Shown in pieces: positions 1 to 64,000 of a stretch of DNA of 64,000 bases. Origin of the DNA: a virus; the IMG/VR virus record IMGVR_UViG_3300042455_000321, positions 1 to 64,000 of that record. One strand, given 5' to 3'. The notes under the pieces are model-generated. The model was not told the DNA's origin. It searched no databases and worked only from the letters and a program-made list of their open reading frames with translations. Each line of letters begins with the position of its first letter. Positions within the stretch are counted from its first letter, which is position 1. Made by a program: the position numbers and the translations under genes.

Positions 1-127
1 AACATTTAATTGATTATTCTGGATATATACTTGATGATGATGATGATGTATATGTATTCGATTTATATGCTGAATTTGATACTATTGAAGATGCAGAAAG
101 ATTTATTGATGGTCAAGAGGGTACATT
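1..127 (+). repeat. Direct repeat, left copy (exact 127 bp)
   Basis: Bases 1-127 are identical to 33384-33510. After one synonymous T/C difference at 128, similarity continues to the stop codon at 158 (33541 in the other copy). The two copies bracket 33,383 bp that make a self-consistent phage genome. Confidence 0.97.
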
Positions 128-158
128 CCAAATAGAAGCAATATATATTTCTCATTAA
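1..158 (+). CDS. 3' part of small acidic early protein (copy of 33347-33541)
   Basis: Only the last 52 codons are present, read in frame from base 3; the start lies outside the window. The protein is the same as that of 33347-33541, including an Asp run coded by GAT repeats. The single base difference between the copies is silent (TTC against TTT for Phe), which looks like natural strain variation. The family is not recognised. Confidence 0.8.
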   Translation, partial: HLIDYSGYILDDDDDVYVFDLYAEFDTIEDAERFIDGQEGTFQIEAIYISH

Positions 159-181
159 CCTTTAAAAACAAATAAACTATG
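157..181 (+). repeat. Shared early-gene leader, copy 1
   Basis: These 25 bases, from AACCTTTAAAAAC to the ATG, are identical to 33325-33349. Most of them recur at 33689-33712. They form the untranslated leader and start codon of the next gene and contain no Shine-Dalgarno sequence. Confidence 0.85.
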
Positions 182-484
182 ACACACTATGAAATCTCCG
201 TAGCTAAAAAAGTAGCTAAATTTATCAAGTCAAATAAAAAGATAACTAACAATGACTTGAGAGCTTTAATGATGCAAGAGCACTCTATTCACTTGAGCCA
301 AATTCAAATGCGTAAAATTATAAACTATCTTCGTACAGAGGGGATAGTTAAAAACTTGGCAGCAGATTGGGAGGGTTATTGGATAGAAAAAGACCAGCTT
401 AAAGTTATGAAGTATATAAAATCTTTAGAATTGAGAGCCAAGTCAATAATGCAAGTAGCAACTAAAATGAGAAAAGCACTGTGA
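179..484 (+). CDS. Putative winged-helix DNA-binding early protein
   Basis: The protein has 101 residues. Residues 10-70 are helix-rich with the spacing of a winged helix: a helix pair, then a recognition-like helix around LSQIQMRKIINYL and a turn WEGYWI. The start follows the shared leader at 157-181. It overlaps the next gene by 4 bases (GTGA), so the two are probably translated together. DNA binding is inferred from predicted fold only; the family is not recognised. Confidence 0.6.
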   Translation: MTHYEISVAKKVAKFIKSNKKITNNDLRALMMQEHSIHLSQIQMRKIINYLRTEGIVKNLAADWEGYWIEKDQLKVMKYIKSLELRAKSIMQVATKMRKAL

Positions 485-660
485 AATATAAACTCTTAAA
501 GGATATAAAAAGTAATAGAATGGTAGATAAAAAAGTATTTAAGTTATATGGTGCTAAAGATGAGATAGTAGAATTAATAGCTGAGCATGGAGAAGTTTAT
601 ATCGTGCAAGGTAAAAAAGAAAGATTTTCTGTAAAAAAAGAATTTTTAAAGGAAATTTAG
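481..660 (+). CDS. Small basic hypothetical protein, GTG start
   Basis: A 59-residue frame opens with GTG overlapping the previous stop as GTGA, a usual coupled start. An internal ATG at 520 would give a shorter form. Alternating hydrophobic and charged residues with a GxVYIVxG segment suggest a small beta-barrel, SH3-like. Function unknown. Confidence 0.5.
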   Translation: MKYKLLKDIKSNRMVDKKVFKLYGAKDEIVELIAEHGEVYIVQGKKERFSVKKEFLKEI

Positions 661-661
661 T

Positions 662-669
662 TATATTTG
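662..669 (+). promoter_or_regulatory. Possible -7 element TATATTTG
   Basis: The octamer matches the Bacteroidetes -7 consensus TANNTTTG just after the stop at 660. No TTTG sits at the -33 distance, so this is weak. If active, it would produce an RNA across the hairpins at 686 and 796 ahead of the replication operon. Confidence 0.25.
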
Positions 670-685
670 CTTGTTCATAGTTGAT

Positions 686-713
686 TTACCGGTGGTGTAA
701 AAGCTGCCGGTAA
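686..713 (+). other. Hairpin in 170-bp intergenic region
   Basis: TTACCGG pairs perfectly with CCGGTAA across a 14-base loop. There is no T-run after it, so it is not a simple terminator. With the hairpin at 796 it makes the 661-830 gap a structured leader or small RNA. Confidence 0.5.
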
Positions 714-795
714 TTTCTAAAGAACTACTATTTATATAAAAGGGAATATTTAAAAGTAAGGAGTTAAATATTTTCTATTAGGTTTTATAAACCAG

Positions 796-825
796 CCCTT
801 GTATTCCTTACTACAAGGGTTTTTT
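796..825 (+). terminator. Intrinsic terminator or attenuator before replication gene
   Basis: CCCTTGTA pairs with TACAAGGG over an 8-base loop and is followed by six T and more T-rich sequence. It ends five bases before the ATG at 831, so transcription from upstream would stop just before the initiator gene unless it reads through. This placement suggests attenuation. Confidence 0.8.
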
Positions 826-830
826 ATTTT

Positions 831-1643
831 ATGAAAAAAGATGCATTTTACTTCCCACACTTTGCGAATGCAAGACATGATAGGAAGATCAAACGAGTAA
901 CAAAAGAGCTTGGAATAGAGGGTTATGGTATCTATTTTATGCTTCTTGAGGTATTAAGAGAACAACAAGATTTTAGGTATCCTATTTCGGATATTGACCT
1001 ACTTGCTGATGAATTTGGTACTTCACTTGCTAAAGTTGAGGTAGTACTTAAAAAGTATGATTTATTTCAAATAGATGAGTGCAATAACTTCTTTTCTATT
1101 AAGCAGGTGTATTATTTACAACCTTATTTAGAAAAGTCAAATAACGCACGATTAGCTGCTCAAAAGAGATGGCAAGGAGTTAAAGATGCAAATGCAGATG
1201 CAAATGCATTGCAAGAGCATTGCGTTGGTAATGCAAGTAAAGTAAAGGAAAGTAAACTAAAGGAAACTAAAGAAAAGAAAAGTAAAATAGAATTTGCAGA
1301 TAAATCTGCTAACTATGATTTAATGGTAGAAGTTTATTTTAATTTCTATGAAAGTTTATTTAACTTTAAACCTACATTCCAGGCAATAGATGGCAAGATG
1401 ATAAAAGAGATTGAGGCTAAAATTATAAATATCTGTAATCAAAAATCGCTTGTTATTACTGAAAAATTAGTGGTTGGCAGCTTCACAAAAGTTTTAGATT
1501 ATGCTTCAAAAGACAAATGGTTAAAAGAAAACTTTTTACTTAAAAATATTAATTCACAATTCAATAAAATTATCAACTATGGAACAAAACAAGAGGTACA
1601 AAGAATTGAGCTTGACGAAGAAACTGCAAAGTATTTCGGTTAA
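831..1643 (+). CDS. DUF4373 (Lin1244/Lin1753-like) replication initiator-type protein
   Basis: The protein has 270 residues. Its N-terminus (about 3-110), beginning DAFYFPHFANARHD and including GIEGYGIYFMLLEVL, is the DUF4373 winged-helix domain common in phage replication proteins of Bacteroidetes and Firmicutes. A charged linker (about 120-160) precedes a helical C-terminal domain. By analogy with DnaD and lambda O-type proteins it would bind the origin or help load helicase. It starts right behind a strong hairpin terminator and overlaps the next gene by 65 bases. Confidence 0.75.
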   Translation: MKKDAFYFPHFANARHDRKIKRVTKELGIEGYGIYFMLLEVLREQQDFRYPISDIDLLADEFGTSLAKVEVVLKKYDLFQIDECNNFFSIKQVYYLQPYLEKSNNARLAAQKRWQGVKDANADANALQEHCVGNASKVKESKLKETKEKKSKIEFADKSANYDLMVEVYFNFYESLFNFKPTFQAIDGKMIKEIEAKIINICNQKSLVITEKLVVGSFTKVLDYASKDKWLKENFLLKNINSQFNKIINYGTKQEVQRIELDEETAKYFG

Positions 1644-2160
1644 TCATGCACCAGCTGATTTTAGCCACACAAAAACTTTAGTCCAATTATCAAAAGAATT
1701 AGGAGTAGAAAAGATTTATTCCGGAGTAGCTGCTCAATTAAGCAACTTTTTAAACTACATAGGTTGCGAATGGAATAATGCTCAAAAACAAGATGTGGTT
1801 GAGCTTATTTGCAATAACTATGCCAATCTAACTGCAGAACAGTGGAAGCTCTTTTATGTAAAGGCTAAAACCGGCACTTTTGGAGATATATACGGAAAGT
1901 TAAGTCCAATTGCTTTTATGAAATGGGTTAATACTTATGCAGCCGATTGCGATTATGCAAACGAGCAGTTTAAGATACAAAAGGATAGACAGATAAATGA
2001 GGTAAGCGAAGAGATACCGGTTATAGATGGTTATTTTGATAAGCTGATAGAATGTATCAACCAGGTTGCAAACAAGCCAGAAACAGACAATAAATCGCAA
2101 AGAATAGCAGAGAAAAGAGCTGAATGGGAAGCTAACTTTAAAAACTACTTTAACAAATGA
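1579..2160 (+). CDS. Hypothetical replication-associated protein, possible helicase loader
   Basis: The 193-residue protein starts inside the end of the DUF4373 gene and shares TGATAA-type overlap with the nuclease gene behind it. It is helical, with a central FYVKAKTGTFGDIYGKLSPI segment; no Walker motif is visible. Position directly after an initiator-type gene suggests a helicase-loading or primosome partner, but this is inference from context alone. Confidence 0.55.
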   Translation: MEQNKRYKELSLTKKLQSISVNHAPADFSHTKTLVQLSKELGVEKIYSGVAAQLSNFLNYIGCEWNNAQKQDVVELICNNYANLTAEQWKLFYVKAKTGTFGDIYGKLSPIAFMKWVNTYAADCDYANEQFKIQKDRQINEVSEEIPVIDGYFDKLIECINQVANKPETDNKSQRIAEKRAEWEANFKNYFNK

Positions 2161-2501
2161 TAAAAGATGAGCATACACTCCAGGTATATTGTGTAGCTTG
2201 GTTTAGAGTTAATTATCCAAATGAATTAATATATTCTATTCCTAATGGTGGTCATAGAGCATACTCAACTGCTAAAAGATTAAAAGCAGAGGGGACTACA
2301 TCTGGGATACCAGATTTGCATATACCAACTCCAATGGGCGAATATCATGGGCTTTATATTGAAATGAAATACGGATATAATAAACCAAGCGAAGCTCAAA
2401 AAAAAATAATGGCTTATCTAACAAAAAAAGGCTACTTGTGTGCAGTATGCTGGAGTTTAGATGAATTTATGCAAACTATTAACAATTATTATAAATTGTG
2501 A
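2157..2501 (+). CDS. VRR-NUC domain nuclease
   Basis: The 114-residue protein is a stand-alone VRR-NUC domain of the PD-(D/E)XK superfamily. Visible catalytic signature: GIPDL with D53, then E69-M-K71 in the strand LYIEMKYG, and a following Gln in SEAQKK. The N-terminal EHTLQVYCVAWFR and the PNGG turn are also typical. Phage members usually act as structure-specific nucleases in replication or recombination. Its start overlaps the upstream stop by 4 bases. Confidence 0.85.
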   Translation: MIKDEHTLQVYCVAWFRVNYPNELIYSIPNGGHRAYSTAKRLKAEGTTSGIPDLHIPTPMGEYHGLYIEMKYGYNKPSEAQKKIMAYLTKKGYLCAVCWSLDEFMQTINNYYKL

Positions 2502-2554
2502 ATAAAAAATACTATAAAATAATTTAAATTAACAAAAAACCTTAATTTTACACT

Positions 2555-2899
2555 ATGGCAGCGAAAACAACAGATGCTTTTTACTTTGCAAAGGCTTTAC
2601 TTTATGCTAAATTGAGTAGAGATTACTTTGATTTCATAATTACAGAAACCGGAGCAACCTATGGGGCTAAACAAACTTTAAAAGGTTATACCGGTAGATT
2701 GGATTGGATTAATAGAGATTTGCTTATGAAAATAACTCATGAAGATTTTAGAAAAATGTATGAGATTGATTTAGCAAATGCCGGAGCTATTGATAGTATG
2801 GCTAATAACTATGTAATTCTAAACGAAGAAAACAGAGCAAAACTTGAGGAATATTCCGAACAACTAATAAAAGAACAAAAAAATGTCAGCACTAATTAA
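2555..2899 (+). CDS. Conserved hypothetical, homologue of 40408-40737 in unit B
   Basis: The 114-residue protein aligns along its length with the one at 40408-40737: AKALLYAKLSRDYFDF against ARALIYTKLASEYFDF, DLANAGAIDSMAN against DMDNAPAVDSIAN, and similar LEEYSEQLIK tails. It is helical and uncharacterised. In both units it sits in the replication region near an SSB-like protein ending DLPF, so a replisome or recombination role is plausible. Confidence 0.7.
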   Translation: MAAKTTDAFYFAKALLYAKLSRDYFDFIITETGATYGAKQTLKGYTGRLDWINRDLLMKITHEDFRKMYEIDLANAGAIDSMANNYVILNEENRAKLEEYSEQLIKEQKNVSTN

Positions 2900-3116
2900 T
2901 TTTAGCCTAAAGCAAGAAGATGGTACATACAAGTACTATACTGCATCTATAAACGATGAGCAAGATAAATATGGCAATAATGTTGCTATAAGTTTACAAC
3001 AAACTAAAGAGCAAAGAGAAGCTAAAGAGAAAAGGGTTTATGTGGGCAATGGCAAGGTAGCTTGGACAAATGGGAAAATAGAGGTTGCAACTAAAAAAGA
3101 AGATTTACCTTTCTAA
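2883..3116 (+). CDS. Small SSB-like protein with DLPF C-terminal tip
   Basis: The 77-residue protein is beta-rich in its first half and ends KKEDLPF. Bacterial SSB proteins end in a similar acidic DDDIPF tip that recruits repair and replication partners. Its size allows a minimal OB-like fold only. It overlaps the previous gene by 17 bases and abuts the next. Binding to single-stranded DNA is inferred from the tail and from the similar protein at 38535-38777. Confidence 0.55.
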   Translation: MSALINFSLKQEDGTYKYYTASINDEQDKYGNNVAISLQQTKEQREAKEKRVYVGNGKVAWTNGKIEVATKKEDLPF

Positions 3117-3424
3117 TGAATAAGCAAGAGCAATTACAGTTTGCAAGAGATATATTCAAGGATATATTAGACCTTTTGGAAAGCAAAGGCGATGACTATG
3201 CAAACGAAGATAGATTAAGTAATTTCAAAGAAACTGGAATGTTATGTGGTACTACTGCATTCCAGGTTTGCCTTAATCAAATAGGAATAAAAATATCAAG
3301 AATTGTCAACTTAATTGGCAAAGAGGCAAGAAATGAGAGTATGAAAGATAGCCTACAAGACCTTATAACATATTCTTTAATTTTGTCAATGATACACGAA
3401 GATGAGGCAGCAGATAATAACTGA
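3116..3424 (+). CDS. DUF1599 / nucleotide modification associated domain 1 protein
   Basis: The 102-residue protein carries the DUF1599 pattern: ESKGDDYANEDRLSNF near residue 22, a central TAFQVCLNQIGIKISRI helix, and NESMKDSLQDLITYS. The family is grouped with nucleotide-modification genes in phages and resembles MazG-type all-alpha NTP pyrophosphohydrolases, but its reaction is not established. It overlaps its neighbour by 23 bases. Confidence 0.7.
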   Translation: MNKQEQLQFARDIFKDILDLLESKGDDYANEDRLSNFKETGMLCGTTAFQVCLNQIGIKISRIVNLIGKEARNESMKDSLQDLITYSLILSMIHEDEAADNN

Positions 3425-4040
3425 CCTTTATAATTCAAGAGAATTAAAAGATGTAATCTCTAAAATGCAGCCGGAGCATTTACGAGATGAATTGCTATCC
3501 GAAGTAATGTTAGTAGTATGTAATCTTCCAGAAGAGAGATTATTCCAAATGAATAATGATGGGTATCTCAAATTCTATGTTATTCGCACCATTTTAAACA
3601 TGATTAAGTCAAATGACAGTACATTCCACAATAAATTTAGGAGAGTTTATGAGGAAGTACCTAATATAGTAGAAACTCCAAGTGATTTTGAGATAATGGA
3701 GGCAAAGTTTGAAAAGGTGGAGGAATTTCACGATAAACTACCATTCTACGAGAACAACCTACTTAAATACTATTTAAAATATAATTGCAAGGCTAAAAAG
3801 TTAAGCAACGATACTGGCATTCCGGTAAGAAGTATTTATGAAACTATCTCTAAAATCAAAAGAAAAGCTAAAATGAGCGACTTATTTAACGAGAAAATTA
3901 AATTCACTATTGAGTGCGAAATAGACGTTCCTAAAGAATGGGACATTGACCAGATACTTGATGAGCTGGATAAGGTATTCAAAAAAGTACAAGAAAATAA
4001 AGAAAACAAATTTACTCCTATATGCTACAAAATATCATAG
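3402..4040 (+). CDS. Sigma-70-like factor or related HTH protein
   Basis: The 212-residue protein has a region-2-like helical block (about 28-75, RDELLSEVML ... KFYVIRTILNMI) and a region-4-like helix-turn-helix (about 125-160, LLKYYLKYNCKAKKLSNDTGIPVRSIYETISKIKRK). Such short sigma-like proteins are common in Bacteroidetes phages and are thought to redirect host RNA polymerase. The match is distant, and a non-sigma DNA-binding role is possible. It lies upstream of the terminase genes. Confidence 0.6.
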   Translation: MRQQIITDLYNSRELKDVISKMQPEHLRDELLSEVMLVVCNLPEERLFQMNNDGYLKFYVIRTILNMIKSNDSTFHNKFRRVYEEVPNIVETPSDFEIMEAKFEKVEEFHDKLPFYENNLLKYYLKYNCKAKKLSNDTGIPVRSIYETISKIKRKAKMSDLFNEKIKFTIECEIDVPKEWDIDQILDELDKVFKKVQENKENKFTPICYKIS

Positions 4041-4255
4041 CAACTTTGATTTTAATGGTAGTATGGTTTGAAATCTACCAAGTTCCAAGCTGGAATAAGT
4101 ATTTAAAAAAGAAGCCATTTGGTTGCGAGTACTGCTTACCAGTATATGCTTATTTAATAATTTCACTTTTGCCTATTTATATTAAAGAGATTATTATAGG
4201 TGCATTCCTTTCAGTAATCTTATTTCAATTAATCATTAAATTTATAAGAAAATGA
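4022..4255 (+). CDS. Small two-helix membrane protein
   Basis: The 77-residue protein has hydrophobic segments at about 3-18 and 40-72 split by a KKKPFGCEYC loop containing a CxxC pair. The overall pattern resembles small DUF1360-like phage membrane proteins. It overlaps both neighbours by a few bases. Function unknown. Confidence 0.55.
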   Translation: MLQNIIATLILMVVWFEIYQVPSWNKYLKKKPFGCEYCLPVYAYLIISLLPIYIKEIIIGAFLSVILFQLIIKFIRK

Positions 4256-4563
4256 CACAAGAAGAATTAGATTTTTTATTTGTTACCCAATTAGACAACT
4301 CAATCAGCATTCAATATGAAGTATTGAGAAACCTAACTCAACCAGTATTTGAGCAGTATAAAGCAATCCACAATAAGTATCTATATGAAAGCAATGATAG
4401 AAACAACTGTGGAAGCTGCGTTTTTGAACTTGTAAACCGAGTATATAATTATGCCAATAAATATAAAGAAAGCCTTAAAATCGCTCAACAACCGAGTGAA
4501 GCACCTAATCAAGACAGTACGAATGGTAAGAAATCTAAAAAGAAAGTAGATGCCGGTTTATAA
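4252..4563 (+). CDS. Hypothetical protein
   Basis: The protein has 103 residues, a helical N-terminal part and a lysine-rich tail (KKSKKK). It overlaps the upstream gene by 4 bases and the HAD gene by 14. The family is not recognised. Confidence 0.5.
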   Translation: MTQEELDFLFVTQLDNSISIQYEVLRNLTQPVFEQYKAIHNKYLYESNDRNNCGSCVFELVNRVYNYANKYKESLKIAQQPSEAPNQDSTNGKKSKKKVDAGL

Positions 4564-4978
4564 ATGTGGAAACGGAAAATATCGCATAGGTAACGGATCT
4601 TGCATTTATGATACTGCCGGGAAAGCCGAAAAGGTATATCGTGCAATATTGGCTCAAGGAGAATTTGCTACTAAAATAGTAAGTTTTGATTTTGATGACA
4701 CTTTAAGCACTTCAAAAGGTCAAGAAAAAGCAAAGCAGTTATTAGCAGAGAATTACCGAGTGCTAATTATTACTGCAAGACAAAGCAAGGATAGCAAAGA
4801 GGTATTTGATGTGGCTGATAAGCTGGGAATAAGAAGAAGTGATATTTACTTCACAAACGGAGCAAATAAGTGGTCTGTGGTAAAAAGGTTGGGAGTTGCT
4901 ATCCATTATGATAACAACCAAGAGCAAGTAGATTTAATAAACAAAATGACTAAAACCGAAGGCAAACTATTCAAATGA
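4550..4978 (+). CDS. HAD-superfamily phosphatase
   Basis: The 142-residue protein has HAD motif I as D47-F-D49-D-T-L, a motif II-like ITAR segment, and a late acidic motif HYDNN. The first 36 residues form a separate piece with two Cys (KCGNGKYRIGNGSCIY) often seen fused to phage HAD proteins. It is the size of polynucleotide 3'-phosphatase or nucleotidase domains of phages. The substrate cannot be read from the sequence. Confidence 0.75.
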   Translation: MPVYKCGNGKYRIGNGSCIYDTAGKAEKVYRAILAQGEFATKIVSFDFDDTLSTSKGQEKAKQLLAENYRVLIITARQSKDSKEVFDVADKLGIRRSDIYFTNGANKWSVVKRLGVAIHYDNNQEQVDLINKMTKTEGKLFK

Positions 4979-5409
4979 TAAAATTATCAAGTTTAAAGCT
5001 CAATCCAGAAAATCCAAGAGTAGTAAGAAACGAGAATTTTAAGAAATTGGTTGAAAGCATAAGGACATTCCCTAAAATGCTTGAGTTAAGACCTATAATT
5101 GTAGATGAAAATAACATAATTGTAGGTGGTAATCAAAGATATAGAGCTTTACTTGACTTAAATTATAAAGAAATAGAAGATACTTGGGTAAAGAAAGCAA
5201 CTGATTTTAATGCTAAAGAGCTAAAAGAGTTCTTAATTAGAGATAATATCAATGCTGGAGAATGGGATTATGAGCAGTTAGCTAATGAATGGGATGCAAT
5301 AGAACTTCAAAATTGGGGTTTAGATGTGCCTATTTGGAATGAAGATAAGGAAGAAGATAATACAAAAGGAACTGGAACTATCTGCCCATCTTGTGGAGTA
5401 GAATTTTAA
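4975..5409 (+). CDS. ParB/Srx-like domain protein
   Basis: The 144-residue protein opens with the ParB-like pattern LKLNPENPR, RPIIVDENNIIVGGNQRYRALLDL. In phages this domain often pairs with a DNA methyltransferase or acts as a nuclease or CTPase-type DNA binder; no methyltransferase is next to it. The C-terminus CPSCGVEF resembles half of a zinc knuckle. It is directly followed by an HNH nuclease gene. Confidence 0.75.
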   Translation: MIKLSSLKLNPENPRVVRNENFKKLVESIRTFPKMLELRPIIVDENNIIVGGNQRYRALLDLNYKEIEDTWVKKATDFNAKELKEFLIRDNINAGEWDYEQLANEWDAIELQNWGLDVPIWNEDKEEDNTKGTGTICPSCGVEF

Positions 5410-5410
5410 T

Positions 5411-5677
5411 ATGCAGAAATACGCAAAGAACTATCTTGAATACTTCGGTTATACAGTAGCTGATTTTATTCCATGTGAATGTTGTGGATCTCAAAGTCAT
5501 GATTTCCACCACATAGTCCCAAGAAGCAAATTCGGTAAAAACAATAAAGAAGAGCAAGATAGAGTTGAGAATGTAATGGCACTTTGTAGATTATGCCATG
5601 TTAGGTACGGACAAAACAAGAGATATAACGATTTCTTACAAGAATTACACAATAAAACAATAGAATATCATAAATAA
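5411..5677 (+). CDS. HNH endonuclease
   Basis: The 88-residue protein has the compact HNH arrangement: CECC near residue 22, HDFHHIVPRS with the catalytic His, and ENVMALCRLCH completing the zinc pairs. Small HNH proteins just upstream of terminase genes often assist DNA packaging; a homing role is also possible. Packaging is favoured here because terminase follows within 300 bases. Confidence 0.85.
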   Translation: MQKYAKNYLEYFGYTVADFIPCECCGSQSHDFHHIVPRSKFGKNNKEEQDRVENVMALCRLCHVRYGQNKRYNDFLQELHNKTIEYHK

Positions 5678-5679
5678 CT

Positions 5680-5868
5680 ATGGAACAAACACCAGTCGAA
5701 TTCTTACAATCATTTATGGAGCAAAATAGATACTTCATAGGAAATGATTTACTAATAGCATTCATAAAGGCTCAACAAATACATGAGCACCAAGTTAAAA
5801 CTGCCTACATTGAGAGTAATAGCTACCAATCTGCAGAACAATACTTTAACGAAAAGTTTAATAGATGA
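5680..5868 (+). CDS. Hypothetical protein
   Basis: The 62-residue, mainly helical protein starts in the AACTATG context used by many genes here. Its TGA overlaps the ATG of the next small gene (ATGA). No family recognised. Confidence 0.5.
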   Translation: MEQTPVEFLQSFMEQNRYFIGNDLLIAFIKAQQIHEHQVKTAYIESNSYQSAEQYFNEKFNR

Positions 5869-5963
5869 CATATAAAATAATATTCGGTATAGTAGGTTTA
5901 AAAGCCTTAATATTACTTATAATTGTGATGTGTGATAAACTGCAAAAATTAAGAAACAAATAA
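5865..5963 (+). CDS. Small single-span membrane protein
   Basis: A 32-residue frame starts in an ATGA overlap. Residues 5-22 (IIFGIVGLKALILLIIVM) form one transmembrane helix, followed by a basic tail. It lies just before the small terminase gene. The length is too short to assign a role. Confidence 0.4.
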   Translation: MTYKIIFGIVGLKALILLIIVMCDKLQKLRNK

Positions 5964-5968
5964 GAGAA

Positions 5969-6358
5969 ATGGCTAACGAACAGAATTTAAGACCAGCTAA
6001 AAAAGGAGAGGTAAGAAATCCTAATGGCAGACCGAGAAAGTTTGTATCGGCTTTAAAAGAGCAAGGGTACAAAATGAGCGAGGTAAACGATGCTATTCAA
6101 GTACTTATGTCTATGACTCTTGAAGAGTTGGCAGATACCTTTAAAAATCCAAATGCAACGATATTAGAAAAGACAGTCGCAAATGCTTTAAAGAAATCAC
6201 TTGAGAAAGGTAGCTTATATTCTTTAGATACTTTAATGAGTAGGGTATATGGGAAACCGAAAGAAACTGTAAGCCAAGAGGTAACTATTAATACTGTAAA
6301 TGTTAAGGTTGTAGAAAGTGCAGTACCTTTAGCAAGTAGCGAGAACGAAATTAAATAA
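5969..6358 (+). CDS. terS: Terminase small subunit-like protein (DUF5681 type)
   Basis: The 129-residue protein begins with the KKGEVRNPNGRPRK signature of DUF5681, a domain often encoded immediately before the large terminase in Bacteroidetes phages. The middle is helical and the tail is variable. Small terminases bind the packaging site and recruit the large subunit. The assignment rests on the motif and on its position two genes before terL. Confidence 0.7.
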   Translation: MANEQNLRPAKKGEVRNPNGRPRKFVSALKEQGYKMSEVNDAIQVLMSMTLEELADTFKNPNATILEKTVANALKKSLEKGSLYSLDTLMSRVYGKPKETVSQEVTINTVNVKVVESAVPLASSENEIK

Positions 6359-6359
6359 T

Positions 6360-6500
6360 ATGGACAAGAAACAACGAGTTATTAAAGATGATATAGACAA
6401 AGTTAATACCTATCTAAACGAGGGTTGGTATATTGTCAGCATACATACAACAAATACTACAACCATATTCTTACTTGAAAAGGACTTGACCTTAAAATAA
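6360..6500 (+). CDS. Small hypothetical protein between terminase genes
   Basis: The 46-residue frame has a beta-like centre (GWYIVSIHTTNTTTIFLLEK) similar to small phage DUF proteins. Its stop overlaps the terminase start as TAATG, which supports translation. Function unknown. Confidence 0.45.
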   Translation: MDKKQRVIKDDIDKVNTYLNEGWYIVSIHTTNTTTIFLLEKDLTLK

Positions 6501-7645
6501 TGTTCACTACCGGAGTACTTTATAAAGCTAATTTAGATGCTAAAGAGGATATTGTAGTTAATCAAGGGGGTACTTCCTCTGGTAAAACCTACTCTATTCT
6601 CCAGGTACTATTTACTTTTGCAGTAAGTCAGCCTAATTTGGTTATAACTGTAGCTGGTCAAGATATACCTAACTTGAAAGCCGGAGCGTTAAGAGATGCC
6701 ATTACTATTTGGAGCTCAAGTGAGGAATTAAAGCAATTAGTCAAGGAATATAATAAGTCGGATAGGATATTTACCTTTCAATCTGGAAGTATAATAGAGT
6801 TTAAAAGCTATGATGACGCTCAAGATGCCAAGAATGGTAAAAGGGACTACTTATTTATCAATGAGGCAAATGGGGTGCGTTATGATGTATTTAACGAGCT
6901 TTATATGCGTACTAAAGTAAAAACATATATTGACTACAATCCAAATGAGGCTTTCTGGGTGCATGAGAAGTTATTAGGACAACCAAATGTTAAATTAATT
7001 ATATCCGATTATAGACACAATCCATTTATAGACAAGAAGTTAGTAGAGAAAATTGAAAATCTTAAAGAAGTAGACCTTGAGTTATGGAAGGTGTATGCAC
7101 GAGGAATGACCGGTAAGATTGAGGGTTTAGTATTTAGGAATTATACAAGGTGCAGCGAAATACCAATAGATGCAGCTTTAGTCGGTTATGGCTTGGACTT
7201 TGGGTTTACAAACGATCCTTCGGCTTGTGTTGGGGTTTGGAGGTATAATGGGGAGCTTTATATTAAGGAGTTTGTATATGAAAGGCAATTAACTAATCCA
7301 ATGTTAGCAGATAAATTAAAAGAGCAAGGTATTACTTCGGTAATAGCAGATAGCTCCGAGCCTAAATCTATTCAAGAGTTGTTTAATTGTGGCATCAATG
7401 CAAGTGGGGTAAAGAAAGGAGCTGACTCGGTTAGAGCTGGTTTAAACTTACTCAAAGGCTATAAAATGAATATCACAAACGATAGTACTAATTTATTAAG
7501 AGAGTTAGCAAGTTACAAGTGGAAGCAAAAGAATGGCGAAATGCTGAATGAAGTTATAGGAATGAATGATCATGCTATTGATGCTTTAAGATATGTGGCA
7601 CTTACTTACCTACAAGGTGGGTTTGGGCAATACTCCTTTTCGTAA
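6500..7645 (+). CDS. terL: Terminase large subunit
   Basis: The 381-residue protein is the packaging motor and nuclease. The ATPase domain shows Walker A GGTSSGKT at 23-30 and Walker B LFINEAN with catalytic E122. The C-terminal RNase H-like nuclease shows YGLDFGFTNDPSA, an internal VIADSSEPK, and the closing NDHAIDALRY. It lacks the long N-terminal extension of larger terminases. It moves DNA into the procapsid and cuts concatemers or headful ends; the cutting mode cannot be read directly. Confidence 0.93.
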   Translation: MFTTGVLYKANLDAKEDIVVNQGGTSSGKTYSILQVLFTFAVSQPNLVITVAGQDIPNLKAGALRDAITIWSSSEELKQLVKEYNKSDRIFTFQSGSIIEFKSYDDAQDAKNGKRDYLFINEANGVRYDVFNELYMRTKVKTYIDYNPNEAFWVHEKLLGQPNVKLIISDYRHNPFIDKKLVEKIENLKEVDLELWKVYARGMTGKIEGLVFRNYTRCSEIPIDAALVGYGLDFGFTNDPSACVGVWRYNGELYIKEFVYERQLTNPMLADKLKEQGITSVIADSSEPKSIQELFNCGINASGVKKGADSVRAGLNLLKGYKMNITNDSTNLLRELASYKWKQKNGEMLNEVIGMNDHAIDALRYVALTYLQGGFGQYSFS

Positions 7646-7694
7646 GGTACTTTCTATTTTTTACCTATTTAAAATAAACTACAACAATTAATTT

Positions 7695-8348
7695 ATGAGC
7701 AAAATGGATTGGAGCTCCGTGTCCGTATATCAGTTTCAACAATTGGAACAACTTAAAACAGATGACAACTTTGAAGCTATCGTTAAGGTAGTGGCAATTC
7801 TATACAACTTGACTGAAAAGCAAGTAGATGCTATGCCTATGAACGAATTTAACAAGAAGTGCAAGGAGATTGAATTTATTTACAAAGAGCAATTACCAAG
7901 CAAAACTTGTAAGTATATCAAAGCAAATGGCAATGTTTATCGTTTTATTCCAGATATAAGAGAAATAAGAGTAGGTGGGACTGGTAGATATATAACAACT
8001 AAATACTTCCAAAGGGATGTAGTCCAGAACTTACATAGGATTGCAGCTTCAATGGTAATGCCACAAAAGAAAAGCTGGTTTGGGTATAGAGATTTAAAAT
8101 ACCAAGACCAAGACCACGATATCTATGCAGAGGATTTGTTGAGTGCATCAATCGTAGAGGTTTACGGAATGGTGGTTTTTTTTTGCAAAGTATATCTAAA
8201 CTGGATGGACAATTCAAAGGATTATTTGGAGAGCCTATTGAAAGCAGCGAAGATGAGCCAATCCGAGTCCGAGAAAGTGGTAAACGATTTATGGACACTT
8301 ATGGCTGGATCTATCAAGCAGCAATTGTTGCCGAACACGAAAGAGTAA
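7695..8348 (+). CDS. Tail assembly chaperone, frame-0 product (gpG-like)
   Basis: The 217-residue protein lies between terminase and tail genes. Near its end, codons cross a run of nine T at 8176-8184 (GTT TTT TTT TGC). A second frame opens over the same region and runs on to 8455. This is the layout of siphophage G/GT chaperones, which coat the tape measure during tail assembly. Family membership is inferred from this architecture; the sequence itself was not recognised. Confidence 0.65.
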   Translation: MSKMDWSSVSVYQFQQLEQLKTDDNFEAIVKVVAILYNLTEKQVDAMPMNEFNKKCKEIEFIYKEQLPSKTCKYIKANGNVYRFIPDIREIRVGGTGRYITTKYFQRDVVQNLHRIAASMVMPQKKSWFGYRDLKYQDQDHDIYAEDLLSASIVEVYGMVVFFCKVYLNWMDNSKDYLESLLKAAKMSQSESEKVVNDLWTLMAGSIKQQLLPNTKE

Positions 8349-8455
8349 AATTAGATGAGGTATACGATATGCCGGTACTTCAATTCTTAAATGATTTAGC
8401 ATATTTGAAAGCGAAACAAGATTACGAGCAACAACAAATTAAAAACTTGAAATGA
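8176..8455 (+). CDS. Tail assembly chaperone -1 frameshift extension (gpGT-like)
   Basis: This frame is -1 relative to the gene at 7695. It has no ATG near its beginning (only TTG at 8183) and overlaps the frame-0 end by about 170 bases. A -1 slip on the T9 run would give a fusion of about 253 residues, adding a charged helical segment that ends QQQIKNLK. It overlaps the next gene by 4 bases. The alternative is a homopolymer error: one extra T would merge the two frames permanently. Confidence 0.65.
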
Positions 8456-9084
8456 TTTATACAATAGGAGAAAGTAAACAAGATTTTACCACAACCGGAA
8501 GAATGGATGTGGTTGAAGATTTGTTAGCTACCTATGCCAAGAAGTTTATTGAAGCAGCACAAAGGAATTTAAGAGCAAAGCAGAAGATTGATACCGGTGC
8601 TTTATTAGATATGACCTTTGATGTAACTTATATGGGTAAAAGCTATATGGTTACAATTGGCTATCCTAAAGACAGTAAAGCTGCAGAGTATTGGGACTTT
8701 GTCAATCAAGGGGTTGCCGGAGTTGGTAAAACTTTAAGTGGAAGTCCTTATAAATTCAAAACTAAAGGTGCATCTAAAAAAATGATAGATGCAATGCAAG
8801 GTTGGATTACAAGGCATAATATAAGACCGAGCGACAAGTACACAATATCCGGCCTGGAAAAGAAAAGAAAATCAATACGAAGTACAGTAAGCCAAACAAC
8901 CAAGTTAAGAAGTTTAGCTACTGCATTTGCAAGAAGTATAAAAAAGAAAGGTATTCAACCTACAAACTATTTTGATAATGCTTTAAAACTATTTAATTCA
9001 GCAGAGTTCCAAAAGGACTTGTCGGAAGCAGTAGGGTTTGAAGTACAAGTAGCAATTAAAAATTCATGGGAAAATAATAAATAA
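8452..9084 (+). CDS. Tail completion / HK97 gp10-like protein
   Basis: The 210-residue protein has the general layout of gp10-like head-tail proteins: an N-terminal amphipathic helix (VVEDLLATYAKKFIEAAQRNLRAKQKIDTGALLDM), beta strands, and a basic helical C-terminal half. IDTGAL followed by a beta core is typical of that fold. It is packed tightly between tail genes (ATGATT overlap, TAATGG join). Confidence 0.5.
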   Translation: MIYTIGESKQDFTTTGRMDVVEDLLATYAKKFIEAAQRNLRAKQKIDTGALLDMTFDVTYMGKSYMVTIGYPKDSKAAEYWDFVNQGVAGVGKTLSGSPYKFKTKGASKKMIDAMQGWITRHNIRPSDKYTISGLEKKRKSIRSTVSQTTKLRSLATAFARSIKKKGIQPTNYFDNALKLFNSAEFQKDLSEAVGFEVQVAIKNSWENNK

Positions 9085-10247
9085 TGGGTTTAGCAGTTTT
9101 ACAAGGCAATTATGCCAGAAATCAAATGAGGTCTTTATGTAGACCAGTCATTCACGCATTCGGAGAAAATCAAGTGGTATCTTTACCTTATGCCTATAAT
9201 CGTTACATATTTGATGTATATATTAACGGAGTAATGGTTTTGAGAGAATACAAAGCCATAACTTTTAGCACAACTGTATTTGCTTATCTTGATGTAGCTC
9301 CTATAATAAAGAACTATATTCAAGCTAATATAAGATCAATGTACTTTCCATATATAGAATACCAGGTTAAATATGGAACAGAAAGTACTTCTGGAGTAAT
9401 TACTACTAATGTGGTTACCGAAACAAGTTTTGCATGGTATGGTTATCCGTCATTCTTAAATGATAATTTGATAGCTGATTTAGGTGGCACTTACTACGAT
9501 GGTATGTATTTTTCTACAAATAGAAGAAGAATATTACAATTATATGGGAATTATAAAACTTACATTCCTATTTTTAAATCTCAATTCTACGCTACAGATA
9601 CAATTGAATGGGTTTATAATGGAACAACTTACCAAAGATTGGACTCAACCGGAGTGGGTGTATATAATACTGCAATAACTGGAGCTGATTTAAACTTGGC
9701 TCAAGATGTGCATTTGTTAGAGCAATTTGTAATAAGTGGAGATCCTATTGTAAATATGCCTAACTCTACTGTTCAAATACAAACTAATTGCACAAAGAAC
9801 AATCCGGTTATGCTTCACTTCTTAAATGCAATGGGTGGTTTTGAGAGCTTCTTATTCTCTGGGGTTAATCGTGTAAATACAAATATAGAAAGACAATCTA
9901 TAAATAAATTAGGTTTAATTACTACACTAACTTCAAGTGGATTAGATAGGGATGTAAGTTTAGATAGAGTAGCAAGTGGGTATTTAGGCGAGGTTAAAAC
10001 TAACTATTCTAATACAATGACTCATAAGATTAAGTTAGTAAGCGACTATGTAAGCGAAACTGATTTCTTATGGTTAAGAGAATTATTAGCTTCTCCACAA
10101 GTATATGCTCAAATAGACAATAATGCTTTGATGATACCGGTAACAATAGAAACGAGCGACTGGGCAGAGAAGAAAAGAGGAGCAGATAAGATATTTAATT
10201 TAGAGATAGACATTCTATTAGGAACACAATCCACACAATTACGATAA
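9084..10247 (+). CDS. Tail structural protein, uncharacterised
   Basis: The 387-residue, beta-rich and Asn/Tyr-rich protein has no signal sequence or membrane segment. It sits between a gp10-like protein and a 713-residue tail protein, with stops and starts overlapping, so it is probably a virion tail component. No fold recognised. Confidence 0.55.
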   Translation: MGLAVLQGNYARNQMRSLCRPVIHAFGENQVVSLPYAYNRYIFDVYINGVMVLREYKAITFSTTVFAYLDVAPIIKNYIQANIRSMYFPYIEYQVKYGTESTSGVITTNVVTETSFAWYGYPSFLNDNLIADLGGTYYDGMYFSTNRRRILQLYGNYKTYIPIFKSQFYATDTIEWVYNGTTYQRLDSTGVGVYNTAITGADLNLAQDVHLLEQFVISGDPIVNMPNSTVQIQTNCTKNNPVMLHFLNAMGGFESFLFSGVNRVNTNIERQSINKLGLITTLTSSGLDRDVSLDRVASGYLGEVKTNYSNTMTHKIKLVSDYVSETDFLWLRELLASPQVYAQIDNNALMIPVTIETSDWAEKKRGADKIFNLEIDILLGTQSTQLR

Positions 10248-12388
10248 TGAGAACACAAATATTTGTAGAGGGTTTTGAATTAGATTTAACAGATGACATA
10301 GCTTGTGAGATTAGCTATGTTATTGATGATGTTAAAGAGTTTGGGAGTAAGAATACCAGCTATTCAAAGACAATAGTAATACAAGGCAGCCAAAAGAATA
10401 ACAAGATATTCAACCATATATCCGAGCTTGGAAGATTTATAGCTATTGAGAATGTAAATCAATTTGCACCTAATGTTAATGAGAATTACATAGCTGCTAA
10501 TGGAAGTAATTGCGTTATATTAGTAGATAATATCCAAATCTTTAAGGGTAAATTAAGGGTTATGGAGGTTGTCAAGTATGCAAACCATGTAGAGTATGAA
10601 TGTGCAGTATTTGGCGAATTAGGTGGGTTTTATTTTGAATTAAGCAAAGGCACAACTGATAGCATTTCAAATATATCAAATGGAGTTAGCTTATTAGAAA
10701 ATATTGACTTTACAGATTTAAATCATACTTATAACTATGCAAATATGGCTGCTTCTTGGGCAAATAGGAATGCAAATCCAGGTGTTGGGTATTTCTATCC
10801 ATTGATTGACTATGGCAAGGTAGCTGAAACTTCTGCAAGAAACCATTTTTACGAACAAGCATTAAGACCAGCAGTTTATGTTAGGGAATATATACAAAGG
10901 ATATTTAATTTAAGTGGATATACTTACGAATGCGATTTTTTTGATACTGCTTTTTTCAAGAGATTAATAGTTCCTAATAACGATGACAGATTAAAAATAC
11001 AAGTTACTAACTTATTAGATTTAGGGAGCAATTACAGTACTACATTTAACGCATCTCCATATACTTTGCTATGGACAAGTGGTAGCTTTAGAGATTTCAA
11101 TTCAATAGGAAGTGGGCAATATCAATATGTTGGTATAAGTGCATTGACTAATATCAATTTTAACTTCGGTTTTGATATGCGTTTTTCTCTTGGACCAGGC
11201 ACTTATTCATTTGAATTATGGAAGAATGGTGCATTTTTTCAAACTTTAGATAGCTTTAATACAAGTGGTTTCCCTACCGGACCAGGTTTTAATTTTAGAT
11301 ACCTTAAAAACATATCTACAACTGCATCAATAGCAGTAAATGATATATTTAAAGTTAATATTTTATATACTCCAGCCGGTGGTGGTACTTTTAGTGTAGG
11401 TTTAGATGTTTATATTAATACATGGACAATTGATGCTCCGGTTAAGGTATTAAGTCCAGCAGTAATTAATGATACTATTCAAATGCGTTATGCAGTACCA
11501 CAAAACATCAAGATAACGGACTTCTTTACTTCAATCCTTAAAATGTTTAATCTTTATGTGGTTGAGGATAAGAATATAGCTAAGAAGCTGATAATCACTC
11601 CTTATATAGATTTTTACTTAAATGAAGATTTAGATTGGAGCGACAAACTTGATAGAAGTCAAGAGATTAGGTTAAAACCTATGGGTGAATTAAATGCTCG
11701 TGTGTTTAACTTCAAATTCAAACAAGATGAAGCCTATTATAATAAAACCTACAAAGAGAAGTTTAATGAAGGCTATATGGACTTCAGTTATGATAGCGAA
11801 TACGAGTATGCTAAAGACAAAGATGATTTAGAGGTTATATTTGCATCTACTGTTAATTATGCTCCAAATGGTCAAGATAAGATAGTTCCAGCTTTATATA
11901 AAGAGGGTAACTTTGCAGATGAGAGTATTACTTCAAGCAATATCCGTATTCTACAAACCAAAATGCTGACTGTATCTCATTGGGATATTAAAAACACTGG
12001 AGGGGGTAATTTACAAACTAATATTCATCAATTTCCTTATGCTGGTATGTGGGAGCATCCTACTGTTCCGGATAATGGCACTTACTTTCAATCTTTAGGT
12101 TGGGCATCTCCAAAAGAGATTTACTACACGATTACCGGCACTACAGTTAATTATGGATTATTCAATTCATTCTGGAGTCAATACTTTGCAGAGATAACAA
12201 ATCCTAATAGCACAATCTTGACTGCTCAATTCCATTTAACGAGCATGGATATAAGAACATTAGATTTTGCAAAAAACATACTTATAGATGGAACGATGTG
12301 GAGAATAAACAAAGTTGAGGGTTATGATCCATTAAGCGAGAAACCTACGAAAGTAGAATTATTAAAAGTAATAGACACAATTTATTAA
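10247..12388 (+). CDS. Large tail/baseplate protein, uncharacterised
   Basis: The 713-residue protein starts with a beta-rich N-terminal part containing YSKTIVIQGSQKNNKIF, seen in tail proteins of Bacteroidetes phages that precede the tape measure. The middle has Ser/Gly/Phe-rich beta segments like a carbohydrate-binding insertion, then a conserved-looking C-terminal part. Distal tail or baseplate hub is the best guess, from size and position. Confidence 0.5.
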   Translation: MRTQIFVEGFELDLTDDIACEISYVIDDVKEFGSKNTSYSKTIVIQGSQKNNKIFNHISELGRFIAIENVNQFAPNVNENYIAANGSNCVILVDNIQIFKGKLRVMEVVKYANHVEYECAVFGELGGFYFELSKGTTDSISNISNGVSLLENIDFTDLNHTYNYANMAASWANRNANPGVGYFYPLIDYGKVAETSARNHFYEQALRPAVYVREYIQRIFNLSGYTYECDFFDTAFFKRLIVPNNDDRLKIQVTNLLDLGSNYSTTFNASPYTLLWTSGSFRDFNSIGSGQYQYVGISALTNINFNFGFDMRFSLGPGTYSFELWKNGAFFQTLDSFNTSGFPTGPGFNFRYLKNISTTASIAVNDIFKVNILYTPAGGGTFSVGLDVYINTWTIDAPVKVLSPAVINDTIQMRYAVPQNIKITDFFTSILKMFNLYVVEDKNIAKKLIITPYIDFYLNEDLDWSDKLDRSQEIRLKPMGELNARVFNFKFKQDEAYYNKTYKEKFNEGYMDFSYDSEYEYAKDKDDLEVIFASTVNYAPNGQDKIVPALYKEGNFADESITSSNIRILQTKMLTVSHWDIKNTGGGNLQTNIHQFPYAGMWEHPTVPDNGTYFQSLGWASPKEIYYTITGTTVNYGLFNSFWSQYFAEITNPNSTILTAQFHLTSMDIRTLDFAKNILIDGTMWRINKVEGYDPLSEKPTKVELLKVIDTIY

Positions 12389-12389
12389 A

Positions 12390-14045
12390 ATGGCAGATAA
12401 TATAGTAGGCACAAAGATAGTTATTGACTCTTCACAAGCAGTTGAGTCGGTTGGTAGTATTAAAAAGCAATTAAGAGATGCAACAAATGACTTGGTATCT
12501 TTAGCAGCTAAATTTGGCGAAGGCTCACAAGAAGCAGTTAATGCAGCTAAACGAGTAGCAGAATTAAGAGATAGAATTGGAGATGCTAAAAGTATGGCAG
12601 ATGCTTTCAATCCAGATGCAAAATTCAAGGCATTTAGTCAATCTTTGCAAGGTGTTGCCGGTGGTTTTGCAGCAGTACAAGGAGCAATGGCTACTTTTGG
12701 AATTGAGAGTGAGGATTTGCAACAAACTTTAGTAAAGGTACAAGGTGCTTTAGCTTTAAGTGAAGGGTTAAATACCTTTTTAGATACTGGTATTCAAGGC
12801 TTTAAAAACTTAATATCTGTTATTCAAAATAGCACCATTGTAATAAAGGCAAACGAATTAGCGACAAAGGCTGCAGCAGTTACAATGCGATTATTTGGAA
12901 TTGAGGTAGAAACTACAAGTGTGGCTTTTAATGTTCTTAAAGGAGCTATTGCTGCAACTGGTATAGGTTTACTTGTGGTTGCTTTAGGACAAGCAGTTTC
13001 TTATTTTGATAAACTTTCAAATGCAGCTGAAGAAGCTACTGAAAAACAAAAAGAGTTTAATAGAACAATTAAAGAAGGTAGCAAGTATGAACTTGACCAA
13101 TTAACTCAATCTTTAGATAATCAACAAAAAATTGATTTAGCAAAGGCAAAAGCAAGAGGGGCAAGTGAGAAAGAGATATTTGATATTGAGCAAAGTTATA
13201 GAAGAAGAAGAACGGAAGCTCAAATTAGGCACTATAACGATATTAAGAAAATAGACCAACAAGGTGCAAAAGAGGCTTTAAATACTATAAACAAGTCAAA
13301 TGCTGAGGGCATAGCTGCTAATTACGAATATCAAGCAGCAGAAAAAAAGAGAAGGCAAGAAGCGGCAAAACAAGCTAAAGAAGAAGCAGAAAGAAGAAAA
13401 AAGCAATTTGAAGATAGTAAGATTGAGCTAACTGAAATGAGTTCAATTACTCAAATAGCAACTAAAGAAGAGCAAAATAGTTATAAAGATGTTAGCAAAC
13501 TAAAAAAACAAAACATTGTTTTAAATACTCAAGTTGCAGACTCGGAAAGGTTATTAGCTCGTGCTAAAATGGAGTCAGCTATTATAGCTCTTGATGCTAT
13601 TTCGCAAAGTTTAGCTACTGCAAGTCAATTGGCAGATGAGGGAAGTGATACTCAAAAAGCATTGGCTATTTCAAGTGCAATTATCTCGGCTATTTTATCG
13701 GCTCAAAAGGCTTATGAAAGTACAGTAGGTATTCCAGTTGTCGGACCAGCTTTAGCTCCTATCAATGCCGGTATAGCTTTATATGCTGGTTATAAATCAG
13801 TACAAAAAATTAGAGACGTAAAAACTCCTGGAGCAAGTAGTGGTGGTGGTGTAAATATGCCAACTGGTAGTTTTGGAGCAGCTCCGGTAAGCCCAGCTCC
13901 TATGCAGCAAACTGTAACTCAATTAAATCAAGGAACAATTAATGCACTCGGAAATCAAGCTATAAAAGCATACGTTTTAGAGAGCGATGTAACAAATTCA
14001 CAAAATAGAGTAACAAGAATACTTAATTCAAGTCGCTTTAAATAA
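12390..14045 (+). CDS. Tape measure protein (short)
   Basis: The 551-residue protein has the layout of a tape measure: a helical N-terminus with DSSQAVESVGSIKKQLRDA, a Gly/Ala hydrophobic stretch at about 185-210 (GAIAATGIGLLVVALGQAV), long coiled-coil charge repeats at about 215-350, and a second hydrophobic Ala/Ile-rich helix at about 430-475. Tape length sets tail length, so at roughly 1.5 angstrom per residue the tail would be only about 80 nm. Confidence 0.75.
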   Translation: MADNIVGTKIVIDSSQAVESVGSIKKQLRDATNDLVSLAAKFGEGSQEAVNAAKRVAELRDRIGDAKSMADAFNPDAKFKAFSQSLQGVAGGFAAVQGAMATFGIESEDLQQTLVKVQGALALSEGLNTFLDTGIQGFKNLISVIQNSTIVIKANELATKAAAVTMRLFGIEVETTSVAFNVLKGAIAATGIGLLVVALGQAVSYFDKLSNAAEEATEKQKEFNRTIKEGSKYELDQLTQSLDNQQKIDLAKAKARGASEKEIFDIEQSYRRRRTEAQIRHYNDIKKIDQQGAKEALNTINKSNAEGIAANYEYQAAEKKRRQEAAKQAKEEAERRKKQFEDSKIELTEMSSITQIATKEEQNSYKDVSKLKKQNIVLNTQVADSERLLARAKMESAIIALDAISQSLATASQLADEGSDTQKALAISSAIISAILSAQKAYESTVGIPVVGPALAPINAGIALYAGYKSVQKIRDVKTPGASSGGGVNMPTGSFGAAPVSPAPMQQTVTQLNQGTINALGNQAIKAYVLESDVTNSQNRVTRILNSSRFK

Positions 14046-14067
14046 CATTTAAACTATTTATTATTAT

Positions 14068-14667
14068 ATGGCATATGTATACAGACATATAAGAAAGGAT
14101 AAAAATGAGGTATTTTATATAGGAATTGGGTGTAGTCCTAACTATAAAAGAGCATATGAAACTCATAAAAGAAATAGAATTTGGGATAGGACTGTATCAT
14201 TAACAGAATTTGAAGTAGAAATATTATTTGATGAGCTAACATGGGAAGAGGCTTGTGAAAAAGAAAAGGAATTTATAGCGTTATATGGTAGGGTTAATTT
14301 ATGTACTGGCACTTTGGTTAATTTAACAGATGGGGGAGATGGTGGATTTGGAGTTGTTAAAAGTGAAGAAGAGAAAATTAAGAGAAGTGAAAAAATGAAA
14401 AAACAACATAGTTGGGCTAAAAATGATAAAAGAAATAAAATAGTTGAAAATTTAAAGCTAAAACAAACTGGATCTGGCAATAGCTTTTATGGTAAAAAAC
14501 ATACTGCAGAAACTTTAGAAAAAATAGGAGAGGGAAGAAGAAAATATATTTTAGATTTACAAACAGGCATTTATTTAACAGTTAAAGAATATTCAGAATT
14601 AAATAATATAGCAATTAGTACAACAAGGGAAATAATACCAAAAAACAAAAATTATAAATATGAATAA
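14068..14667 (+). CDS. GIY-YIG homing endonuclease with NUMOD3 motif
   Basis: The 199-residue protein starts with a GIY-YIG domain (AYVYRHIRKDKNEVFYIGIG, then R and E residues at about 30 and 72) and continues with a NUMOD3-type DNA-binding repeat (GSGNSFYGKKHTAETLEKIGEGRR) and a C-terminal helix-turn-helix-like piece. It interrupts the tail-to-head gene series and shares its N-terminal half with the protein at 28596. Such free-standing genes spread by cutting near their own insertion sites. Confidence 0.88.
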   Translation: MAYVYRHIRKDKNEVFYIGIGCSPNYKRAYETHKRNRIWDRTVSLTEFEVEILFDELTWEEACEKEKEFIALYGRVNLCTGTLVNLTDGGDGGFGVVKSEEEKIKRSEKMKKQHSWAKNDKRNKIVENLKLKQTGSGNSFYGKKHTAETLEKIGEGRRKYILDLQTGIYLTVKEYSELNNIAISTTREIIPKNKNYKYE

Positions 14668-15559
14668 TATAAATAATATACCATTTTACTATTTAGATAT
14701 CAGCTCCGACTTCAACGATGACAGTGAGGTGGACTTCATCGCACTCGTTGACAAACCTGCAATTCAAAAGAATTTCTTAAAGTTTGCTGACTCATTTAGC
14801 GACTATCCGGAGAGTGTAAAGAATACTGCTCAAAAGGCTTTAGATTGGGCAAATGAAAATGGTTGGGGTACTTGTGGGACTCCCATAGGTAAAACAAGAG
14901 CTAATCAATTAGCAAGTGGAGAGCCAATCAGTTTAGATACTATCCAAAGAATGTACTCTTATTTAAGCAGACACAAAGTAGATTTAGAAAGCTCTAAAAG
15001 CTACGAAGATGGTTGTGGTAAATTAATGTATGATGCTTGGGGTGGCGAAGCTGCTTTAACTTGGGCTGAAAACAAACTAACAAGTGTTCAAAAAATGAAA
15101 TTCTCAATCAATGAGGATGAGCAAATCGTTTCTGGTCCTTTAATGCTTTCGGACACTCCGATTTATCGTTTTGATGCAAACGGAGAGTATTATGTTGTGT
15201 TCAATGCAGCTACTATTCAAAAGATAGTACAAAAGTACTTCCAAAAGGGATATCAAGCAAACGTAAACTTAATGCACAATCCTATGCAAATAGTTGATGG
15301 GGTTACTTTATTTGAGAGCTTTATTACTTCAAAGAAAAGAGGCATACACCCAATGGTTGGTTTTGAAGATGCACCAGAGGGTAGTTGGTTTGGAAGTTTC
15401 AAGGTAGATAATCCAGAAGTATGGGCATCTATTAAGAACGGAGATTTCAAAGGCTTCTCGGTTGAGGGTTTATTTAAGTATAAAAGACCAGAGGAAATGA
15501 AAGCAGAGCAAATAAAATCTCAAATCAAAAACTTACTTGACCAAGTTAAGTTGCACTAA
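14660..15559 (+). CDS. Prohead protease (XkdF, peptidase S78_2 type)
   Basis: The 299-residue protein has a DALVDKPAI-like start, a Cys-containing insertion (about 50-140), and the XkdF-like protease core: SGPLMLSDTPIYR, the putative catalytic His in NLMHN (about 205), and the putative catalytic Ser in GFSVEGLF (about 270). It would mature the scaffold and capsid inside the procapsid. Its position directly before scaffold and capsid genes fits. The insertion contains GWGTCGTPIGKTRANQL, seen in related phage proteases. Confidence 0.82.
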   Translation: MNNINNIPFYYLDISSDFNDDSEVDFIALVDKPAIQKNFLKFADSFSDYPESVKNTAQKALDWANENGWGTCGTPIGKTRANQLASGEPISLDTIQRMYSYLSRHKVDLESSKSYEDGCGKLMYDAWGGEAALTWAENKLTSVQKMKFSINEDEQIVSGPLMLSDTPIYRFDANGEYYVVFNAATIQKIVQKYFQKGYQANVNLMHNPMQIVDGVTLFESFITSKKRGIHPMVGFEDAPEGSWFGSFKVDNPEVWASIKNGDFKGFSVEGLFKYKRPEEMKAEQIKSQIKNLLDQVKLH

Positions 15560-15592
15560 TATTATTGTTCACTAATTAAAATAAAATAAAAC

Positions 15593-16159
15593 ATGAGTCC
15601 AATTGATTTCGTAAACAAAGTGAAGGAGTTATTTAACGAAGCTCCAGCTGCTGCAGAAAGTCAAGTTGAATTTGTAGAGTACACATTAGAAAATGGTACT
15701 ACAATCAACGTAGATAAATATGAAGTAGGTGGTGTTGTTACTTTAGCTGATGGAACTTTAGCACCAATGGGAGAGCATATTTTAGCAGACAAATCTGTAA
15801 TCGTTGTAGATGAAAACGGAGTGATTGTTGAAATTAAAACTCCAGAGGTGGAAGAAGAAATGCCGGAAGTAGATGCCGAGCAAGAATTAAAAGACAAGAT
15901 TGCTAAACTTGAAGAAGAATTAGCAGCTACTAAAGGTCAATTTGAAGAGCAATCTGCAAAATTGGTAAGCCAAGAGGAAAATGCTTTAGCAATGTACTCT
16001 AAATTTGAAGCAGCTATTAAAGATTTAGCTTCTGCAATTGAGGGTTTAGCTAATACTGCAACTGCTGATCCTATTGATGCTCCAAGTAGCTTTCAAAAAA
16101 TTGAAAAGAAAAACGAAAAAATCAGCCGATTTTTAGAAATGGCTAAAAAAGTAAAATAA
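15593..16159 (+). CDS. Capsid scaffold-like protein
   Basis: The 188-residue acidic protein has a beta-rich first half (a GGVVTLADGTLAPMGEH repeat-like piece) and a coiled coil at about 95-150, followed by a basic C-terminal tip that could contact the capsid. Size, coiled coil and the place between protease and capsid are the hallmarks of internal scaffolds. No sequence family is claimed. Confidence 0.65.
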   Translation: MSPIDFVNKVKELFNEAPAAAESQVEFVEYTLENGTTINVDKYEVGGVVTLADGTLAPMGEHILADKSVIVVDENGVIVEIKTPEVEEEMPEVDAEQELKDKIAKLEEELAATKGQFEEQSAKLVSQEENALAMYSKFEAAIKDLASAIEGLANTATADPIDAPSSFQKIEKKNEKISRFLEMAKKVK

Positions 16160-16186
16160 TCAAATAACAATTTAAAATTAAGAAAA

Positions 16187-17149
16187 ATGGCGTTTAACGT
16201 AAGTGCTTTATCAAACTACACTACAGAAAATCAAGATTTGTTAGTGTCTGCTGCCGTATTAGGTGCAAAAACTGCTACTTTGATTAAAAATCAAGGTAAC
16301 GTAATGGTAGGTGTAAAATCTGCTGAAAAAATCAACATCATGGATACTGATGCAGTATTCCAAGCTGGTGGAACTTGTGGCTTCAATGCTTCTGGTACTA
16401 CTACTTTTACTCAAAGAACTGTAACTATTGGTAAAATCAAAGTTAACGAGTCACTTTGTATCAAATCTTTAGAAACTAAATATCTTCAAAAAGCATTACC
16501 GGCTGGATCAATGTATACTGAAATGGTTTATGCTGAAGATTATTCTAACTTAAAAGCTGCTAAAATTGCTGCTCAATTAGAAACTGCTATCTGGCAAGGA
16601 GATACTGCTTCTGGTACTGCTAACTTAAACAAATTTGATGGTATTGCTAAATTAGCTGCTGCTGATGGTACTGTTGTTTTAGCTAACACTACTACTTATT
16701 TACCAGCTGCTATCACTACTGCAGTAGGTATTACTACTTCTAACGTAGTTGCTATTTTTGATGCAGTTTACAGAGCTTTACCGGCTGAAATCGTTGCTAA
16801 AGATAGCACTAAAATCTTCTGTGGTCAAGATGTATTCCGTACTTATACAGTTGCATTGAAAAACGCTAACATGTTTAACTATGCAGTAGATGTAAAAGCT
16901 GATAGCTCATTCTTCTTACCAGGTACTCCGATTGAAGTAATCGCTACTCCAGGTTTAAATGGTACTTCTAAAATCTACTCTACTAATTTAGAGAACTTAT
17001 TTTTAGGTACTGACTTATTGAACGAAGAAGAGAAATTTGAAATCTTCTACGCAAAAGAAGCTGATGAAGTTCGTTTCGTAAGCGAATTCAAAATGGGTGT
17101 GAACTATGCGTTCGGTACTCAAATGGTTGCTTTCGTATTAGTACCATAA
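16187..17149 (+). CDS. Major capsid protein (HK97-fold type)
   Basis: The 320-residue protein follows the protease and scaffold genes and is followed by a strong terminator. It has an N-terminal helix region, a long central helix (EDYSNLKAAKIAAQLETAIWQGD), and late beta segments, as in HK97-fold capsids. Codons are uniform and GCT/GGT/ACT-rich compared with neighbours, as expected for a very highly expressed gene. The assignment is by context and layout. Confidence 0.8.
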   Translation: MAFNVSALSNYTTENQDLLVSAAVLGAKTATLIKNQGNVMVGVKSAEKINIMDTDAVFQAGGTCGFNASGTTTFTQRTVTIGKIKVNESLCIKSLETKYLQKALPAGSMYTEMVYAEDYSNLKAAKIAAQLETAIWQGDTASGTANLNKFDGIAKLAAADGTVVLANTTTYLPAAITTAVGITTSNVVAIFDAVYRALPAEIVAKDSTKIFCGQDVFRTYTVALKNANMFNYAVDVKADSSFFLPGTPIEVIATPGLNGTSKIYSTNLENLFLGTDLLNEEEKFEIFYAKEADEVRFVSEFKMGVNYAFGTQMVAFVLVP

Positions 17150-17159
17150 TAAAATTATA

Positions 17160-17186
17160 GTGGGGGTTTAAATACTCCCACTTTTC
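17160..17186 (+). terminator. Terminator after major capsid gene
   Basis: GTGGG pairs with CCCAC around a loop containing TTTAAATA, with a following TTTTCTTCT tract. It ends the capsid message and leaves a 25-base gap to the next start. Confidence 0.75.
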
Positions 17187-17211
17187 TTCTAAAATCTTAA
17201 ATTAAATAAAC

Positions 17212-17718
17212 ATGGCTTGTCCTTTAACTCAAGGTTTCGTATTAGATTGTAAAGAGTCGTTAGGTGGAGTTAAGTCAGTAAGATTTGTAGAATTTGATAA
17301 TGCTTCAATGACTTATGCTGCTGGTGTTGCTACAATAACAATGGATGCAGGTAAGAAATTTTGGTTGTATTCTCAAGTTCGTGAAACATCTTCACTTACT
17401 GAAACCATTACTGCTAACGTACAAAACGGAACTATATTCTACCAACAAGAAGTTGTAGTAATATTAAATAAATTAGCTGCAGCTACAAGAAATGAAATCT
17501 TGTTACTTGCAAAAAACAGATTATTGGCTATCGTGGAAGATATGAATGGCTCATTCTGGTTATTAGGTGCAAAAAATGGTTTAGATATTACTTCTGGTAA
17601 TTCTGCTACTGGCACTGCATCTGGAGACAGAAATGGCTACTCTTTAACATTCCAAGCAATGGAAGCTGAGCCAATGTGGTCAGTTTTAAAAGCAAATGTA
17701 GATAGCATTACAAACTAA
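17212..17718 (+). CDS. Abundant structural protein, possible major tail tube protein
   Basis: The 168-residue, beta-rich protein is set between two terminators just after the capsid gene, an arrangement used for abundant virion proteins. The sequence (KKFWLYSQVRETSSLTETITANVQNG, then a C-terminal YSLTFQAMEAEPMW strand) suits a tail-tube or decoration protein. Tail tube is inferred, not shown. Confidence 0.55.
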   Translation: MACPLTQGFVLDCKESLGGVKSVRFVEFDNASMTYAAGVATITMDAGKKFWLYSQVRETSSLTETITANVQNGTIFYQQEVVVILNKLAAATRNEILLLAKNRLLAIVEDMNGSFWLLGAKNGLDITSGNSATGTASGDRNGYSLTFQAMEAEPMWSVLKANVDSITN

Positions 17719-17744
17719 GGTTGTTCGTAGTTGTATATAAAAGA

Positions 17745-17769
17745 GGGGTGGTTTTTACCACTCCTTTTT
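17745..17769 (+). terminator. Terminator after 17212-17718
   Basis: GGGGTGG pairs with CCACTCC (one weak pair) over a six-base loop and runs into five T. Its presence argues that the next gene starts at 17803, not at an upstream ATG (17731) that would translate through the hairpin. Confidence 0.7.
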
Positions 17770-17802
17770 GTATTTTTAGAGGTTTACCTATTTACTAATA
17801 GA

Positions 17803-18156
17803 ATGGTACTAAACGTTGACAATCCTACTAATTTTATCTTCACTCTAAATGAAAAAGAAACGAGTGCATGGGCTTATTGGTATTTTAAGTTTACTAATGT
17901 GGTTACGAAGCAAGTAATTACTATTACTAAATTAAGAAGCACCGATTTAAGTCCTTATCCTAATAGATACAATGAATTTCCTTATGCTTTTTTCAATGCT
18001 TTAACAATAGGGCAATGGAATTATTTAGTATTTGGCTCAAATTCAGCAGTAGCTACAACCGGAGAAGAGTTAGAAGTTGGTTTAGTAAGAGTAATTGACA
18101 ATGATACAGTATTTACAACTAACGAAACATTAAATACATACGTAGTTTATGGATAA
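17803..18156 (+). CDS. Hypothetical virion protein
   Basis: The 117-residue, beta-rich protein starts MVLNVDNPTNFIFTLNEKE, a start seen in small uncharacterised phage structural proteins. The frame is open 24 codons further upstream, but that part crosses a terminator. It overlaps the portal gene by 8 bases. Confidence 0.5.
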   Translation: MVLNVDNPTNFIFTLNEKETSAWAYWYFKFTNVVTKQVITITKLRSTDLSPYPNRYNEFPYAFFNALTIGQWNYLVFGSNSAVATTGEELEVGLVRVIDNDTVFTTNETLNTYVVYG

Positions 18157-19903
18157 TTTCAGTATATTAACATTTGCAGAGGCAAGACAACCGGATTATA
18201 AAGAGAAAAAAGGAATAGGTTATTATGAGTATGGTCATTTAAATGACTATCCAGAATACTTATTAGAGCTTTATAAAAAATCTGCAAAGCACCAAGCATT
18301 AATAAAAGGTAAGATTAACTATATCTGTGGCAATGGCTGGAAGGCTGGAGATGTCTACGGAGAGCTTTTTATTAGAAATGCAAACCAAGTAGAAACGCTT
18401 GAAGAGGTAACTAAAAAAATAGTAACTGATAACGAGCTTTTCGGTGGTTTTTATCTTCAAGTTATTTGGTCAATGAATGGAATGATCTCGGATATTTACC
18501 ATGTAGATTATTCTAAAGTTAGAACTAACAAAGACAACACAGAATTTTGGATTAAAGAGAATTGGAAAGATAGACACGAAGAGGTTAAAGTATATCCGGC
18601 ATTCAATCCTAACTTCCCTAAAGGAAGCCAAATCTTATTTGTAAAAGAATATAGAGCTGGTATTAGCATTTACCCTTTGCCATCTTATTTCGGTGGTTTG
18701 AATTATATTGAGAGCGATATTGAGGTTAGTAAACACGTTTTAGGCAATGCACAAACTGGCTTCACTCCGAGCAAGTTAATTACTTTACCTAACGGAGAGC
18801 CTAATCCAGAAGAGAAAAGAATTATTGAACGTAAGTTTGAGAATAAGTTTACTGGTAGTGATGGCAAGAAATTCCTTTTGTCATTCGTAAACGATAGTGG
18901 TAGAAAGCCAATCATAGATGACTTGGGTGCAAGTGATTTAACTAAAGAAGATTTTGGTCATGTAGATGAGCTGATTAGAACAAACATTTATGTAGCACAT
19001 CAAATTACTACTCCGGCTTTATTTGGTATTGCCGAGCCTGGTAAATTAGGAAGTAGACAAGAGATGCGTGATGGATATGAGATATTTAAAAATACTTATA
19101 TCAATTACAAGCAAAGACAAATTGAAGCAGTTATTAACATGATAGGCAGTTACAGAGGTGTAAAAGAGCCAATGACTTTAATTTCTGTTGAGCCAATAGG
19201 TATTGAATTTGGAGAGCAAACAATAGCTGCAGTAGCACCTAAAGAGTGGATATTAGAGAAGTTGGGTATTGATATGAGTCAATATCAACCACAACAAATG
19301 AGCGATGATTTTATATTTGAGGAGTTTGGCGAAGCTGCATCTAACTTTCAAGTATTTAAAAAGAAAGCAAGATTTGATGAATATACCGATTACGAATTAT
19401 TTGCAACTATAAACCAAACTAAAGCTGATATACTTGACTTAATAAGCAAGGATAAAAGAATAATTCCGGAAGTAATTGCAGATACTTTGAAAATTGATAT
19501 TGATGTTGTAAATAGAAACATTGAGGACTTAATTAAAAGTGGAAGTTTAGCTCAAGGAACGGAGAATGGAGTTTTAATACATGAATTAACTGCTCCTTTA
19601 AAGGACTTAACTAAAATAGAGCCAGAAACTAAATCTTTTATGATTAGATACTCTTATGAGTGGAAAGATAGTATTCCGGTAGATCAAAGAAATACAAGTG
19701 CTCATCCAAGCCGAGAATTTTGTAAAAGATTAATGGCACTTGATAAGTTTTATTCTCGTTCCGATATAGAACAGATGAGTGCGAGATTAGGTTATTCAGT
19801 CTGGGACAGAAAAGGTGGATGGTATACAATGCCTAACGGAGAGCATTCGCCAAGTTGCAGGCATAATTGGGTGAGCGTGATTGTGATGAGAAAAAACAAA
19901 TAG
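18149..19903 (+). CDS. Portal protein with C-terminal MuF-like head morphogenesis region
   Basis: The 584-residue protein begins like portals (GIGYYEYGHLNDYPEYLLELY, LIKGKINYICGNGW) and continues with the wing and stem region (HVLGNAQTGFTPSKLI, GIAEPGKLGSRQEM). The last 90 residues (SREFCKRLMALDKFYSR ... GEHSPSCRHNWVSVIV) look like the conserved end of MuF-type minor head proteins with a Cys/His signature. It makes the DNA entry ring at one capsid vertex. It lies after the capsid gene, the reverse of the usual order. Confidence 0.78.
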   Translation: MDNFSILTFAEARQPDYKEKKGIGYYEYGHLNDYPEYLLELYKKSAKHQALIKGKINYICGNGWKAGDVYGELFIRNANQVETLEEVTKKIVTDNELFGGFYLQVIWSMNGMISDIYHVDYSKVRTNKDNTEFWIKENWKDRHEEVKVYPAFNPNFPKGSQILFVKEYRAGISIYPLPSYFGGLNYIESDIEVSKHVLGNAQTGFTPSKLITLPNGEPNPEEKRIIERKFENKFTGSDGKKFLLSFVNDSGRKPIIDDLGASDLTKEDFGHVDELIRTNIYVAHQITTPALFGIAEPGKLGSRQEMRDGYEIFKNTYINYKQRQIEAVINMIGSYRGVKEPMTLISVEPIGIEFGEQTIAAVAPKEWILEKLGIDMSQYQPQQMSDDFIFEEFGEAASNFQVFKKKARFDEYTDYELFATINQTKADILDLISKDKRIIPEVIADTLKIDIDVVNRNIEDLIKSGSLAQGTENGVLIHELTAPLKDLTKIEPETKSFMIRYSYEWKDSIPVDQRNTSAHPSREFCKRLMALDKFYSRSDIEQMSARLGYSVWDRKGGWYTMPNGEHSPSCRHNWVSVIVMRKNK

Positions 19904-19904
19904 A

Positions 19905-20504
19905 ATGACTGAAATATATTTATATAATAGCTTAATTTATGATAAACCGGCAGCTTATGTTGGGAGTACAACAAATTCAAAAGAAAGGCATTATAGATAT
20001 TCTAAAGGTCATTTTACACAACAAAAAAGGTTTTTTCACTGGGCAAATAAATATGGGCTAAATAATATGCTTTTAACTCATATCCCAATGGAAGAAGATA
20101 TAACAAAGCAAGAGCTTTTATTGTGGGAGCAGTTTTATATTAAAATGTTTTGTAGTTATATCGGTGAAAATGAGGAGTTTGGTCTTAATATAATTAAAAA
20201 TCCTAATCTTAATATCTCAAAAGAGGATATAATTAAAAAAGAGAGAAGAAGAAGGTTTTTGGGAGAATTAAATCCAATGTTTGGTAGAAGTATATATCGT
20301 GAAGGAAAGAATATTGAGGTATATGCAATTAAAAATAAAAAAAGAATTGCAACTAAATGGACTTTTGAAATAGGAGAAAAATTAGGAGAATATATATCTA
20401 TAAGAGAGTGCGAGAGACAAACTGGTATAAATAGAAGCTGTATAAGCAAGGTTATAAGAGGAGAAAAAACATTTATAAATAACATTACAATAAAATACAA
20501 GTAA
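19905..20504 (+). CDS. GIY-YIG homing endonuclease with NUMOD3 motif
   Basis: The 199-residue protein has a GIY-YIG core (IYLYNSLIYDKPAAYVGSTTN), a NUMOD3 signature (FLGELNPMFGRSIYRE), and a C-terminal HTH-like segment (SIRECERQTGINRSCISKVIRG). It is only distantly like the other two GIY-YIG proteins here, so it arrived separately. It sits exactly between portal and connector genes, one base after one stop and sharing ATG/TAATG with the next. Confidence 0.88.
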   Translation: MTEIYLYNSLIYDKPAAYVGSTTNSKERHYRYSKGHFTQQKRFFHWANKYGLNNMLLTHIPMEEDITKQELLLWEQFYIKMFCSYIGENEEFGLNIIKNPNLNISKEDIIKKERRRRFLGELNPMFGRSIYREGKNIEVYAIKNKKRIATKWTFEIGEKLGEYISIRECERQTGINRSCISKVIRGEKTFINNITIKYK

Positions 20505-21100
20505 TGAGTAAAAACATACTAATAATTAGTCCTAATTCAATTAAAGAGCGTAGTGGTTTAGCTGGTAACGTAGATGAGAAACTACTTTATCCAGAAATCA
20601 AAACGAGCCAAGACATGTATATACATCCGGCTCTTGGTACTGCTCTTTATAATCGCATTCTTACTGGTATTCAAGCTAATAACTTAACTGCGGCAGAGGT
20701 TACCTTAATCAATGAATATATTGCAGATACTTTGGTTTATTATGTGTTAAGCGAATTGAGTGTAGAGTTAAATTATCAATTCTATACTAAAGGGGTGGTA
20801 CAAAAAACTGGGGAGAATACAAATCAACCATCAATGCAAGATTTGTTAGATATTTCAGCAAGATACAAAACAAGAGCAGAGTTCTACAAAGAGAGATTAA
20901 TCAATTATTTAAAATACCAGGCTTCAATAGGTAATTTACCTTTGTATATTAATCCAGGAAGTACGATAGAAACGATACTACCGGACAATGATGCTTATAC
21001 AAGCTCTATATTTTTAGATGATTGTTACGATTATAAACATAAAAGAACATTTGAAGAGAAGTATCAAGGAAACATTTATAGAAACTGCAACGATTGCTAA
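20504..21100 (+). CDS. Head-tail connector-like protein
   Basis: The 198-residue helical protein (SQDMYIHPALGTALYNRI, then a long helix pair) resembles small connector proteins of the DUF6712 kind in Bacteroidetes phages. Position after the portal supports an adaptor role. Two Cys close the C-terminus (RNCNDC). Confidence 0.55.
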   Translation: MSKNILIISPNSIKERSGLAGNVDEKLLYPEIKTSQDMYIHPALGTALYNRILTGIQANNLTAAEVTLINEYIADTLVYYVLSELSVELNYQFYTKGVVQKTGENTNQPSMQDLLDISARYKTRAEFYKERLINYLKYQASIGNLPLYINPGSTIETILPDNDAYTSSIFLDDCYDYKHKRTFEEKYQGNIYRNCNDC

Positions 21101-21219
21101 TGGCAAAAAATTATAACAACAAAAATGTTGAGAAGTTAAAACTCTTCTTGGCTAAAATTGAAAAAAATGACACTAAACCAAGTAATACAAACAATAAGCT
21201 CGTTAGGGGAAAGTCATAA
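21100..21219 (+). CDS. Small basic hypothetical protein
   Basis: A 39-residue, lysine/asparagine-rich frame shares its start with the previous stop (TAATGG) and overlaps the next gene by 53 bases in another frame. Coupling supports translation, but it could be non-functional. Confidence 0.35.
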   Translation: MAKNYNNKNVEKLKLFLAKIEKNDTKPSNTNNKLVRGKS

Positions 21220-21586
21220 GCAAGTTAAAACTGTATTCTTTGGGGATACGTTTGACTTTTTAGAGCAAGGGGATAATAACTATCCGGCTATGTTTTTTAA
21301 CATCGCTAATGGCTCTATAAGTGGCAATGTAATGACTTTCAATGTTGAATTATTTACTTTGGACAAAACCTTGCAAGACCAAACCAATGTAGAGGACGTA
21401 AAAAGCGACTGCATTCAAATAGGTGGGGATATTCTTTCAGCTTTAAAATACAATCAAGATATTCGTTTAGGCGATGTTTCTTTTGATGTGGTTGAGGAGC
21501 AAACTCCGGACTATTTAGGTGGAGCAAGATTTAGCTTTACTTTGGGTGTAGATTTTGTATATAACGAGTGTCAAATTCCTAATTAA
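21167..21586 (+). CDS. Putative tail terminator / minor tail protein
   Basis: The 139-residue protein starts at the ATG at 21167; a TTG nine bases upstream is a poorer start. The alpha/beta layout with GDTFDFLEQGDNNYPAMFF and a C-terminal FTLGVDFVYNE strand, together with its place after the connector, fits gpU-like tail terminators. No firm family match. Confidence 0.5.
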   Translation: MTLNQVIQTISSLGESHKQVKTVFFGDTFDFLEQGDNNYPAMFFNIANGSISGNVMTFNVELFTLDKTLQDQTNVEDVKSDCIQIGGDILSALKYNQDIRLGDVSFDVVEEQTPDYLGGARFSFTLGVDFVYNECQIPN

Positions 21587-21607
21587 TCCTATTTAAAATA
21601 AAATACA

Positions 21608-21856
21608 ATGGCAAATTTTAAGAGAGAAACGAATGATCAAGCAGCTGGTGCAATTTCTGTAACGAAATCCGATAGTACTGTTCTTGATTTGACTGGTGGT
21701 CTTTATATTGGAACTGGTGGTGATGTTGCAGTAACTATGGGTAATGGTGGAGTATTCACATTTAAGAATGTGGCTAATGGTACTTTCATGCCTATTCAAG
21801 TTATTAAAGTAATGTCTACTAACACAACTGCTTCCGATATAATCGCTTTATACTAA
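21608..21856 (+). CDS. Spike base protein, RCAP_Rcc01079-like
   Basis: The 82-residue protein closely follows the pattern of the small spike-base protein of gene transfer agents and many phages: AISVTKSDSTVLDLTGGLYIGTGGDVAVTM, FKNVANGTFMPIQVIKV, TASDIIALY. In the gene transfer agent this family anchors capsid head spikes. The next gene, coupled at TAATG, encodes the large lectin-like fibre, so this small protein may be its anchor. Confidence 0.7.
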   Translation: MANFKRETNDQAAGAISVTKSDSTVLDLTGGLYIGTGGDVAVTMGNGGVFTFKNVANGTFMPIQVIKVMSTNTTASDIIALY

Positions 21857-24516
21857 TGCTGAACATAATAAAAAATACAATTAATAGAGTATTTGCATCT
21901 GGGGTGGACTCGGATGCATCTGCTTTTATTACTGCTACTGGATTAAGTGGTACAACACAAAAATCTGCTATTACTACTTTAGTAAAGGACTTAAAGAGTT
22001 CTGGCTTATGGAGTAAGATGAAAGCAGTATATCCAATGGTTACTGATAACTATAATCAATTTTATTATTCCGAAGATTTTAGCAATGCTAACTGGTATCG
22101 TATAAATAATACTATTACAACAAATAGTACAACTGCTCCTAATGGTACTTTGACTGCTGATACATTTGCAGATAATGCTACTAATAATATACATCAAATA
22201 GCAGCTAATTATACTTTAACTGGAATAAATGGTAATAATACTGCTTCTATCTATGCTAAAGCGAATACATTAAATTGGATTTGCGTTACTTATTTTATTA
22301 GTGGTGCATATCAAAAAACATTCTTTGATTTACAAAATGGAGTAGTAGGAACAAATGCTTCTGGCAATACTGCTACAATAGAAAATGTAGGTAATGGGTG
22401 GTATAGATGTTCAATTACAAGAAATTTTAATGCTACTGGCTCTTTTAATGTAGGTTTCCATACTGCAAGTGCAGATAATGTAGATAGTTATGCTGGTAGT
22501 GGTCAATCGTTATATATTTGGGGTGCTCAATTTCAAGCTGGTACTCCTTTGGCATACCAACAAATAGCAACTACTCCATCTGCATTTATGGCTTCTCAAA
22601 TGAAGTACAATCTTAAAGATGCAAGAGATTTAGATGCAGCATTCCGTTTAACTTGGTCTGGTGGTTGGACTTATTCTGCTACTGGTGCTACTCCTAATGG
22701 GACTAATGGGTACGCAAATACTAATTTATTAGGTAATACTAATGTATTAAAAGGAGATTTTGGTTTTGGCATTTATTCAAGAACAAATGTAAATAACAAT
22801 GGAGCATTCGGTATAGACACATCTTTACATATATATCCAAGATTTACAGATACTACTACTTATTATAGATTATTTAATGGTGGAATTGGAGTGAACAATA
22901 ATAGCTCTTTAGGTTTTATACACGGTTATAATAATTCTTCTTTTGTTTCTACATCTTGGTATAATAGTAATAAAGTAAATACATATAACTCATCTACATT
23001 TAATATATCTTCAACAAATTTATTATTAGGTGGTAATGTACCAGGTGCTGGTGGTTTTGATAATAGACAACTTGCTTTTGCATTTGCTTCGCAATCTTTA
23101 AATGATACAGAAGCTCAATTACTTAATCAAATAACTGAAAAATACCAAGTAGCTTTATCTCGTGGTGTTCAAGCAGCTCAATCATTCTATTATAACTCTG
23201 CTTATTCTAACGAAGCTAATACTTATTTATACTCTACTCAAATAACTGGTACTACTCAAGTAAGTGCTATTAATACCTTAATCAATGGGTTAAAAGCTAA
23301 TAACTTGTGGACTAAAATGAAAGCAGTTTATCCTTTTGTTACGGATAAGATTAATTTACTTTCATATACGGAAGATTTTACAAATGCTGCGTGGACACAA
23401 ACAAATGTATCTGTTTCTGCTAATTCCACAACAGCTCCAAATAGTACATTGACTGCTGATACATTAACAGAAGCTGCATCATCAACAACTCATATACTTA
23501 AAACTACTGACATAATATCATTCACAACTGGTATAACATATACATATTCAATATATGCTAAAAATACAGTTGGGGGGAGAGGTTTAGTTCAATTGGCTGC
23601 TTATCAAATAGCTACTGGCAATACTGATGCTTATTGTAATTTTAACTTAGCGAATGGAACAATAGGTGCTAATGCTAATTGTACATATTCTATTCAAGAT
23701 GTTGGAAATGGTTGGTATAGATGTACAATTACTGCTACATCTACAAAAACTTATTTAGATAGATATAATGTTATTTTAATAGATAATATAAATGCTTCTT
23801 CGTTCCCATCTTATTTAGGTGATGTAAGTAAAAGTATTTATATATGGGGTGCTCAATTTGAAATAGGTGCTTTATCTACTTATCAACCAGTATTAGGAGC
23901 TAATAACTACGCAACCAATGTAGCTGCTCAAATGAAATTCAACCTTGTTAATCCACAAGATACTGATGCTGCATTTAGATTAGCTTTCTCTGGAGGTTGG
24001 ACTTATTCTACAAATGGTGCTCAACCGAATGGTACGAATGGGTATGCTGATACGAAGTTAGTGCCGAGTACAAGTTTATCTACAAGTTCTGCTCACTTAT
24101 CATTTTATTCAAGAACAAATAGCCCAAGTAGTGGATATTTTGGTTATGAGGTAGCAATTGGACATTATGCATTAATTACTCAATATCAAGGTAATAAATT
24201 TTATCCTAATTTAGAAGCTGGTGGATCTTATGCAGCAGTATATACTTCTACTAATGGTTTAGGACATTTTATAGCTTCAAGATTAAATAACACAACAGTA
24301 CAAGGTTTTAAAAATGGATTAAAAGTTGTTGACTCTGCATTAGCTTCAACATTAGCTACAAGTGCATTATTAATATCAAGTAGAGGTGGGGGTAATTATT
24401 CCGATAAACAAACTGCATTTGCTTCAATAGGAGATGGATTAACAGATGCAGAGGCTTTAGCACTTTATAACTTAATTCAACAATTCCAAACAGATTTAAA
24501 TAGGAGCGTAGTATAA
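21856..24516 (+). CDS. Large fibre/spike protein with two tandem lectin-like halves
   Basis: The 886-residue protein is an internal duplication. Residues about 30-420 and 465-885 both contain a MKAVYP-V-TD segment, SEDF/TEDF with an STTAPN-TLTAD carbohydrate-binding-like domain, NGWYRC, and a concanavalin-like stretch (DAAFRL, SGGWTYS, PNGTNGYA). It probably binds host surface glycans. Coupling to the spike-base gene suggests a head- or tail-associated receptor-binding fibre. Confidence 0.7.
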   Translation: MLNIIKNTINRVFASGVDSDASAFITATGLSGTTQKSAITTLVKDLKSSGLWSKMKAVYPMVTDNYNQFYYSEDFSNANWYRINNTITTNSTTAPNGTLTADTFADNATNNIHQIAANYTLTGINGNNTASIYAKANTLNWICVTYFISGAYQKTFFDLQNGVVGTNASGNTATIENVGNGWYRCSITRNFNATGSFNVGFHTASADNVDSYAGSGQSLYIWGAQFQAGTPLAYQQIATTPSAFMASQMKYNLKDARDLDAAFRLTWSGGWTYSATGATPNGTNGYANTNLLGNTNVLKGDFGFGIYSRTNVNNNGAFGIDTSLHIYPRFTDTTTYYRLFNGGIGVNNNSSLGFIHGYNNSSFVSTSWYNSNKVNTYNSSTFNISSTNLLLGGNVPGAGGFDNRQLAFAFASQSLNDTEAQLLNQITEKYQVALSRGVQAAQSFYYNSAYSNEANTYLYSTQITGTTQVSAINTLINGLKANNLWTKMKAVYPFVTDKINLLSYTEDFTNAAWTQTNVSVSANSTTAPNSTLTADTLTEAASSTTHILKTTDIISFTTGITYTYSIYAKNTVGGRGLVQLAAYQIATGNTDAYCNFNLANGTIGANANCTYSIQDVGNGWYRCTITATSTKTYLDRYNVILIDNINASSFPSYLGDVSKSIYIWGAQFEIGALSTYQPVLGANNYATNVAAQMKFNLVNPQDTDAAFRLAFSGGWTYSTNGAQPNGTNGYADTKLVPSTSLSTSSAHLSFYSRTNSPSSGYFGYEVAIGHYALITQYQGNKFYPNLEAGGSYAAVYTSTNGLGHFIASRLNNTTVQGFKNGLKVVDSALASTLATSALLISSRGGGNYSDKQTAFASIGDGLTDAEALALYNLIQQFQTDLNRSVV

Positions 24517-24542
24517 TATGAAAAAGTTGTATCTTTGCATAT

Positions 24543-25274
24543 ATGAGAAACTGGTCACATTTAAGTCCTATTAATGCTGAATACATTTTAGGCAAATACG
24601 GTAAAAAAACAATAATACAAATTGCAACAGATTTGAATATGACTGTTGGAAGAGTAACAAGATTTTTGAAAATGAATGGAGTTTATATAATGAGCAAAAG
24701 CGAATTTTATAAACAAATAAATGGAATGAAGTTTGAATATGAGGATGAATTGTGTAATGATTTTAAAAATGGATATACACAAAATCAACTTATGGACAAA
24801 TATAAGATTGGGAATGATAAATTAGTAATGATATTAGATAGGAATAATATTGATAGGTATAAAGGTAAAGGTGCAAGACAAGTGAGAGTTTGGGCAGACG
24901 GTAAAAGAAAAGCAAGGAATTGCAATAAGGGAGGAACTAAAAATATACATAACGCTCTTTATAAAAGATGGATCTCAAATGCTAAATCAAGAAGTTATCC
25001 ATTTGAAGTTTCAATAGATTATTTACAAACTCTATTAGAAAAGCAAAACTTTAAATGTGCATATAGCAATATTGATTTACTTGCTCCAAGCAATTATTTA
25101 GAGAAATTAGAAATGACAAGTAGTCCTTATTTAATATCTCTTGATAGAATAGATAGTAATAAGGGTTATATAGAGGGGAATGTTCAATTTGTTTGTGTGT
25201 GTATTAATAAAGCAAAGGGAAGCTATAATGATGAACAATTTAAAGAAATAATAAGTAAAATAAGACAAGTATAA
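24543..25274 (+). CDS. HNH-type homing endonuclease with N-terminal HTH segments
   Basis: The 243-residue protein has HTH-like repeats near its N-terminus (IIQIATDLNMTVGRVTRFLK) and a C-terminal nuclease with SLDRIDSNKGYIEGNVQFVC and INKAKGSYNDEQF, a signature of HNH proteins in phage intergenic sites. A TATCTTTG octamer at 24530 lies just before the ATG and could start a near-leaderless message. It separates the fibre from the downstream lysis genes. Confidence 0.75.
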   Translation: MRNWSHLSPINAEYILGKYGKKTIIQIATDLNMTVGRVTRFLKMNGVYIMSKSEFYKQINGMKFEYEDELCNDFKNGYTQNQLMDKYKIGNDKLVMILDRNNIDRYKGKGARQVRVWADGKRKARNCNKGGTKNIHNALYKRWISNAKSRSYPFEVSIDYLQTLLEKQNFKCAYSNIDLLAPSNYLEKLEMTSSPYLISLDRIDSNKGYIEGNVQFVCVCINKAKGSYNDEQFKEIISKIRQV

Positions 25275-25276
25275 TT

Positions 25277-25543
25277 ATGATAGTTTACAAAATATCCTTA
25301 ACGGACAAAGAAAAGATACAAGGCAAAGCCTATGCACCAGACATGTATTTTAATTGCATAGAAGATATAAATGGCAACTGGGTTATATCAATAGAGGAGC
25401 TTAACGGAATAGTATATCCAGAGTTTCTTTATCTATCCGAGCAACAATGCGAAGAAGTAGATGGCGAACAAGTATGCCATTATGTTAATGTTGAGCCGAT
25501 TGAGTTTCAACCAGCACCTCCACCTCCATTCCCAACTAAATAA
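25277..25543 (+). CDS. Hypothetical protein with proline-rich tail
   Basis: The 88-residue protein ends in PAPPPPFPTK. The N-terminal part looks like one small beta domain (VISIEELNGIVYPEFLYLSEQQC). It lies directly upstream of the holin-like gene (TAATGA join). Function unknown. Confidence 0.5.
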   Translation: MIVYKISLTDKEKIQGKAYAPDMYFNCIEDINGNWVISIEELNGIVYPEFLYLSEQQCEEVDGEQVCHYVNVEPIEFQPAPPPPFPTK

Positions 25544-25812
25544 TGAAGAAGATTTTAAGTTTTATAGCCGGTTTCTTTTTAGACAAAGCAGATGCACCAA
25601 GTATGAAGCGATTAATAGCTTTATTTTTGGGTGTTTTGTTAGGTATTACTTTATACCATAATTCCTTTAGCGAAAGCCATATTGCACCAAGCGAAACTTT
25701 AGTTATTTCGGTAACTATTTTGATAGCTGCATTGTTAGGCTTAAAGGTTGTAGAAAAAGCAATTGATGGATATTTTGGAAAGAAGAATGTAGATGGCAAC
25801 ACCGAGAACTAA
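25543..25812 (+). CDS. Holin-like two-span membrane protein
   Basis: The 89-residue protein has transmembrane segments at about 25-41 and 52-72, and a charged C-terminus. Two-span size, a dual-charged short N-terminus and position four genes before the lysozyme suit a class II holin, which would permeabilise the inner membrane. No sequence family is claimed. Confidence 0.55.
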   Translation: MKKILSFIAGFFLDKADAPSMKRLIALFLGVLLGITLYHNSFSESHIAPSETLVISVTILIAALLGLKVVEKAIDGYFGKKNVDGNTEN

Positions 25813-26074
25813 AAAACCAGAGCCGAAGAAGATTGAAGCTGGTATTAAAATGCCAGTAAGTTTTGAACAATTCAAAAAGAGTCCGATTGCTGCGATAGCA
25901 TTTTTGTCGGTTATTGGGATTACCTATTTGTACATTGACCAAAAGAATATGAGCAAAAGTTCAATGGGTAATTGTGAGGAAGAAAAACGAGGGCTGATGA
26001 AAACAATTGAAAAAAAAGATAGTGTAATAATATCCTTAATAACTCAAAATGCTATTATAAATGCAACGAAATAA
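25793..26074 (+). CDS. Single-span membrane protein in lysis cassette
   Basis: The 93-residue protein has a basic, proline-rich cytoplasmic start, one transmembrane helix (about 31-47, IAAIAFLSVIGITYLYI) and a periplasmic coiled-coil-like end. The topology matches inner-membrane spanin subunits. It overlaps both neighbours by 14-20 bases. Confidence 0.5.
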   Translation: MATPRTKKPEPKKIEAGIKMPVSFEQFKKSPIAAIAFLSVIGITYLYIDQKNMSKSSMGNCEEEKRGLMKTIEKKDSVIISLITQNAIINATK

Positions 26075-26378
26075 TATTATCGTTATGGCATTCGTGTTTG
26101 TTATGTTTTTGATCATAACGAGTGCCGGTCAAAAGAAAGTAAGCCAGTACAAAGGTGTAAATATTGATAGCTTGGCTGCAGCTGCAATTCAAAAGAATGC
26201 TCAATTTATAGAAAAGAGAGTAACTGAAATGAAAAAAGCAGAAAAGGCTGCAGATAGTTTGAAATCTGTGGTTGTAGAATTAAAACAAGAAAATCAAGAA
26301 TTACATGAAAAAATGGGCGATGATACTGATGGGGTTGATATTGGCAATGCCAACTTACTCCCAATATCCAAAAACTAA
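26061..26378 (+). CDS. Membrane-anchored or secreted coiled-coil protein in lysis cassette
   Basis: The 105-residue protein has an N-terminal hydrophobic helix (about 6-22) followed by a coiled coil at about 55-90 (KKAEKAADSLKSVVVELKQENQELHEKM). It could be an i-spanin-like protein. The next gene begins inside its last 74 bases in another frame, an embedded layout typical of spanin pairs. Confidence 0.5.
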   Translation: MQRNNIIVMAFVFVMFLIITSAGQKKVSQYKGVNIDSLAAAAIQKNAQFIEKRVTEMKKAEKAADSLKSVVVELKQENQELHEKMGDDTDGVDIGNANLLPISKN

Positions 26379-26697
26379 ACTAATAGGTCAAGATACTGTT
26401 GTGCTGCTTTTGAAATCTCAAGCAGATGACATAAACTTTAAATTTACTCAATACAATGAAAAAATTGCTATTCAACAAAATCAAATTGATAGTCAAAGAG
26501 CTATTATCTTACATAGGAGTTCAAATTTAGACAGCTTACTTAATTGTCTTGATGTGGCAATTAAAGCTAATGCAACTTTATTCCAATATAACGTAGCTTA
26601 TCGTGAAGCATTTGCAGAAATGTTTAAAAACATAGATACTGCTATTTATAAGAGAGTAAGACACTTAAAAAGACAATATATATTCGGAGATGAATAA
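26305..26697 (+). CDS. Exported protein, start embedded in upstream gene
   Basis: The 130-residue protein begins with a clear signal peptide (MKKWAMILMGLILAMPTYSQ, cleavage likely after TYS) but no lipobox. The mature part is helical with a central coil. The start lies within the 26061 gene in another frame. A periplasmic role during lysis is inferred from context. Confidence 0.5.
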   Translation: MKKWAMILMGLILAMPTYSQYPKTKLIGQDTVVLLLKSQADDINFKFTQYNEKIAIQQNQIDSQRAIILHRSSNLDSLLNCLDVAIKANATLFQYNVAYREAFAEMFKNIDTAIYKRVRHLKRQYIFGDE

Positions 26698-27148
26698 ACT
26701 ACTACTACTAACAACAATCCTTTTAGCTTCTTGCATGACTGAAAAGCAATCAGTTAAGAAGTTAGCAATCATTCAAAGTAAGTATCCAGAATTAATCGCT
26801 CAAAACTGTGCTGATAAATTTCCAATTAAAGAAAGCATTGAGGTAAGAGAAACTATTACCCATGACACTTTAAGGGCTACAGACACTTTATTTAAAGATA
26901 GCATTATAAATAATGAGCTTATAAGATATGTATATCTTCCAGGTCAAACCATCACTAAAACAATCAAAAAGGATAGTGTTATAAGGCTTGAAAATACTGC
27001 CAAGCTATTTGTGTTAGAAAACAAATTAAAGGCTGCTAATGAGGTTATAATTAAGCAAAAACAACTAATCACAATAGGTAGATGGGTTGGCTTTATGCTA
27101 TTAATCTTTATAGGTGTAATTTTTGTATTTAAAAAACTATTAAAATGA
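26690..27148 (+). CDS. Putative u-spanin (lipoprotein with C-terminal membrane helix)
   Basis: The 152-residue protein starts with a lipoprotein signal, lipobox LASC with C15, and ends with a transmembrane helix at about 128-146 (GRWVGFMLLIFIGVIFVF) plus a basic tip. Outer-membrane lipid anchor plus inner-membrane helix in one chain is the definition of a unimolecular spanin such as T1 gp11, which fuses the two membranes in the last lysis step. It overlaps the lysozyme start by 4 bases. Confidence 0.7.
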   Translation: MNKLLLLTTILLASCMTEKQSVKKLAIIQSKYPELIAQNCADKFPIKESIEVRETITHDTLRATDTLFKDSIINNELIRYVYLPGQTITKTIKKDSVIRLENTAKLFVLENKLKAANEVIIKQKQLITIGRWVGFMLLIFIGVIFVFKKLLK

Positions 27149-27588
27149 TAATTTCAAACAAATTAAGAGAATTAGTAAAGCACTTTGAGGGTTGCAAATT
27201 GACTTCGTATGTATGTTCAGCTGGGCATAATACTATTGGGTACGGAAATACTTTTTATGAGAACGGAGTAAAGGTAAAGCCAGGAGATAAGATTACTCAA
27301 CAAAGAGCAGAGGAGTTGTTAGATGTTATCTTGATTAAATTCGTTCAGCAAACTAATGAGCTTATAAAATCAAATGTAAATCAAAATCAAAGAGATGCAC
27401 TTACGGACTTTGCATATAACTGTGGAGTAGGTAATTTAAAAAGCTCAACATTGCTTAAGTTGGTTAATGCTAATCCAAATGATCCAGAAATAAGAGCACA
27501 ATTTATGCGTTGGAATAAAGGTGGAGGAAAGGTTTTAAACGGACTTACACGAAGAAGAGAAGCCGAAGCTAACTTATACTTTTCATAA
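27145..27588 (+). CDS. Endolysin, GH24 (T4-type) lysozyme
   Basis: The 147-residue protein cleaves peptidoglycan glycan strands. Its catalytic residues fit the E-8-(D/C)-5-T pattern: E15, C24 and T30 (HFEGCKLTSYVCSAGHNTIGYG). The Asp of T4 lysozyme is replaced by Cys, as in P1 Lyz-type enzymes. The C-terminal GLTRRREAEANLY motif is also standard. No signal or SAR helix is seen, so release needs a holin. Confidence 0.93.
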   Translation: MIISNKLRELVKHFEGCKLTSYVCSAGHNTIGYGNTFYENGVKVKPGDKITQQRAEELLDVILIKFVQQTNELIKSNVNQNQRDALTDFAYNCGVGNLKSSTLLKLVNANPNDPEIRAQFMRWNKGGGKVLNGLTRRREAEANLYFS

Positions 27589-27603
27589 CTAAATACAACT
27601 ACG

Positions 27604-28587
27604 ATGACAAAAAAACAAATCATTATTGAATTAAGACAAGAGTTCCCTAATACACCGGTTAGGCAATTCGCAAGGATAGTTTATAATAAAAATAAGCATC
27701 TATTTAATGATTGGAAAGGGTGCTATACTCAATGCTTAAAAGCTCTTGGTAAGGCTGGAGAAAAATCAAGAACGAACAATAAATCTGCCGAGCCATTAAA
27801 TCCAGAAAATCCATACCAATTCCCTAAAAGCGAAGCAGTAGAGAATATCCCTATTAAACTACCTTTGGCTAATAACAACATTCTTGTTATATCCGATATT
27901 CATGTTCCTTACCACGATATCCAGGCGTTAACTTGTGCTTTTAATTATGGCCGAGATAAGAAAGTAAATACCATTGTAATAAATGGGGACTTAATTGACT
28001 TCTATCAAATTAGTCGCTTCCTTAAAGACCCAAGAAAAAAGAGCTTGGCTTACGAGATAGATGTTTGCAAAAACTTTTTACAAGTATTAAGAGCTACATT
28101 CCCTACTCAAGATATTTACTGGATGCTTGGCAACCACGATGTTCGCTTCAACCATTGGATGATGGCTAAAGCTCCGGAATTATTAGATATAGCTAATGCT
28201 TCATTGGAGTCAATACTTGGCTTAAATGAGCTAAAAATACGTTTAATTGAGGACACTAAATTGGTTAAGGCCGGAAAGTTATTTATTCATCATGGACACT
28301 TATTGATGAGAGGTGCTTTCAGTCCGGTAAATGCTGCTCGTGGAGCTTATGTAAAGGCCAAACAAAGTATCTTAATTGGGCACGTTCACAAAGTAAGTGA
28401 ACATACAGAAACAAATTTAAGTGGAGATATTACTACAACTTGGAGTACCGGTTGCTTATGTGAGTTAAATCCAGATTATGTCCCATTTGCTAATAATTAT
28501 TCGCACGGATTTGCACATATTTTAGTTGATAGCAATGGGAATTTCAAAGTTGAAAATAAAAGGATTTTTAAAGGGGAAATTTTGTAA
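27604..28587 (+). CDS. Calcineurin-like metallophosphoesterase
   Basis: The 327-residue protein has an HTH-like N-terminal region (PVRQFARIVYNKNKH) and a full metallophosphoesterase core: SDIHVPYHD at about 97, NGDLID, GNHD at about 176, HHGH, and GHVH at about 259. Such phage enzymes are phosphodiesterases or nucleases of unknown target. It follows the lysozyme with a 15-base gap and reads as the end of the late operon, before a homing endonuclease. Confidence 0.85.
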   Translation: MTKKQIIIELRQEFPNTPVRQFARIVYNKNKHLFNDWKGCYTQCLKALGKAGEKSRTNNKSAEPLNPENPYQFPKSEAVENIPIKLPLANNNILVISDIHVPYHDIQALTCAFNYGRDKKVNTIVINGDLIDFYQISRFLKDPRKKSLAYEIDVCKNFLQVLRATFPTQDIYWMLGNHDVRFNHWMMAKAPELLDIANASLESILGLNELKIRLIEDTKLVKAGKLFIHHGHLLMRGAFSPVNAARGAYVKAKQSILIGHVHKVSEHTETNLSGDITTTWSTGCLCELNPDYVPFANNYSHGFAHILVDSNGNFKVENKRIFKGEIL

Positions 28588-28595
28588 ATTTATAT

Positions 28596-29204
28596 ATGGC
28601 ATATTTATATAGACATATAAGATTGGACAAAAACGAGCCATTTTATATTGGCATTGGTAGTGATTTGCATTATAAAAGAGCTTATCAAACAAAAAGTAGA
28701 AATAAGCATTGGCATAATATTGTTTCTAAAACTGAATATGATATTGAAATTTTAATAGATAATATAACTTGGGAAGAGGCTTGTAAAAAAGAAGTTGAGT
28801 TTATTAAACTATATGGAAGAAAAGATTTGAATTCTGGTATATTAACTAATTTAACAGATGGTGGAGAGGGTACAATAAATGTTATTGTAAATGAAACTAC
28901 AAGGAATTTAATTGGTATCAAAAGTAGAAATTTAATTAGAACTCAAAATCATTGTAACAATATTAGTAAAGCTAAAAAAGGAAAGCAATTTAGCGAAGAT
29001 CATAAGAAAAAATTATCAATGGCAAGAAAAGGATTAACTGCTGAAAAAGTGCATAATTCAGTACTTGTATTAAATGCAACAACTGGTATATTTTATTATT
29101 CAATAAATGAAGCTGCAAAATCACAAAATGTAAATCCTGCAACATTAAGAGAAAAGTTAAGAGGTATTAGTAAAGTAAATAATAGTAATTTTATAATTGT
29201 TTAG
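28596..29204 (+). CDS. GIY-YIG homing endonuclease (paralogue of 14068)
   Basis: The 202-residue protein has a GIY-YIG core AYLYRHIRLDKNEPFYIGIG and LTDGGEG loop very similar to the one at 14068; the tails differ. It continues with a NUMOD3-like segment (KKGKQFSEDHKKKLSMARKG) and a C-terminal HTH-like piece (SINEAAKSQNVNPATLREKLRG). It is inserted 8 bases after the phosphoesterase gene. Confidence 0.87.
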   Translation: MAYLYRHIRLDKNEPFYIGIGSDLHYKRAYQTKSRNKHWHNIVSKTEYDIEILIDNITWEEACKKEVEFIKLYGRKDLNSGILTNLTDGGEGTINVIVNETTRNLIGIKSRNLIRTQNHCNNISKAKKGKQFSEDHKKKLSMARKGLTAEKVHNSVLVLNATTGIFYYSINEAAKSQNVNPATLREKLRGISKVNNSNFIIV

Positions 29205-29206
29205 TC

Positions 29207-29440
29207 ATGGCTGAAGAATTAGAGGATCAAATCAACGAGGAAGAGGAAATCCAATGGGTAGTAGATGAAACTACTGCTTCCGAATACATAAACACATTCT
29301 GTTATGCTCTTGCTACAATGGAGCAGCTTAATGTAATGACAAAAGATGATAGAGAAGTTATAGATAATATCAAAGCTAAATCATTACGCATAGTTGAGAA
29401 ATTTGTTAATGAAACTTACTTTGAGCTCTTTGATGATTAA
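29207..29440 (+). CDS. Small acidic hypothetical protein
   Basis: The 77-residue protein begins AEELEDQINEEEEIQW and is strongly acidic and helical. It is the last gene before the late terminator at 29508. Highly acidic small proteins can be DNA mimics, but nothing specific supports that here. Confidence 0.5.
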   Translation: MAEELEDQINEEEEIQWVVDETTASEYINTFCYALATMEQLNVMTKDDREVIDNIKAKSLRIVEKFVNETYFELFDD

Positions 29441-29507
29441 CAAATAAGAGCAATTGCATATGATAATGCAATTTTAAATATAATTTATATCCAAAAGAAT
29501 ATAGAAT

Positions 29508-29538
29508 TCCTAACTGCACCAGCTTTTAGGACTTTTTT
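29508..29538 (+). terminator. Terminator of unit A late operon
   Basis: TCCTAA pairs with TTAGGA across a 12-base loop, followed by C and seven T. It lies in the 275-bp gap between late and early genes; the rest of this gap is AT-rich and holds the promoter at 29645. Confidence 0.7.
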
Positions 29539-29644
29539 TGTCACTATTCTACAAATAATTGCATGAATTTTCCCAAAAGTTAGTGTTATAAACCATTAAT
29601 TTACAATAAGTTAGAAAATAATTAAAAATAATTCACAAAAAATG

Positions 29645-29675
29645 TTTGTTATTTTGAATAGTTTATTTATCTTTG
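29645..29675 (+). promoter_or_regulatory. Host-type early promoter of unit A
   Basis: TTTG at 29645-29648, a 19-base spacer, and TATCTTTG at 29668-29675 match the Bacteroidetes primary-sigma promoter exactly. ATAATTCACAAA lies just upstream (29628-29639) and is repeated ahead of the unit B promoter at 36544. It would drive the early operon beginning at 29716. Confidence 0.85.
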
Positions 29676-29715
29676 CTATACCAAAGCAATGATGCAGAGG
29701 TTAAAACTTTAAACT

Positions 29716-29928
29716 ATGAACATCAACAAAAAACTTTTTAATGAAATGAAAGAATATTTATTAGATGGTGGCATCATGCAAAATGATGTTGCTGGATATC
29801 AAATATTAATTAGAAAGCAAGATGGAATAAAAATTTTTTACGATAGCATTAAAGACAAGTATAGACAGTTTAAAAATGAAGATGCTTTTTTTAGAGCAGC
29901 ATATAGAACTTATCAAAGAGGTTATTAA
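29716..29928 (+). CDS. First early gene, hypothetical
   Basis: The 70-residue alpha/beta protein is the first gene behind the early promoter, starting in the AACTATG context. Leading early genes of phages often counter host functions; nothing more specific can be read. Confidence 0.55.
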   Translation: MNINKKLFNEMKEYLLDGGIMQNDVAGYQILIRKQDGIKIFYDSIKDKYRQFKNEDAFFRAAYRTYQRGY

Positions 29929-29987
29929 TTATAACAACCTCACGATGTATAGGCAAATCGTATATTCTTAACTTTAAAAAAACAACT

Positions 29988-30131
29988 ATGAACAAATTAA
30001 CTATCCTTTCAACATTCCTTTCAGTAGGTTTAATTCAAAACGATTATGTATTGTATGGTTGCACTTTAGTTTGTGTTACTATTTTAGCAGCTTTATTTAT
30101 TAACGCTTATAAAAACGAGAACAATGGATAA
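29988..30131 (+). CDS. Small membrane protein
   Basis: The 47-residue protein has hydrophobic stretches at about 5-16 and 21-40 and a charged end. It starts in AACTATG and overlaps the next gene by 8 bases. Function unknown. Confidence 0.45.
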   Translation: MNKLTILSTFLSVGLIQNDYVLYGCTLVCVTILAALFINAYKNENNG

Positions 30132-30360
30132 TTTAACTAACTGGCTCGTAGAAACTAAACCAACAAACAAATATTTAGCTTGGTTGTTATTAACTCTTTT
30201 AAGAGATACAGACACTATCAATCCGATACATAAAAAGTGGGTTTATAAAACTGCAATAGATTATTTAAGATTGCCTAATAAACCTTACTCGGATAGAAAC
30301 CATGACTGGCATCAAGATTGTATTAAATTAATAAACGCTTATCGCAACTCAATCAAATAA
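30124..30360 (+). CDS. Hypothetical early protein
   Basis: The 78-residue helical protein contains HDWHQDCIKLINAYR near its end. It is coupled to the membrane protein upstream by an 8-base overlap. The family is not recognised. Confidence 0.5.
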   Translation: MDNLTNWLVETKPTNKYLAWLLLTLLRDTDTINPIHKKWVYKTAIDYLRLPNKPYSDRNHDWHQDCIKLINAYRNSIK

Positions 30361-30362
30361 CT

Positions 30363-30611
30363 ATGTACACTAAAACACAATTAACACCAAAAGAGCAACA
30401 AGCTGCATTTGACCATGCAAAAACTATAATACACCTTTTAATGCAAAGTGAAAAATTAAGAACTTCATTAACTTTTGAACAAGCTAAAGAATGTGCGAAA
30501 TGGATAACATTAGAAATAATGGAAGAATTAGAGGAAAACTTTGACAATAAAAAAGGGAATAAGAGATATGATTATTTTGCAGAAGTAGATAAATATATTG
30601 ATTGCTTTTAA
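30363..30611 (+). CDS. Hypothetical early protein
   Basis: The 82-residue helical protein begins MYTKTQL. The leader and first codons closely match those of the gene at 30623 (MYTKEQL), although the rest differs, so the two starts may derive from one copied cassette. Confidence 0.5.
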   Translation: MYTKTQLTPKEQQAAFDHAKTIIHLLMQSEKLRTSLTFEQAKECAKWITLEIMEELEENFDNKKGNKRYDYFAEVDKYIDCF

Positions 30612-30622
30612 ATTAAAAAACT

Positions 30623-30892
30623 ATGTACACTAAAGAACAACTACACAAAGATTTATTAAAAGATTTAAGAGCTCATGACTATTCCTATATGTATAGCGAA
30701 TCGGAAGAGGTATGGTTAAAAGCAAAGCAAACAAGATTTGATATACAATTCCGTATTCTTAACTTGGTTATAATGCATAACTATAACAGAGAGCACTTGC
30801 TTAACGAATGCTTGGGCTTATTTACTCCTCAATATTTAGAGGGGTTAGCACATAGAGAAATCAATAAATTCTTTAACATTTTAAACCAATAA
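30623..30892 (+). CDS. Hypothetical early protein
   Basis: The 89-residue helical protein shares its start context and first five codons with 30363. The body is unrelated and contains NREHLLNECLGLF. No family recognised. Confidence 0.5.
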   Translation: MYTKEQLHKDLLKDLRAHDYSYMYSESEEVWLKAKQTRFDIQFRILNLVIMHNYNREHLLNECLGLFTPQYLEGLAHREINKFFNILNQ

Positions 30893-30894
30893 CT

Positions 30895-31110
30895 ATGCAA
30901 CAAATTACCTACAAAGGCTTTCCAGTAACTTTTAATGCTTACTACCAGCCAGAAGAAAAACAAACACTTGAGCATCCAGGTATTCAAGCTCATTATATTA
31001 TTGAGGAATTAGCTATATTTGGTATTGACCCTTATGAATTATTAGGGGATAGAAGATACAATTTACTTATAGCTGAAATTAATGACCTTTTAATGAATGA
31101 CAATGGATAG
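30895..31110 (+). CDS. Hypothetical early protein
   Basis: The 71-residue protein has a beta start (ITYKGFPVTFNAYYQPEE) and a helical end. It begins in TAACTATG and overlaps the next gene by 14 bases. Function unknown. Confidence 0.5.
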   Translation: MQQITYKGFPVTFNAYYQPEEKQTLEHPGIQAHYIIEELAIFGIDPYELLGDRRYNLLIAEINDLLMNDNG

Positions 31111-31300
31111 AAGATTATCACGATTAGAGGAAATAGCTACAATATTTGAAGCATCTCTAAAATCCGAAGAAATAGACAATATGCTACACGATTTTTATGT
31201 AGATTTGAAATTAAAATGTAAACAAGAAAATATTAAACTATCCATTTATTATGCAGACAACACCGAAGGAGTTAAAATTGAAGAACCACGAGTTAATTAA
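31097..31300 (+). CDS. Hypothetical early protein
   Basis: The 67-residue helical protein overlaps the upstream gene by 14 bases and the DnaA-like gene by 50 bases. No family recognised. Confidence 0.45.
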   Translation: MTMDRRLSRLEEIATIFEASLKSEEIDNMLHDFYVDLKLKCKQENIKLSIYYADNTEGVKIEEPRVN

Positions 31301-31598
31301 ACTTAAAGCTCAAATTAAAGAATTAAGAAACAATTTAAAGGCTAACAAAGACCAGGTTATTAAAACTGCAATCATGGGAGTTTGTAAGGACTATAAAATA
31401 AGCTACGAAGATATGATGAGTGGAAGCAGAAGAAGAACAGTAGTATTGCCGAGAATGGTTTTAATGTATAAACTATATCAAACCGGCTTCACAATGACCG
31501 AAGTAGGTGCTATATTCAACCGAGATCATACTACTGTTTTAAACGCTATTAGGAAGATTGAAGCACAAAAAGACCTTTATGATGATATTATTTTATAA
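31251..31598 (+). CDS. Orphan DnaA domain IV-like DNA-binding protein
   Basis: The 115-residue protein has a coiled N-terminal part (about 10-40) and a DnaA C-terminal domain: SYEDMMSGSRRRTVVLPRMVLMYKLYQTGFTMTEVGAIFNRDHTTVLNAIRKIE. The R-x-x-V-x-x-R helix and RDHTTV are the residues that read the DnaA box. The AAA+ ATPase part is missing. It may mark the phage origin or compete with host DnaA. It precedes the ERF promoter. Confidence 0.82.
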   Translation: MQTTPKELKLKNHELIKLKAQIKELRNNLKANKDQVIKTAIMGVCKDYKISYEDMMSGSRRRTVVLPRMVLMYKLYQTGFTMTEVGAIFNRDHTTVLNAIRKIEAQKDLYDDIIL

Positions 31599-31604
31599 AC
31601 AAAT

Positions 31605-31635
31605 TTTGTTAATTAAAAAACTTTACTTATTTTTG
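31605..31635 (+). promoter_or_regulatory. Host-type promoter before unit A ERF gene
   Basis: TTTG at 31605-31608, a 19-base spacer and TATTTTTG at 31628-31635 match the Bacteroidetes consensus. The leader is about 30 bases and includes a short TGGC/GCCA hairpin. It would start the recombination operon at 31675. Confidence 0.8.
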
Positions 31636-31674
31636 TAAAACTTCTGGCAGGAGTTATAAAAGCCAACTACAACT

Positions 31675-32214
31675 ATGAACAAATTATCAAAAATTCAGTT
31701 TGAACTGAAAGCCCCAAAAAACCAATTTAATAATTTTGGTAATTACAAGTACAGAAACTGCGAGGATATTCTTGAAGCAGTTAAGCCATTATTAGCTAAG
31801 CATGAATGTACTTTAACTTTGTCCGATGAAATAAAAGAAATTGGTGGTATTATTTATGTAGAAGCTGAAGCACTATTAATTGATTTAGAAACTTCATCTT
31901 CATATAAAGTAACTGCATGTGCCGGTATTGATCCTAATAAAAGAGGAATGGATATTGCACAAAGTTTCGGAGCATCATCTTCTTACGCTCGTAAATATGC
32001 CTTAAATGGTTTATTCCTTATTGATGATACTAAAGATGCAGATGCTACTAACACTCATGGCAAAGATGAGCCAGTAGGTATTGATGCTGAATTAGTTAAT
32101 AAACTTGCTAAATGTAAGGATATTACAGAATTGCAAATGCTATACTCTACAAAAGAAGATTGGAGTAATGCAGAGAAAACTTTATTTACTAATCGCAAAA
32201 AATCTTTAAAATAA
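31675..32214 (+). CDS. erf: ERF-family single-strand annealing protein
   Basis: The 179-residue protein anneals complementary single strands for recombination. It has the ERF pattern: FGNYKYRNCEDILEAVKPLLAKH, then GMDIAQSFGASSSYARKYALNGLFLIDDTKDAD. The C-terminal 40 residues form a separate helical tail. It is coupled to a YqaJ exonuclease (TAATG), giving a synaptase plus exonuclease pair. Confidence 0.9.
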   Translation: MNKLSKIQFELKAPKNQFNNFGNYKYRNCEDILEAVKPLLAKHECTLTLSDEIKEIGGIIYVEAEALLIDLETSSSYKVTACAGIDPNKRGMDIAQSFGASSSYARKYALNGLFLIDDTKDADATNTHGKDEPVGIDAELVNKLAKCKDITELQMLYSTKEDWSNAEKTLFTNRKKSLK

Positions 32215-32852
32215 TGTTTGAACAAGACAATTGGATGAGCAGTAGGCTGGGAAAGTTTACTGCTTCCGAAATAGGAAACTTACTTACAGAAAGTAAAAAG
32301 AAAGATGAGGTATTTGGTGCAACTGCTAAAACCTACATTCATAGAAAAATACACGAGATATTAAGTGGCGAAGTTAAGCAGCTTCCTCAAATGAGTTCAC
32401 TTGAATGGGGGAAATCTTTAGAGAACGAAGCTATATTAGTTTACGAAGCTCAAACCGGTTATAAAGTAGAAAACTTGGGTGGGGCTAATCCTAAATTCTT
32501 TGAATTTGGCGAAAGAGCCGGAGGCAGTCCAGACGGATTGATTGAAAGCGACAAAGGTCAAGGGGTGTTAGAAGTTAAATGTCCATATACCGGAGAAACT
32601 ATGATTGATTACTTGTTATTTAATTCTGGTGCTGATTTACTTGCTTATAATAAGAATTACTATGCTCAAGTACAGTTTAACATGGTATGCACAAACACAA
32701 ATTGGGCGAATTGGGTTGCTTATGATCCGAGAATAAATATGCTTAAAATAGTGCATATTGATAGAGATAATGATTTCTGCGAGAAGCTAATTGAAAAGGT
32801 AGAACTTGCTACAATCTATGTAAATAACATTTTAAATATAATCAATGGGTAA
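32214..32852 (+). CDS. YqaJ-type exonuclease
   Basis: The 212-residue protein is a lambda-exonuclease-like recombinase partner. Catalytic signature: D107 in GGSPDGL, then E120-V-K122 in GVLEVKCP, and the YYAQVQFNM helix. The N-terminal TASEIGNLLT motif is also characteristic. It resects ends for the ERF protein encoded just upstream. Confidence 0.9.
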   Translation: MFEQDNWMSSRLGKFTASEIGNLLTESKKKDEVFGATAKTYIHRKIHEILSGEVKQLPQMSSLEWGKSLENEAILVYEAQTGYKVENLGGANPKFFEFGERAGGSPDGLIESDKGQGVLEVKCPYTGETMIDYLLFNSGADLLAYNKNYYAQVQFNMVCTNTNWANWVAYDPRINMLKIVHIDRDNDFCEKLIEKVELATIYVNNILNIING

Positions 32853-33201
32853 CTATAAAATAACTCCTCCGGTCGGAACTTTGCACGTTTACGTTGATGG
32901 CAGATTGGTCAAAAGCAAAGTACATAATACAAGATACAATCGCGAATGCTATGCAACTGGCATGATTGTTAAATATACAGATAGCATTATAGATTTCGTT
33001 TTTAACGATGGCATAAGAGAAATACACATGTTTACTTATGATCCTAAAGCAGCCATAATAAAACGAGTTCACGAAATACCGAGCTATTTTAAAGATGGCA
33101 TTGAATATTTTGATGACGCTAAATTCTGCCAATGGTATAATCTTGGAGATGCAATACCTAATAAATTAATCTTACAACCAGCTTCACTTTCACTAAAATA
33201 A
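32845..33201 (+). CDS. Hypothetical early protein
   Basis: The 118-residue protein begins MGNYKITPPVGTLHVYVDGRLVKSKVHN, a short beta domain, and has a DGIEYFDDAKFCQWYNLG end. It overlaps the exonuclease gene by 8 bases. It contains the last GATC seen in unit A (33042). Confidence 0.5.
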   Translation: MGNYKITPPVGTLHVYVDGRLVKSKVHNTRYNRECYATGMIVKYTDSIIDFVFNDGIREIHMFTYDPKAAIIKRVHEIPSYFKDGIEYFDDAKFCQWYNLGDAIPNKLILQPASLSLK

Positions 33202-33207
33202 ATAACT

Positions 33208-33333
33208 ATGAAACAAGAAATTAAAAAATGGATTACATCTTTATTATTAAAATGGGCATTTGATATTTGCCCAGAAGGAAAATTTAAAACTAAATTTGCT
33301 TTGTTTATTCAAAGTGATATTATGAACCTTTAA
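33208..33333 (+). CDS. Small hypothetical protein
   Basis: The 41-residue frame starts in AACTATG and has a hydrophobic helix (KWITSLLLKWAFDI) followed by CPEGKFKTKFALF. Its stop lies inside the shared leader of the next gene. Confidence 0.4.
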   Translation: MKQEIKKWITSLLLKWAFDICPEGKFKTKFALFIQSDIMNL

Positions 33334-33349
33334 AAACAAATAAACTATG
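33325..33349 (+). repeat. Shared early-gene leader, copy 2
   Basis: Identical to 157-181. Here it precedes the complete 64-residue gene, whereas copy 1 follows that gene's truncated copy. Confidence 0.85.
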
Positions 33350-33541
33350 GAAAAAAGATTTATAGTAAGAGATTTTAAAACTAAACATTTAATTGATTAT
33401 TCTGGATATATACTTGATGATGATGATGATGTATATGTATTCGATTTATATGCTGAATTTGATACTATTGAAGATGCAGAAAGATTTATTGATGGTCAAG
33501 AGGGTACATTTCAAATAGAAGCAATATATATTTCTCATTAA
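33347..33541 (+). CDS. Small acidic early protein, complete copy
   Basis: The 64-residue protein is compact alpha/beta (FIVRDFKTKHLIDYSGYIL, Asp run, DTIEDAERFIDG). Its 3' 158 bases are repeated at the window start with one silent change. It marks the seam between unit A and what follows. Function unknown. Confidence 0.65.
   Translation: MEKRFIVRDFKTKHLIDYSGYILDDDDDVYVFDLYAEFDTIEDAERFIDGQEGTFQIEAIYISH
33384..33510 (+). repeat. Direct repeat, right copy (exact 127 bp)
   Basis: This is the second copy of the sequence at 1-127. It lies inside an intact 64-residue gene. Upstream sequence continues unit A's early operon; downstream sequence leads into unit B. Confidence 0.97.
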
Positions 33542-33550
33542 CTTTTAACT

Positions 33551-33703
33551 ATGACAGAAATAATAATTTTTGCAGCTGTAATGCTTCTAACTTTACCTTT
33601 GATGTTGTGTATTTTTTGGTGGCTTTATACTGATAAAGAACAAGATGAAATTGACAATGAAATTCTTAACTCATTTATTGATGAATGTTTTAAAAACAAA
33701 TAA
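33551..33703 (+). CDS. Small membrane protein at the seam
   Basis: The 50-residue protein has one long hydrophobic stretch (about 3-27, IIIFAAVMLLTLPLMLCIFWWLY) and an acidic tail. It starts in AACTATG. It is absent after the left copy of the repeat, so it is an insertion or deletion relative to that arrangement. Confidence 0.5.
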   Translation: MTEIIIFAAVMLLTLPLMLCIFWWLYTDKEQDEIDNEILNSFIDECFKNK

Positions 33704-33712
33704 ACTATGACA
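33689..33712 (+). repeat. Shared early-gene leader, copy 3
   Basis: These 24 bases match 161-184, running through the start codon into ACA. Three unrelated genes (179, 33347, 33707) carry this leader, which could serve as a recombination seam. Confidence 0.8.
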
Positions 33713-33952
33713 GGGATAAATTACTTAAGTCAATTATCAAGCAATATGCAACAACATTGGCTACGAGAGGTAGCTGAATTAGATAACCCTATATCGTATC
33801 TTACTTCTGATTACGATGAATTTGAACACTTCTTAGGCATCTTTGATTGGTCAGATTCTATTATGGGTTACTCATTCTGGTCAGGGTTTTATAATAAGAT
33901 TGTTAACGAGGCTAACTTAGAGATAGCATTAAACAAATATGAAAATGGCTAA
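33707..33952 (+). CDS. Hypothetical early protein of unit B
   Basis: The 81-residue acidic, helical protein begins at leader copy 3. Codon choice (AAC CCT for Asn-Pro) and lack of GATC already fit unit B. It overlaps the next gene by 14 bases. No family recognised. Confidence 0.5.
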   Translation: MTGINYLSQLSSNMQQHWLREVAELDNPISYLTSDYDEFEHFLGIFDWSDSIMGYSFWSGFYNKIVNEANLEIALNKYENG

Positions 33953-34262
33953 CCCAATAACTAAAATCAAAGCAGTAAAGGATTTCGTACAAGATATCCT
34001 AAATGATTATCCTCAAGCAAGAGAGAGTGATAACTATCTATCTGCTGTTGTATGGCACAAACAAGTAAGGGCTACAACACAAGGTGATGTAACCTTTGAG
34101 AACTTCTTAACTATGTATAGCAATGGGTTGTTAGCATCGTCTGATAGTATAACAAGGGCTGCTCGTAAGTTAAAAGAAACTAACCCTAAATATAGGGGTA
34201 AGAACTATGACAACAGAAAACAATTAGAAGTAGAAACAAGAATGAATATTAATAAACTTTAA
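33939..34262 (+). CDS. Hypothetical protein, DNA-binding-like
   Basis: The 107-residue helical protein (start at 33939 or at the second ATG, 33945) contains ARESDNYLSAVVW and a basic SSDSITRAARKLKETNPKYRGK segment resembling small phage HTH proteins that act near replication genes. Function unconfirmed. Confidence 0.5.
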   Translation: MKMANPITKIKAVKDFVQDILNDYPQARESDNYLSAVVWHKQVRATTQGDVTFENFLTMYSNGLLASSDSITRAARKLKETNPKYRGKNYDNRKQLEVETRMNINKL

Positions 34263-34272
34263 AACTAAACAA

Positions 34273-34524
34273 ATGGCAAAGAAAAGAAAAGTATTTGAGA
34301 TTGATGCAGAAAACATTATGCTTCAGAAATTATCTGACTTCAAAGAGGAGCTATATGAGAGAGTACCTACTGATATCTATGAACTTATAAAGCATGATAC
34401 TATAAATAGTCTTATTGAACTATGCTACAAAGCAGGGTTTCAAGATGGGGCTATAGATATAGGAGAGATGATACAAGACATTATTAAAGGAGAGGTTGAA
34501 GGACCTAACGTAAACCCTAATTAA
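34273..34524 (+). CDS. Hypothetical protein
   Basis: The 83-residue helical protein has a basic start (AKKRKVFEIDAENIM) and an acidic end. It precedes the next gene by one base. No family recognised. Confidence 0.5.
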   Translation: MAKKRKVFEIDAENIMLQKLSDFKEELYERVPTDIYELIKHDTINSLIELCYKAGFQDGAIDIGEMIQDIIKGEVEGPNVNPN

Positions 34525-34525
34525 T

Positions 34526-34735
34526 ATGAGACAACTAATATACTGGGAAGTAGAACACCTACTCAAAATGGCTAATATATCTAACCCTGAGGTAACCCAT
34601 AGAATAACAGATAACATCTGTAAGATAGCCAAAGAACACTACGAAGGCAAAGAAGATGAGTCTAATGTAGTAAGAAAGGGTAGATGGTACGATAAGATTG
34701 TACCAAGATGGTTTGATAACGAAAGTAAATTCTAA
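34526..34735 (+). CDS. Hypothetical protein
   Basis: The 69-residue helical protein ends with a basic patch (RKGRWYDKIVPRWF). It is packed between neighbours with gaps of one and two bases. No family recognised. Confidence 0.5.
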   Translation: MRQLIYWEVEHLLKMANISNPEVTHRITDNICKIAKEHYEGKEDESNVVRKGRWYDKIVPRWFDNESKF

Positions 34736-34737
34736 TT

Positions 34738-34929
34738 ATGAAAAAAATAACACAAACATTTTTAGTTTTATTATTCTCAATAATAGCATCACTTATTGTA
34801 CCTATATTTGGACATTGGTACTACAAACATACAGGTATCGAACCTATTGGATTTTATTTTATATCAGGATTTGGAGGTTTTGCATTTGCTTTATTTAGAA
34901 TTTTTCAAATATGGGACACTAAATTTTAA
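34738..34929 (+). CDS. Small two-span membrane protein
   Basis: The 63-residue protein has hydrophobic helices at about 5-23 and 35-55 joined by a short loop. Early location suggests a host-membrane target. Function unknown. Confidence 0.5.
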   Translation: MKKITQTFLVLLFSIIASLIVPIFGHWYYKHTGIEPIGFYFISGFGGFAFALFRIFQIWDTKF

Positions 34930-34931
34930 CT

Positions 34932-35168
34932 ATGGAACTATACGTTAAGATACACGACGCAGAAATAATAGACAACAAGATTGTAATTAACAAGATAGTC
35001 ATTGTTGATGAGTCAGGAAAGATAATAAGAGAAGCACAAATGAATGATAAATTATTAGAATTACTAAAAGATATTCACACAAATACAAGATACCAAGAAA
35101 TTAAAAACTTATGGAAGAAAGAGTTTGGTGATGAGCCAAACCTTTCGTCCCTATTAACTATCAGATAA
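34932..35168 (+). CDS. Hypothetical protein
   Basis: The 78-residue protein has an N-terminal beta part (LYVKIHDAEIIDNKIVINKIVIVDESGKII) and a helical end. Start in AACTATG. No family recognised. Confidence 0.5.
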   Translation: MELYVKIHDAEIIDNKIVINKIVIVDESGKIIREAQMNDKLLELLKDIHTNTRYQEIKNLWKKEFGDEPNLSSLLTIR

Positions 35169-35170
35169 TT

Positions 35171-35184
35171 AACGTATTATAATA
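35171..35184 (+). promoter_or_regulatory. Unit B phage promoter motif, variant
   Basis: AACGTATTATAATA differs slightly from the AAACGTATTATATA seen ahead of virion operons. It lies in the 35169-35312 gap, 5 bases before a small ATG frame. Confidence 0.45.
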
Positions 35185-35189
35185 TTGAC

Positions 35190-35258
35190 ATGAAAAATAC
35201 AATCATTGTCGAAATCCAAGTAATTAGTGACGTTAAGTTTGAAGAAGGTTGTGGATAA
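35190..35258 (+). CDS. Very small frame after phage promoter motif
   Basis: A 22-codon frame (starting MKNTIIVEIQVISDV) follows the promoter-like motif and ends exactly within a DnaA-box sequence. It may be a leader peptide or chance. Confidence 0.25.
   Translation: MKNTIIVEIQVISDVKFEEGCG
35250..35258 (-). promoter_or_regulatory. Perfect DnaA box
   Basis: TGTGGATAA here is the reverse complement of the consensus DnaA box TTATCCACA. It is the only perfect copy I noticed in unit B. It lies in an AT-rich gap; unit B also encodes a DnaA domain IV-like protein at 39901, so it may be part of an origin or control site. Confidence 0.45.
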
Positions 35259-35287
35259 GTATTAACCTAATGGTTAAACAATGTGCA

Positions 35288-35295
35288 TATCTTTG
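35288..35295 (+). promoter_or_regulatory. Possible host-type -7 element TATCTTTG
   Basis: The octamer fits the Bacteroidetes -7 box 18 bases before the ATG at 35313. No good TTTG at -33 was found. It also argues against starting the gene at the GTG at 35283. Confidence 0.4.
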
Positions 35296-35312
35296 TTATA
35301 AACTTTAAAACT

Positions 35313-35687
35313 ATGGGCAGTAGACCTCAAAGAAAGAAAGAGTACGTACGCTTTAGTATGAACCCTGACAATTATAGAATTGTTTTGGGTGGCATTCTAT
35401 ACTTTGAAGTAGAATGTAATGATGAGTCTACCCCTGACTTAGGGCTAGAAGGTATAGAAGGGTTAGATAGTAAATGCTGGATGGATATGGCAATCAAAAT
35501 GGAATCTATCATAGCTATCAAACCAACTGGCTCATTAGAATCTGAAATCACCCATGGTAAAGCTTCAATAGTATTAGATAGTGGTCCTTGGGAAACTATA
35601 TCTACTAATATACCATACGAATATATGTGTGCTATATGGGAAGATTACCTAGCAGGACCAATTAAAACAATATATCGTGGGCAATAG
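35313..35687 (+). CDS. Hypothetical protein before sigma factor
   Basis: The 124-residue protein starts GSRPQRKKEYVRFSMNPDNYRI and is beta-rich. The ATG at 35313 is chosen over an upstream GTG that would overlap the promoter-like octamer. It overlaps the sigma-like gene by 11 bases. No family recognised. Confidence 0.5.
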   Translation: MGSRPQRKKEYVRFSMNPDNYRIVLGGILYFEVECNDESTPDLGLEGIEGLDSKCWMDMAIKMESIIAIKPTGSLESEITHGKASIVLDSGPWETISTNIPYEYMCAIWEDYLAGPIKTIYRGQ

Positions 35688-36531
35688 CTTCAAATCAATA
35701 TCTGTAAACCCTACTAACGTAGACTTTGACAATGATTACTCGTTGTCAATACTACTTAATGACCCTATCTTTAAAAGAAAGGCAGCCCAAATGAAGAATG
35801 AAGAAGCTATGGAGCTATTCAAACTTTATAAGTCAACAGGTGAGTTAAAGTATAGAGATAAGATTGTTGAGGGTTACATGAAGCTAATGCTATATGTTGC
35901 TATTAAGTATTGGCAACCTGGGTTTTTAGTAAGTGACTTATTACAAGAAGCCGTTATGGGTTTCATGTTAGGGATAGACAAGTATAACAATGAGAAGTAT
36001 TCAGAGTTTGGAAAGGCTAAGCTATCATCTTATTGCTTCTTCTATAGCAGGAAATACATAATAGACTTTATAGAAAAGAATAAATGTATAGTAAAGATTA
36101 CCTACTCACCGTTAAGAGCATCACAAAAACTTAAGAAGATGATGGACACAGCAGTAGCTGTAATGGAGTTGGACGAAAGAATGATACCTTTAGATGTTGT
36201 ATTAAAACAAAACGTAACTATGGAAATGGCAGCAGCACTCGGTGCACTATCTGCGACAACTGCAATCGTATCAACAAATAACCACGACGAGATAGACTTT
36301 GTATCCGATGGTGGTATATACTCTTATGAGATGTATAGCGTAACAGAATACGCTATTACATTTGAGCATATCAATACCCTTAATGAAAAGGCAAAAGACT
36401 TATTACTATCTAAGTATAACCTGATAGAACAGACGTTTGATGATATGTGTAGTAAACACAAAGTATCTACGTCAAGTGGCAACAAGTTTGTAAAAGAAAC
36501 TATAGCCCACTTAAAAAAATCTTTAAAATAA
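35677..36531 (+). CDS. Phage sigma-70-like factor
   Basis: The 284-residue protein starts with GTG, overlapping the upstream stop; the next in-frame ATG (35791) would remove 38 residues. Region 2 is clear at about 50-140: KIVEGYMKLMLYVAIKYW, DLLQEAVMGFMLGIDKYN, and SYCFFYSRKYIIDFIEKNK. A helical C-terminal piece (NEKAKDLLLSKY ... FVKETIAHLKKSLK) could be a degenerate region 4. It is the obvious candidate to direct host polymerase to the AAACGTATTATATA motif ahead of later operons. Confidence 0.78.
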   Translation: MGNSFKSISVNPTNVDFDNDYSLSILLNDPIFKRKAAQMKNEEAMELFKLYKSTGELKYRDKIVEGYMKLMLYVAIKYWQPGFLVSDLLQEAVMGFMLGIDKYNNEKYSEFGKAKLSSYCFFYSRKYIIDFIEKNKCIVKITYSPLRASQKLKKMMDTAVAVMELDERMIPLDVVLKQNVTMEMAAALGALSATTAIVSTNNHDEIDFVSDGGIYSYEMYSVTEYAITFEHINTLNEKAKDLLLSKYNLIEQTFDDMCSKHKVSTSSGNKFVKETIAHLKKSLK

Positions 36532-36543
36532 TTCACAAATAAA

Positions 36544-36575
36544 TTTGGAAATGTTAATTTAAAATACTACCTTTG
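36544..36575 (+). promoter_or_regulatory. Host-type promoter before unit B ERF operon
   Basis: TTTG at 36544-36547, a 20-base spacer, and TACCTTTG at 36568-36575 fit the Bacteroidetes consensus. ATAATTCACAAA at 36528-36539 is shared with the unit A early promoter. Predicted transcript start is near 36582, right before the cloverleaf-like leader. Confidence 0.85.
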
Positions 36576-36588
36576 CTTTGGTAAAGGC

Positions 36589-36645
36589 GAGGTAGTCACT
36601 ACGAGTGTGGGCTCACAACCCAATAGAGCGAAGCTATTCTACCTC
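36589..36645 (+). ncRNA. Cloverleaf-like 57-nt leader RNA
   Basis: A perfect 7-bp outer stem (GAGGTAG at 36589, CTACCTC ending 36645) encloses three small hairpins: CAC-loop-GTG, TGGG with a 7-base loop CTCACAA closed by CCCA, and ATAG with a 7-base loop closed by CTAT. It is a tRNA-like outline without T-loop consensus. It lies at the very 5' end of the predicted ERF message, so a regulatory leader is likely. Confidence 0.5.
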
Positions 36646-36675
36646 TCAATTTATAACAACTAAAACAACAACACA

Positions 36676-37098
36676 ATGACAAATCTGTACAAGGCCCTTG
36701 CGGCATTCCAACAAGAAGTCCCTGTGATTCACAAGGCGACTCAAGGTTATGGTTACAGCTACGCTGACCTACCTGCAATTTTCTCAATCATCAACCCATT
36801 AATGAAAAAGCATGGGTTAGGGTTTACGCAGATGATGACAGACATCGGATTGCAAACTACTATCTTCCATTGCGAGAGTGGTGAAGCTATTAGTTCAACT
36901 GCAACTATTCCTCAAGGCGTTCAGCTTAAAGGTATGAATGACTTCCAAGTATTAGGCTCTGCTATTACCTACATTCGTAGATATGCATTGTCATCAGCAC
37001 TTGGGTTAGTTACCGATAAAGATACTGACGCATCTGGCGAACAAACATCTGCACCACGTCAAGCAAGTTTTAACCCTAAAAAAGACCTTTCATTCTAA
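36676..37098 (+). CDS. erf: ERF-family single-strand annealing protein (unit B)
   Basis: The 140-residue protein has the ERF core: GYGYSYADLPAIFSIINPLMKKHGLGF and NDFQVLGSAITYIRRYALSSALGLVTDKDTDA. It ends KKDLSF, resembling an SSB-type tip. Sequence is only distantly related to unit A's ERF at 31675. It is coupled by TAATGG to an exonuclease gene, forming a second recombination pair in the window. Confidence 0.9.
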   Translation: MTNLYKALAAFQQEVPVIHKATQGYGYSYADLPAIFSIINPLMKKHGLGFTQMMTDIGLQTTIFHCESGEAISSTATIPQGVQLKGMNDFQVLGSAITYIRRYALSSALGLVTDKDTDASGEQTSAPRQASFNPKKDLSF

Positions 37099-37895
37099 TG
37101 GCAAATCAATTATTTATGGACTGGTTGAACTCACCTGAGTTCCGCCTTTCCTTCTCGACCGCTAAAAACTTATTAGACTCCCCTGCTAAATTCCAATGGG
37201 AGATAACAAACAAACTAATGTACGAACCTGATGAGCCTACCGAGGCTATGAGATTAGGTACTCTTATCCATACATTAGTGTTAGAGCCACATGAGTTCGG
37301 TACTAAGTTTGTTATTCAACCTGACTTTGGTAGAACTAAACCTGAGTTAGAAAAGAAAGAACATTTCTTTCAAGAGAACAAAGGAAAGATTATTGTTAAG
37401 GATAAAGAAGTAGATAAAGCTGAGCGTTGTATTAAGTATATCCCTGACCACGTTATGGATATCATTAACGCTGGCAAGACTGAGTTTGTTATTAATCAAC
37501 CCATAGCTAACGTGCCTTTCAAGGGTATCATAGATTGCTATAACGAAGGTGTTATAGAGGTTAAAACTACAAGCGAGTCATCTGCTGATAAGTTGATTGC
37601 TTCTTTCTTTAACCTTAAGTATCCTATGCAGGCTGCTATCTATAGCGTACTTGCTAAGAAAGAGTTTGGGTTAGATTACTATCCTAATACTACTTACTTG
37701 ATTATCCAAACGGTAGCACCTTATAGAAGCTATTTTATAAAAGCTGATAAGGATTACCACTTGTATGGTCAGAAGTTATTGGATGTTGCATTAACAATTT
37801 ATCACCACGTAAAAAAAGAAGGCTTATGGGATAAAGGTTGGGATATCCAATCAATCGGATTACCTGCATGGGCATCAAAACAAATTGAAGAATAA
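37098..37895 (+). CDS. PD-(D/E)XK exonuclease (RecB/Cas4-like)
   Basis: The 265-residue protein has a RecB-type nuclease signature: GTLIHTLVLEP near residue 55, D146 in FKGIIDCY, E153-V-K155 in VIEVKTT, and the QAAIYSVLAKK helix. It is an analogue of unit A's YqaJ enzyme but a different family branch. It should supply 3' single strands to the ERF protein. Confidence 0.88.
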   Translation: MANQLFMDWLNSPEFRLSFSTAKNLLDSPAKFQWEITNKLMYEPDEPTEAMRLGTLIHTLVLEPHEFGTKFVIQPDFGRTKPELEKKEHFFQENKGKIIVKDKEVDKAERCIKYIPDHVMDIINAGKTEFVINQPIANVPFKGIIDCYNEGVIEVKTTSESSADKLIASFFNLKYPMQAAIYSVLAKKEFGLDYYPNTTYLIIQTVAPYRSYFIKADKDYHLYGQKLLDVALTIYHHVKKEGLWDKGWDIQSIGLPAWASKQIEE

Positions 37896-38013
37896 CAGCC
37901 CGAAGTACAAGGGAACTCGAAGCACAGGCGTGGCATACCATAAGAACTGCTCGCTCCTAATCGTTGGTAGGCTTTGTTGGCAACTCAAAGGTGTATAGAT
38001 AAAAGTTGCAAAT
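37896..38013 (+). ncRNA. Noncoding stretch before tRNA cluster, possibly structured RNA
   Basis: No frame of note is present. Bases are richer in G+C than surrounding genes. Short hairpins are visible, such as TGG-CATA-CCA and GCAAC paired with GTTGC just before the first tRNA. It may be the 5' part of the tRNA transcript or a degenerate tRNA; I could not fold a full cloverleaf. Confidence 0.3.
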
Positions 38014-38093
38014 AGTCAGGTGGCGGGATTGGTAGCCGCATTAATGGGCAGTAAATCCATTAAAATTTATAGGTTCGAGTCCTGTCCTGACTA
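38014..38093 (+). tRNA. tRNA-like gene with elongated anticodon arm (possibly GUA)
   Basis: The acceptor stem AGTCAGG/CCTGACT is perfect, the D arm GCGG...CCGC and T arm with GGTTCGAGTCC are canonical, and the variable loop has 5 bases. The anticodon arm is 23 bases: TTAATGGG pairs with TCCATTAA (8 bp with one G-T) around the loop CAGTAAA. Position 33 would be A instead of the universal U, with GTA as possible anticodon (Tyr). The body looks more like tRNA-Leu. Confidence 0.75.
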
Positions 38094-38107
38094 CTAAAAT
38101 AAAAATT

Positions 38108-38209
38108 ATGAAAAACGAAAAATATTGGAATGGATTTATATTAGGTTTCTTTATTGGTGGAATAATAGGAATATTCACATTAAGTTTAATTATAAAAGGA
38201 ACATTATAA
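38108..38209 (+). CDS. Small membrane protein between tRNA genes
   Basis: The 33-residue protein is one hydrophobic helix rich in Gly (FILGFFIGGIIGIFTL) with a charged start. It fits exactly between two tRNA genes. Its size makes it uncertain. Confidence 0.4.
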   Translation: MKNEKYWNGFILGFFIGGIIGIFTLSLIIKGTL

Positions 38210-38214
38210 AAAAT

Positions 38215-38326
38215 AGTCAGGTGGCGGAATTGGTAGACGCTACTAGAGCAAATGCCGAAGGTCTCCTTGGTGCACCAAGCAATGTCAACTCTTGAGACCA
38301 TACAGGTTCGAATCCTGTCCTGACTA
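38215..38326 (+). tRNA. tRNA-like gene (Leu-type body) with aberrant 60-nt central region
   Basis: The acceptor AGTCAGG/CCTGACT, D arm GCGGAATTGGTAGACGC (Leu-like) and T arm ACAGGTTCGAATCCTGT are all canonical and nearly equal to the tRNA at 38014. Between D and T arms lie about 60 bases with no 5-bp anticodon stem. Instead GGTCTC (38260) pairs with GAGACC (ending 38299) and encloses the palindrome CTTGGTGCACCAAG. It may carry an insertion or act as a decoy. No anticodon assigned. Confidence 0.7.
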
Positions 38327-38328
38327 CA

Positions 38329-38424
38329 AAGTGGTAATAGACGAAAATGAAATTCCTGCTGTGATGTTAACTTAATCAGCACATTCAGAAGTAGAAATGA
38401 ACAACCGCAAATTGTTCGCCACTT
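38329..38424 (+). ncRNA. tRNA-like RNA between tRNA genes
   Basis: AAGTGG (38329) pairs with CCACTT (ending 38424). Inside are TGCTG/CAGCA with a 15-base loop and GAACAA/TTGTTC with a 7-base loop placed one base before the closing strand, exactly where a T arm would be. The T-loop consensus is absent. It could be a decayed tRNA or a structured RNA. Confidence 0.4.
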
Positions 38425-38425
38425 C

Positions 38426-38496
38426 AGCCAAGTAGTGTAATGGTAACACTCCACCATTGTAGGTGGGAGACGCAGGTTCGATCCCTGTCTTGGCAC
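38426..38496 (+). tRNA. tRNA, probably Thr (UGU), with shortened anticodon loop
   Basis: Acceptor AGCCAAG/CTTGGCA (6 bp plus one A-A mismatch), D arm GTGT...ACAC, 5-base variable loop GAGAC, and T arm GCAGGTTCGATCCCTGT are canonical. The anticodon stem CCACC/GGTGG is perfect but encloses only six bases, ATTGTA, giving anticodon TGT if read from position 33. This T-loop holds the only GATC found in unit B. Confidence 0.8.
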
Positions 38497-38534
38497 TAAA
38501 ACCTTTCGGAGTATGGGTTAACCGAGTATATAAT

Positions 38535-38777
38535 ATGAGTACAACGTATGAGATGAGAGAAGGACAAGGGTCTTTATTCATCAACGAAAAGAAAACGTCA
38601 GACAAACAACCTGACTACAATGGTAATGTTCTTATCAATGGAAAGAAAATGCAAATGGCAGGTTGGAAAAAACAATCCAAGTCTGGCTCTACATTCTTAT
38701 CAATCCAAATTAGCGAACCAAGAGAAGCATCTACTACATCGGCTAAGCCTGCTGTAAGCGATGACTTACCATTTTAA
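38535..38777 (+). CDS. SSB-like / DUF736-like protein with DLPF tip
   Basis: The 80-residue protein contains GQGSLFINEKKTSDKQPDYNG and GWKKQSKSGSTFLSIQIS, similar to DUF736-type small proteins, and ends SDDLPF. The ATG at 38535 is used because an upstream in-frame ATG lies inside the tRNA. The tip resembles that of bacterial SSB and of unit A's 2883 protein. A single-strand-binding or replisome-recruiting role is inferred. Confidence 0.65.
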   Translation: MSTTYEMREGQGSLFINEKKTSDKQPDYNGNVLINGKKMQMAGWKKQSKSGSTFLSIQISEPREASTTSAKPAVSDDLPF

Positions 38778-38783
38778 CTAATC

Positions 38784-38823
38784 GGTCCACGGCTCTCGCT
38801 TAAGTGTGGGAGCTTGTTGGACC
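38784..38823 (+). other. Strong hairpin before phosphoesterase gene
   Basis: GGTCCA at 38784 pairs with TGGACC ending 38823; inside, GCTCTC pairs with GGGAGC with one G-T. There is no T-run. The hairpin ends 13 bases before the ATG at 38837, so it may protect or control this message. Confidence 0.5.
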
Positions 38824-38836
38824 ACTAACCCAGACC

Positions 38837-39898
38837 ATGAAAGAACAAGATATAAAATTAGCTATCGAACAAGAGTGTGATGCAGTAGGTATACCTATAA
38901 CATCGGTTAAGCATTATTGGTATAAAGGTGAACACTTTTCTATCAATGCTCTTAACCCATACGATAGGGCTACTTCATTCTTGCAATCCATAGAAAAGAT
39001 TTGTGAGACCTACCTTAAAGGTGGTATACGCAAACCCAAAGTAATCAAACAACTTGACACACCTGTAGCCATTAAGGTAACCCTTAGTGATATGCACGTA
39101 GGTCTTGAACCTAACCCTAAGAATGGTGGTATGTTTGAATACTCTTACAACAGAGATATATTCTACCACAACATTGACTATGTCTATAGTCGAATACTTC
39201 ATCATTACAACAGCAACGGCACTTTTGATTTGTTGATAATTGATGACTTAGGTGATGGGCTAGATGGTTACGAGGGCAAGACAACTCGAGGTGGTCATGA
39301 CTTAGAACAGAACATGAGTTCTACTGAAGCGTTTGAAACCTTCGTGTCTGCTAAGCTTTCTTTAATAGAAAGATGTATAGATGAAGGCGTTGCTAACAAG
39401 TTCCTAATTAGAAACGTATGCAACGATAACCACGCTGGTAGCTTTGCTTCTATATCTAATATGGCTATCAAGATGATACTTGACCGAGTATATGAAGAGT
39501 CGGTAGTTGATTTCTATATCCTTGAGAAGTTCATGAGTCACTTCACCTATGGCGACCATGCATTTATTATTACCCATGGTAAGGACAATAAGTACATGTT
39601 CAAAGGATTGCCATATCAATTGAATGATAAGACCGTAGCGTTCATTAACGAATACATTGACCACTTCGGTATAGATAACAAGTTCATTCATCTTGAGAAA
39701 GGCGACCTACATAGGATAGGATATGATAGAACTAAGAAGTTTGATTATAGAAACTTCATGAGTTTTGCTCCCCCCTCTGCTTGGGTTCAGCATAATTTTG
39801 GAGATGGGTATTGTGGGTTCTCTATCCAGATTATCCCTAAGTATAGTGGGGAGATATCCCATACAGATTACTATTTTGATTTAACTAAAAAGAAATAA
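38837..39898 (+). CDS. Metallophosphoesterase (DNA repair exonuclease-like)
   Basis: The 353-residue protein starts at the ATG at 38837 rather than a GTG 33 bases upstream inside the hairpin. Metal-binding motifs: SDMHVGL at about 84, DDLGDGLDG, NVCNDNHAG (the GNHD equivalent), and IITHGKD. The N-terminus contains an HTH-like stretch. It is an analogue of unit A's enzyme at 27604, but lies in the replication region. Confidence 0.78.
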   Translation: MKEQDIKLAIEQECDAVGIPITSVKHYWYKGEHFSINALNPYDRATSFLQSIEKICETYLKGGIRKPKVIKQLDTPVAIKVTLSDMHVGLEPNPKNGGMFEYSYNRDIFYHNIDYVYSRILHHYNSNGTFDLLIIDDLGDGLDGYEGKTTRGGHDLEQNMSSTEAFETFVSAKLSLIERCIDEGVANKFLIRNVCNDNHAGSFASISNMAIKMILDRVYEESVVDFYILEKFMSHFTYGDHAFIITHGKDNKYMFKGLPYQLNDKTVAFINEYIDHFGIDNKFIHLEKGDLHRIGYDRTKKFDYRNFMSFAPPSAWVQHNFGDGYCGFSIQIIPKYSGEISHTDYYFDLTKKK

Positions 39899-39900
39899 CA

Positions 39901-40290
39901 ATGGAAGAAATATTAGAGTCGTTTAAAGAAGACCCAAAGGTTTATATTTGTACTGAATGTCATAGACCATACTTTACTAAAAGAAAGTCGCTTGATGCAG
40001 AAACAGTAACAAAATCTATCAGTAAGTATTACGGTGGTATTGATTTGAGAGAAAAGACTAGAAGACAAACCCATGTAATAGCTAGACAAATGGCTTTTAA
40101 AATTCTCCATAGTTATACATCGATGTCCCTTAAAGAGTGTGCTGACTATTACAAACCTGCAACCCAAGACCATACTACTGCCCTTCATGGCATAAGAATT
40201 ATAAGTGATAGGATTAAGTACGAAGACAAAATTGCAGATGATTATAACAATATTATAGAACTAATAATTAAAGACCATGACCTCAATTAA
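39901..40290 (+). CDS. DnaA domain IV-like protein with N-terminal Cys pair
   Basis: The 129-residue protein has CTECHRPYF near the N-terminus (half a zinc site) and a DnaA C-terminal-like domain: RQTHVIARQMAFKILHSYTSMSLKECADYYKPATQDHTTALHGIRII. DHTTALHG corresponds to the DnaA-box-reading helix. As in unit A, the ATPase part is missing. It could bind DnaA boxes such as the one at 35250. Confidence 0.75.
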   Translation: MEEILESFKEDPKVYICTECHRPYFTKRKSLDAETVTKSISKYYGGIDLREKTRRQTHVIARQMAFKILHSYTSMSLKECADYYKPATQDHTTALHGIRIISDRIKYEDKIADDYNNIIELIIKDHDLN

Positions 40291-40408
40291 TGACACAGCT
40301 AGACGCATAGAAGAAATATGCAAACAGCTAGAACGCCACGCTAAGATAGAGCAAGACCTCAAAAGAGAGATAAGAGAACTAATGTTAAAACTTAAACTTA
40401 AATTATAA
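40277..40408 (+). CDS. Small coiled-coil protein
   Basis: The 43-residue protein is one amphipathic helix (RRIEEICKQLERHAKIEQDLKREIRELM). It overlaps the DnaA-like gene by 14 bases and shares TAATG with the next, so it is probably translated. Confidence 0.5.
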   Translation: MTSINDTARRIEEICKQLERHAKIEQDLKREIRELMLKLKLKL

Positions 40409-40737
40409 TGTCTGAAAATAAGTCAGCCGTATCGGCTTTGGCACGCGCTTTGATATATACTAAACTAGCAAGTGAATACTTTGACTTCTTTATTGTAGAA
40501 AGCGGTGTTAAGTTTGATGATAAACACTTCATCAAAACCAATAGCAATAAGTTAAAAGCAGTACTCAGAGACATGGGCATGGTGGTATCACCTAGCGTAA
40601 GAGATGCTTACGTTAAAGATATGGACAACGCACCAGCCGTAGACTCTATAGCTAACATCTATCTTACTTTATCTGAGGCCAACAGAGTAGTATTAGAAGA
40701 TTACGCAGAGGAACTTTTAAAAGGTCAAAAGAAATAG
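40408..40737 (+). CDS. Conserved hypothetical, homologue of 2555-2899 in unit A
   Basis: The 109-residue protein aligns over its length with unit A's 114-residue protein at 2555 (SALARALIYTKLASEYFDFFI, NAPAVDSIANIYLTLSEANR). Conservation between two otherwise different replication modules suggests a real replisome role. No known domain recognised. Confidence 0.7.
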   Translation: MSENKSAVSALARALIYTKLASEYFDFFIVESGVKFDDKHFIKTNSNKLKAVLRDMGMVVSPSVRDAYVKDMDNAPAVDSIANIYLTLSEANRVVLEDYAEELLKGQKK

Positions 40738-40763
40738 GATTTACAACAACACAACTCAAATCA

Positions 40764-40785
40764 AGGGGGACATTCGTCCCCTTTT
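40764..40785 (+). terminator. Terminator/attenuator before primase-helicase
   Basis: GGGGAC pairs with GTCCCC over a four-base loop and is followed by TTTT. It lies 12 bases before the primase-helicase start and would limit readthrough into it. Confidence 0.75.
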
Positions 40786-40796
40786 AAATCTGTACC

Positions 40797-42644
40797 ATGT
40801 ATAAAGAATTAGTATTAAAATCACTTCACAATAGGAACACAATCGTTCCAATAAACGAAATTACCTATGAGCCTAGAGACTACGAAGCCTATCAAAGTCT
40901 TTTTCAATATAGTGCAGATATCCACGAGTACGTTCACCTACAAGGTGGTGTTAGTGGATTCAATGGGAAACTTTACACCAATAGCATATACCTGGACATC
41001 GACAATGCCACTAATGGCGCTGAAGCACGGAATAGCTTAATCAAACTTATCCGTTACCTTAACTCTGAATACAAAATCCACCCTGATGATTTAAAGATAT
41101 ACTTTAGTGGCAACAAGGGTTACCACGTAGAGATACCAGAAATTATGTTAGGGGAGATTAAAGGTTCAGAGGTACTTAACCAATTCGTTAAGGACTTCGT
41201 AATGAAGATTAAAGTAGGTAGCCAAGTAGCTGACATTGATACGGCTATCTATGATGCTACGCGTATCTTCAGATTGGTTAACTCTAAGAACATGAAGTCA
41301 GGGTTATTCAAGATACCAATAGGTTACGATGAGGTTATGGAACTTGGTGATACTGGCGTTAGAGAATTGGCTAAAGTACCACGCACCGATTGGAAACTAT
41401 CTAAGACCTACAACCCTAAGTTCAATCAAAAGTTAGCTGACCTATGGGAGTCAGTTGCTCAACGTGATGCTGTTGTAGATTTAGGCGTAGAGAATATGGA
41501 TAGCTTCTTTGCCCCTGCAACAGAAGGTGGACGTAATACCAAATACTTTGCTCAAGCGACTATGTTGTTGGAGAAAGGTTTATATCCTGATGCTGTGTAC
41601 CAAATCGTACAGAACGCTAATCAATTATCTGGCAACCCTATCCCTGATGCAGAGATGCAGTTGATTATGCGTCATGCCCAAGAGAAGCTAAGACGTAAAG
41701 GCTCAAGCAAGAAGGCTATGTTCAAACCACTTAGTGATTTATTACCTGAATGGGAACAAGAACAACTTGATGAGACCAACCCTATATGGACAGGGTTCAA
41801 GCGTATTGACGAGGATATGAAAGGAAAGCTTCGTGGTAAGCTAATCGTTGTAGCAGGTTACGCAGGTTCTAAGAAGTCTTTATTCTGTCAGCAAGTATTG
41901 TTACAGAACATTAGAGAAGGCAAGCAAGTAGGTCTATATAGTTCTATGGAGATGAGTTCATCTACCGTATTAGACAGAACTATATCCCAATCATTTAATA
42001 ATAAAGATTACCAAGGCTCGGTTAGTGAGGCAGTAAGAAAAGCTTACCAAGCAGAGAAACAAGCAGCACGCGAGTTCATTCAGAAGAACATTGTAGAGAT
42101 GTATGGTAGTCGCCTTATGGTATCTTCCGATGGCTCTATGGATAGTAGCCATTACCGACAAGCATTGATAGATACTCGTGAGCGTTTAGGTCGTGTAGAC
42201 TTATTGGTAGTTGATGGGTTGTCTATGATGAATGGTGGTGAGAGCGAATTAGCAGCAGCAAACAAACATACCAAGGAACTTAAGGAGTTAGCTATTGAGT
42301 TCAACATAGCTGTCTTTCTTATCGTTCATGCGTCAAGAGGTGAGGCGTTAGATGCTCGTGACTTGCGCAATAAGATTAGAGGTAGCGAGAAAGTAATTGA
42401 CAATAGTGATTGTGCTATTTATTTATCCCAAATTGTAGACCAAGAGAAGACATTAGATAACTTGACAGAGTATAGTAAAGACCAAGGTTATATTAGATGC
42501 TACAATAAGCGTGGGTCTGGTAACTATACCAATGTGGTATATGACTTTGACCAAAAGACTTTGCTTATGACAGAGAGCGATACCGACCCAAGGACTGTAG
42601 AGGTTAAGGGAAAGAAAGGTAGTAGTGATGATGGGTGGTTATAG
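40797..42644 (+). CDS. Primase-helicase fusion
   Basis: The 615-residue protein joins an archaeo-eukaryotic-type primase (about 50-220: SIYLDIDNA with metal Asps, IYFSGNKGYHVEIP, DATRIFRLVNSKN) to a DnaB/RecA-fold helicase (about 330-600). Walker A is unusual, GYAGSKKS, with Lys in place of the last Gly; Walker B is LLVVDGLSMM; IVHASRG and RGSEKVIDNSDC follow as motifs. It would unwind DNA and prime synthesis. No DNA polymerase gene is in the window. Confidence 0.85.
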   Translation: MYKELVLKSLHNRNTIVPINEITYEPRDYEAYQSLFQYSADIHEYVHLQGGVSGFNGKLYTNSIYLDIDNATNGAEARNSLIKLIRYLNSEYKIHPDDLKIYFSGNKGYHVEIPEIMLGEIKGSEVLNQFVKDFVMKIKVGSQVADIDTAIYDATRIFRLVNSKNMKSGLFKIPIGYDEVMELGDTGVRELAKVPRTDWKLSKTYNPKFNQKLADLWESVAQRDAVVDLGVENMDSFFAPATEGGRNTKYFAQATMLLEKGLYPDAVYQIVQNANQLSGNPIPDAEMQLIMRHAQEKLRRKGSSKKAMFKPLSDLLPEWEQEQLDETNPIWTGFKRIDEDMKGKLRGKLIVVAGYAGSKKSLFCQQVLLQNIREGKQVGLYSSMEMSSSTVLDRTISQSFNNKDYQGSVSEAVRKAYQAEKQAAREFIQKNIVEMYGSRLMVSSDGSMDSSHYRQALIDTRERLGRVDLLVVDGLSMMNGGESELAAANKHTKELKELAIEFNIAVFLIVHASRGEALDARDLRNKIRGSEKVIDNSDCAIYLSQIVDQEKTLDNLTEYSKDQGYIRCYNKRGSGNYTNVVYDFDQKTLLMTESDTDPRTVEVKGKKGSSDDGWL

Positions 42645-42685
42645 TGCATGAAATTTTCCAAAAATAAATCACAAGATATTAACAT

Positions 42686-42913
42686 ATGAAACAACAAACA
42701 GCAGTAGAATACTTATTTGAAAAGCTTTGGGAAGAACCAAAGGATAAGCTAACTTGGCACACTATATTAGAGAAGGCTAAAGAGAAAGAAAAGGAACAGC
42801 ATAATGAGACAGCAGAAGATTGGTGGCATAAAGCAGCAGCTTATATAATTTCAATAAGTGAGCCTAAAAATCAAAGCTTTGATAAATATTATGAAGAAAG
42901 ATTTAATAATTAA
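42686..42913 (+). CDS. Hypothetical protein
   Basis: The 75-residue acidic, helical protein contains AEDWWHKAAAYIISI. It follows the helicase gene by 41 bases. No family recognised. Confidence 0.5.
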   Translation: MKQQTAVEYLFEKLWEEPKDKLTWHTILEKAKEKEKEQHNETAEDWWHKAAAYIISISEPKNQSFDKYYEERFNN

Positions 42914-42915
42914 CT

Positions 42916-43164
42916 ATGTGGACACAGACAACAACTAACGACAACCTGGATATACAGGAGGACACTATAGTCCAATCAGTAATTGAGCAATACTTCCAAC
43001 GCTCTCAACTAGGTATTAAAAAATATAATACCACGCTTGATAGAAATGACTTATCTTTGCATGAGTGGTTGGAGCACCTTAAGCAAGAGCTGATGGACGC
43101 AACGCTGTATATACAAAAGCTACAAAAAGAAATTGATGATAGTGGAAAAGAAAAGAATCCATAA
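42916..43164 (+). CDS. MazG-like / DUF5664-type helical protein
   Basis: The 82-residue protein contains SVIEQYFQRSQLGIKKYNTTLDRNDLSLHEWLEHLKQELMDATLYIQKL, with the E-x-x-D spacing of MazG-like nucleotide pyrophosphohydrolase domains common in phages. At this length it is a minimal version. It overlaps the RusA gene by 29 bases. Confidence 0.55.
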   Translation: MWTQTTTNDNLDIQEDTIVQSVIEQYFQRSQLGIKKYNTTLDRNDLSLHEWLEHLKQELMDATLYIQKLQKEIDDSGKEKNP

Positions 43165-43543
43165 AATATTCATTCACGAACTGCCAAACAAAGTTCAACA
43201 GTCTAAACGCAAGGTTGCGTACATTAGTTGGAACACGCTGTTCTCTAGTCCTCACCACACGGTCAGGACTAAACTTGTTAATGAGATGAAAAAGATTATT
43301 GAACCCTATTTGGCTTCACTAGTTTTGCTTAACCCTCCTGTTGCAATCCACTTGAAGTATTACTGTAACAGAACTGCATATGACATTGATAATAAGACCA
43401 TTTGGTTTAAAATTATAATGGACGTATTGAAAGGTTGGAAGCTGGAAGATGACACCGTAAAGTTTGTCAAGTCGGTATCTATTGAAGCTATAGTCCACAA
43501 AAACAAAATTGACTCAATGGAAATAATAATAACTGAACTATAA
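43136..43543 (+). CDS. rusA: RusA-family Holliday junction resolvase
   Basis: The 135-residue protein shows the RusA catalytic pattern: TAYDIDNKTIWFKIIMDVLKGWKLEDDTVKFV, with Asp residues at about 83, 85 and 105. Strand IEAIVHKNK closes the fold. It resolves branched recombination or replication intermediates before packaging. Start taken at the ATG at 43136, one codon after a TTG. Confidence 0.88.
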   Translation: MIVEKKRIHKIFIHELPNKVQQSKRKVAYISWNTLFSSPHHTVRTKLVNEMKKIIEPYLASLVLLNPPVAIHLKYYCNRTAYDIDNKTIWFKIIMDVLKGWKLEDDTVKFVKSVSIEAIVHKNKIDSMEIIITEL

Positions 43544-43773
43544 TGGGAAAAGTATATATGGTAGATGTAGCTTGCGAGCTACCCAACAAGGAGAAAAAGA
43601 CCTTTGAAAAGATGGTTATGGACGAAGAGCTATTAAATAGCGACCATAATAAAGCTAGGATTATAGCCCTAATCTATGAAAGAAAGTCTAAAAAGTACTT
43701 TGATAACTTCCATAAGGTTAAGATGAAAATAACCAAAATCAAGGAAATTAAGGGTATTTTAGAAGACTTTTAA
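43543..43773 (+). CDS. Hypothetical protein
   Basis: The 76-residue protein is basic at the end (KVKMKITKIKEIKGI) and shares TAATGG with the RusA stop. It closes the replication block just before the phage promoter. No family recognised. Confidence 0.5.
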   Translation: MGKVYMVDVACELPNKEKKTFEKMVMDEELLNSDHNKARIIALIYERKSKKYFDNFHKVKMKITKIKEIKGILEDF

Positions 43774-43785
43774 ACGTATTATATA
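43772..43785 (+). promoter_or_regulatory. Unit B phage promoter (virion operon)
   Basis: AAACGTATTATATA occurs 15 bases before the ATG at 43801. The same 14-mer precedes the genes at 54887 and, on the minus strand, 61489, always 15-18 bases before the start. Confidence 0.7.
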
Positions 43786-43800
43786 ACATAATAACGAATT

Positions 43801-45441
43801 ATGGCATTTACTCCAGAACAAATAGCAAAAGCTTTTGCAGGTGCTCAAGGTGATATATATGAGGTCTTTCAACAAAGAGCTAACCAAGAAGCTAAGCAAA
43901 CTCAATTAGAAAGAGCTTATGCTAAACAACAATTAGACGCTGAAAGAAAGGAAAGAGCTGAAAGAAACGCAGCTTTAAATGATGTATTGACTGCTCAAAG
44001 AAACGCTAATTTAGCTACTGGTACTAAGTTAGATGAGTTGTATAACCAAAAAAGCATGGAGATATACCAAGATGCTTTTAACGCAGAAAATGCTCAATTA
44101 TATAAAGATAACTTACCTCTTTGGAAACAACAAGTTATCCCAAAACTTACAGCTTTAAAAAGCCAAGAAGAAAGTGTTGCATCTGGGTTAAAAAAAGTTG
44201 ACGAGTATATTGCTAAAAAGAACCAAGAATTAGGAGGGGCTTTGAATGTTCCTGCTGTAAGAAATGCAATCATTGACGGGTTGGCATTTGACGCTAACAA
44301 TAAAGTTACAGGTTCTTTAAATGCAGAAGATGCCACGTTAGATGCAATATTATCAGGTCACTATGACTTTAAAAATAAAAAACCAATAGATAGTGGTGCT
44401 GACTCAGCTGAATATGCTGCTGACTTTTACGACCCTACTAGAACTGAAAACCTGGTTATTACTAAGTTTAAGCCAGATATGGTTCAACCTATCCCTGTAA
44501 AGTATAGACAAAATGGTATTCTTATGAATGATATTTATAAGATGCCTTCTTATTATAAAGTAGTTGAGGGACAGAAAGACCCTGTATTAGACGTTGTTTC
44601 TATTAAAGGTAAAGATGGTGGTGAATATACTGTTGCTTCTGAAAATATGAAACAATTACTAACCAAAGAACCTATTTCCAGAATGGCAATTCAACACCAT
44701 GCAAGAATGTTGAAAGACACACCTGAAGGTCAAGAAGCTTTTACAAACTTAGACAAAAATCAATTTAATGATTACGTTATAGCTGACTTTTCTAAAAAGC
44801 TACCTAAACCTTTCAAAGAAGAAACAAGAGTTGACCCTAATGATAAAGAGTTGTTTGATAGAATGACAGCTAGAGCTAGAGGTGATAAAGAAGATAAAAC
44901 AAAAGATAGCTTAGACTATTTGATGTCTTTATATGGTAAATCATACCCGCAAATAGGTAATTACCCTACTCCAAGTAAAGCAAACTACTCAGAACAAAAC
45001 CTACCTTCTGGGGTTGACATGGGTAAACTTCATGATATAACTTCTAAATCTGGTTCAGACTTATTAAAAGACGCAAGTAACATTTCTTTCAAAATATGGA
45101 AAGATGAAACTACTGGCCAAGATTACTTCTCAGTTGAAGAAACTAAAGGTGCTAACTCTGTACAAACAGCATTATCTAAAGAAGCTGATAGAAAGGGTTG
45201 GAAGAAAGGACACTTCTATAAAGTTCCAAGTGTAGATTGGTATTTTAATTTCCCTTCTACAAGTGGCAGAACAGATACTAGAACAATGGAGAAAACAAGT
45301 AGAGATGTTAAAGCTGGTTCTACTGCCCCTGTTACTACAACAGCTGCAAGTGTTACTACTGCTGCACCTTCTGGTGTAAACTGGGCAAAAAAACAAAAAG
45401 ATGCTGAAGAAGCAAAAGCAAAAGCAAAAGTTAAAAAATAA
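43801..45441 (+). CDS. Virion-associated protein, uncharacterised
   Basis: The 546-residue protein is the first gene behind the phage promoter. It has a long coiled coil at about 25-75 (ANQEAKQTQLERAYAKQQLDAER), a mixed middle, and a Thr/Ala-rich tail ending in a Lys/Ala repeat. Its place ahead of two giant proteins suggests an internal or ejected virion protein. No family recognised. Confidence 0.55.
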   Translation: MAFTPEQIAKAFAGAQGDIYEVFQQRANQEAKQTQLERAYAKQQLDAERKERAERNAALNDVLTAQRNANLATGTKLDELYNQKSMEIYQDAFNAENAQLYKDNLPLWKQQVIPKLTALKSQEESVASGLKKVDEYIAKKNQELGGALNVPAVRNAIIDGLAFDANNKVTGSLNAEDATLDAILSGHYDFKNKKPIDSGADSAEYAADFYDPTRTENLVITKFKPDMVQPIPVKYRQNGILMNDIYKMPSYYKVVEGQKDPVLDVVSIKGKDGGEYTVASENMKQLLTKEPISRMAIQHHARMLKDTPEGQEAFTNLDKNQFNDYVIADFSKKLPKPFKEETRVDPNDKELFDRMTARARGDKEDKTKDSLDYLMSLYGKSYPQIGNYPTPSKANYSEQNLPSGVDMGKLHDITSKSGSDLLKDASNISFKIWKDETTGQDYFSVEETKGANSVQTALSKEADRKGWKKGHFYKVPSVDWYFNFPSTSGRTDTRTMEKTSRDVKAGSTAPVTTTAASVTTAAPSGVNWAKKQKDAEEAKAKAKVKK

Positions 45442-45452
45442 AAATCACTTTA

Positions 45453-48400
45453 ATGCAAGATAAAATAGTTATTAATGGCGTTGTATTAAATGACGATGAC
45501 CAAGATTTAATTAACCAAGCATATATTGACCAATATGGTAAGTTAGATTACGAGAGTCCTGATTTTAACAATAGAATGGACGCTCTTGCAAAAGACTACA
45601 TGGGTTGGAAGAAAGGCGAGTTAGATAAAAGTTCCTCTAAATTAATTAATTCATCTTGGACAGATTTAAAAACCCAAGCAAGCCCACAATACCATAATGC
45701 TTTAATGCATCTTTCTGGTATGCCTATATCTTCATTAAATCAACCTATAGAGTATACAGCACCAGAAGTTAAAGTTACTGCAGAGAAAAAGAAAAGATTT
45801 GTTGGTCCAGTTGAAGAGGTAGATTATAGCCCTCAAAGAGAGTTTAAATTTGAGCCTGAGATTGCAGAAGCCAATAAACAAGAACAATATGACCCATTTA
45901 CCAAATACGCTGGTGATTTCTTAGTTAAAACAGCAGGTAAAGTTTGGCAAGGTATTGGTTCTTTTCTATCTGATGTTGGTAGAGCAAAAGCTGAATTACA
46001 AAAAAATCAAGAGTCATTAGAAGACTACGATGTACAAGAAGCTGTTAGCAAGATAAACAAAGCAGAGAAAGGTATATTTACTAAGCCAGCAGAGAGAGTT
46101 AAGCAAGAGTTTATTAAAGACGTTGAACAAGTACCTATTATTGATGAGAAGACTGGTAGTGTTAGCCCTAAAGGTTTTGCTCAAGGCATAACAGGGATTG
46201 CATCTACTATTGCCCCATACACTATTCCTGTTGAGGGTATCGGTGCTTTAACTGCTGATATAGCTACTAGCAAATTAGGAAGATGGGGTATTAATTTAAC
46301 TAGCAATTTTATGAATCAGTTTCCTAAAGTATTCTACCTAACAAAAGGTGAGTCTTTAGAACAAGCTGATAAGATGGGGCTATCTGAAGAAGATGCTCAT
46401 AAGTTTGCTACAGCTAATGGTTTGGCAACAACATTTGCCTTTTCTCTTCCTGGGTCTTTCCTTAATTTAAACCCATACAAGAATACATTATCTAAGTTTA
46501 TACTTAACCCTAAGAACTTGTCTACAACTAGACAAATGTTAAATTTTGGTACAGGAGCTGCAATGAGTGGTACTTCAGGTGCATTAGCAACCGTAGGGGA
46601 GAAAGTAGCAAAAGACTTGTACGCTGAAAATAGAATACCTATGCAAGGTGATTTAGTAACTGCCAAGTTACCTAATAACCAAGTTGTAAAAGAAAAGATT
46701 ACAGGCGTATTTGAAGATGGTACTTATAAAGTAGGTGATTTGGATATACCTTTTCAAGCTGCTGATATACAATTAGAGCCAGAAGAGTACTTATCAAAAG
46801 AAGCAATGAAAGAGTATGGTAAAAGCTTCTTGTCTATGGCCGCACTCCATGGGTTAATGGATTATAAAGGTGCTGGTAGAATGTTCAAAAACAACAACAG
46901 TTACTATACAAATACTGTTGCTGATATGGCTTCTCCTAAGAACTTTGCCAATAGTGTAACGCAAATATCAAGAGAGATAAATAGTGGAGTTGTATCGCCA
47001 GAACAAGGAAGAAAAGCAATTTCATTATTAAACAAAATACAACCATATGTTACAGATGCTATGGTATCTATGGAAAACAACCCTAGATTTAATAAAAAGT
47101 ATTTTGGTAACTATGTGTTTGCTTCAGCAGAAAGAGAAGACTTAATCAACAAAAGAAACCAAGCTGCTAAGCAAATGTCTACAAGCTTATCAGAAGGAGA
47201 AGAAGTTCAAGTAAGAGACAACAACGGAAAAGTTATTACAAGCAATGCTACTGTTGAGTCTATTAATGAAGGACCTGATGGTAATATCCAATTTAAAGTA
47301 TCTGGTATTGATGCACCTGTAAGTGCAGAGAACATTATACCTGTAAGAAATACAGAAGCTGCCGATAAGATGGAGGCAATTTCTAATCAAATAAATACTG
47401 TATCTCGAGATATTAAAAAGATACAAGATGGCAATGCATTTAGAGGTAGATTAGTTACTTCTAATGAAGTTGTACAAAAGGCTTCTGATGCTTCACCTGA
47501 CGGAAGATTAAAACCTTTCCAAGTTAGGTCTATGGCTGAAATTCCATTAGGGTTTTTCTCCGAAGTTGCTAACCCATTAAGATTTGAAAACGACCCTATT
47601 GTTAAGAAACATATCAAAGATATAGAGTCTGGAAGTTTAAAGGTTACTGGAGAAGAAACAACAATGCCAATTGTTTTAGATGAGAATGGCAATATAATTG
47701 ATGGCCGTAAGAGAGTTGCTCAAGCTATCGTTGAAGCAAGAAGAGGTAGATTAGGTAACGTAGATAATTCTTTTGAAGTATTAAGACCTATTACATTTGC
47801 TGAAGCAGCTAAGAATGTATCGGATATGCATGACTCAGACCCTGAAGTGCAAAGACAATACTGGGATAACATAAAAGTTCCTGGTACTCCTGAAGCTGCT
47901 ACTCAATTAGGCGTAGAGGAAATACCTGTTGACATGAACATTAAACAGGCTACAAGTAAAGTATTCCAAGATACTAAAACAAAGATTGCTGATAACGATG
48001 AAGACGTTGATGCTACTGACGTATTAGATGGCAATGTAGAAGGTGCTTTTATTGATGAGGCTACTAATACTACAGTAACAGCTGCTGAAAAGATTAAGAC
48101 GTTTTTAGAATATTATAATACACTACCAGAGTCAGAGAAAGTAAAAGCTTTAAATGATTTTGTTAAAACCCTAAACTCTACTGTAGATGCTAATGGCAGA
48201 AAGGTATATGGGAAGAACCCAGAGTTTGAAGCTTTTAAAGCTGCTGTAGACTTCTTGAGAAAAATGGGCGTACCTAAAGAAGATTTAGCTAGCGCACTTC
48301 ATAATGGGTTATTACCTAGTTATAATGACCAAGGAAGAGTTGAAGGATACATTAATGGTGCATTAAAGATAATGGAAAGAAAAGGTATGTTAAAAGATGA

Positions 48401-49151
48401 CGTTATTACCTTTGCTGACATTGAAACAAAAAGACAAGCTGAGGCAAAAGCAGCTGAAGAAAAAAAGTTAAGAGAAGAAAAAAGAAATAGCAATAAAGAA
48501 ATGAAGCTTAACCAATTTGCTGAAAGAGTAGCAAGTAAAGGTAAGTTAGCATTTGCTAAAAATAAAGCTGAACAAGATTACTATAATAGAAACAAAGCAG
48601 AGATAGATAGAAGAGCAGAGATAGTAAAAGAAGCTAAGAAACAACAAGCAGAGAAAGAAGCTAGAACTGAAGAAGGATTTGAAGTTGTAGGTCAAGTAGA
48701 AGGTAAACCTGTTGCTGCGGTAGAAGTTGTAGAAGAAGTTAAAACTGAAGAGCCACAAAAAGAAACTATAGTTGGGGCTAACGTATTAGGTAAGGACGCT
48801 ACAGGTGCAGAAGTAAAAGGCCAAGTAATAAATGAAATGGCTAATGGTGACTTGATAGTTAAGACTGACTCAGGTAATGTAATTATTAAGAGTGGGGACA
48901 TTTTAGAGATAGGTGGTAAAACAGCTATTATCCCTGATGAGATTACTGTTGCTACAGAAGAACAGCCATTTGAATTTGAAAGTGATATGGAAGAGCAAAC
49001 TACAGAAACTGAAGCAGCTAAACCAGAGTACACCCAGAAAGCTAAAGAAGCTGAGTTTACAAGACCAGAGAATATGAAAGACGTTAAAGACTTATTTGAC
49101 CAACTACGTAGACTTAAGTTGCTTGAATCTAAAGGAAAAGATTGTTTATAA
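45453..49151 (+). CDS. Giant polyvalent-type protein with internal ParB-like domain
   Basis: The 1232-residue protein has glycine-rich hydrophobic segments at about 240-280 and 325-345, an SH3-like turn at 400-430, a ParB-like core at about 680-780 (FQVRSMAEIPLGFF, TTMPIVLDENGNIIDGRKRVAQAI), a coiled coil at about 990-1070, and an acidic beta-containing end. This mix is typical of polyvalent proteins that phages inject with DNA. Its N-terminal part may be an internal core component. Function of the ParB part is unknown. Confidence 0.65.
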   Translation: MQDKIVINGVVLNDDDQDLINQAYIDQYGKLDYESPDFNNRMDALAKDYMGWKKGELDKSSSKLINSSWTDLKTQASPQYHNALMHLSGMPISSLNQPIEYTAPEVKVTAEKKKRFVGPVEEVDYSPQREFKFEPEIAEANKQEQYDPFTKYAGDFLVKTAGKVWQGIGSFLSDVGRAKAELQKNQESLEDYDVQEAVSKINKAEKGIFTKPAERVKQEFIKDVEQVPIIDEKTGSVSPKGFAQGITGIASTIAPYTIPVEGIGALTADIATSKLGRWGINLTSNFMNQFPKVFYLTKGESLEQADKMGLSEEDAHKFATANGLATTFAFSLPGSFLNLNPYKNTLSKFILNPKNLSTTRQMLNFGTGAAMSGTSGALATVGEKVAKDLYAENRIPMQGDLVTAKLPNNQVVKEKITGVFEDGTYKVGDLDIPFQAADIQLEPEEYLSKEAMKEYGKSFLSMAALHGLMDYKGAGRMFKNNNSYYTNTVADMASPKNFANSVTQISREINSGVVSPEQGRKAISLLNKIQPYVTDAMVSMENNPRFNKKYFGNYVFASAEREDLINKRNQAAKQMSTSLSEGEEVQVRDNNGKVITSNATVESINEGPDGNIQFKVSGIDAPVSAENIIPVRNTEAADKMEAISNQINTVSRDIKKIQDGNAFRGRLVTSNEVVQKASDASPDGRLKPFQVRSMAEIPLGFFSEVANPLRFENDPIVKKHIKDIESGSLKVTGEETTMPIVLDENGNIIDGRKRVAQAIVEARRGRLGNVDNSFEVLRPITFAEAAKNVSDMHDSDPEVQRQYWDNIKVPGTPEAATQLGVEEIPVDMNIKQATSKVFQDTKTKIADNDEDVDATDVLDGNVEGAFIDEATNTTVTAAEKIKTFLEYYNTLPESEKVKALNDFVKTLNSTVDANGRKVYGKNPEFEAFKAAVDFLRKMGVPKEDLASALHNGLLPSYNDQGRVEGYINGALKIMERKGMLKDDVITFADIETKRQAEAKAAEEKKLREEKRNSNKEMKLNQFAERVASKGKLAFAKNKAEQDYYNRNKAEIDRRAEIVKEAKKQQAEKEARTEEGFEVVGQVEGKPVAAVEVVEEVKTEEPQKETIVGANVLGKDATGAEVKGQVINEMANGDLIVKTDSGNVIIKSGDILEIGGKTAIIPDEITVATEEQPFEFESDMEEQTTETEAAKPEYTQKAKEAEFTRPENMKDVKDLFDQLRRLKLLESKGKDCL

Positions 49152-49166
49152 TAAAAACTATATAAA

Positions 49167-49667
49167 ATGATAAAACCAGTACAACTACCTAAAGAAGTAG
49201 TAGCAGAATTAACCCCAAGAATATGTGATGAACATAAAGCTTTTTATTTCTATAAAGCAGCAGCTAACTGGTGTTTTGAGAAAGGATATATGAAAGCAGG
49301 AGCGTTCTTCCAACACGAGTCTAAAGAAGAATTAGAACACTCTGAGATACTTGAAAAGTTTATCCGTGATTGGAATGTTATCCCTGAATTAGATGCTATT
49401 GAGCAGCCTCCTTTGGAGTTTGATGGCTTAGTAGATATTCTTGAGCAAGCATACGAAATGGAGTATAAACTTTATGAAGATTACGAAGACTCTAGCAAAG
49501 CAGTCTTTAAAATTGGAGACCTATGCGCTTTTGATTTGTTACAACAGTTTAGGACAATTCAAAAAGATAGCGTAGCTTTGTATAGCGATTTCTTAAATAA
49601 ATTAGAATTGATAGACGCTACTGACAAATTCCAATTATTCTACTTCGAAAACAAACACTTTAAGTAA
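49167..49667 (+). CDS. Ferritin
   Basis: The 166-residue protein matches bacterial non-haem ferritin in length and ligand spacing. E22, E55 with H58 (EELEH), E99 and Q132 are spaced 33, 3, 41 and 33 apart, as E17, E50, H53, E94 and Q127 in E. coli FtnA as I recall them; the further glutamate (E130 there) is Ser here. ICDEHKAFYFYKAAANWC and GAFFQHESKEELEHSEILEKF are clear ferritin helices. It would oxidise and store iron. It is coupled to the giant gene behind it. Confidence 0.88.
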   Translation: MIKPVQLPKEVVAELTPRICDEHKAFYFYKAAANWCFEKGYMKAGAFFQHESKEELEHSEILEKFIRDWNVIPELDAIEQPPLEFDGLVDILEQAYEMEYKLYEDYEDSSKAVFKIGDLCAFDLLQQFRTIQKDSVALYSDFLNKLELIDATDKFQLFYFENKHFK

Positions 49668-52600
49668 TGGATTGTATCTATACATACAAAGGGCAAACGT
49701 ATTCTTATGCCGACCTAATTAAAAAATTATCAGAAAAAGACCTTGCTTCTTTAAAGGAAAGAGGTCTTATTTCTGTTGATAGCAAAACATTTGAAGGTTC
49801 TTTATCTTCACCTACTATATTTAAAGACATTGACAATGCTATAGCTGGAGAAAACTATGGCGTTGTTACTACTGATAAAGATGGTAATGTAGTTACTACT
49901 GAGTCTATCAAGGGTTCTAAAGGAAGCTTTGACGAAACAGGGGTTAAGAAATTTGCTAATGACGTCAATGACATCTACAGAGAAAACAATAAGACTGCAC
50001 CAGGTGTTAAGGTAGTTGTTGCTGACGCTAAGACATTTAATGAAGTCCATAAAGAATACTATGATGGGGTTGAAGCTTCTGAATATGATGAGGCTTTCTA
50101 CGACCCTAATACCAAAACTATGTATATCAATGCGTCTCAAGCATCATTAGACGCACCTCTCCATGAGTCAACCCATATATGGTTTAAGTTCATAGAGAAA
50201 AGAAGCCCAAGAATATTTCAGGCTGGTATTAATATTGCAAAAGCATCATCTCAATATAACAAGTATATCAAGTATAAACAAGCTTATGATATGCTTAGGG
50301 CTAAATATCAATTTGAGAAAAAATCAGATGCTGAAGCTAAGACTCTTGCAATGGAGCAAGCAAAAAATCAAGTTGTATTAAGCAAAGCTGATAACTATCT
50401 TTATGAGTATTTTGATATTACATTAGGTAGTGGTATAGAAGGAGAAAACAATTTAGCAAGCGAAATACTTTCAAGAGAGACAGAAAAGGCGTTTAAAACA
50501 AAATCAAATAATGAGTTTTCAAAATGGTATACTACTATGATTGAAAGCTTTGTTGATAAGAAAGGATTTAAAGGATTAACATACAATCAAGTAAGTAATT
50601 TATCTTTAAAAGATTTTACTTCTAAATTGGCTGATGAAGTATCTGGAGGTATTAGAACTAAGAGTGGTAAAGCTAGAATGGCGACTACTAAACTTATTGA
50701 AGATAAAACACCTGCACAAATAGCTGCAGAACAACAACGAAACCAAAACAAGTCACCACAACAAGGTAGAGGTGCAGCTAAAAAAGAAACTAAACCTGAA
50801 CCTATATATTCTACTGATGTAATTGATATATTAAATCAATCAAATAAAGGTAAGGCTATATTAAAGAAAGCTGAAGATTTGTTTGAACAATCAGGGTTAC
50901 TACAAGAATATGCAGAGAACGAAGGGTTAAGCATGAACAACTTAACACCTCAAGATGTTAGTTCATTAACTGAACAAATATTAGGTGATATAATGGTAGG
51001 TAACCTTAGAGTACCAGCTGAATTTGCTGGTTCTAATTCTATTGGTACATTAAGCACAAGAAGAGGTAGTATGCCTTCTGGTTTAGTTGGAGACGCATTT
51101 AAAGAGTTAGGTGATGGCTTGTCTAAATCAAGCGGTAAAGACGTTTCAGGCAAACAAATCAAATCAAGATTAACAAACGAGGTTAAGCCTACTACCGCTG
51201 AAAAAATTCCGTTTGCAAAAGCTAAAGCAGCATATGAAACAGAAAATATTGATAGTGGAATAAAGAGTGAAGAGGAACAAATTATTGATAAAATTGTTGA
51301 GCTTCAAGATTTATTAAACGTAGAGGACCTTTCCCCTGAAAATAAAAAAGCCATCAGAAATGAAATTAATGAGCTTGTTAAAAAACAGCAAGCAATTTCT
51401 GAAAATCAAGGTAAAGTTTATAAAGGTTCTGGTGACATTGAAGCATTGCCTTCTTCTGAGAAACCTTTAAAGAAGATATCTGATAGAGAAGAAGATGTTG
51501 TTGGAGATGTTGTTAATATTAGAACTGACGAAAAGAAATTAGCTAAGAGACAAATCAATTTAAAAAATTGGTTATTACCTGCTGATAGAAAATTACCAAT
51601 GTCAGCATTGTCTGAGTTGGAAAAGGCTCAAGGTATGAAAGCATACTATGAGAGAACCGATATTGAATTATTGAATACTTTAAAGAATGAAATGTCAGAA
51701 TACATTGGTGAATTAAACCAAGGTAAAACTGAACCAGACCCTATGGGTACAGCTGAAGGTTTATCTAAAGTTATTGATAATGCATTGAAAGGTGATAGAG
51801 CTGCATTTGATTTACTTAGCCCTAAATTAAAAACTACTGTAGATTTAATGAGGTCTAATATAGATAACGCATCTGAGTTCATTATGGGCACAGGTTGGTT
51901 AAGTGCTGCTGAGTTATCTGAGTATCAAAAAAACCTAGGTACTTATGTAGCTAGATTATATGATAAATATACAACCCCTAATGTACCTGTATCTAAGAAA
52001 GTTAAAGATAGAATAATATCTAAAATACCTGGACTAAGAGTATTAGTTAAAGAAGATAAGCCAATAGCAAATGCACAATGGGTTAAAGACTTATCTCCAG
52101 AGCAAATAAAAAATGCTATTGATGGGTTCCAAACATGGGTTAAGAATGGTTATTCTGATACAGCTGCTGATATCAATGCTGGAACAGGTTTTAGACAAAG
52201 AGCAATAGATTTGCAAGGTTTAAAAGATAAATTAACTGCTGAAACCCAAAAGAAAATAGATGCAGAGACTGCTATGAATAGTGGGGAGGTTAAGAATAAA
52301 AATAAATGGCAAACTGAATACAATGAAATTATCAACAATATTGATAAATTAACTAAAGAGTATGAGGCTGAAGAAAATCAGTACAATAAAGACGTAATTG
52401 ATGAAGCTAAAAGATTATATGAAGATGCTATCCAACATGTAGAGAAAGGTCAGTATATGGAGTCAGCTAATGGTTCTATAAACACTAAGCAATTCATGAA
52501 GAGAAAGGACTTGCCACAATGGTACAGAGAAGTTATTGGAGAAAGCAATAATGTATTTAAAAATTACTTCTATACTATTGGTAGATTGCAAAACCTTGGT

Positions 52601-54856
52601 AACAAATTACAACTCCATAATAACATATTGGAGATGGGATTAGAAGCTGGATATATTGTAAAGGGTAATGTAAGAGATAATAAATACAAGAACTATGTAT
52701 TAGTAGGTGGAGAAAGTGCTTACCCTGGTGCTACAAAAAAAATGCAAGGACCTTTGTATGGGTATAAAATGGACCCATTGTTATACAAAGCTATGTTTGA
52801 AATGCCTTCGTTTACTATTGGTGATGAAACACTTCAATCTACATTAGCCCAAAAGATAGGTAATGTATATATGGGTCAAGTAGACCTTGTTAATATGATG
52901 AAAGTAAGTTTAAACTTATCTTCTATTATTAGAAACTTTGAGTCATATTTTAAAGGTGCATTTATGTTGTCTGGTACTTATCCTGATTTAATCAGAATGA
53001 CTACTTCAATGGCAAAAAAAGGAAGCAACTTTTTAGTTGATGGTACATTGTATTATGAGAACAGAAGCGCTGAACAAAAAGGGAAAACAGAGGGCTATAT
53101 TAAAGGATTAGCCCAAGATGCTTTACAAGATGGTGCTATTACTTCTATTAGTGAAGATGCAATAAACCAATGGGTTAAAGTATTAAACTCAGATAACAAG
53201 TTTGATGATGCTCTTAAAATAGGCAACACAGATGCTTTATATAAACAATTCTATAACTCTATGGGTTATATGGCTAAAGCTGCTGTTAAAGGTATGCAGA
53301 AGCTGTTTATATTAGGGGACGTTGCACCTAAGATGGTACAATATGAGATAAGAAGAAACACTATATCTTTGGATATATATGGTAAGAACTTCTATGAGTT
53401 GAACGAGAAACAAATGAAAGCCGTTAGAGAAGCTGCTTCATTAGATGTTAAAGAAGACTTTGCAACCCCTTCAAGAGCAGCTGAATTTGGTAAGTTTAGA
53501 GGTGTCGGTACGTTTGCTAGATACCGATATGAAATGTATCGTACAATGTATAATACTGCACGTCAAGTAGCAGGATATGATTTAGATAAAAGCTACAAGC
53601 ATATTAAGTTTTCTGATGATAAATTAGAAAATCAAGATATGATTAACAAGTTAGCTAGAAACAAAAGAAGAACTAAGATGATTGGTGCTGCTACATTTAG
53701 TGGTGCATTACAAGGTACTTATGCTTTAATGAGTGGTATATTCAACTCTAGCAAAGAAGAGGACCAAATGAAACAGAATGGTGTAATTACTAACTCTGGC
53801 CTTGGTGAAACTAATCTTATGTATGAGATGTATGCTAATGCTAAAGCTGTTTTAAATGGTGATGCGTCAATGAGACAAACCGTTCAATTAGTTTTACCTG
53901 ATTACCTATACGATAAAAGTATTGAGTATACATATGACCCTAAGACCAAGAAGATGACAGTATTAAACCTTAGCCAAAACGACCAGTTTGCTGTTGTTAC
54001 CGATTGGTTGAGAGGTTTAATGTATGATAAGTCTCCTTCCGATAGACCATATGCTGACTATAAAGGGGTAGGTAACAGGTCTATTGATGTAGTATCTGAC
54101 CAATTATTAACATTTGGTGGTGCTCCTGTATTGTTACTTACTGCTTTTAAAGCTGCTAACGATAAAAAGACAGCTAATGAATCTCAATCAGAAGGTTTAA
54201 TTAATAAAACCTATGTGAATGGTAAAAACTTTGTTCAAGGTGTATTACCAGGTGACATGAGTACTTATACTAAAAATGCTGAAATGGCTAAGTATGCTAA
54301 TGAAGAGTGGGTTGATGCTGCTGGTAATACAATTAATGATATGATTGTTAGCGGGTTCAGAGGTAAAAAGATGGAGATTAATGTATATGGTTCATTGTCT
54401 GGTAGAATTAGAAAAGAACATAAAAGAGCAAGTGATGCTATTATAATGGCTAATGAAGAAGTAGATAAGATTTTAAATTTAGCTGCAACTAGATATAAGA
54501 AAGAAGACGGTAGCCGTGTTAATAGTTTCTATGAAATACCAAGCTTTGACCAAAAGCAAGCTATATTAGAAGACAAGGATATAAAAGAACAATTAGATAA
54601 GCAAAAAGAAATTCTTAACAAACTATTGAGAGCAACTGTAAAAGCTAATAAAATGTATTACAATGCTGCTAAGAAGTTCTCATTTAGCAAAGAAGAATTA
54701 GATACATTGTTTAAAGATGCTAATAGTAATAGGGTTGATGTAGGTAAAATCAAAGGTGATATATTGTTTGATGAAGACTACATGAACATATTGCAACGCT
54801 CTGAAAAAGAGATAGATACATTAGATTTTGGTTCAATGCTTTATAGCTTAGATTAA
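49667..54856 (+). CDS. Giant virion/polyvalent protein with HExxH metallopeptidase motif
   Basis: The 1729-residue protein begins with a small domain and then a zincin-like motif HESTH at about 165, with surrounding APLHESTHIWFKF. It continues with a long helical middle (charged coils at about 500-640 and 850-950) and a C-terminal half with a conserved look, including a Gly/Ala hydrophobic stretch near 1345-1365. The size and helical bulk suit an ejected internal core protein. The protease could process host or phage proteins on entry. It is not an RNA polymerase as far as I can see. Confidence 0.65.
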   Translation: MDCIYTYKGQTYSYADLIKKLSEKDLASLKERGLISVDSKTFEGSLSSPTIFKDIDNAIAGENYGVVTTDKDGNVVTTESIKGSKGSFDETGVKKFANDVNDIYRENNKTAPGVKVVVADAKTFNEVHKEYYDGVEASEYDEAFYDPNTKTMYINASQASLDAPLHESTHIWFKFIEKRSPRIFQAGINIAKASSQYNKYIKYKQAYDMLRAKYQFEKKSDAEAKTLAMEQAKNQVVLSKADNYLYEYFDITLGSGIEGENNLASEILSRETEKAFKTKSNNEFSKWYTTMIESFVDKKGFKGLTYNQVSNLSLKDFTSKLADEVSGGIRTKSGKARMATTKLIEDKTPAQIAAEQQRNQNKSPQQGRGAAKKETKPEPIYSTDVIDILNQSNKGKAILKKAEDLFEQSGLLQEYAENEGLSMNNLTPQDVSSLTEQILGDIMVGNLRVPAEFAGSNSIGTLSTRRGSMPSGLVGDAFKELGDGLSKSSGKDVSGKQIKSRLTNEVKPTTAEKIPFAKAKAAYETENIDSGIKSEEEQIIDKIVELQDLLNVEDLSPENKKAIRNEINELVKKQQAISENQGKVYKGSGDIEALPSSEKPLKKISDREEDVVGDVVNIRTDEKKLAKRQINLKNWLLPADRKLPMSALSELEKAQGMKAYYERTDIELLNTLKNEMSEYIGELNQGKTEPDPMGTAEGLSKVIDNALKGDRAAFDLLSPKLKTTVDLMRSNIDNASEFIMGTGWLSAAELSEYQKNLGTYVARLYDKYTTPNVPVSKKVKDRIISKIPGLRVLVKEDKPIANAQWVKDLSPEQIKNAIDGFQTWVKNGYSDTAADINAGTGFRQRAIDLQGLKDKLTAETQKKIDAETAMNSGEVKNKNKWQTEYNEIINNIDKLTKEYEAEENQYNKDVIDEAKRLYEDAIQHVEKGQYMESANGSINTKQFMKRKDLPQWYREVIGESNNVFKNYFYTIGRLQNLGNKLQLHNNILEMGLEAGYIVKGNVRDNKYKNYVLVGGESAYPGATKKMQGPLYGYKMDPLLYKAMFEMPSFTIGDETLQSTLAQKIGNVYMGQVDLVNMMKVSLNLSSIIRNFESYFKGAFMLSGTYPDLIRMTTSMAKKGSNFLVDGTLYYENRSAEQKGKTEGYIKGLAQDALQDGAITSISEDAINQWVKVLNSDNKFDDALKIGNTDALYKQFYNSMGYMAKAAVKGMQKLFILGDVAPKMVQYEIRRNTISLDIYGKNFYELNEKQMKAVREAASLDVKEDFATPSRAAEFGKFRGVGTFARYRYEMYRTMYNTARQVAGYDLDKSYKHIKFSDDKLENQDMINKLARNKRRTKMIGAATFSGALQGTYALMSGIFNSSKEEDQMKQNGVITNSGLGETNLMYEMYANAKAVLNGDASMRQTVQLVLPDYLYDKSIEYTYDPKTKKMTVLNLSQNDQFAVVTDWLRGLMYDKSPSDRPYADYKGVGNRSIDVVSDQLLTFGGAPVLLLTAFKAANDKKTANESQSEGLINKTYVNGKNFVQGVLPGDMSTYTKNAEMAKYANEEWVDAAGNTINDMIVSGFRGKKMEINVYGSLSGRIRKEHKRASDAIIMANEEVDKILNLAATRYKKEDGSRVNSFYEIPSFDQKQAILEDKDIKEQLDKQKEILNKLLRATVKANKMYYNAAKKFSFSKEELDTLFKDANSNRVDVGKIKGDILFDEDYMNILQRSEKEIDTLDFGSMLYSLD

Positions 54857-54868
54857 ACGTATTATATA
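54855..54868 (+). promoter_or_regulatory. Unit B phage promoter before 54887
   Basis: AAACGTATTATATA, an exact copy of 43772-43785, starts two bases before the stop of the giant gene ends and lies 18 bases ahead of the next ATG. Confidence 0.7.
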
Positions 54869-54886
54869 GACAAATAAACACATAAT

Positions 54887-55636
54887 ATGAGTTTTTTAGA
54901 TAAATTAATTGACAAAGGTATAGACCCAGTAAGTTTAGGGACAGGTTTGTTCCAGGGCATTGCTGGTGTGGTTGGTAATATAAAAGCAAAAAAGCAATAT
55001 AACCAAGCTGAAGAAGCCCATAAACTCGCTATGGGTGGAAGACCAAGTTTCCAAATATCTCCTGAAATCAAACAAAGATTAGCTATGGAGCAGGCTCAGT
55101 ATAATGCTGAAGACCAATCTGTAAAACAAGCTAGAGCAGCACAAGAACAAGCATTAGCTAACTATATGGGAACTGCTCAAAGAAATGCTTCTAGCGGTAG
55201 TCAAGCTTTAGCTACAGCTGGTGAAGTTGCAGGTAATACAATGCAAGGTGCGGCTAGATTAGGTGCTCAACAGTTTCAAAACCAATTACAAAAAGGTCAA
55301 ACTTTAGGCCAAGCTCAAAACGCTATGGCACAACAAAGAATGTTGAAATATGAAGATGCTTTAGCTGCTAATCAAGAAAAGCAAGCTTTTGAACTTGGTA
55401 AAATGCAAGCGTATAGACAAGATATTAATGACTCTAATAAAAATATTTTTGGTGCTTTACCTGGCGTTTTAGGTGGATTAAGTGGATTGTTTAGTAGAAA
55501 CATGAAACAAGTTGACATTCCAGGAATAAGTTCAATTTCAAAACCTAGACCATTTGATGTAAGTTACCAAGGACCTCAGCGTTCTTACCCAGGATTTGGG
55601 AATCAGAAAGTAAATTTTTCTGGATTTGGTGATTAA
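54887..55636 (+). CDS. Internal virion / ejection protein-like
   Basis: The 249-residue protein has a hydrophobic Gly-rich segment near 20-35 (GTGLFQGIAGVVGNI), a long Ala/Gln-rich helix region (about 60-175), and a second Gly-rich segment near 185-205. This pattern is shared by small podovirus ejection proteins that form part of the DNA channel. Assignment by composition and position. Confidence 0.55.
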   Translation: MSFLDKLIDKGIDPVSLGTGLFQGIAGVVGNIKAKKQYNQAEEAHKLAMGGRPSFQISPEIKQRLAMEQAQYNAEDQSVKQARAAQEQALANYMGTAQRNASSGSQALATAGEVAGNTMQGAARLGAQQFQNQLQKGQTLGQAQNAMAQQRMLKYEDALAANQEKQAFELGKMQAYRQDINDSNKNIFGALPGVLGGLSGLFSRNMKQVDIPGISSISKPRPFDVSYQGPQRSYPGFGNQKVNFSGFGD

Positions 55637-55642
55637 ATAATT

Positions 55643-55668
55643 AACCCCTCTTTATGAGGGGTTTTTCT
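55643..55668. terminator. Bidirectional terminator between convergent blocks
   Basis: AACCCCTC pairs with GAGGGGTT over a five-base loop. T-tracts lie on the plus side and A-rich sequence on the other, so it can stop both the plus-strand virion operon and the minus-strand block, whose last stop is at 55670. Confidence 0.85.
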
Positions 55669-55669
55669 T

Positions 55670-58600
55670 TTAGTGTCCAGAGCTCTGCTTAACTTCTAAT
55701 CTTATACCTTGTAGGTTAATTTGCTGATTTGTAGGGAAGTTTAATTGTACCCAAGGAGTTTTAGTTCTTATTCTATCTCCTACTATGTTTTGAGTATCAT
55801 ACTCTGTATTGGTAGTAGCGTTATTGCTCAATCTATTTCTATACACAGAGCTAAACATTTCTCCTTCTCTCATAGCGTAGTTGCCATCGCTAATCAAACT
55901 AATCTGGGTTAAGTTATTATTTACATTGGTAGAGTTGTCTCTAGCATATATAACTGTACTTGTAGTTGTTAATTGACCCATTAAGATTACTGATAATGGT
56001 TCTATTGTAGCAGGGTATGTACCTATGCTATATGGAGCAGCTATCCAAGCGCCTGTTGTAGCTTGATTAAACACACCAGTAGTATTGTCAAATTCTTTAT
56101 ATAGTTTCAACCCAGTTGTACCGTATTGAGAACCAATAGAGAATACATCATCACCTACTCTTATCCATTGGTCAGGATTATCTTCATATCCACCTATCCA
56201 AGTATTAGCTTGCCAGTTATATACATAAGATACATTCTTGTTTCCTATGTATTGATTAATATGATTATCTCCACAGTTACCAGGATATTGTTTACCTGTT
56301 ATACTTGGGTTAGGGCAAGTAACAAACAACTCATATGTGTATGGGTTAATACCACATTTAATATTAGCTGCACTATTAGCGCTATCATCAAATGGTAAGT
56401 TTCTAAATACTTGATTCCAAAGGAAGCCTGCTTTTTGTTGGCTAATAGGAGAAGCCCCATCTCCAGCAAACTGTATTATTTCCCTATTAAGGGCGTCTGC
56501 CCAGAAAACAATACCTTTGTACCCTACAACGCTTTGAGGGCTAATGCAACCCCAAAGATTAGTAAGTGGGAGTATTGTACCAAGTACACCTGCAGATGAT
56601 GTTAACGCAGGGGTTTGGTCAGCAGAATATATTTGTTGTTGTCCTATTAATGCTATATAACTACCAGAGTTACATAACACCAACATACGTCCACCTTGGT
56701 TAGCTTCTTTGCTAGACAAGAATATAGTAGTAATTGGACCTGATGATTGGTCTACAGATGTTTCATCTAATGCGTCAAATGTAGATAACCCATTTACATT
56801 AGAGTTAGGTAATTTAACATTAGACCATCTAATAGAATTGGTTAATTGTTTTTGACCTATATTATCTATAGGTGCAATTCTGCCAAAGTCATGTATCCAA
56901 TTGATTTGATTTATTTCATAACGTGCTTTACTCAACATCATTTGAGAACCACCTTGCGCATCTCTTGATTGAGTATATGTGTCTCCAAATAATTGACTTC
57001 CGCTTATATTAAATGGAGTTCCAAAAGTAGTAGAACTTGTTATTTCTCCAAACATTGCTACTTCATATTCTGAAGGAGTTGTTAATACAGGGGTATAAAT
57101 ACTTACAAATATTTCTTCTTGAAATCTTCTGACTGGGTAGCTAAAGCTAGCACCTGTCCATGGAGATGGAGCTGAAGAGTCTAAAAATATTTGATTTATT
57201 TGTGCAGATATATAATTCAACATTGTTGCTCTATCTGCCCCTAATATAACGTATCCATCTATTGCATTTATAACTGGATAAGTTAATGTTACAGGAGTTA
57301 AAGAACCAGTTGGTTTTATATTTAATTCACATAAATCACCAGCCGTATAGCTATATCCTAATCCATCTTTATAAAGTGATGACAAAGGAATTGCTAACCC
57401 ATAATATTCTAATTTTGTTGAAGTTTCATTTTGGTCATAAACCAATACACCATCAGCATTTTTATAAGCAAAACGCATCATGTCTGGCATGAAAGAAATA
57501 AAATTAGATGCCTTAGTATTTTTTGCAACACATATAGAATAATAGTTAGCCCAACTAGGTATTACTCCACCAGCTTGCGTTATAGTAGTATCAAAATCTA
57601 CATACTCTAAAAGTTGTTTATTTACTGGTTCATATGTAGGTACATTAATAGAGTTAATTTTTTTAACTCCAGATTTTCTTAAAGCACTATCGTAATACTG
57701 AATACCATACTCATATGAAGAGTTAGGATAAAATGCTCTTTGTTTTAAACCTGATGCATAAGCAGCTGCATTTAAAACAATACAGTTTTGACCTACACTA
57801 TTACTTAATGGGTATATAAATTCATCTCCAGTTGTGCCTAATACTACATTAGCTGCAAACTCATTTAATTCTTTTAATATATTTAATCGGATTCCTCTAG
57901 CAGGAGTATTATAAACATCTTCTAGTTTAGGGTCTCCAGTTTCATTTAATTTAATTAATGACTTCTCAGATATGTAATGGGGCAATTCAATTAAATTACC
58001 ACTATACCCATCAATAGACTTACTTAAAGTCAATGTTCCATCAGGAGCAACAGTTGCAGGATTTGATTGCTCAAATATTATAGTACCACAATCTACAGGA
58101 AACCCATAGTTTACGCCATTAACATAATCTCTTGTTATAATACAACAATAATAAAATCCTGTAGAAGCTCCTTGGTTTCTTACCATTAATAAAGTTGGAG
58201 TACCCCCAAGTATTGGTCCGTTATTTCCTGCTGGTGAACTACCCCAAGATACTTGTGCACTTGTAGGTGCTGTATATAGTCCTGTAGTTACATCTGCAGG
58301 GATATCTGGAGGTGTTGCTGGTGTATTATAACCTTCAAGATTATTTGCCAAGAATAGTCTATTAGAGGCTAATTCTAAAGCTTTAGAAGTTATAGGTAAA
58401 CTATCAAATTGTTTAAAAGCTTCTGTAGATGATAAGGTATATTGTATATTTGTACCATTCCAATTTTGATAGGTAATAAATATAAATGGAGCACCTGGGT
58501 CATTATGGTCTGCTACTAACTGAGCATCAGTATAACTAACTGGACCAAATCCAAAGTTATAAGTTCTTGAAGTTTGGTCATATTTATCAAACACCCTAAT

Positions 58601-59575
58601 TACTTGATATGATGCAGTCTCTAAATTAATAGCAACAAATTCTATTTTCTTCCAATTATCAGGAATAACCTGTGCTTTATCTAAATCTATTGTAACTATA
58701 TTAGAGCTATAAGATAGTGCAGTTATTTCTTCTTGTCTAGCTGACAAAGAAGTTACACTATAAGGAGCTAATACAGATATAAAGTTGTCCTCATTGGTTA
58801 TTCTATAAGTAAACTGATAGTTATTCTTTTGTATAATAATAGGGTCAGTTGCACTACTTCCTCTAACACTTGTTAAAGGTACGTGACCTGGCTCTGTAAT
58901 TAAAGATAACTCTTCAAAAGAAGGTTTATTAGTATAGTAATCTTTATTTACATCAACATATCTAATGTTGTTTCTATTATCAGTAAATATCAATTGATTG
59001 CCACTAACCCTAGCAGATATAAAGTCAGTAGGTAAAAACCCTAAATCATCTATCCCTGAATTATTAACCCATTCTCCATTTAATAATACAGATGATTGGC
59101 TTGGCTTGATTGTAGTTATTTTAGAACCTGAAGCATCATATTGTAAAGCCACTTTTACTATATAAGAGTTAGCAGTTTCAATAGGATTGCCATATTGAGG
59201 TGTATAAATAAATAAGTAAATGTATCTTGTATTGCTACTTAACGACTCTGTGTCATCAGTTGCATACCCAATACATTTAGCACCATCTTTGTCATAACCC
59301 CTAACGTAGTTTCTATTACTAACAAATGGGTTTAACCCAGGCATCGAAGTAAATAAACTTGTCCAATCTGTATTACCTGCAAATGGTTCTATAACACCTG
59401 CATCTCCACCTGTATTATAACTTTCCATACCACCACCTTGTCCATCACTAGGGCCTAATAAAGAACCCAAAGAAAAATGGACATTCATAGCAGAAGAATA
59501 CGACTCCTTGTCTTGAAGATGGGGAGCCGTATCAGTATCTAAACCTTTCGTAAAAAGTTTTGTAATTTGAGCCAT
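55670..59575 (-). CDS. Large tail nozzle/stabilisation-like protein
   Basis: The 1301-residue, beta-rich protein begins KLFTKGLDTDTAPHLQDKESYSSAMNVHF, a start common to phage stabilisation or nozzle proteins that describe a TDT-D-x-YRDALNVR-like motif. It has propeller-like repeats (SNRLFLANNLEGYN, YDQTSRTYNFGFGP). It probably forms the distal part of a short tail. It starts 12 bases after the fibre gene at 59588 in the same direction. Confidence 0.6.
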   Translation of the reverse strand: MAQITKLFTKGLDTDTAPHLQDKESYSSAMNVHFSLGSLLGPSDGQGGGMESYNTGGDAGVIEPFAGNTDWTSLFTSMPGLNPFVSNRNYVRGYDKDGAKCIGYATDDTESLSSNTRYIYLFIYTPQYGNPIETANSYIVKVALQYDASGSKITTIKPSQSSVLLNGEWVNNSGIDDLGFLPTDFISARVSGNQLIFTDNRNNIRYVDVNKDYYTNKPSFEELSLITEPGHVPLTSVRGSSATDPIIIQKNNYQFTYRITNEDNFISVLAPYSVTSLSARQEEITALSYSSNIVTIDLDKAQVIPDNWKKIEFVAINLETASYQVIRVFDKYDQTSRTYNFGFGPVSYTDAQLVADHNDPGAPFIFITYQNWNGTNIQYTLSSTEAFKQFDSLPITSKALELASNRLFLANNLEGYNTPATPPDIPADVTTGLYTAPTSAQVSWGSSPAGNNGPILGGTPTLLMVRNQGASTGFYYCCIITRDYVNGVNYGFPVDCGTIIFEQSNPATVAPDGTLTLSKSIDGYSGNLIELPHYISEKSLIKLNETGDPKLEDVYNTPARGIRLNILKELNEFAANVVLGTTGDEFIYPLSNSVGQNCIVLNAAAYASGLKQRAFYPNSSYEYGIQYYDSALRKSGVKKINSINVPTYEPVNKQLLEYVDFDTTITQAGGVIPSWANYYSICVAKNTKASNFISFMPDMMRFAYKNADGVLVYDQNETSTKLEYYGLAIPLSSLYKDGLGYSYTAGDLCELNIKPTGSLTPVTLTYPVINAIDGYVILGADRATMLNYISAQINQIFLDSSAPSPWTGASFSYPVRRFQEEIFVSIYTPVLTTPSEYEVAMFGEITSSTTFGTPFNISGSQLFGDTYTQSRDAQGGSQMMLSKARYEINQINWIHDFGRIAPIDNIGQKQLTNSIRWSNVKLPNSNVNGLSTFDALDETSVDQSSGPITTIFLSSKEANQGGRMLVLCNSGSYIALIGQQQIYSADQTPALTSSAGVLGTILPLTNLWGCISPQSVVGYKGIVFWADALNREIIQFAGDGASPISQQKAGFLWNQVFRNLPFDDSANSAANIKCGINPYTYELFVTCPNPSITGKQYPGNCGDNHINQYIGNKNVSYVYNWQANTWIGGYEDNPDQWIRVGDDVFSIGSQYGTTGLKLYKEFDNTTGVFNQATTGAWIAAPYSIGTYPATIEPLSVILMGQLTTTSTVIYARDNSTNVNNNLTQISLISDGNYAMREGEMFSSVYRNRLSNNATTNTEYDTQNIVGDRIRTKTPWVQLNFPTNQQINLQGIRLEVKQSSGH

Positions 59576-59587
59576 TAAAAAGCTTTA

Positions 59588-61051
59588 TTAGTTGTCAAAT
59601 AATTGCAAGTATTTAATACCTAAACCTGGTATATAAACTCTTATTTTTTGATTAGATGGAGTATTTGCTGGCGTACCATCAATTAATGCATCGTCAACAT
59701 AAAATTCAGGGTCAGGATTATTTGCATTATGAACACCAATTGCCTTAGCTACACCTGGGTTATAACCACCTAGTTTATATGTTCCATTAGTTTCATTAAT
59801 ATCAACACCATAGTTTGTACTACCTAATCTGTAAGCGTCATTAGATGTATTCATAATTAAACCAGCACCTGCACTTTCGCTTAAAGTATAAACTTGATTT
59901 AATAAATCTATTTTTAAACCAAAATTATTTGTGTCATTGCCCATAAAGAAAGTCTCGTTTATGATGTCAATTTTTAATAATCTATGGTTAGTAGCACCAC
60001 CTAATATACTAATACCAGTTGATGGAAATAAAGTTAATCCTCTATCGTATGTTGCATCTCCTAAGAAAATACCATTTGACGCAGAGTTAATACTTAAACC
60101 TCTTGGGAAAGAAGCATCACCTAAAAATATAATTTTAGTAGTATTGTTGTAACTCAATTGCATTTCATTAGTACCAAATCTACCAATTGCAGATGAAGTT
60201 AATGTCATACCTGAAGAGTTAGACGTAAACCCTGCAAATAAAGAAGTTGCTGTATAGTCAAACTTAACTGTTGAGCTTCCTAAATAACCAGTTGTATCTG
60301 CTAATATAAGACCTACATTTGTACTGTAATTACCTAATTTGTAAGTTGGCGCTACCGTATCAATACGAAGACCTTTAGTTGCAATTGCATCACCTAATGC
60401 ATATACTGAGTTATTACCATCAATAGAAAGTTGTTTTCTTGTATCTAAATCTCCAACAAGATGAATGTTCCCATTAAGGTCTAATCTAATACCTTTGTTA
60501 GCTGCTCCTTTCTTAGTAGAAACCGTTTGAACTTTATCATCTACAGTAAATATAACATCGTTACCTACAGAGTCAGTATCACCACATTGGAAATATGGAC
60601 CAGAAGAAGTAGAGTTGTTTGCAACAAAGCTACCACCTACCATTTTAATTTCATTAGTAGTTTGTTGTAATAAACTTTGAATAAAGTTAGAACCATCACT
60701 ATATGGAAAATATCCTGCAGCAATTGCAGTTAATACACCAAACTCTAATATGTTCCAATATCCATTGCTACCTGCTGGAAAGAAAATAGCTGATACTGGA
60801 GTTAAGTTCCAAAAGTAAAGACCATTATTAGCAACTGTAGCATCTTCTGTTACAATAGCTAATTGAGAGCTTTCATTGTTTAGAACACTTAATGTTCCTG
60901 TATTTTCAGTTACTTGTGCTCCATTTTGAGAGAACAAAAGTTTAACTTCATCTTGAATACCTTTCAATGAGGTATCAGTCCATTCTACTTTACCAGAAGG
61001 AGTTTGTTTTGCGTTAGTAATTAAATTACTTAAAGTATCTAAAGTTGCCAT
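59588..61051 (-). CDS. Tail fibre with short beta repeats
   Basis: The 487-residue protein has an N-terminal attachment domain (about 1-115) shared with the 61058 protein (QTPSGKVEWTD, LKGIQDEV, NNESSQLAIV, NGLYFW), then many repeats of about 18-22 residues of the form GL-I-x-YxLGDxxxN (about 190-440), probably a beta-helical trimeric shaft, and a small C-terminal piece. A host-contacting fibre is likely. Confidence 0.65.
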   Translation of the reverse strand: MATLDTLSNLITNAKQTPSGKVEWTDTSLKGIQDEVKLLFSQNGAQVTENTGTLSVLNNESSQLAIVTEDATVANNGLYFWNLTPVSAIFFPAGSNGYWNILEFGVLTAIAAGYFPYSDGSNFIQSLLQQTTNEIKMVGGSFVANNSTSSGPYFQCGDTDSVGNDVIFTVDDKVQTVSTKKGAANKGIRLDLNGNIHLVGDLDTRKQLSIDGNNSVYALGDAIATKGLRIDTVAPTYKLGNYSTNVGLILADTTGYLGSSTVKFDYTATSLFAGFTSNSSGMTLTSSAIGRFGTNEMQLSYNNTTKIIFLGDASFPRGLSINSASNGIFLGDATYDRGLTLFPSTGISILGGATNHRLLKIDIINETFFMGNDTNNFGLKIDLLNQVYTLSESAGAGLIMNTSNDAYRLGSTNYGVDINETNGTYKLGGYNPGVAKAIGVHNANNPDPEFYVDDALIDGTPANTPSNQKIRVYIPGLGIKYLQLFDN

Positions 61052-61057
61052 ATTTTA

Positions 61058-61489
61058 TTAAGGTGTTACAGTTATAGTTTTTACAGAAGCATCTGGCTTT
61101 ACATATTTCAATGAGCCACCTTGGTAAAACAAGACAACCCCATTTGATTTTGCAGCAGGAGTAGTTGTTACAGTTGGGATATAACCATTTGTAGCTTGTA
61201 GATACCAAAACCCACCATCGTTAGCAGCTACAATTAAATCGCCATTAGCTGGCCCTGTAGCTTGCCAAGTGTAAAGTCCAACACCCAAAACTAATGCGCT
61301 TTGAGAGTTGTTCTTGCCTTGTGCACTTAAAGCTATAGTAGTAGGTACTACAACCATACCACGAGCACGAAGTTCTTCAGCAATGTCGTCTTGTATGTCT
61401 TTCAACCCATTAGTACCAGACCAAGACACCGTATTGCTAGGTGTCTGGTCGGCATTAAAGATTTTATTAAGTAAAGTTAGAATTGTCAT
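61058..61489 (-). CDS. Small tail fibre/adaptor sharing N-terminal domain with 59588
   Basis: The 143-residue protein repeats the attachment domain of the larger fibre (QTPSNTVSWSG, LKDIQDDI, KNNSQSALVLGVGLYTW) and ends after a short beta piece. It may be a truncated paralogue or the adaptor to which the fibre binds. It is the first gene behind two minus-strand phage promoter motifs. Confidence 0.6.
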   Translation of the reverse strand: MTILTLLNKIFNADQTPSNTVSWSGTNGLKDIQDDIAEELRARGMVVVPTTIALSAQGKNNSQSALVLGVGLYTWQATGPANGDLIVAANDGGFWYLQATNGYIPTVTTTPAAKSNGVVLFYQGGSLKYVKPDASVKTITVTP

Positions 61490-61505
61490 TATTCCTATTA
61501 TTTAG

Positions 61506-61519
61506 TATATAATACGTTT
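61506..61519 (-). promoter_or_regulatory. Unit B phage promoter, minus strand, proximal
   Basis: Read on the minus strand this is AAACGTATTATATA, an exact match to the plus-strand copies, 16 bases before the ATG of the gene ending at 61489. Confidence 0.7.
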
Positions 61520-61527
61520 ATATTACC

Positions 61528-61541
61528 TATATAATACGCTT
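61528..61541 (-). promoter_or_regulatory. Unit B phage promoter, minus strand, distal
   Basis: AAGCGTATTATATA on the minus strand, one base different from the 14-mer, 22 bases upstream of the proximal copy. The pair is a tandem arrangement just after the stop of the 61545 gene. Confidence 0.6.
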
Positions 61542-61544
61542 TAC

Positions 61545-61874
61545 TTAGATAACTTCAGCTCCTGGAACAAAGGTTAAATTTAATTGAACAGCAGCCCAAT
61601 CAAGAATCCAAGCGTTGCTTCCGTCCCATTCTGGGTATTGGTCAGGACCTAAAGTTAAGTTACCTTGGGTTAAAGTTGCACCACCCATTGCAGGAGTTGG
61701 AGTAGGGTCAGTAGCTCCTTCAACTGGAGTGGTTACTGGTGCTGCTCCTAACAAGCTGTAATAGAATGTTGCAGAGTTTTCTAAGTTGTCATTTACAGAG
61801 ATTAAGTTTAATACTACTGCTTCGTCTGTTTGTCCGTTTGTCCAGATTGCTACTGGCTCGATTGCTTTTTGCAT
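61545..61874 (-). CDS. Hypothetical virion protein
   Basis: The 109-residue protein has a beta-like start (KAIEPVAIWTNGQTDEAVVLNLISVNDN), a Thr/Pro-rich middle and a C-terminal WAAVQLNLTF strand. Similar small proteins accompany Bacteroidetes phage fibres. Function unknown. Confidence 0.5.
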   Translation of the reverse strand: MQKAIEPVAIWTNGQTDEAVVLNLISVNDNLENSATFYYSLLGAAPVTTPVEGATDPTPTPAMGGATLTQGNLTLGPDQYPEWDGSNAWILDWAAVQLNLTFVPGAEVI

Positions 61875-61897
61875 TTTTATTTGATTTTAAGGGTTTA

Positions 61898-64000
61898 TTA
61901 ATCTACTTGATTTACTGTTAATATAGCTGATGCTGCACTTGGTGGTGGAGAACCTGCTGGATAGTATTCTATTGATACTCTTGTGTGGTCTGAAGTTGAC
62001 CATACCAATTGATAAAAATCTCCTGGTGCTGCTTCTACAAAGTAATTCCAAGCTGCTATGATTGTACCTGGTGTACCTCCGTGAGAGTTAGGTACTGATA
62101 CAAAACCAGCTGTTGCAGGAATGTCATCAGAAGTAGTATTACCATTCTTTCTTAACCAAATTGTAACATCTTTTATTTGTCCGTCTGTATTTTGCAATTG
62201 TAAGCTGAATTGGATATTATAGAAACCACCATTGCTCATTAAGATATAAGTACGGTCTCCAAATGGGTCAGCTACTACACTTATTCCGTGACCACTAATA
62301 TCTGGTGTCGTAAACTTAACCCCATAGCCTGTATTGCTAGAAGCAGCTGTTTGAGTTGTATCTTCTTGGAAAGCACCAAATGATTTAGTTGTAGGTGATG
62401 GTATTGCTTGGGTTGATAAAGTACCTGCGCTATCTGCTACCACCATTCTAGTTCCAGAACCAGCTAATGTATTAGCTTGAACATTACCTGAAGCATATAC
62501 CTTTAATAGATTATCATTACCATAGAAACCTAAACCTAAATAATTGCTAGAACTAAAATCAGATGAATGATTGTATATAATTGTTGCACTATTGTTATTG
62601 GAATTAGCTTTTCCTAGTAAGTAAGCTAATGATGTACCAGAAGATAAATCGCTTTTTAATGCATTTATAGCCCAAGAATAATAGTCAAAAAATGCAACAC
62701 TATTAGCACCACTTGTAAATCTAACTGTTCCATTAACATCTAATTTGTACCCAGCGTCTGTTGATGTACCTATTAGTACATTACCAGTTCCTGCTATTCT
62801 AACTTTTTCTACATCATAAGGAGCAAAAGTAAATGCACTTCCTCTAAATTGAAATATTTTATAAGCACTTGTATCTCTATTAAATGCTAACTGATAAACA
62901 TAATCTGCATCTGTATTTAATTCCCAAGAAGTAGATACTTCTTTAACTGTTAATCTACCTACAGCGCTTGCTGTTCCTATGCCTACATTGCCATTAGAGT
63001 TGATACGCATACGCTCAACTCCACCACCTGCATTAAATGTTATTTTACCTCCCCCATAATTTTGTGTTATAGAAAGGATTTCATTACCAGCATCTTGTTG
63101 AATTGACGCTTGACCACCAATGCCTAAATTAGTTACATATGTAGAAGGATAACTTACAGAAAATCTTTGATAATTAGAGGTAAATACTTCTAATTGTCCA
63201 TTAGGACTTGTTGTACCAATTCCTACACCCCAAGATGAACCTTGAGTTATACTTAATTTATTAATACCATAATTAGAATCATAAATGTGATAATTATAAC
63301 TACCACCAAGCATACCAGAATACCAATATGTGTTAAAACCTTCTCTATAGTTAATAGCAGTCGCATAACCACTTCCCCCTCTTTCTATAGTGTATACCGC
63401 TTGACCTGCACTATATAATCTAGCATCAGCACCATTAACATCTAATTTGTAACCAGCGTCTGTAGTGGTATTTATAAGTACATTTCCAGAATTTGCTACA
63501 GCAAATGGATACGTTCCTTGTGTTATATTATTAATTTGTAAAGTACCACCAGCTGAACTATATATTGCATATTTGTTTCCTGTAGATGTAGAATTTAAAT
63601 ATATAGAAGCTATATTACTATTTGCAATACTCAAAGTAGTTTCTGTTCCTGATACTGCATTAAATCCGCCTGAAGCACCTATACCTACATTACCACTCGT
63701 AGTTATACGCATTCTTTCTGTAGGAATAAAATTTGTATTTGGCGTTAAACCGCTGTCGGTATAAAATCTCATTACACCTCCATCTAAATTAATATTAGTA
63801 GCAGTAGTTTTATCACTATACCAATATCCAGAATTATTGTAATAAGATTCACCAGCAATATACTTAGAACCACCTGCTTGGATAGAACCTATATATATAC
63901 CACTTCCATCTGCATAATCTTTAAATTTAGCATTCCAAAAAGGAGAAGGAGTCATACCTATAGTTAAAGAACCACTAATTGTACCTTGACCATTTACTTG
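61898..64000 (-). CDS. Tail fibre with C1q/TNF-like receptor-binding end (5' end outside window)
   Basis: The frame is open to the window edge; an internal ATG at 63955 is preceded by 15 more sense codons, so the start lies beyond 64000. Visible are repeats of the form GNVLIxTxTDAGYKLDVNG and NVGIGT, a typical Bacteroidetes phage fibre shaft. A C-terminal jelly-roll of about 150 residues (FGAFQEDTTQTA, YNIQFSLQLQNT, VTIWLRKNG, SIEYYPAGSPPP) resembles the C1q/TNF-like tips of phage fibres. It binds the host surface by inference. Confidence 0.75.
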   Translation of the reverse strand, partial: QVNGQGTISGSLTIGMTPSPFWNAKFKDYADGSGIYIGSIQAGGSKYIAGESYYNNSGYWYSDKTTATNINLDGGVMRFYTDSGLTPNTNFIPTERMRITTSGNVGIGASGGFNAVSGTETTLSIANSNIASIYLNSTSTGNKYAIYSSAGGTLQINNITQGTYPFAVANSGNVLINTTTDAGYKLDVNGADARLYSAGQAVYTIERGGSGYATAINYREGFNTYWYSGMLGGSYNYHIYDSNYGINKLSITQGSSWGVGIGTTSPNGQLEVFTSNYQRFSVSYPSTYVTNLGIGGQASIQQDAGNEILSITQNYGGGKITFNAGGGVERMRINSNGNVGIGTASAVGRLTVKEVSTSWELNTDADYVYQLAFNRDTSAYKIFQFRGSAFTFAPYDVEKVRIAGTGNVLIGTSTDAGYKLDVNGTVRFTSGANSVAFFDYYSWAINALKSDLSSGTSLAYLLGKANSNNNSATIIYNHSSDFSSSNYLGLGFYGNDNLLKVYASGNVQANTLAGSGTRMVVADSAGTLSTQAIPSPTTKSFGAFQEDTTQTAASSNTGYGVKFTTPDISGHGISVVADPFGDRTYILMSNGGFYNIQFSLQLQNTDGQIKDVTIWLRKNGNTTSDDIPATAGFVSVPNSHGGTPGTIIAAWNYFVEAAPGDFYQLVWSTSDHTRVSIEYYPAGSPPPSAASAILTVNQVD

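Follow-up and report, generated by a model that had tools for sequence, protein, structure and literature searches.

Near-complete absence of GATC, CCGG and other restriction-type words from the genome of an uncultured phage

Several viral groups have been described in which short words are missing from the genome. Avoidance of restriction sites is seen in about one tenth of viral genomes, with GATC among the avoided sites; non-temperate phages and Type II sites show it most strongly (Rusinov et al. 2018, PMC6286503). The haloviruses of the HF1 group are completely devoid of GATC and CTAG (PMC7230728), and in the case of phiX174 the absence of GATC has been attributed to mismatch repair, at least in part (PMC5014478). 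In this study, we describe a phage genome, referred to as B, which resembles each of these systems in part. As in the phages analysed by Rusinov et al., short and mostly palindromic Type II sites have been lost nearly completely from a tailed-phage genome, but B has lost at least four words together with most copies of a fifth, a non-palindromic word being included, and whereas that study dealt with known host enzymes, those acting on B are deduced from the missing words. With the HF1 group, B shares the clade-wide absence of GATC and of a second palindrome, although those viruses are archaeal, carry methylases of their own, have CTAG rather than CCGG as the second word, and are suspected to be attacked at methylated GATC. 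phiX174 and other enterobacterial phages, like B, miss GATC beyond chance, but in phiX174 this is linked to Dam/MutH, while B is also free of other restriction words and its probable host belongs to a different phylum. Phages are documented to evade restriction by eliminating Type II sites, and B is a particularly thorough case of it in an uncultured group.

Two phages in one record

The window, that is, the whole stretch of 64,000 bases analysed here, corresponds to bases 1-64000 of an IMG/VR virus record of 91,067 bases, and contains sequences from two phages, A and B (Table 1). These are unrelated phages, most likely joined by the assembler at a shared repeat of 24-28 bases. A second contig, G001 (IMGVR_UViG_3300042555_000449; 62,956 bases), which may derive from the same sample as our record, carries phage B at 99.96-99.98% identity, uninterrupted over 33325-40077 and 42226-91067 of our record. 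The same contig bridges 91067 to 33325 by 7.4 kb absent from this record, and it is this link that leads us to regard phage B as a circle of about 65.1 kb. Because 33325-40077 is contiguous in G001, the start of B is placed at about 33325-33349, which corrects the position of 33707 given in an earlier note on this DNA. Phage A, as judged from contig overlaps, closes into a circle of about 33.2 kb: in G007, a sequence 96% identical to A, window positions 31500-33349 lead directly into 154-2158, and the exact closure sequence of A is found in four IMG/VR contigs. Both flanks of phage A are joined via the leader TTTAAAAACAAATAAACTATG. The first 165 bases of the record were also considered as A overlapping its own start; this was rejected, those bases being B-like. 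Nucleotide searches of a phage collection with pieces of A and B gave no matches.

Table 1 Positions of phages, repeats and remaining words in the record
Feature	Position	Strand	Remarks
B-like stub, left end of record	1..165	+	163/165 identical (98.8%) to 33384-33548
Leader repeat TTTAAAAACAAATAAACTATGACA, left join of the B-like stub to A	161..184	+	identical to 33689-33712
Phage A	182..33324		separate, self-closing genome; avoided set CTAG, TCGA, GAATC, CTAAG, AAGCTT
Leader repeat at the switch from A to B	33322..33349	+	27/28 identical to 154-181; probable mis-assembly point
Phage B, part inside the window	33325..64000		runs on to 91067 of the record; nearly without GATC, CCGG, CACTG/CAGTG, GAATTC, GGATG
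Remaining GGATG/CATCC sites of B	35479..35483; 37781..37785		in the window; other three at 84807, 88606 and 88854, outside the window
tRNA gene bearing the GATC	38426..38496	+	ARAGORN; Rfam RF00005, 44.6 bits
Only GATC of B in the record	38480..38483		G57-A58-T59-C60 of the tRNA T-loop (TTCGATC)

A single real molecule, either a cointegrate or an insertion of A into B, would turn the boundary into a true change of history, and it would agree with a record written as one contig and with the B-like sequence found on either side of A, at 1-165 and from 33325 onwards, which is the arrangement expected of an insertion. We assign this reading a small probability, since B passes through the join site unbroken in G001, A runs from its end into its own start in G007 and in the four contigs with the exact pattern, each of the two has its own terminase and portal, the join pattern is absent from all other IMG/VR contigs searched, and the join falls precisely in the 24-28-base repeat common to both genomes. 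The sharp change of history that had been noted at the A/B boundary thus fails as biology: the record is probably two phages fused into one database entry, most likely by mis-assembly at the shared repeat, and comparisons that treat the two halves as belonging to a single genome are therefore unsafe.

Words missing from phage B and its relatives

The earlier note had reported, from reading the bases, a single GATC in about 30 kb of B where some 100 were predicted, and no CCGG where about 25 were expected. Both statements are confirmed by machine counts over 33707-64000, which give one GATC (at 38480) against 96.6 expected from base composition and 70 under a maximal-order Markov model, and no CCGG against 28 and 5.5, respectively. 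Words with CpG are rare and the Markov expectation for CCGG is only 5.5, so that its absence from the window, taken by itself, is suggestive; the depletion is solid once the rest of the B genome and the relatives are included. Positions 64001-91067 of the record contain neither word. The entire B portion of the record (57.4 kb) contains one GATC and no CCGG, where a second-order Markov simulation yields 130 and 14; the circle completed with G001 (about 65.1 kb) contains two GATC (152 expected) and no CCGG (15.6 expected). B is likewise poor in CCCG and CCGC, and part of the CCGG deficit may for this reason be a wider avoidance of CCG.

The T-loop location given earlier for the single GATC is correct, but the constraint invoked to explain it holds only in part: two neighbouring tRNAs of B have T-loops TTCGAGT and TTCGAAT, and T-loop structure thus does not need GATC. 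Possibly a lone site does little harm, or the tRNA was acquired only recently. This tRNA has an odd anticodon loop, for which ARAGORN gives a two-base anticodon. The second GATC of the B circle is found in a small gene between two leader copies, in the stretch absent from this record.

A scan of all words of 4-6 bases was used to find other words eliminated from B. In the circle, CACTG/CAGTG is absent (0 of 55 expected), as is GAATTC (0 of 17), and GGATG/CATCC is reduced to 5 of 59; we take CACTG/CAGTG, GAATTC and GGATG to be sites of TspRI-, EcoRI- and FokI-type enzymes, respectively. CTAG, CATG and GAATC are cut to about 0.4-0.5 of expectation. The Markov count of words that had been proposed in the earlier note bears out the specificity of the GATC and CCGG depletion, which is not shared by all palindromes: TTAA, AGCT, TGCA, ATAT and TATA occur near expectation, so that the depletion is word-specific and palindromes as such are tolerated. 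GGATG is a non-palindromic site, a point that we count against the best explanation.

The relatives of B, grouped by terminase identity, allow the avoidance to be followed beyond a single genome. In those with at least 93% identity (157 kb pooled), 11 GATC are found against 381 expected, no CCGG against 40, 5 CACTG against 123 and 1 GAATTC against 45. Relatives near 80% identity (96 kb) contain 8 GATC (211 expected), no CCGG (18), 1 CACTG (70) and no GAATTC (28); here GGCC is also absent (0 of 58), and GGATG is only partly reduced, with 31 of 91. In relatives with 31-38% identity, GATC is present at 337 of 526 expected, and CCGG is above expectation (115 vs 66). Thus, four of the five words (GATC, CCGG, CACTG and GAATTC) are avoided in relatives of at least 80% identity and not in those of 31-38%. 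From these counts, the avoidance is a property of B's clade, with an age spanning about 20% protein divergence. The set also changes from one lineage to the next, which would be expected of a set imposed by host enzymes.

Probable origin of the avoidance and host searches

Codon bias was tried as a cause of the depletion in B and rejected by shuffles in which synonymous codons were permuted within each gene, proteins and per-gene codon usage being kept. In 200 such shuffles, 118 GATC (lowest 99) and 13 CCGG (lowest 6) were obtained, against one and none observed. The earlier claim that Asp-Pro is spelled GAC CC almost throughout B is fully supported, as GACCC is found in 40 of 40 pairs while GAT makes up 66% of the Asp codons; phage A spells 8 of its 10 Asp-Pro pairs as GATCC. 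The words that differ from GATC by a single change are also informative: GACC occurs 219 times (164 expected), GATA 684 times (581) and GATT/AATC 513 times (543). For CCGG, the C-to-T product CTGG/CCAG is at expectation (307 vs 308). The enrichment of GACC and GATA fits selection at synonymous positions, not deamination of methylated cytosine. Decay of the sites by such mutation, instead of selection, would be possible for GATC and CCGG if both were cytosine-methylated, but the expected product GATT/AATC is not enriched, whereas GACC and GATA are; CTGG/CCAG does not rise above expectation, and GACCC, to which Asp-Pro has shifted, is no deamination product. We therefore hold a mutational origin to be next to impossible.

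Selection by restriction agrees with these observations, and B very probably escapes several host Type II restriction systems in a passive manner, through loss of their sites. Unmodified incoming phage DNA would be cut at every recognition site, a genome with fewer sites would leave more progeny, and synonymous changes (e.g., from GAT CC to GAC CC) would pile up until the sites were gone. The expected outcome would be a genome that has essentially lost GATC, CCGG, CACTG/CAGTG and GAATTC and has nearly lost GGATG, the selecting enzymes having MboI/DpnII-, HpaII/MspI-, TspRI-, EcoRI- and FokI-like specificities. Prolonged pressure from restriction at GATC and CCGG, as put forward in the earlier note, is the best-supported cause because the depletion is codon-independent, word-specific and clade-wide, is accompanied by that of three more restriction words, and is not of the deamination type. 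Since our searches yielded neither the host nor the matching enzymes, restriction is the selecting agent that we infer from the missing words.

In the case of GATC, the attack might have come by another route, namely a methylation-dependent nuclease (DpnI- or Mrr-like) acting after a host GATC methylase, or a phosphorothioate-based system. Type IIM GATC is the documented exception of an avoided site among modification-dependent systems (PMC6286503), Mrr-type action on methylated GATC and phosphorothioation at GATC have been discussed for the haloviruses devoid of this word (PMC7230728), and an orphan GATC methylase is found in Flavobacterium psychrophilum (PMC11837570). These routes would nevertheless leave the losses of CCGG, CACTG/CAGTG, GAATTC and GGATG unexplained, so that further systems would be needed anyway, and we consider such an attack unlikely. 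The same four words, missing or nearly so, weigh against the avoidance of GATC as a means to evade methyl-directed mismatch repair (Dam/MutH), as in phiX174 and other enterobacterial phages. To our knowledge, Dam/MutH-directed repair is typical of gammaproteobacteria and not of Bacteroidota, and this also counts against it. Even though phiX174 has no GATC, and restored sites lower its mutation rate (PMC5014478), this origin is very unlikely for B.

In the opposite arrangement, a nuclease made by B would cut GATC and the other words in host DNA, its own genome being spared by lacking the sites. B encodes a RecE-like exonuclease, an ERF protein, a DnaB-type helicase with primase, a sigma factor, an SU10-type capsid protein and a ferritin-like protein. 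Many of its ORFs, including those for proteins of 546, 1232 and 1729 residues, are without a family match and could accommodate such an enzyme, but Pfam matched no methyltransferase, restriction enzyme or HNH nuclease in 62 ORFs of B or in nine more from the part absent here, the PDDEXK protein beside ERF resembles phage exonuclease VIII, and five unrelated specificities would be required. A nuclease of B's own is thus highly improbable, and escape from host restriction by site loss is the reading that we retain. The lack of a methyltransferase match by Pfam also speaks for passive escape, although a protective function of another kind may exist among the unmatched ORFs, beyond the reach of Pfam. 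Read from its sequence, B is best taken as a tailed phage of a Bacteroidota host; it is probably non-temperate, to which the absence of an integrase match contributes weak evidence.

A scan of bacterial genomes with the B terminase returned only relatives of 27-33% identity and no host; these relatives come mostly from Bacteroidota MAGs and also from assorted, probably misbinned MAGs. When 12 kb of B were compared with 398 genomes of one order in search of spacers or shared DNA, only short, weak and tRNA matches were obtained, in a search that scored just two candidates per genome and could therefore miss spacers. In the Bacteroidota class to which a Flavobacteriaceae MAG belongs, DpnII-like genes are present in 9 of 345 genomes and HpaII-like genes in 17 of 345, with no genome of this sample carrying both. 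Described methylomes of the phylum show comparable specificities: in a Prevotella intermedia strain, GATC and GGATG systems are active and a GAATTC system is silent (PMC5608340), and Flavobacterium psychrophilum has a CCGG system besides its orphan methylase (PMC11837570). The specificities in both match words missing from B, and would select for their loss in a phage of such a host.

B is an unusually complete, codon-controlled example of avoidance, and its missing words predict host enzymes in a testable manner. We put forward tentatively, as a possibility that is still rather doubtful, that the five words are a fingerprint of the restriction systems, a CASTG-type one among them, present in a single uncultured lineage of Bacteroidota hosts, and that the shift of the set seen at 80% identity, with GGCC gone and GGATG partly back, would reflect changes of host. 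If this were general, sets of avoided words could aid the host assignment of uncultured phages.

Word profile of phage A

The contrast between A and B in the window reflects the fact that A is another phage, with a restriction history of its own. The count of about 25 GATC and dozens of CCGG given earlier for this part is accurate, with 25 and 59 found, yet GATC is itself depleted in A (0.33 of expectation), while CCGG is enriched (1.8). In A and its relatives together, the words avoided are CTAG (2 of 613 expected), TCGA (9 of 339), GAATC (13 of 358), AAGCTT (12 of 231) and CTAAG (48 of 535), and CCGG is found at about twice its expectation.

Avoided words and shared DNA of phage A

The set of words avoided in phage A, the circularly closing genome at window 182-33324, differs from that of phage B and is larger, comprising (observed/expected counts) CTAG (0/89), TCGA (1/54), GAATC (1/54), AAGCTT (0/35), CTAAG (4/78) and CCCG (1/33); CCGG, in contrast, shows a 1.8-fold enrichment. 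A (window 25543-26494) and B (record 85257-86262) have about 1 kb in common at 65% DNA identity, which points to an exchange of genes between the groups to which the two phages belong.

Leader repeat

Among IMG/VR contigs, 45 stretches contain the leader core, some of them with two or three copies. It may represent either a shared expression leader of Bacteroidota or a site at which small gene cassettes recombine. Small ORFs directly follow the leader in both A and B, which are unrelated phages.

Features of phages A and B (G001, the overlapping contig IMGVR_UViG_3300042555_000449)
Feature	Position	Remark
Leader TTTAAAAACAAATAAACTATG	window 161-184, 33322-33349, 33689-33712	
Leader TTTAAAAACAAATAAACTATG	G001 56005, 56213, 56573	
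Third tRNA-like gene, leucine-tRNA-like	window 38215-38326	Rfam match
tRNA	window 38426-38496	single GATC of B in the record
Ferritin-like protein of B	window 49167-49667	Pfam PF00210
Neighbouring amidoligase-like and glutamine-amidotransferase-like genes	G001 51018-53168 (L120:11018-13168)	part of B absent from the present record

tRNA and other genes of phage B

The anticodon loop of the GATC-bearing tRNA is of unusual length, and a two-base anticodon is read by ARAGORN. The leucine-tRNA-like gene, which is recognized by Rfam but received no ARAGORN call, has recurring short exact matches in host genomes. The ferritin-like protein is encoded between two very large proteins, neither of which has a family match, and the glutamine-amidotransferase-like gene scores slightly under its cut-off.
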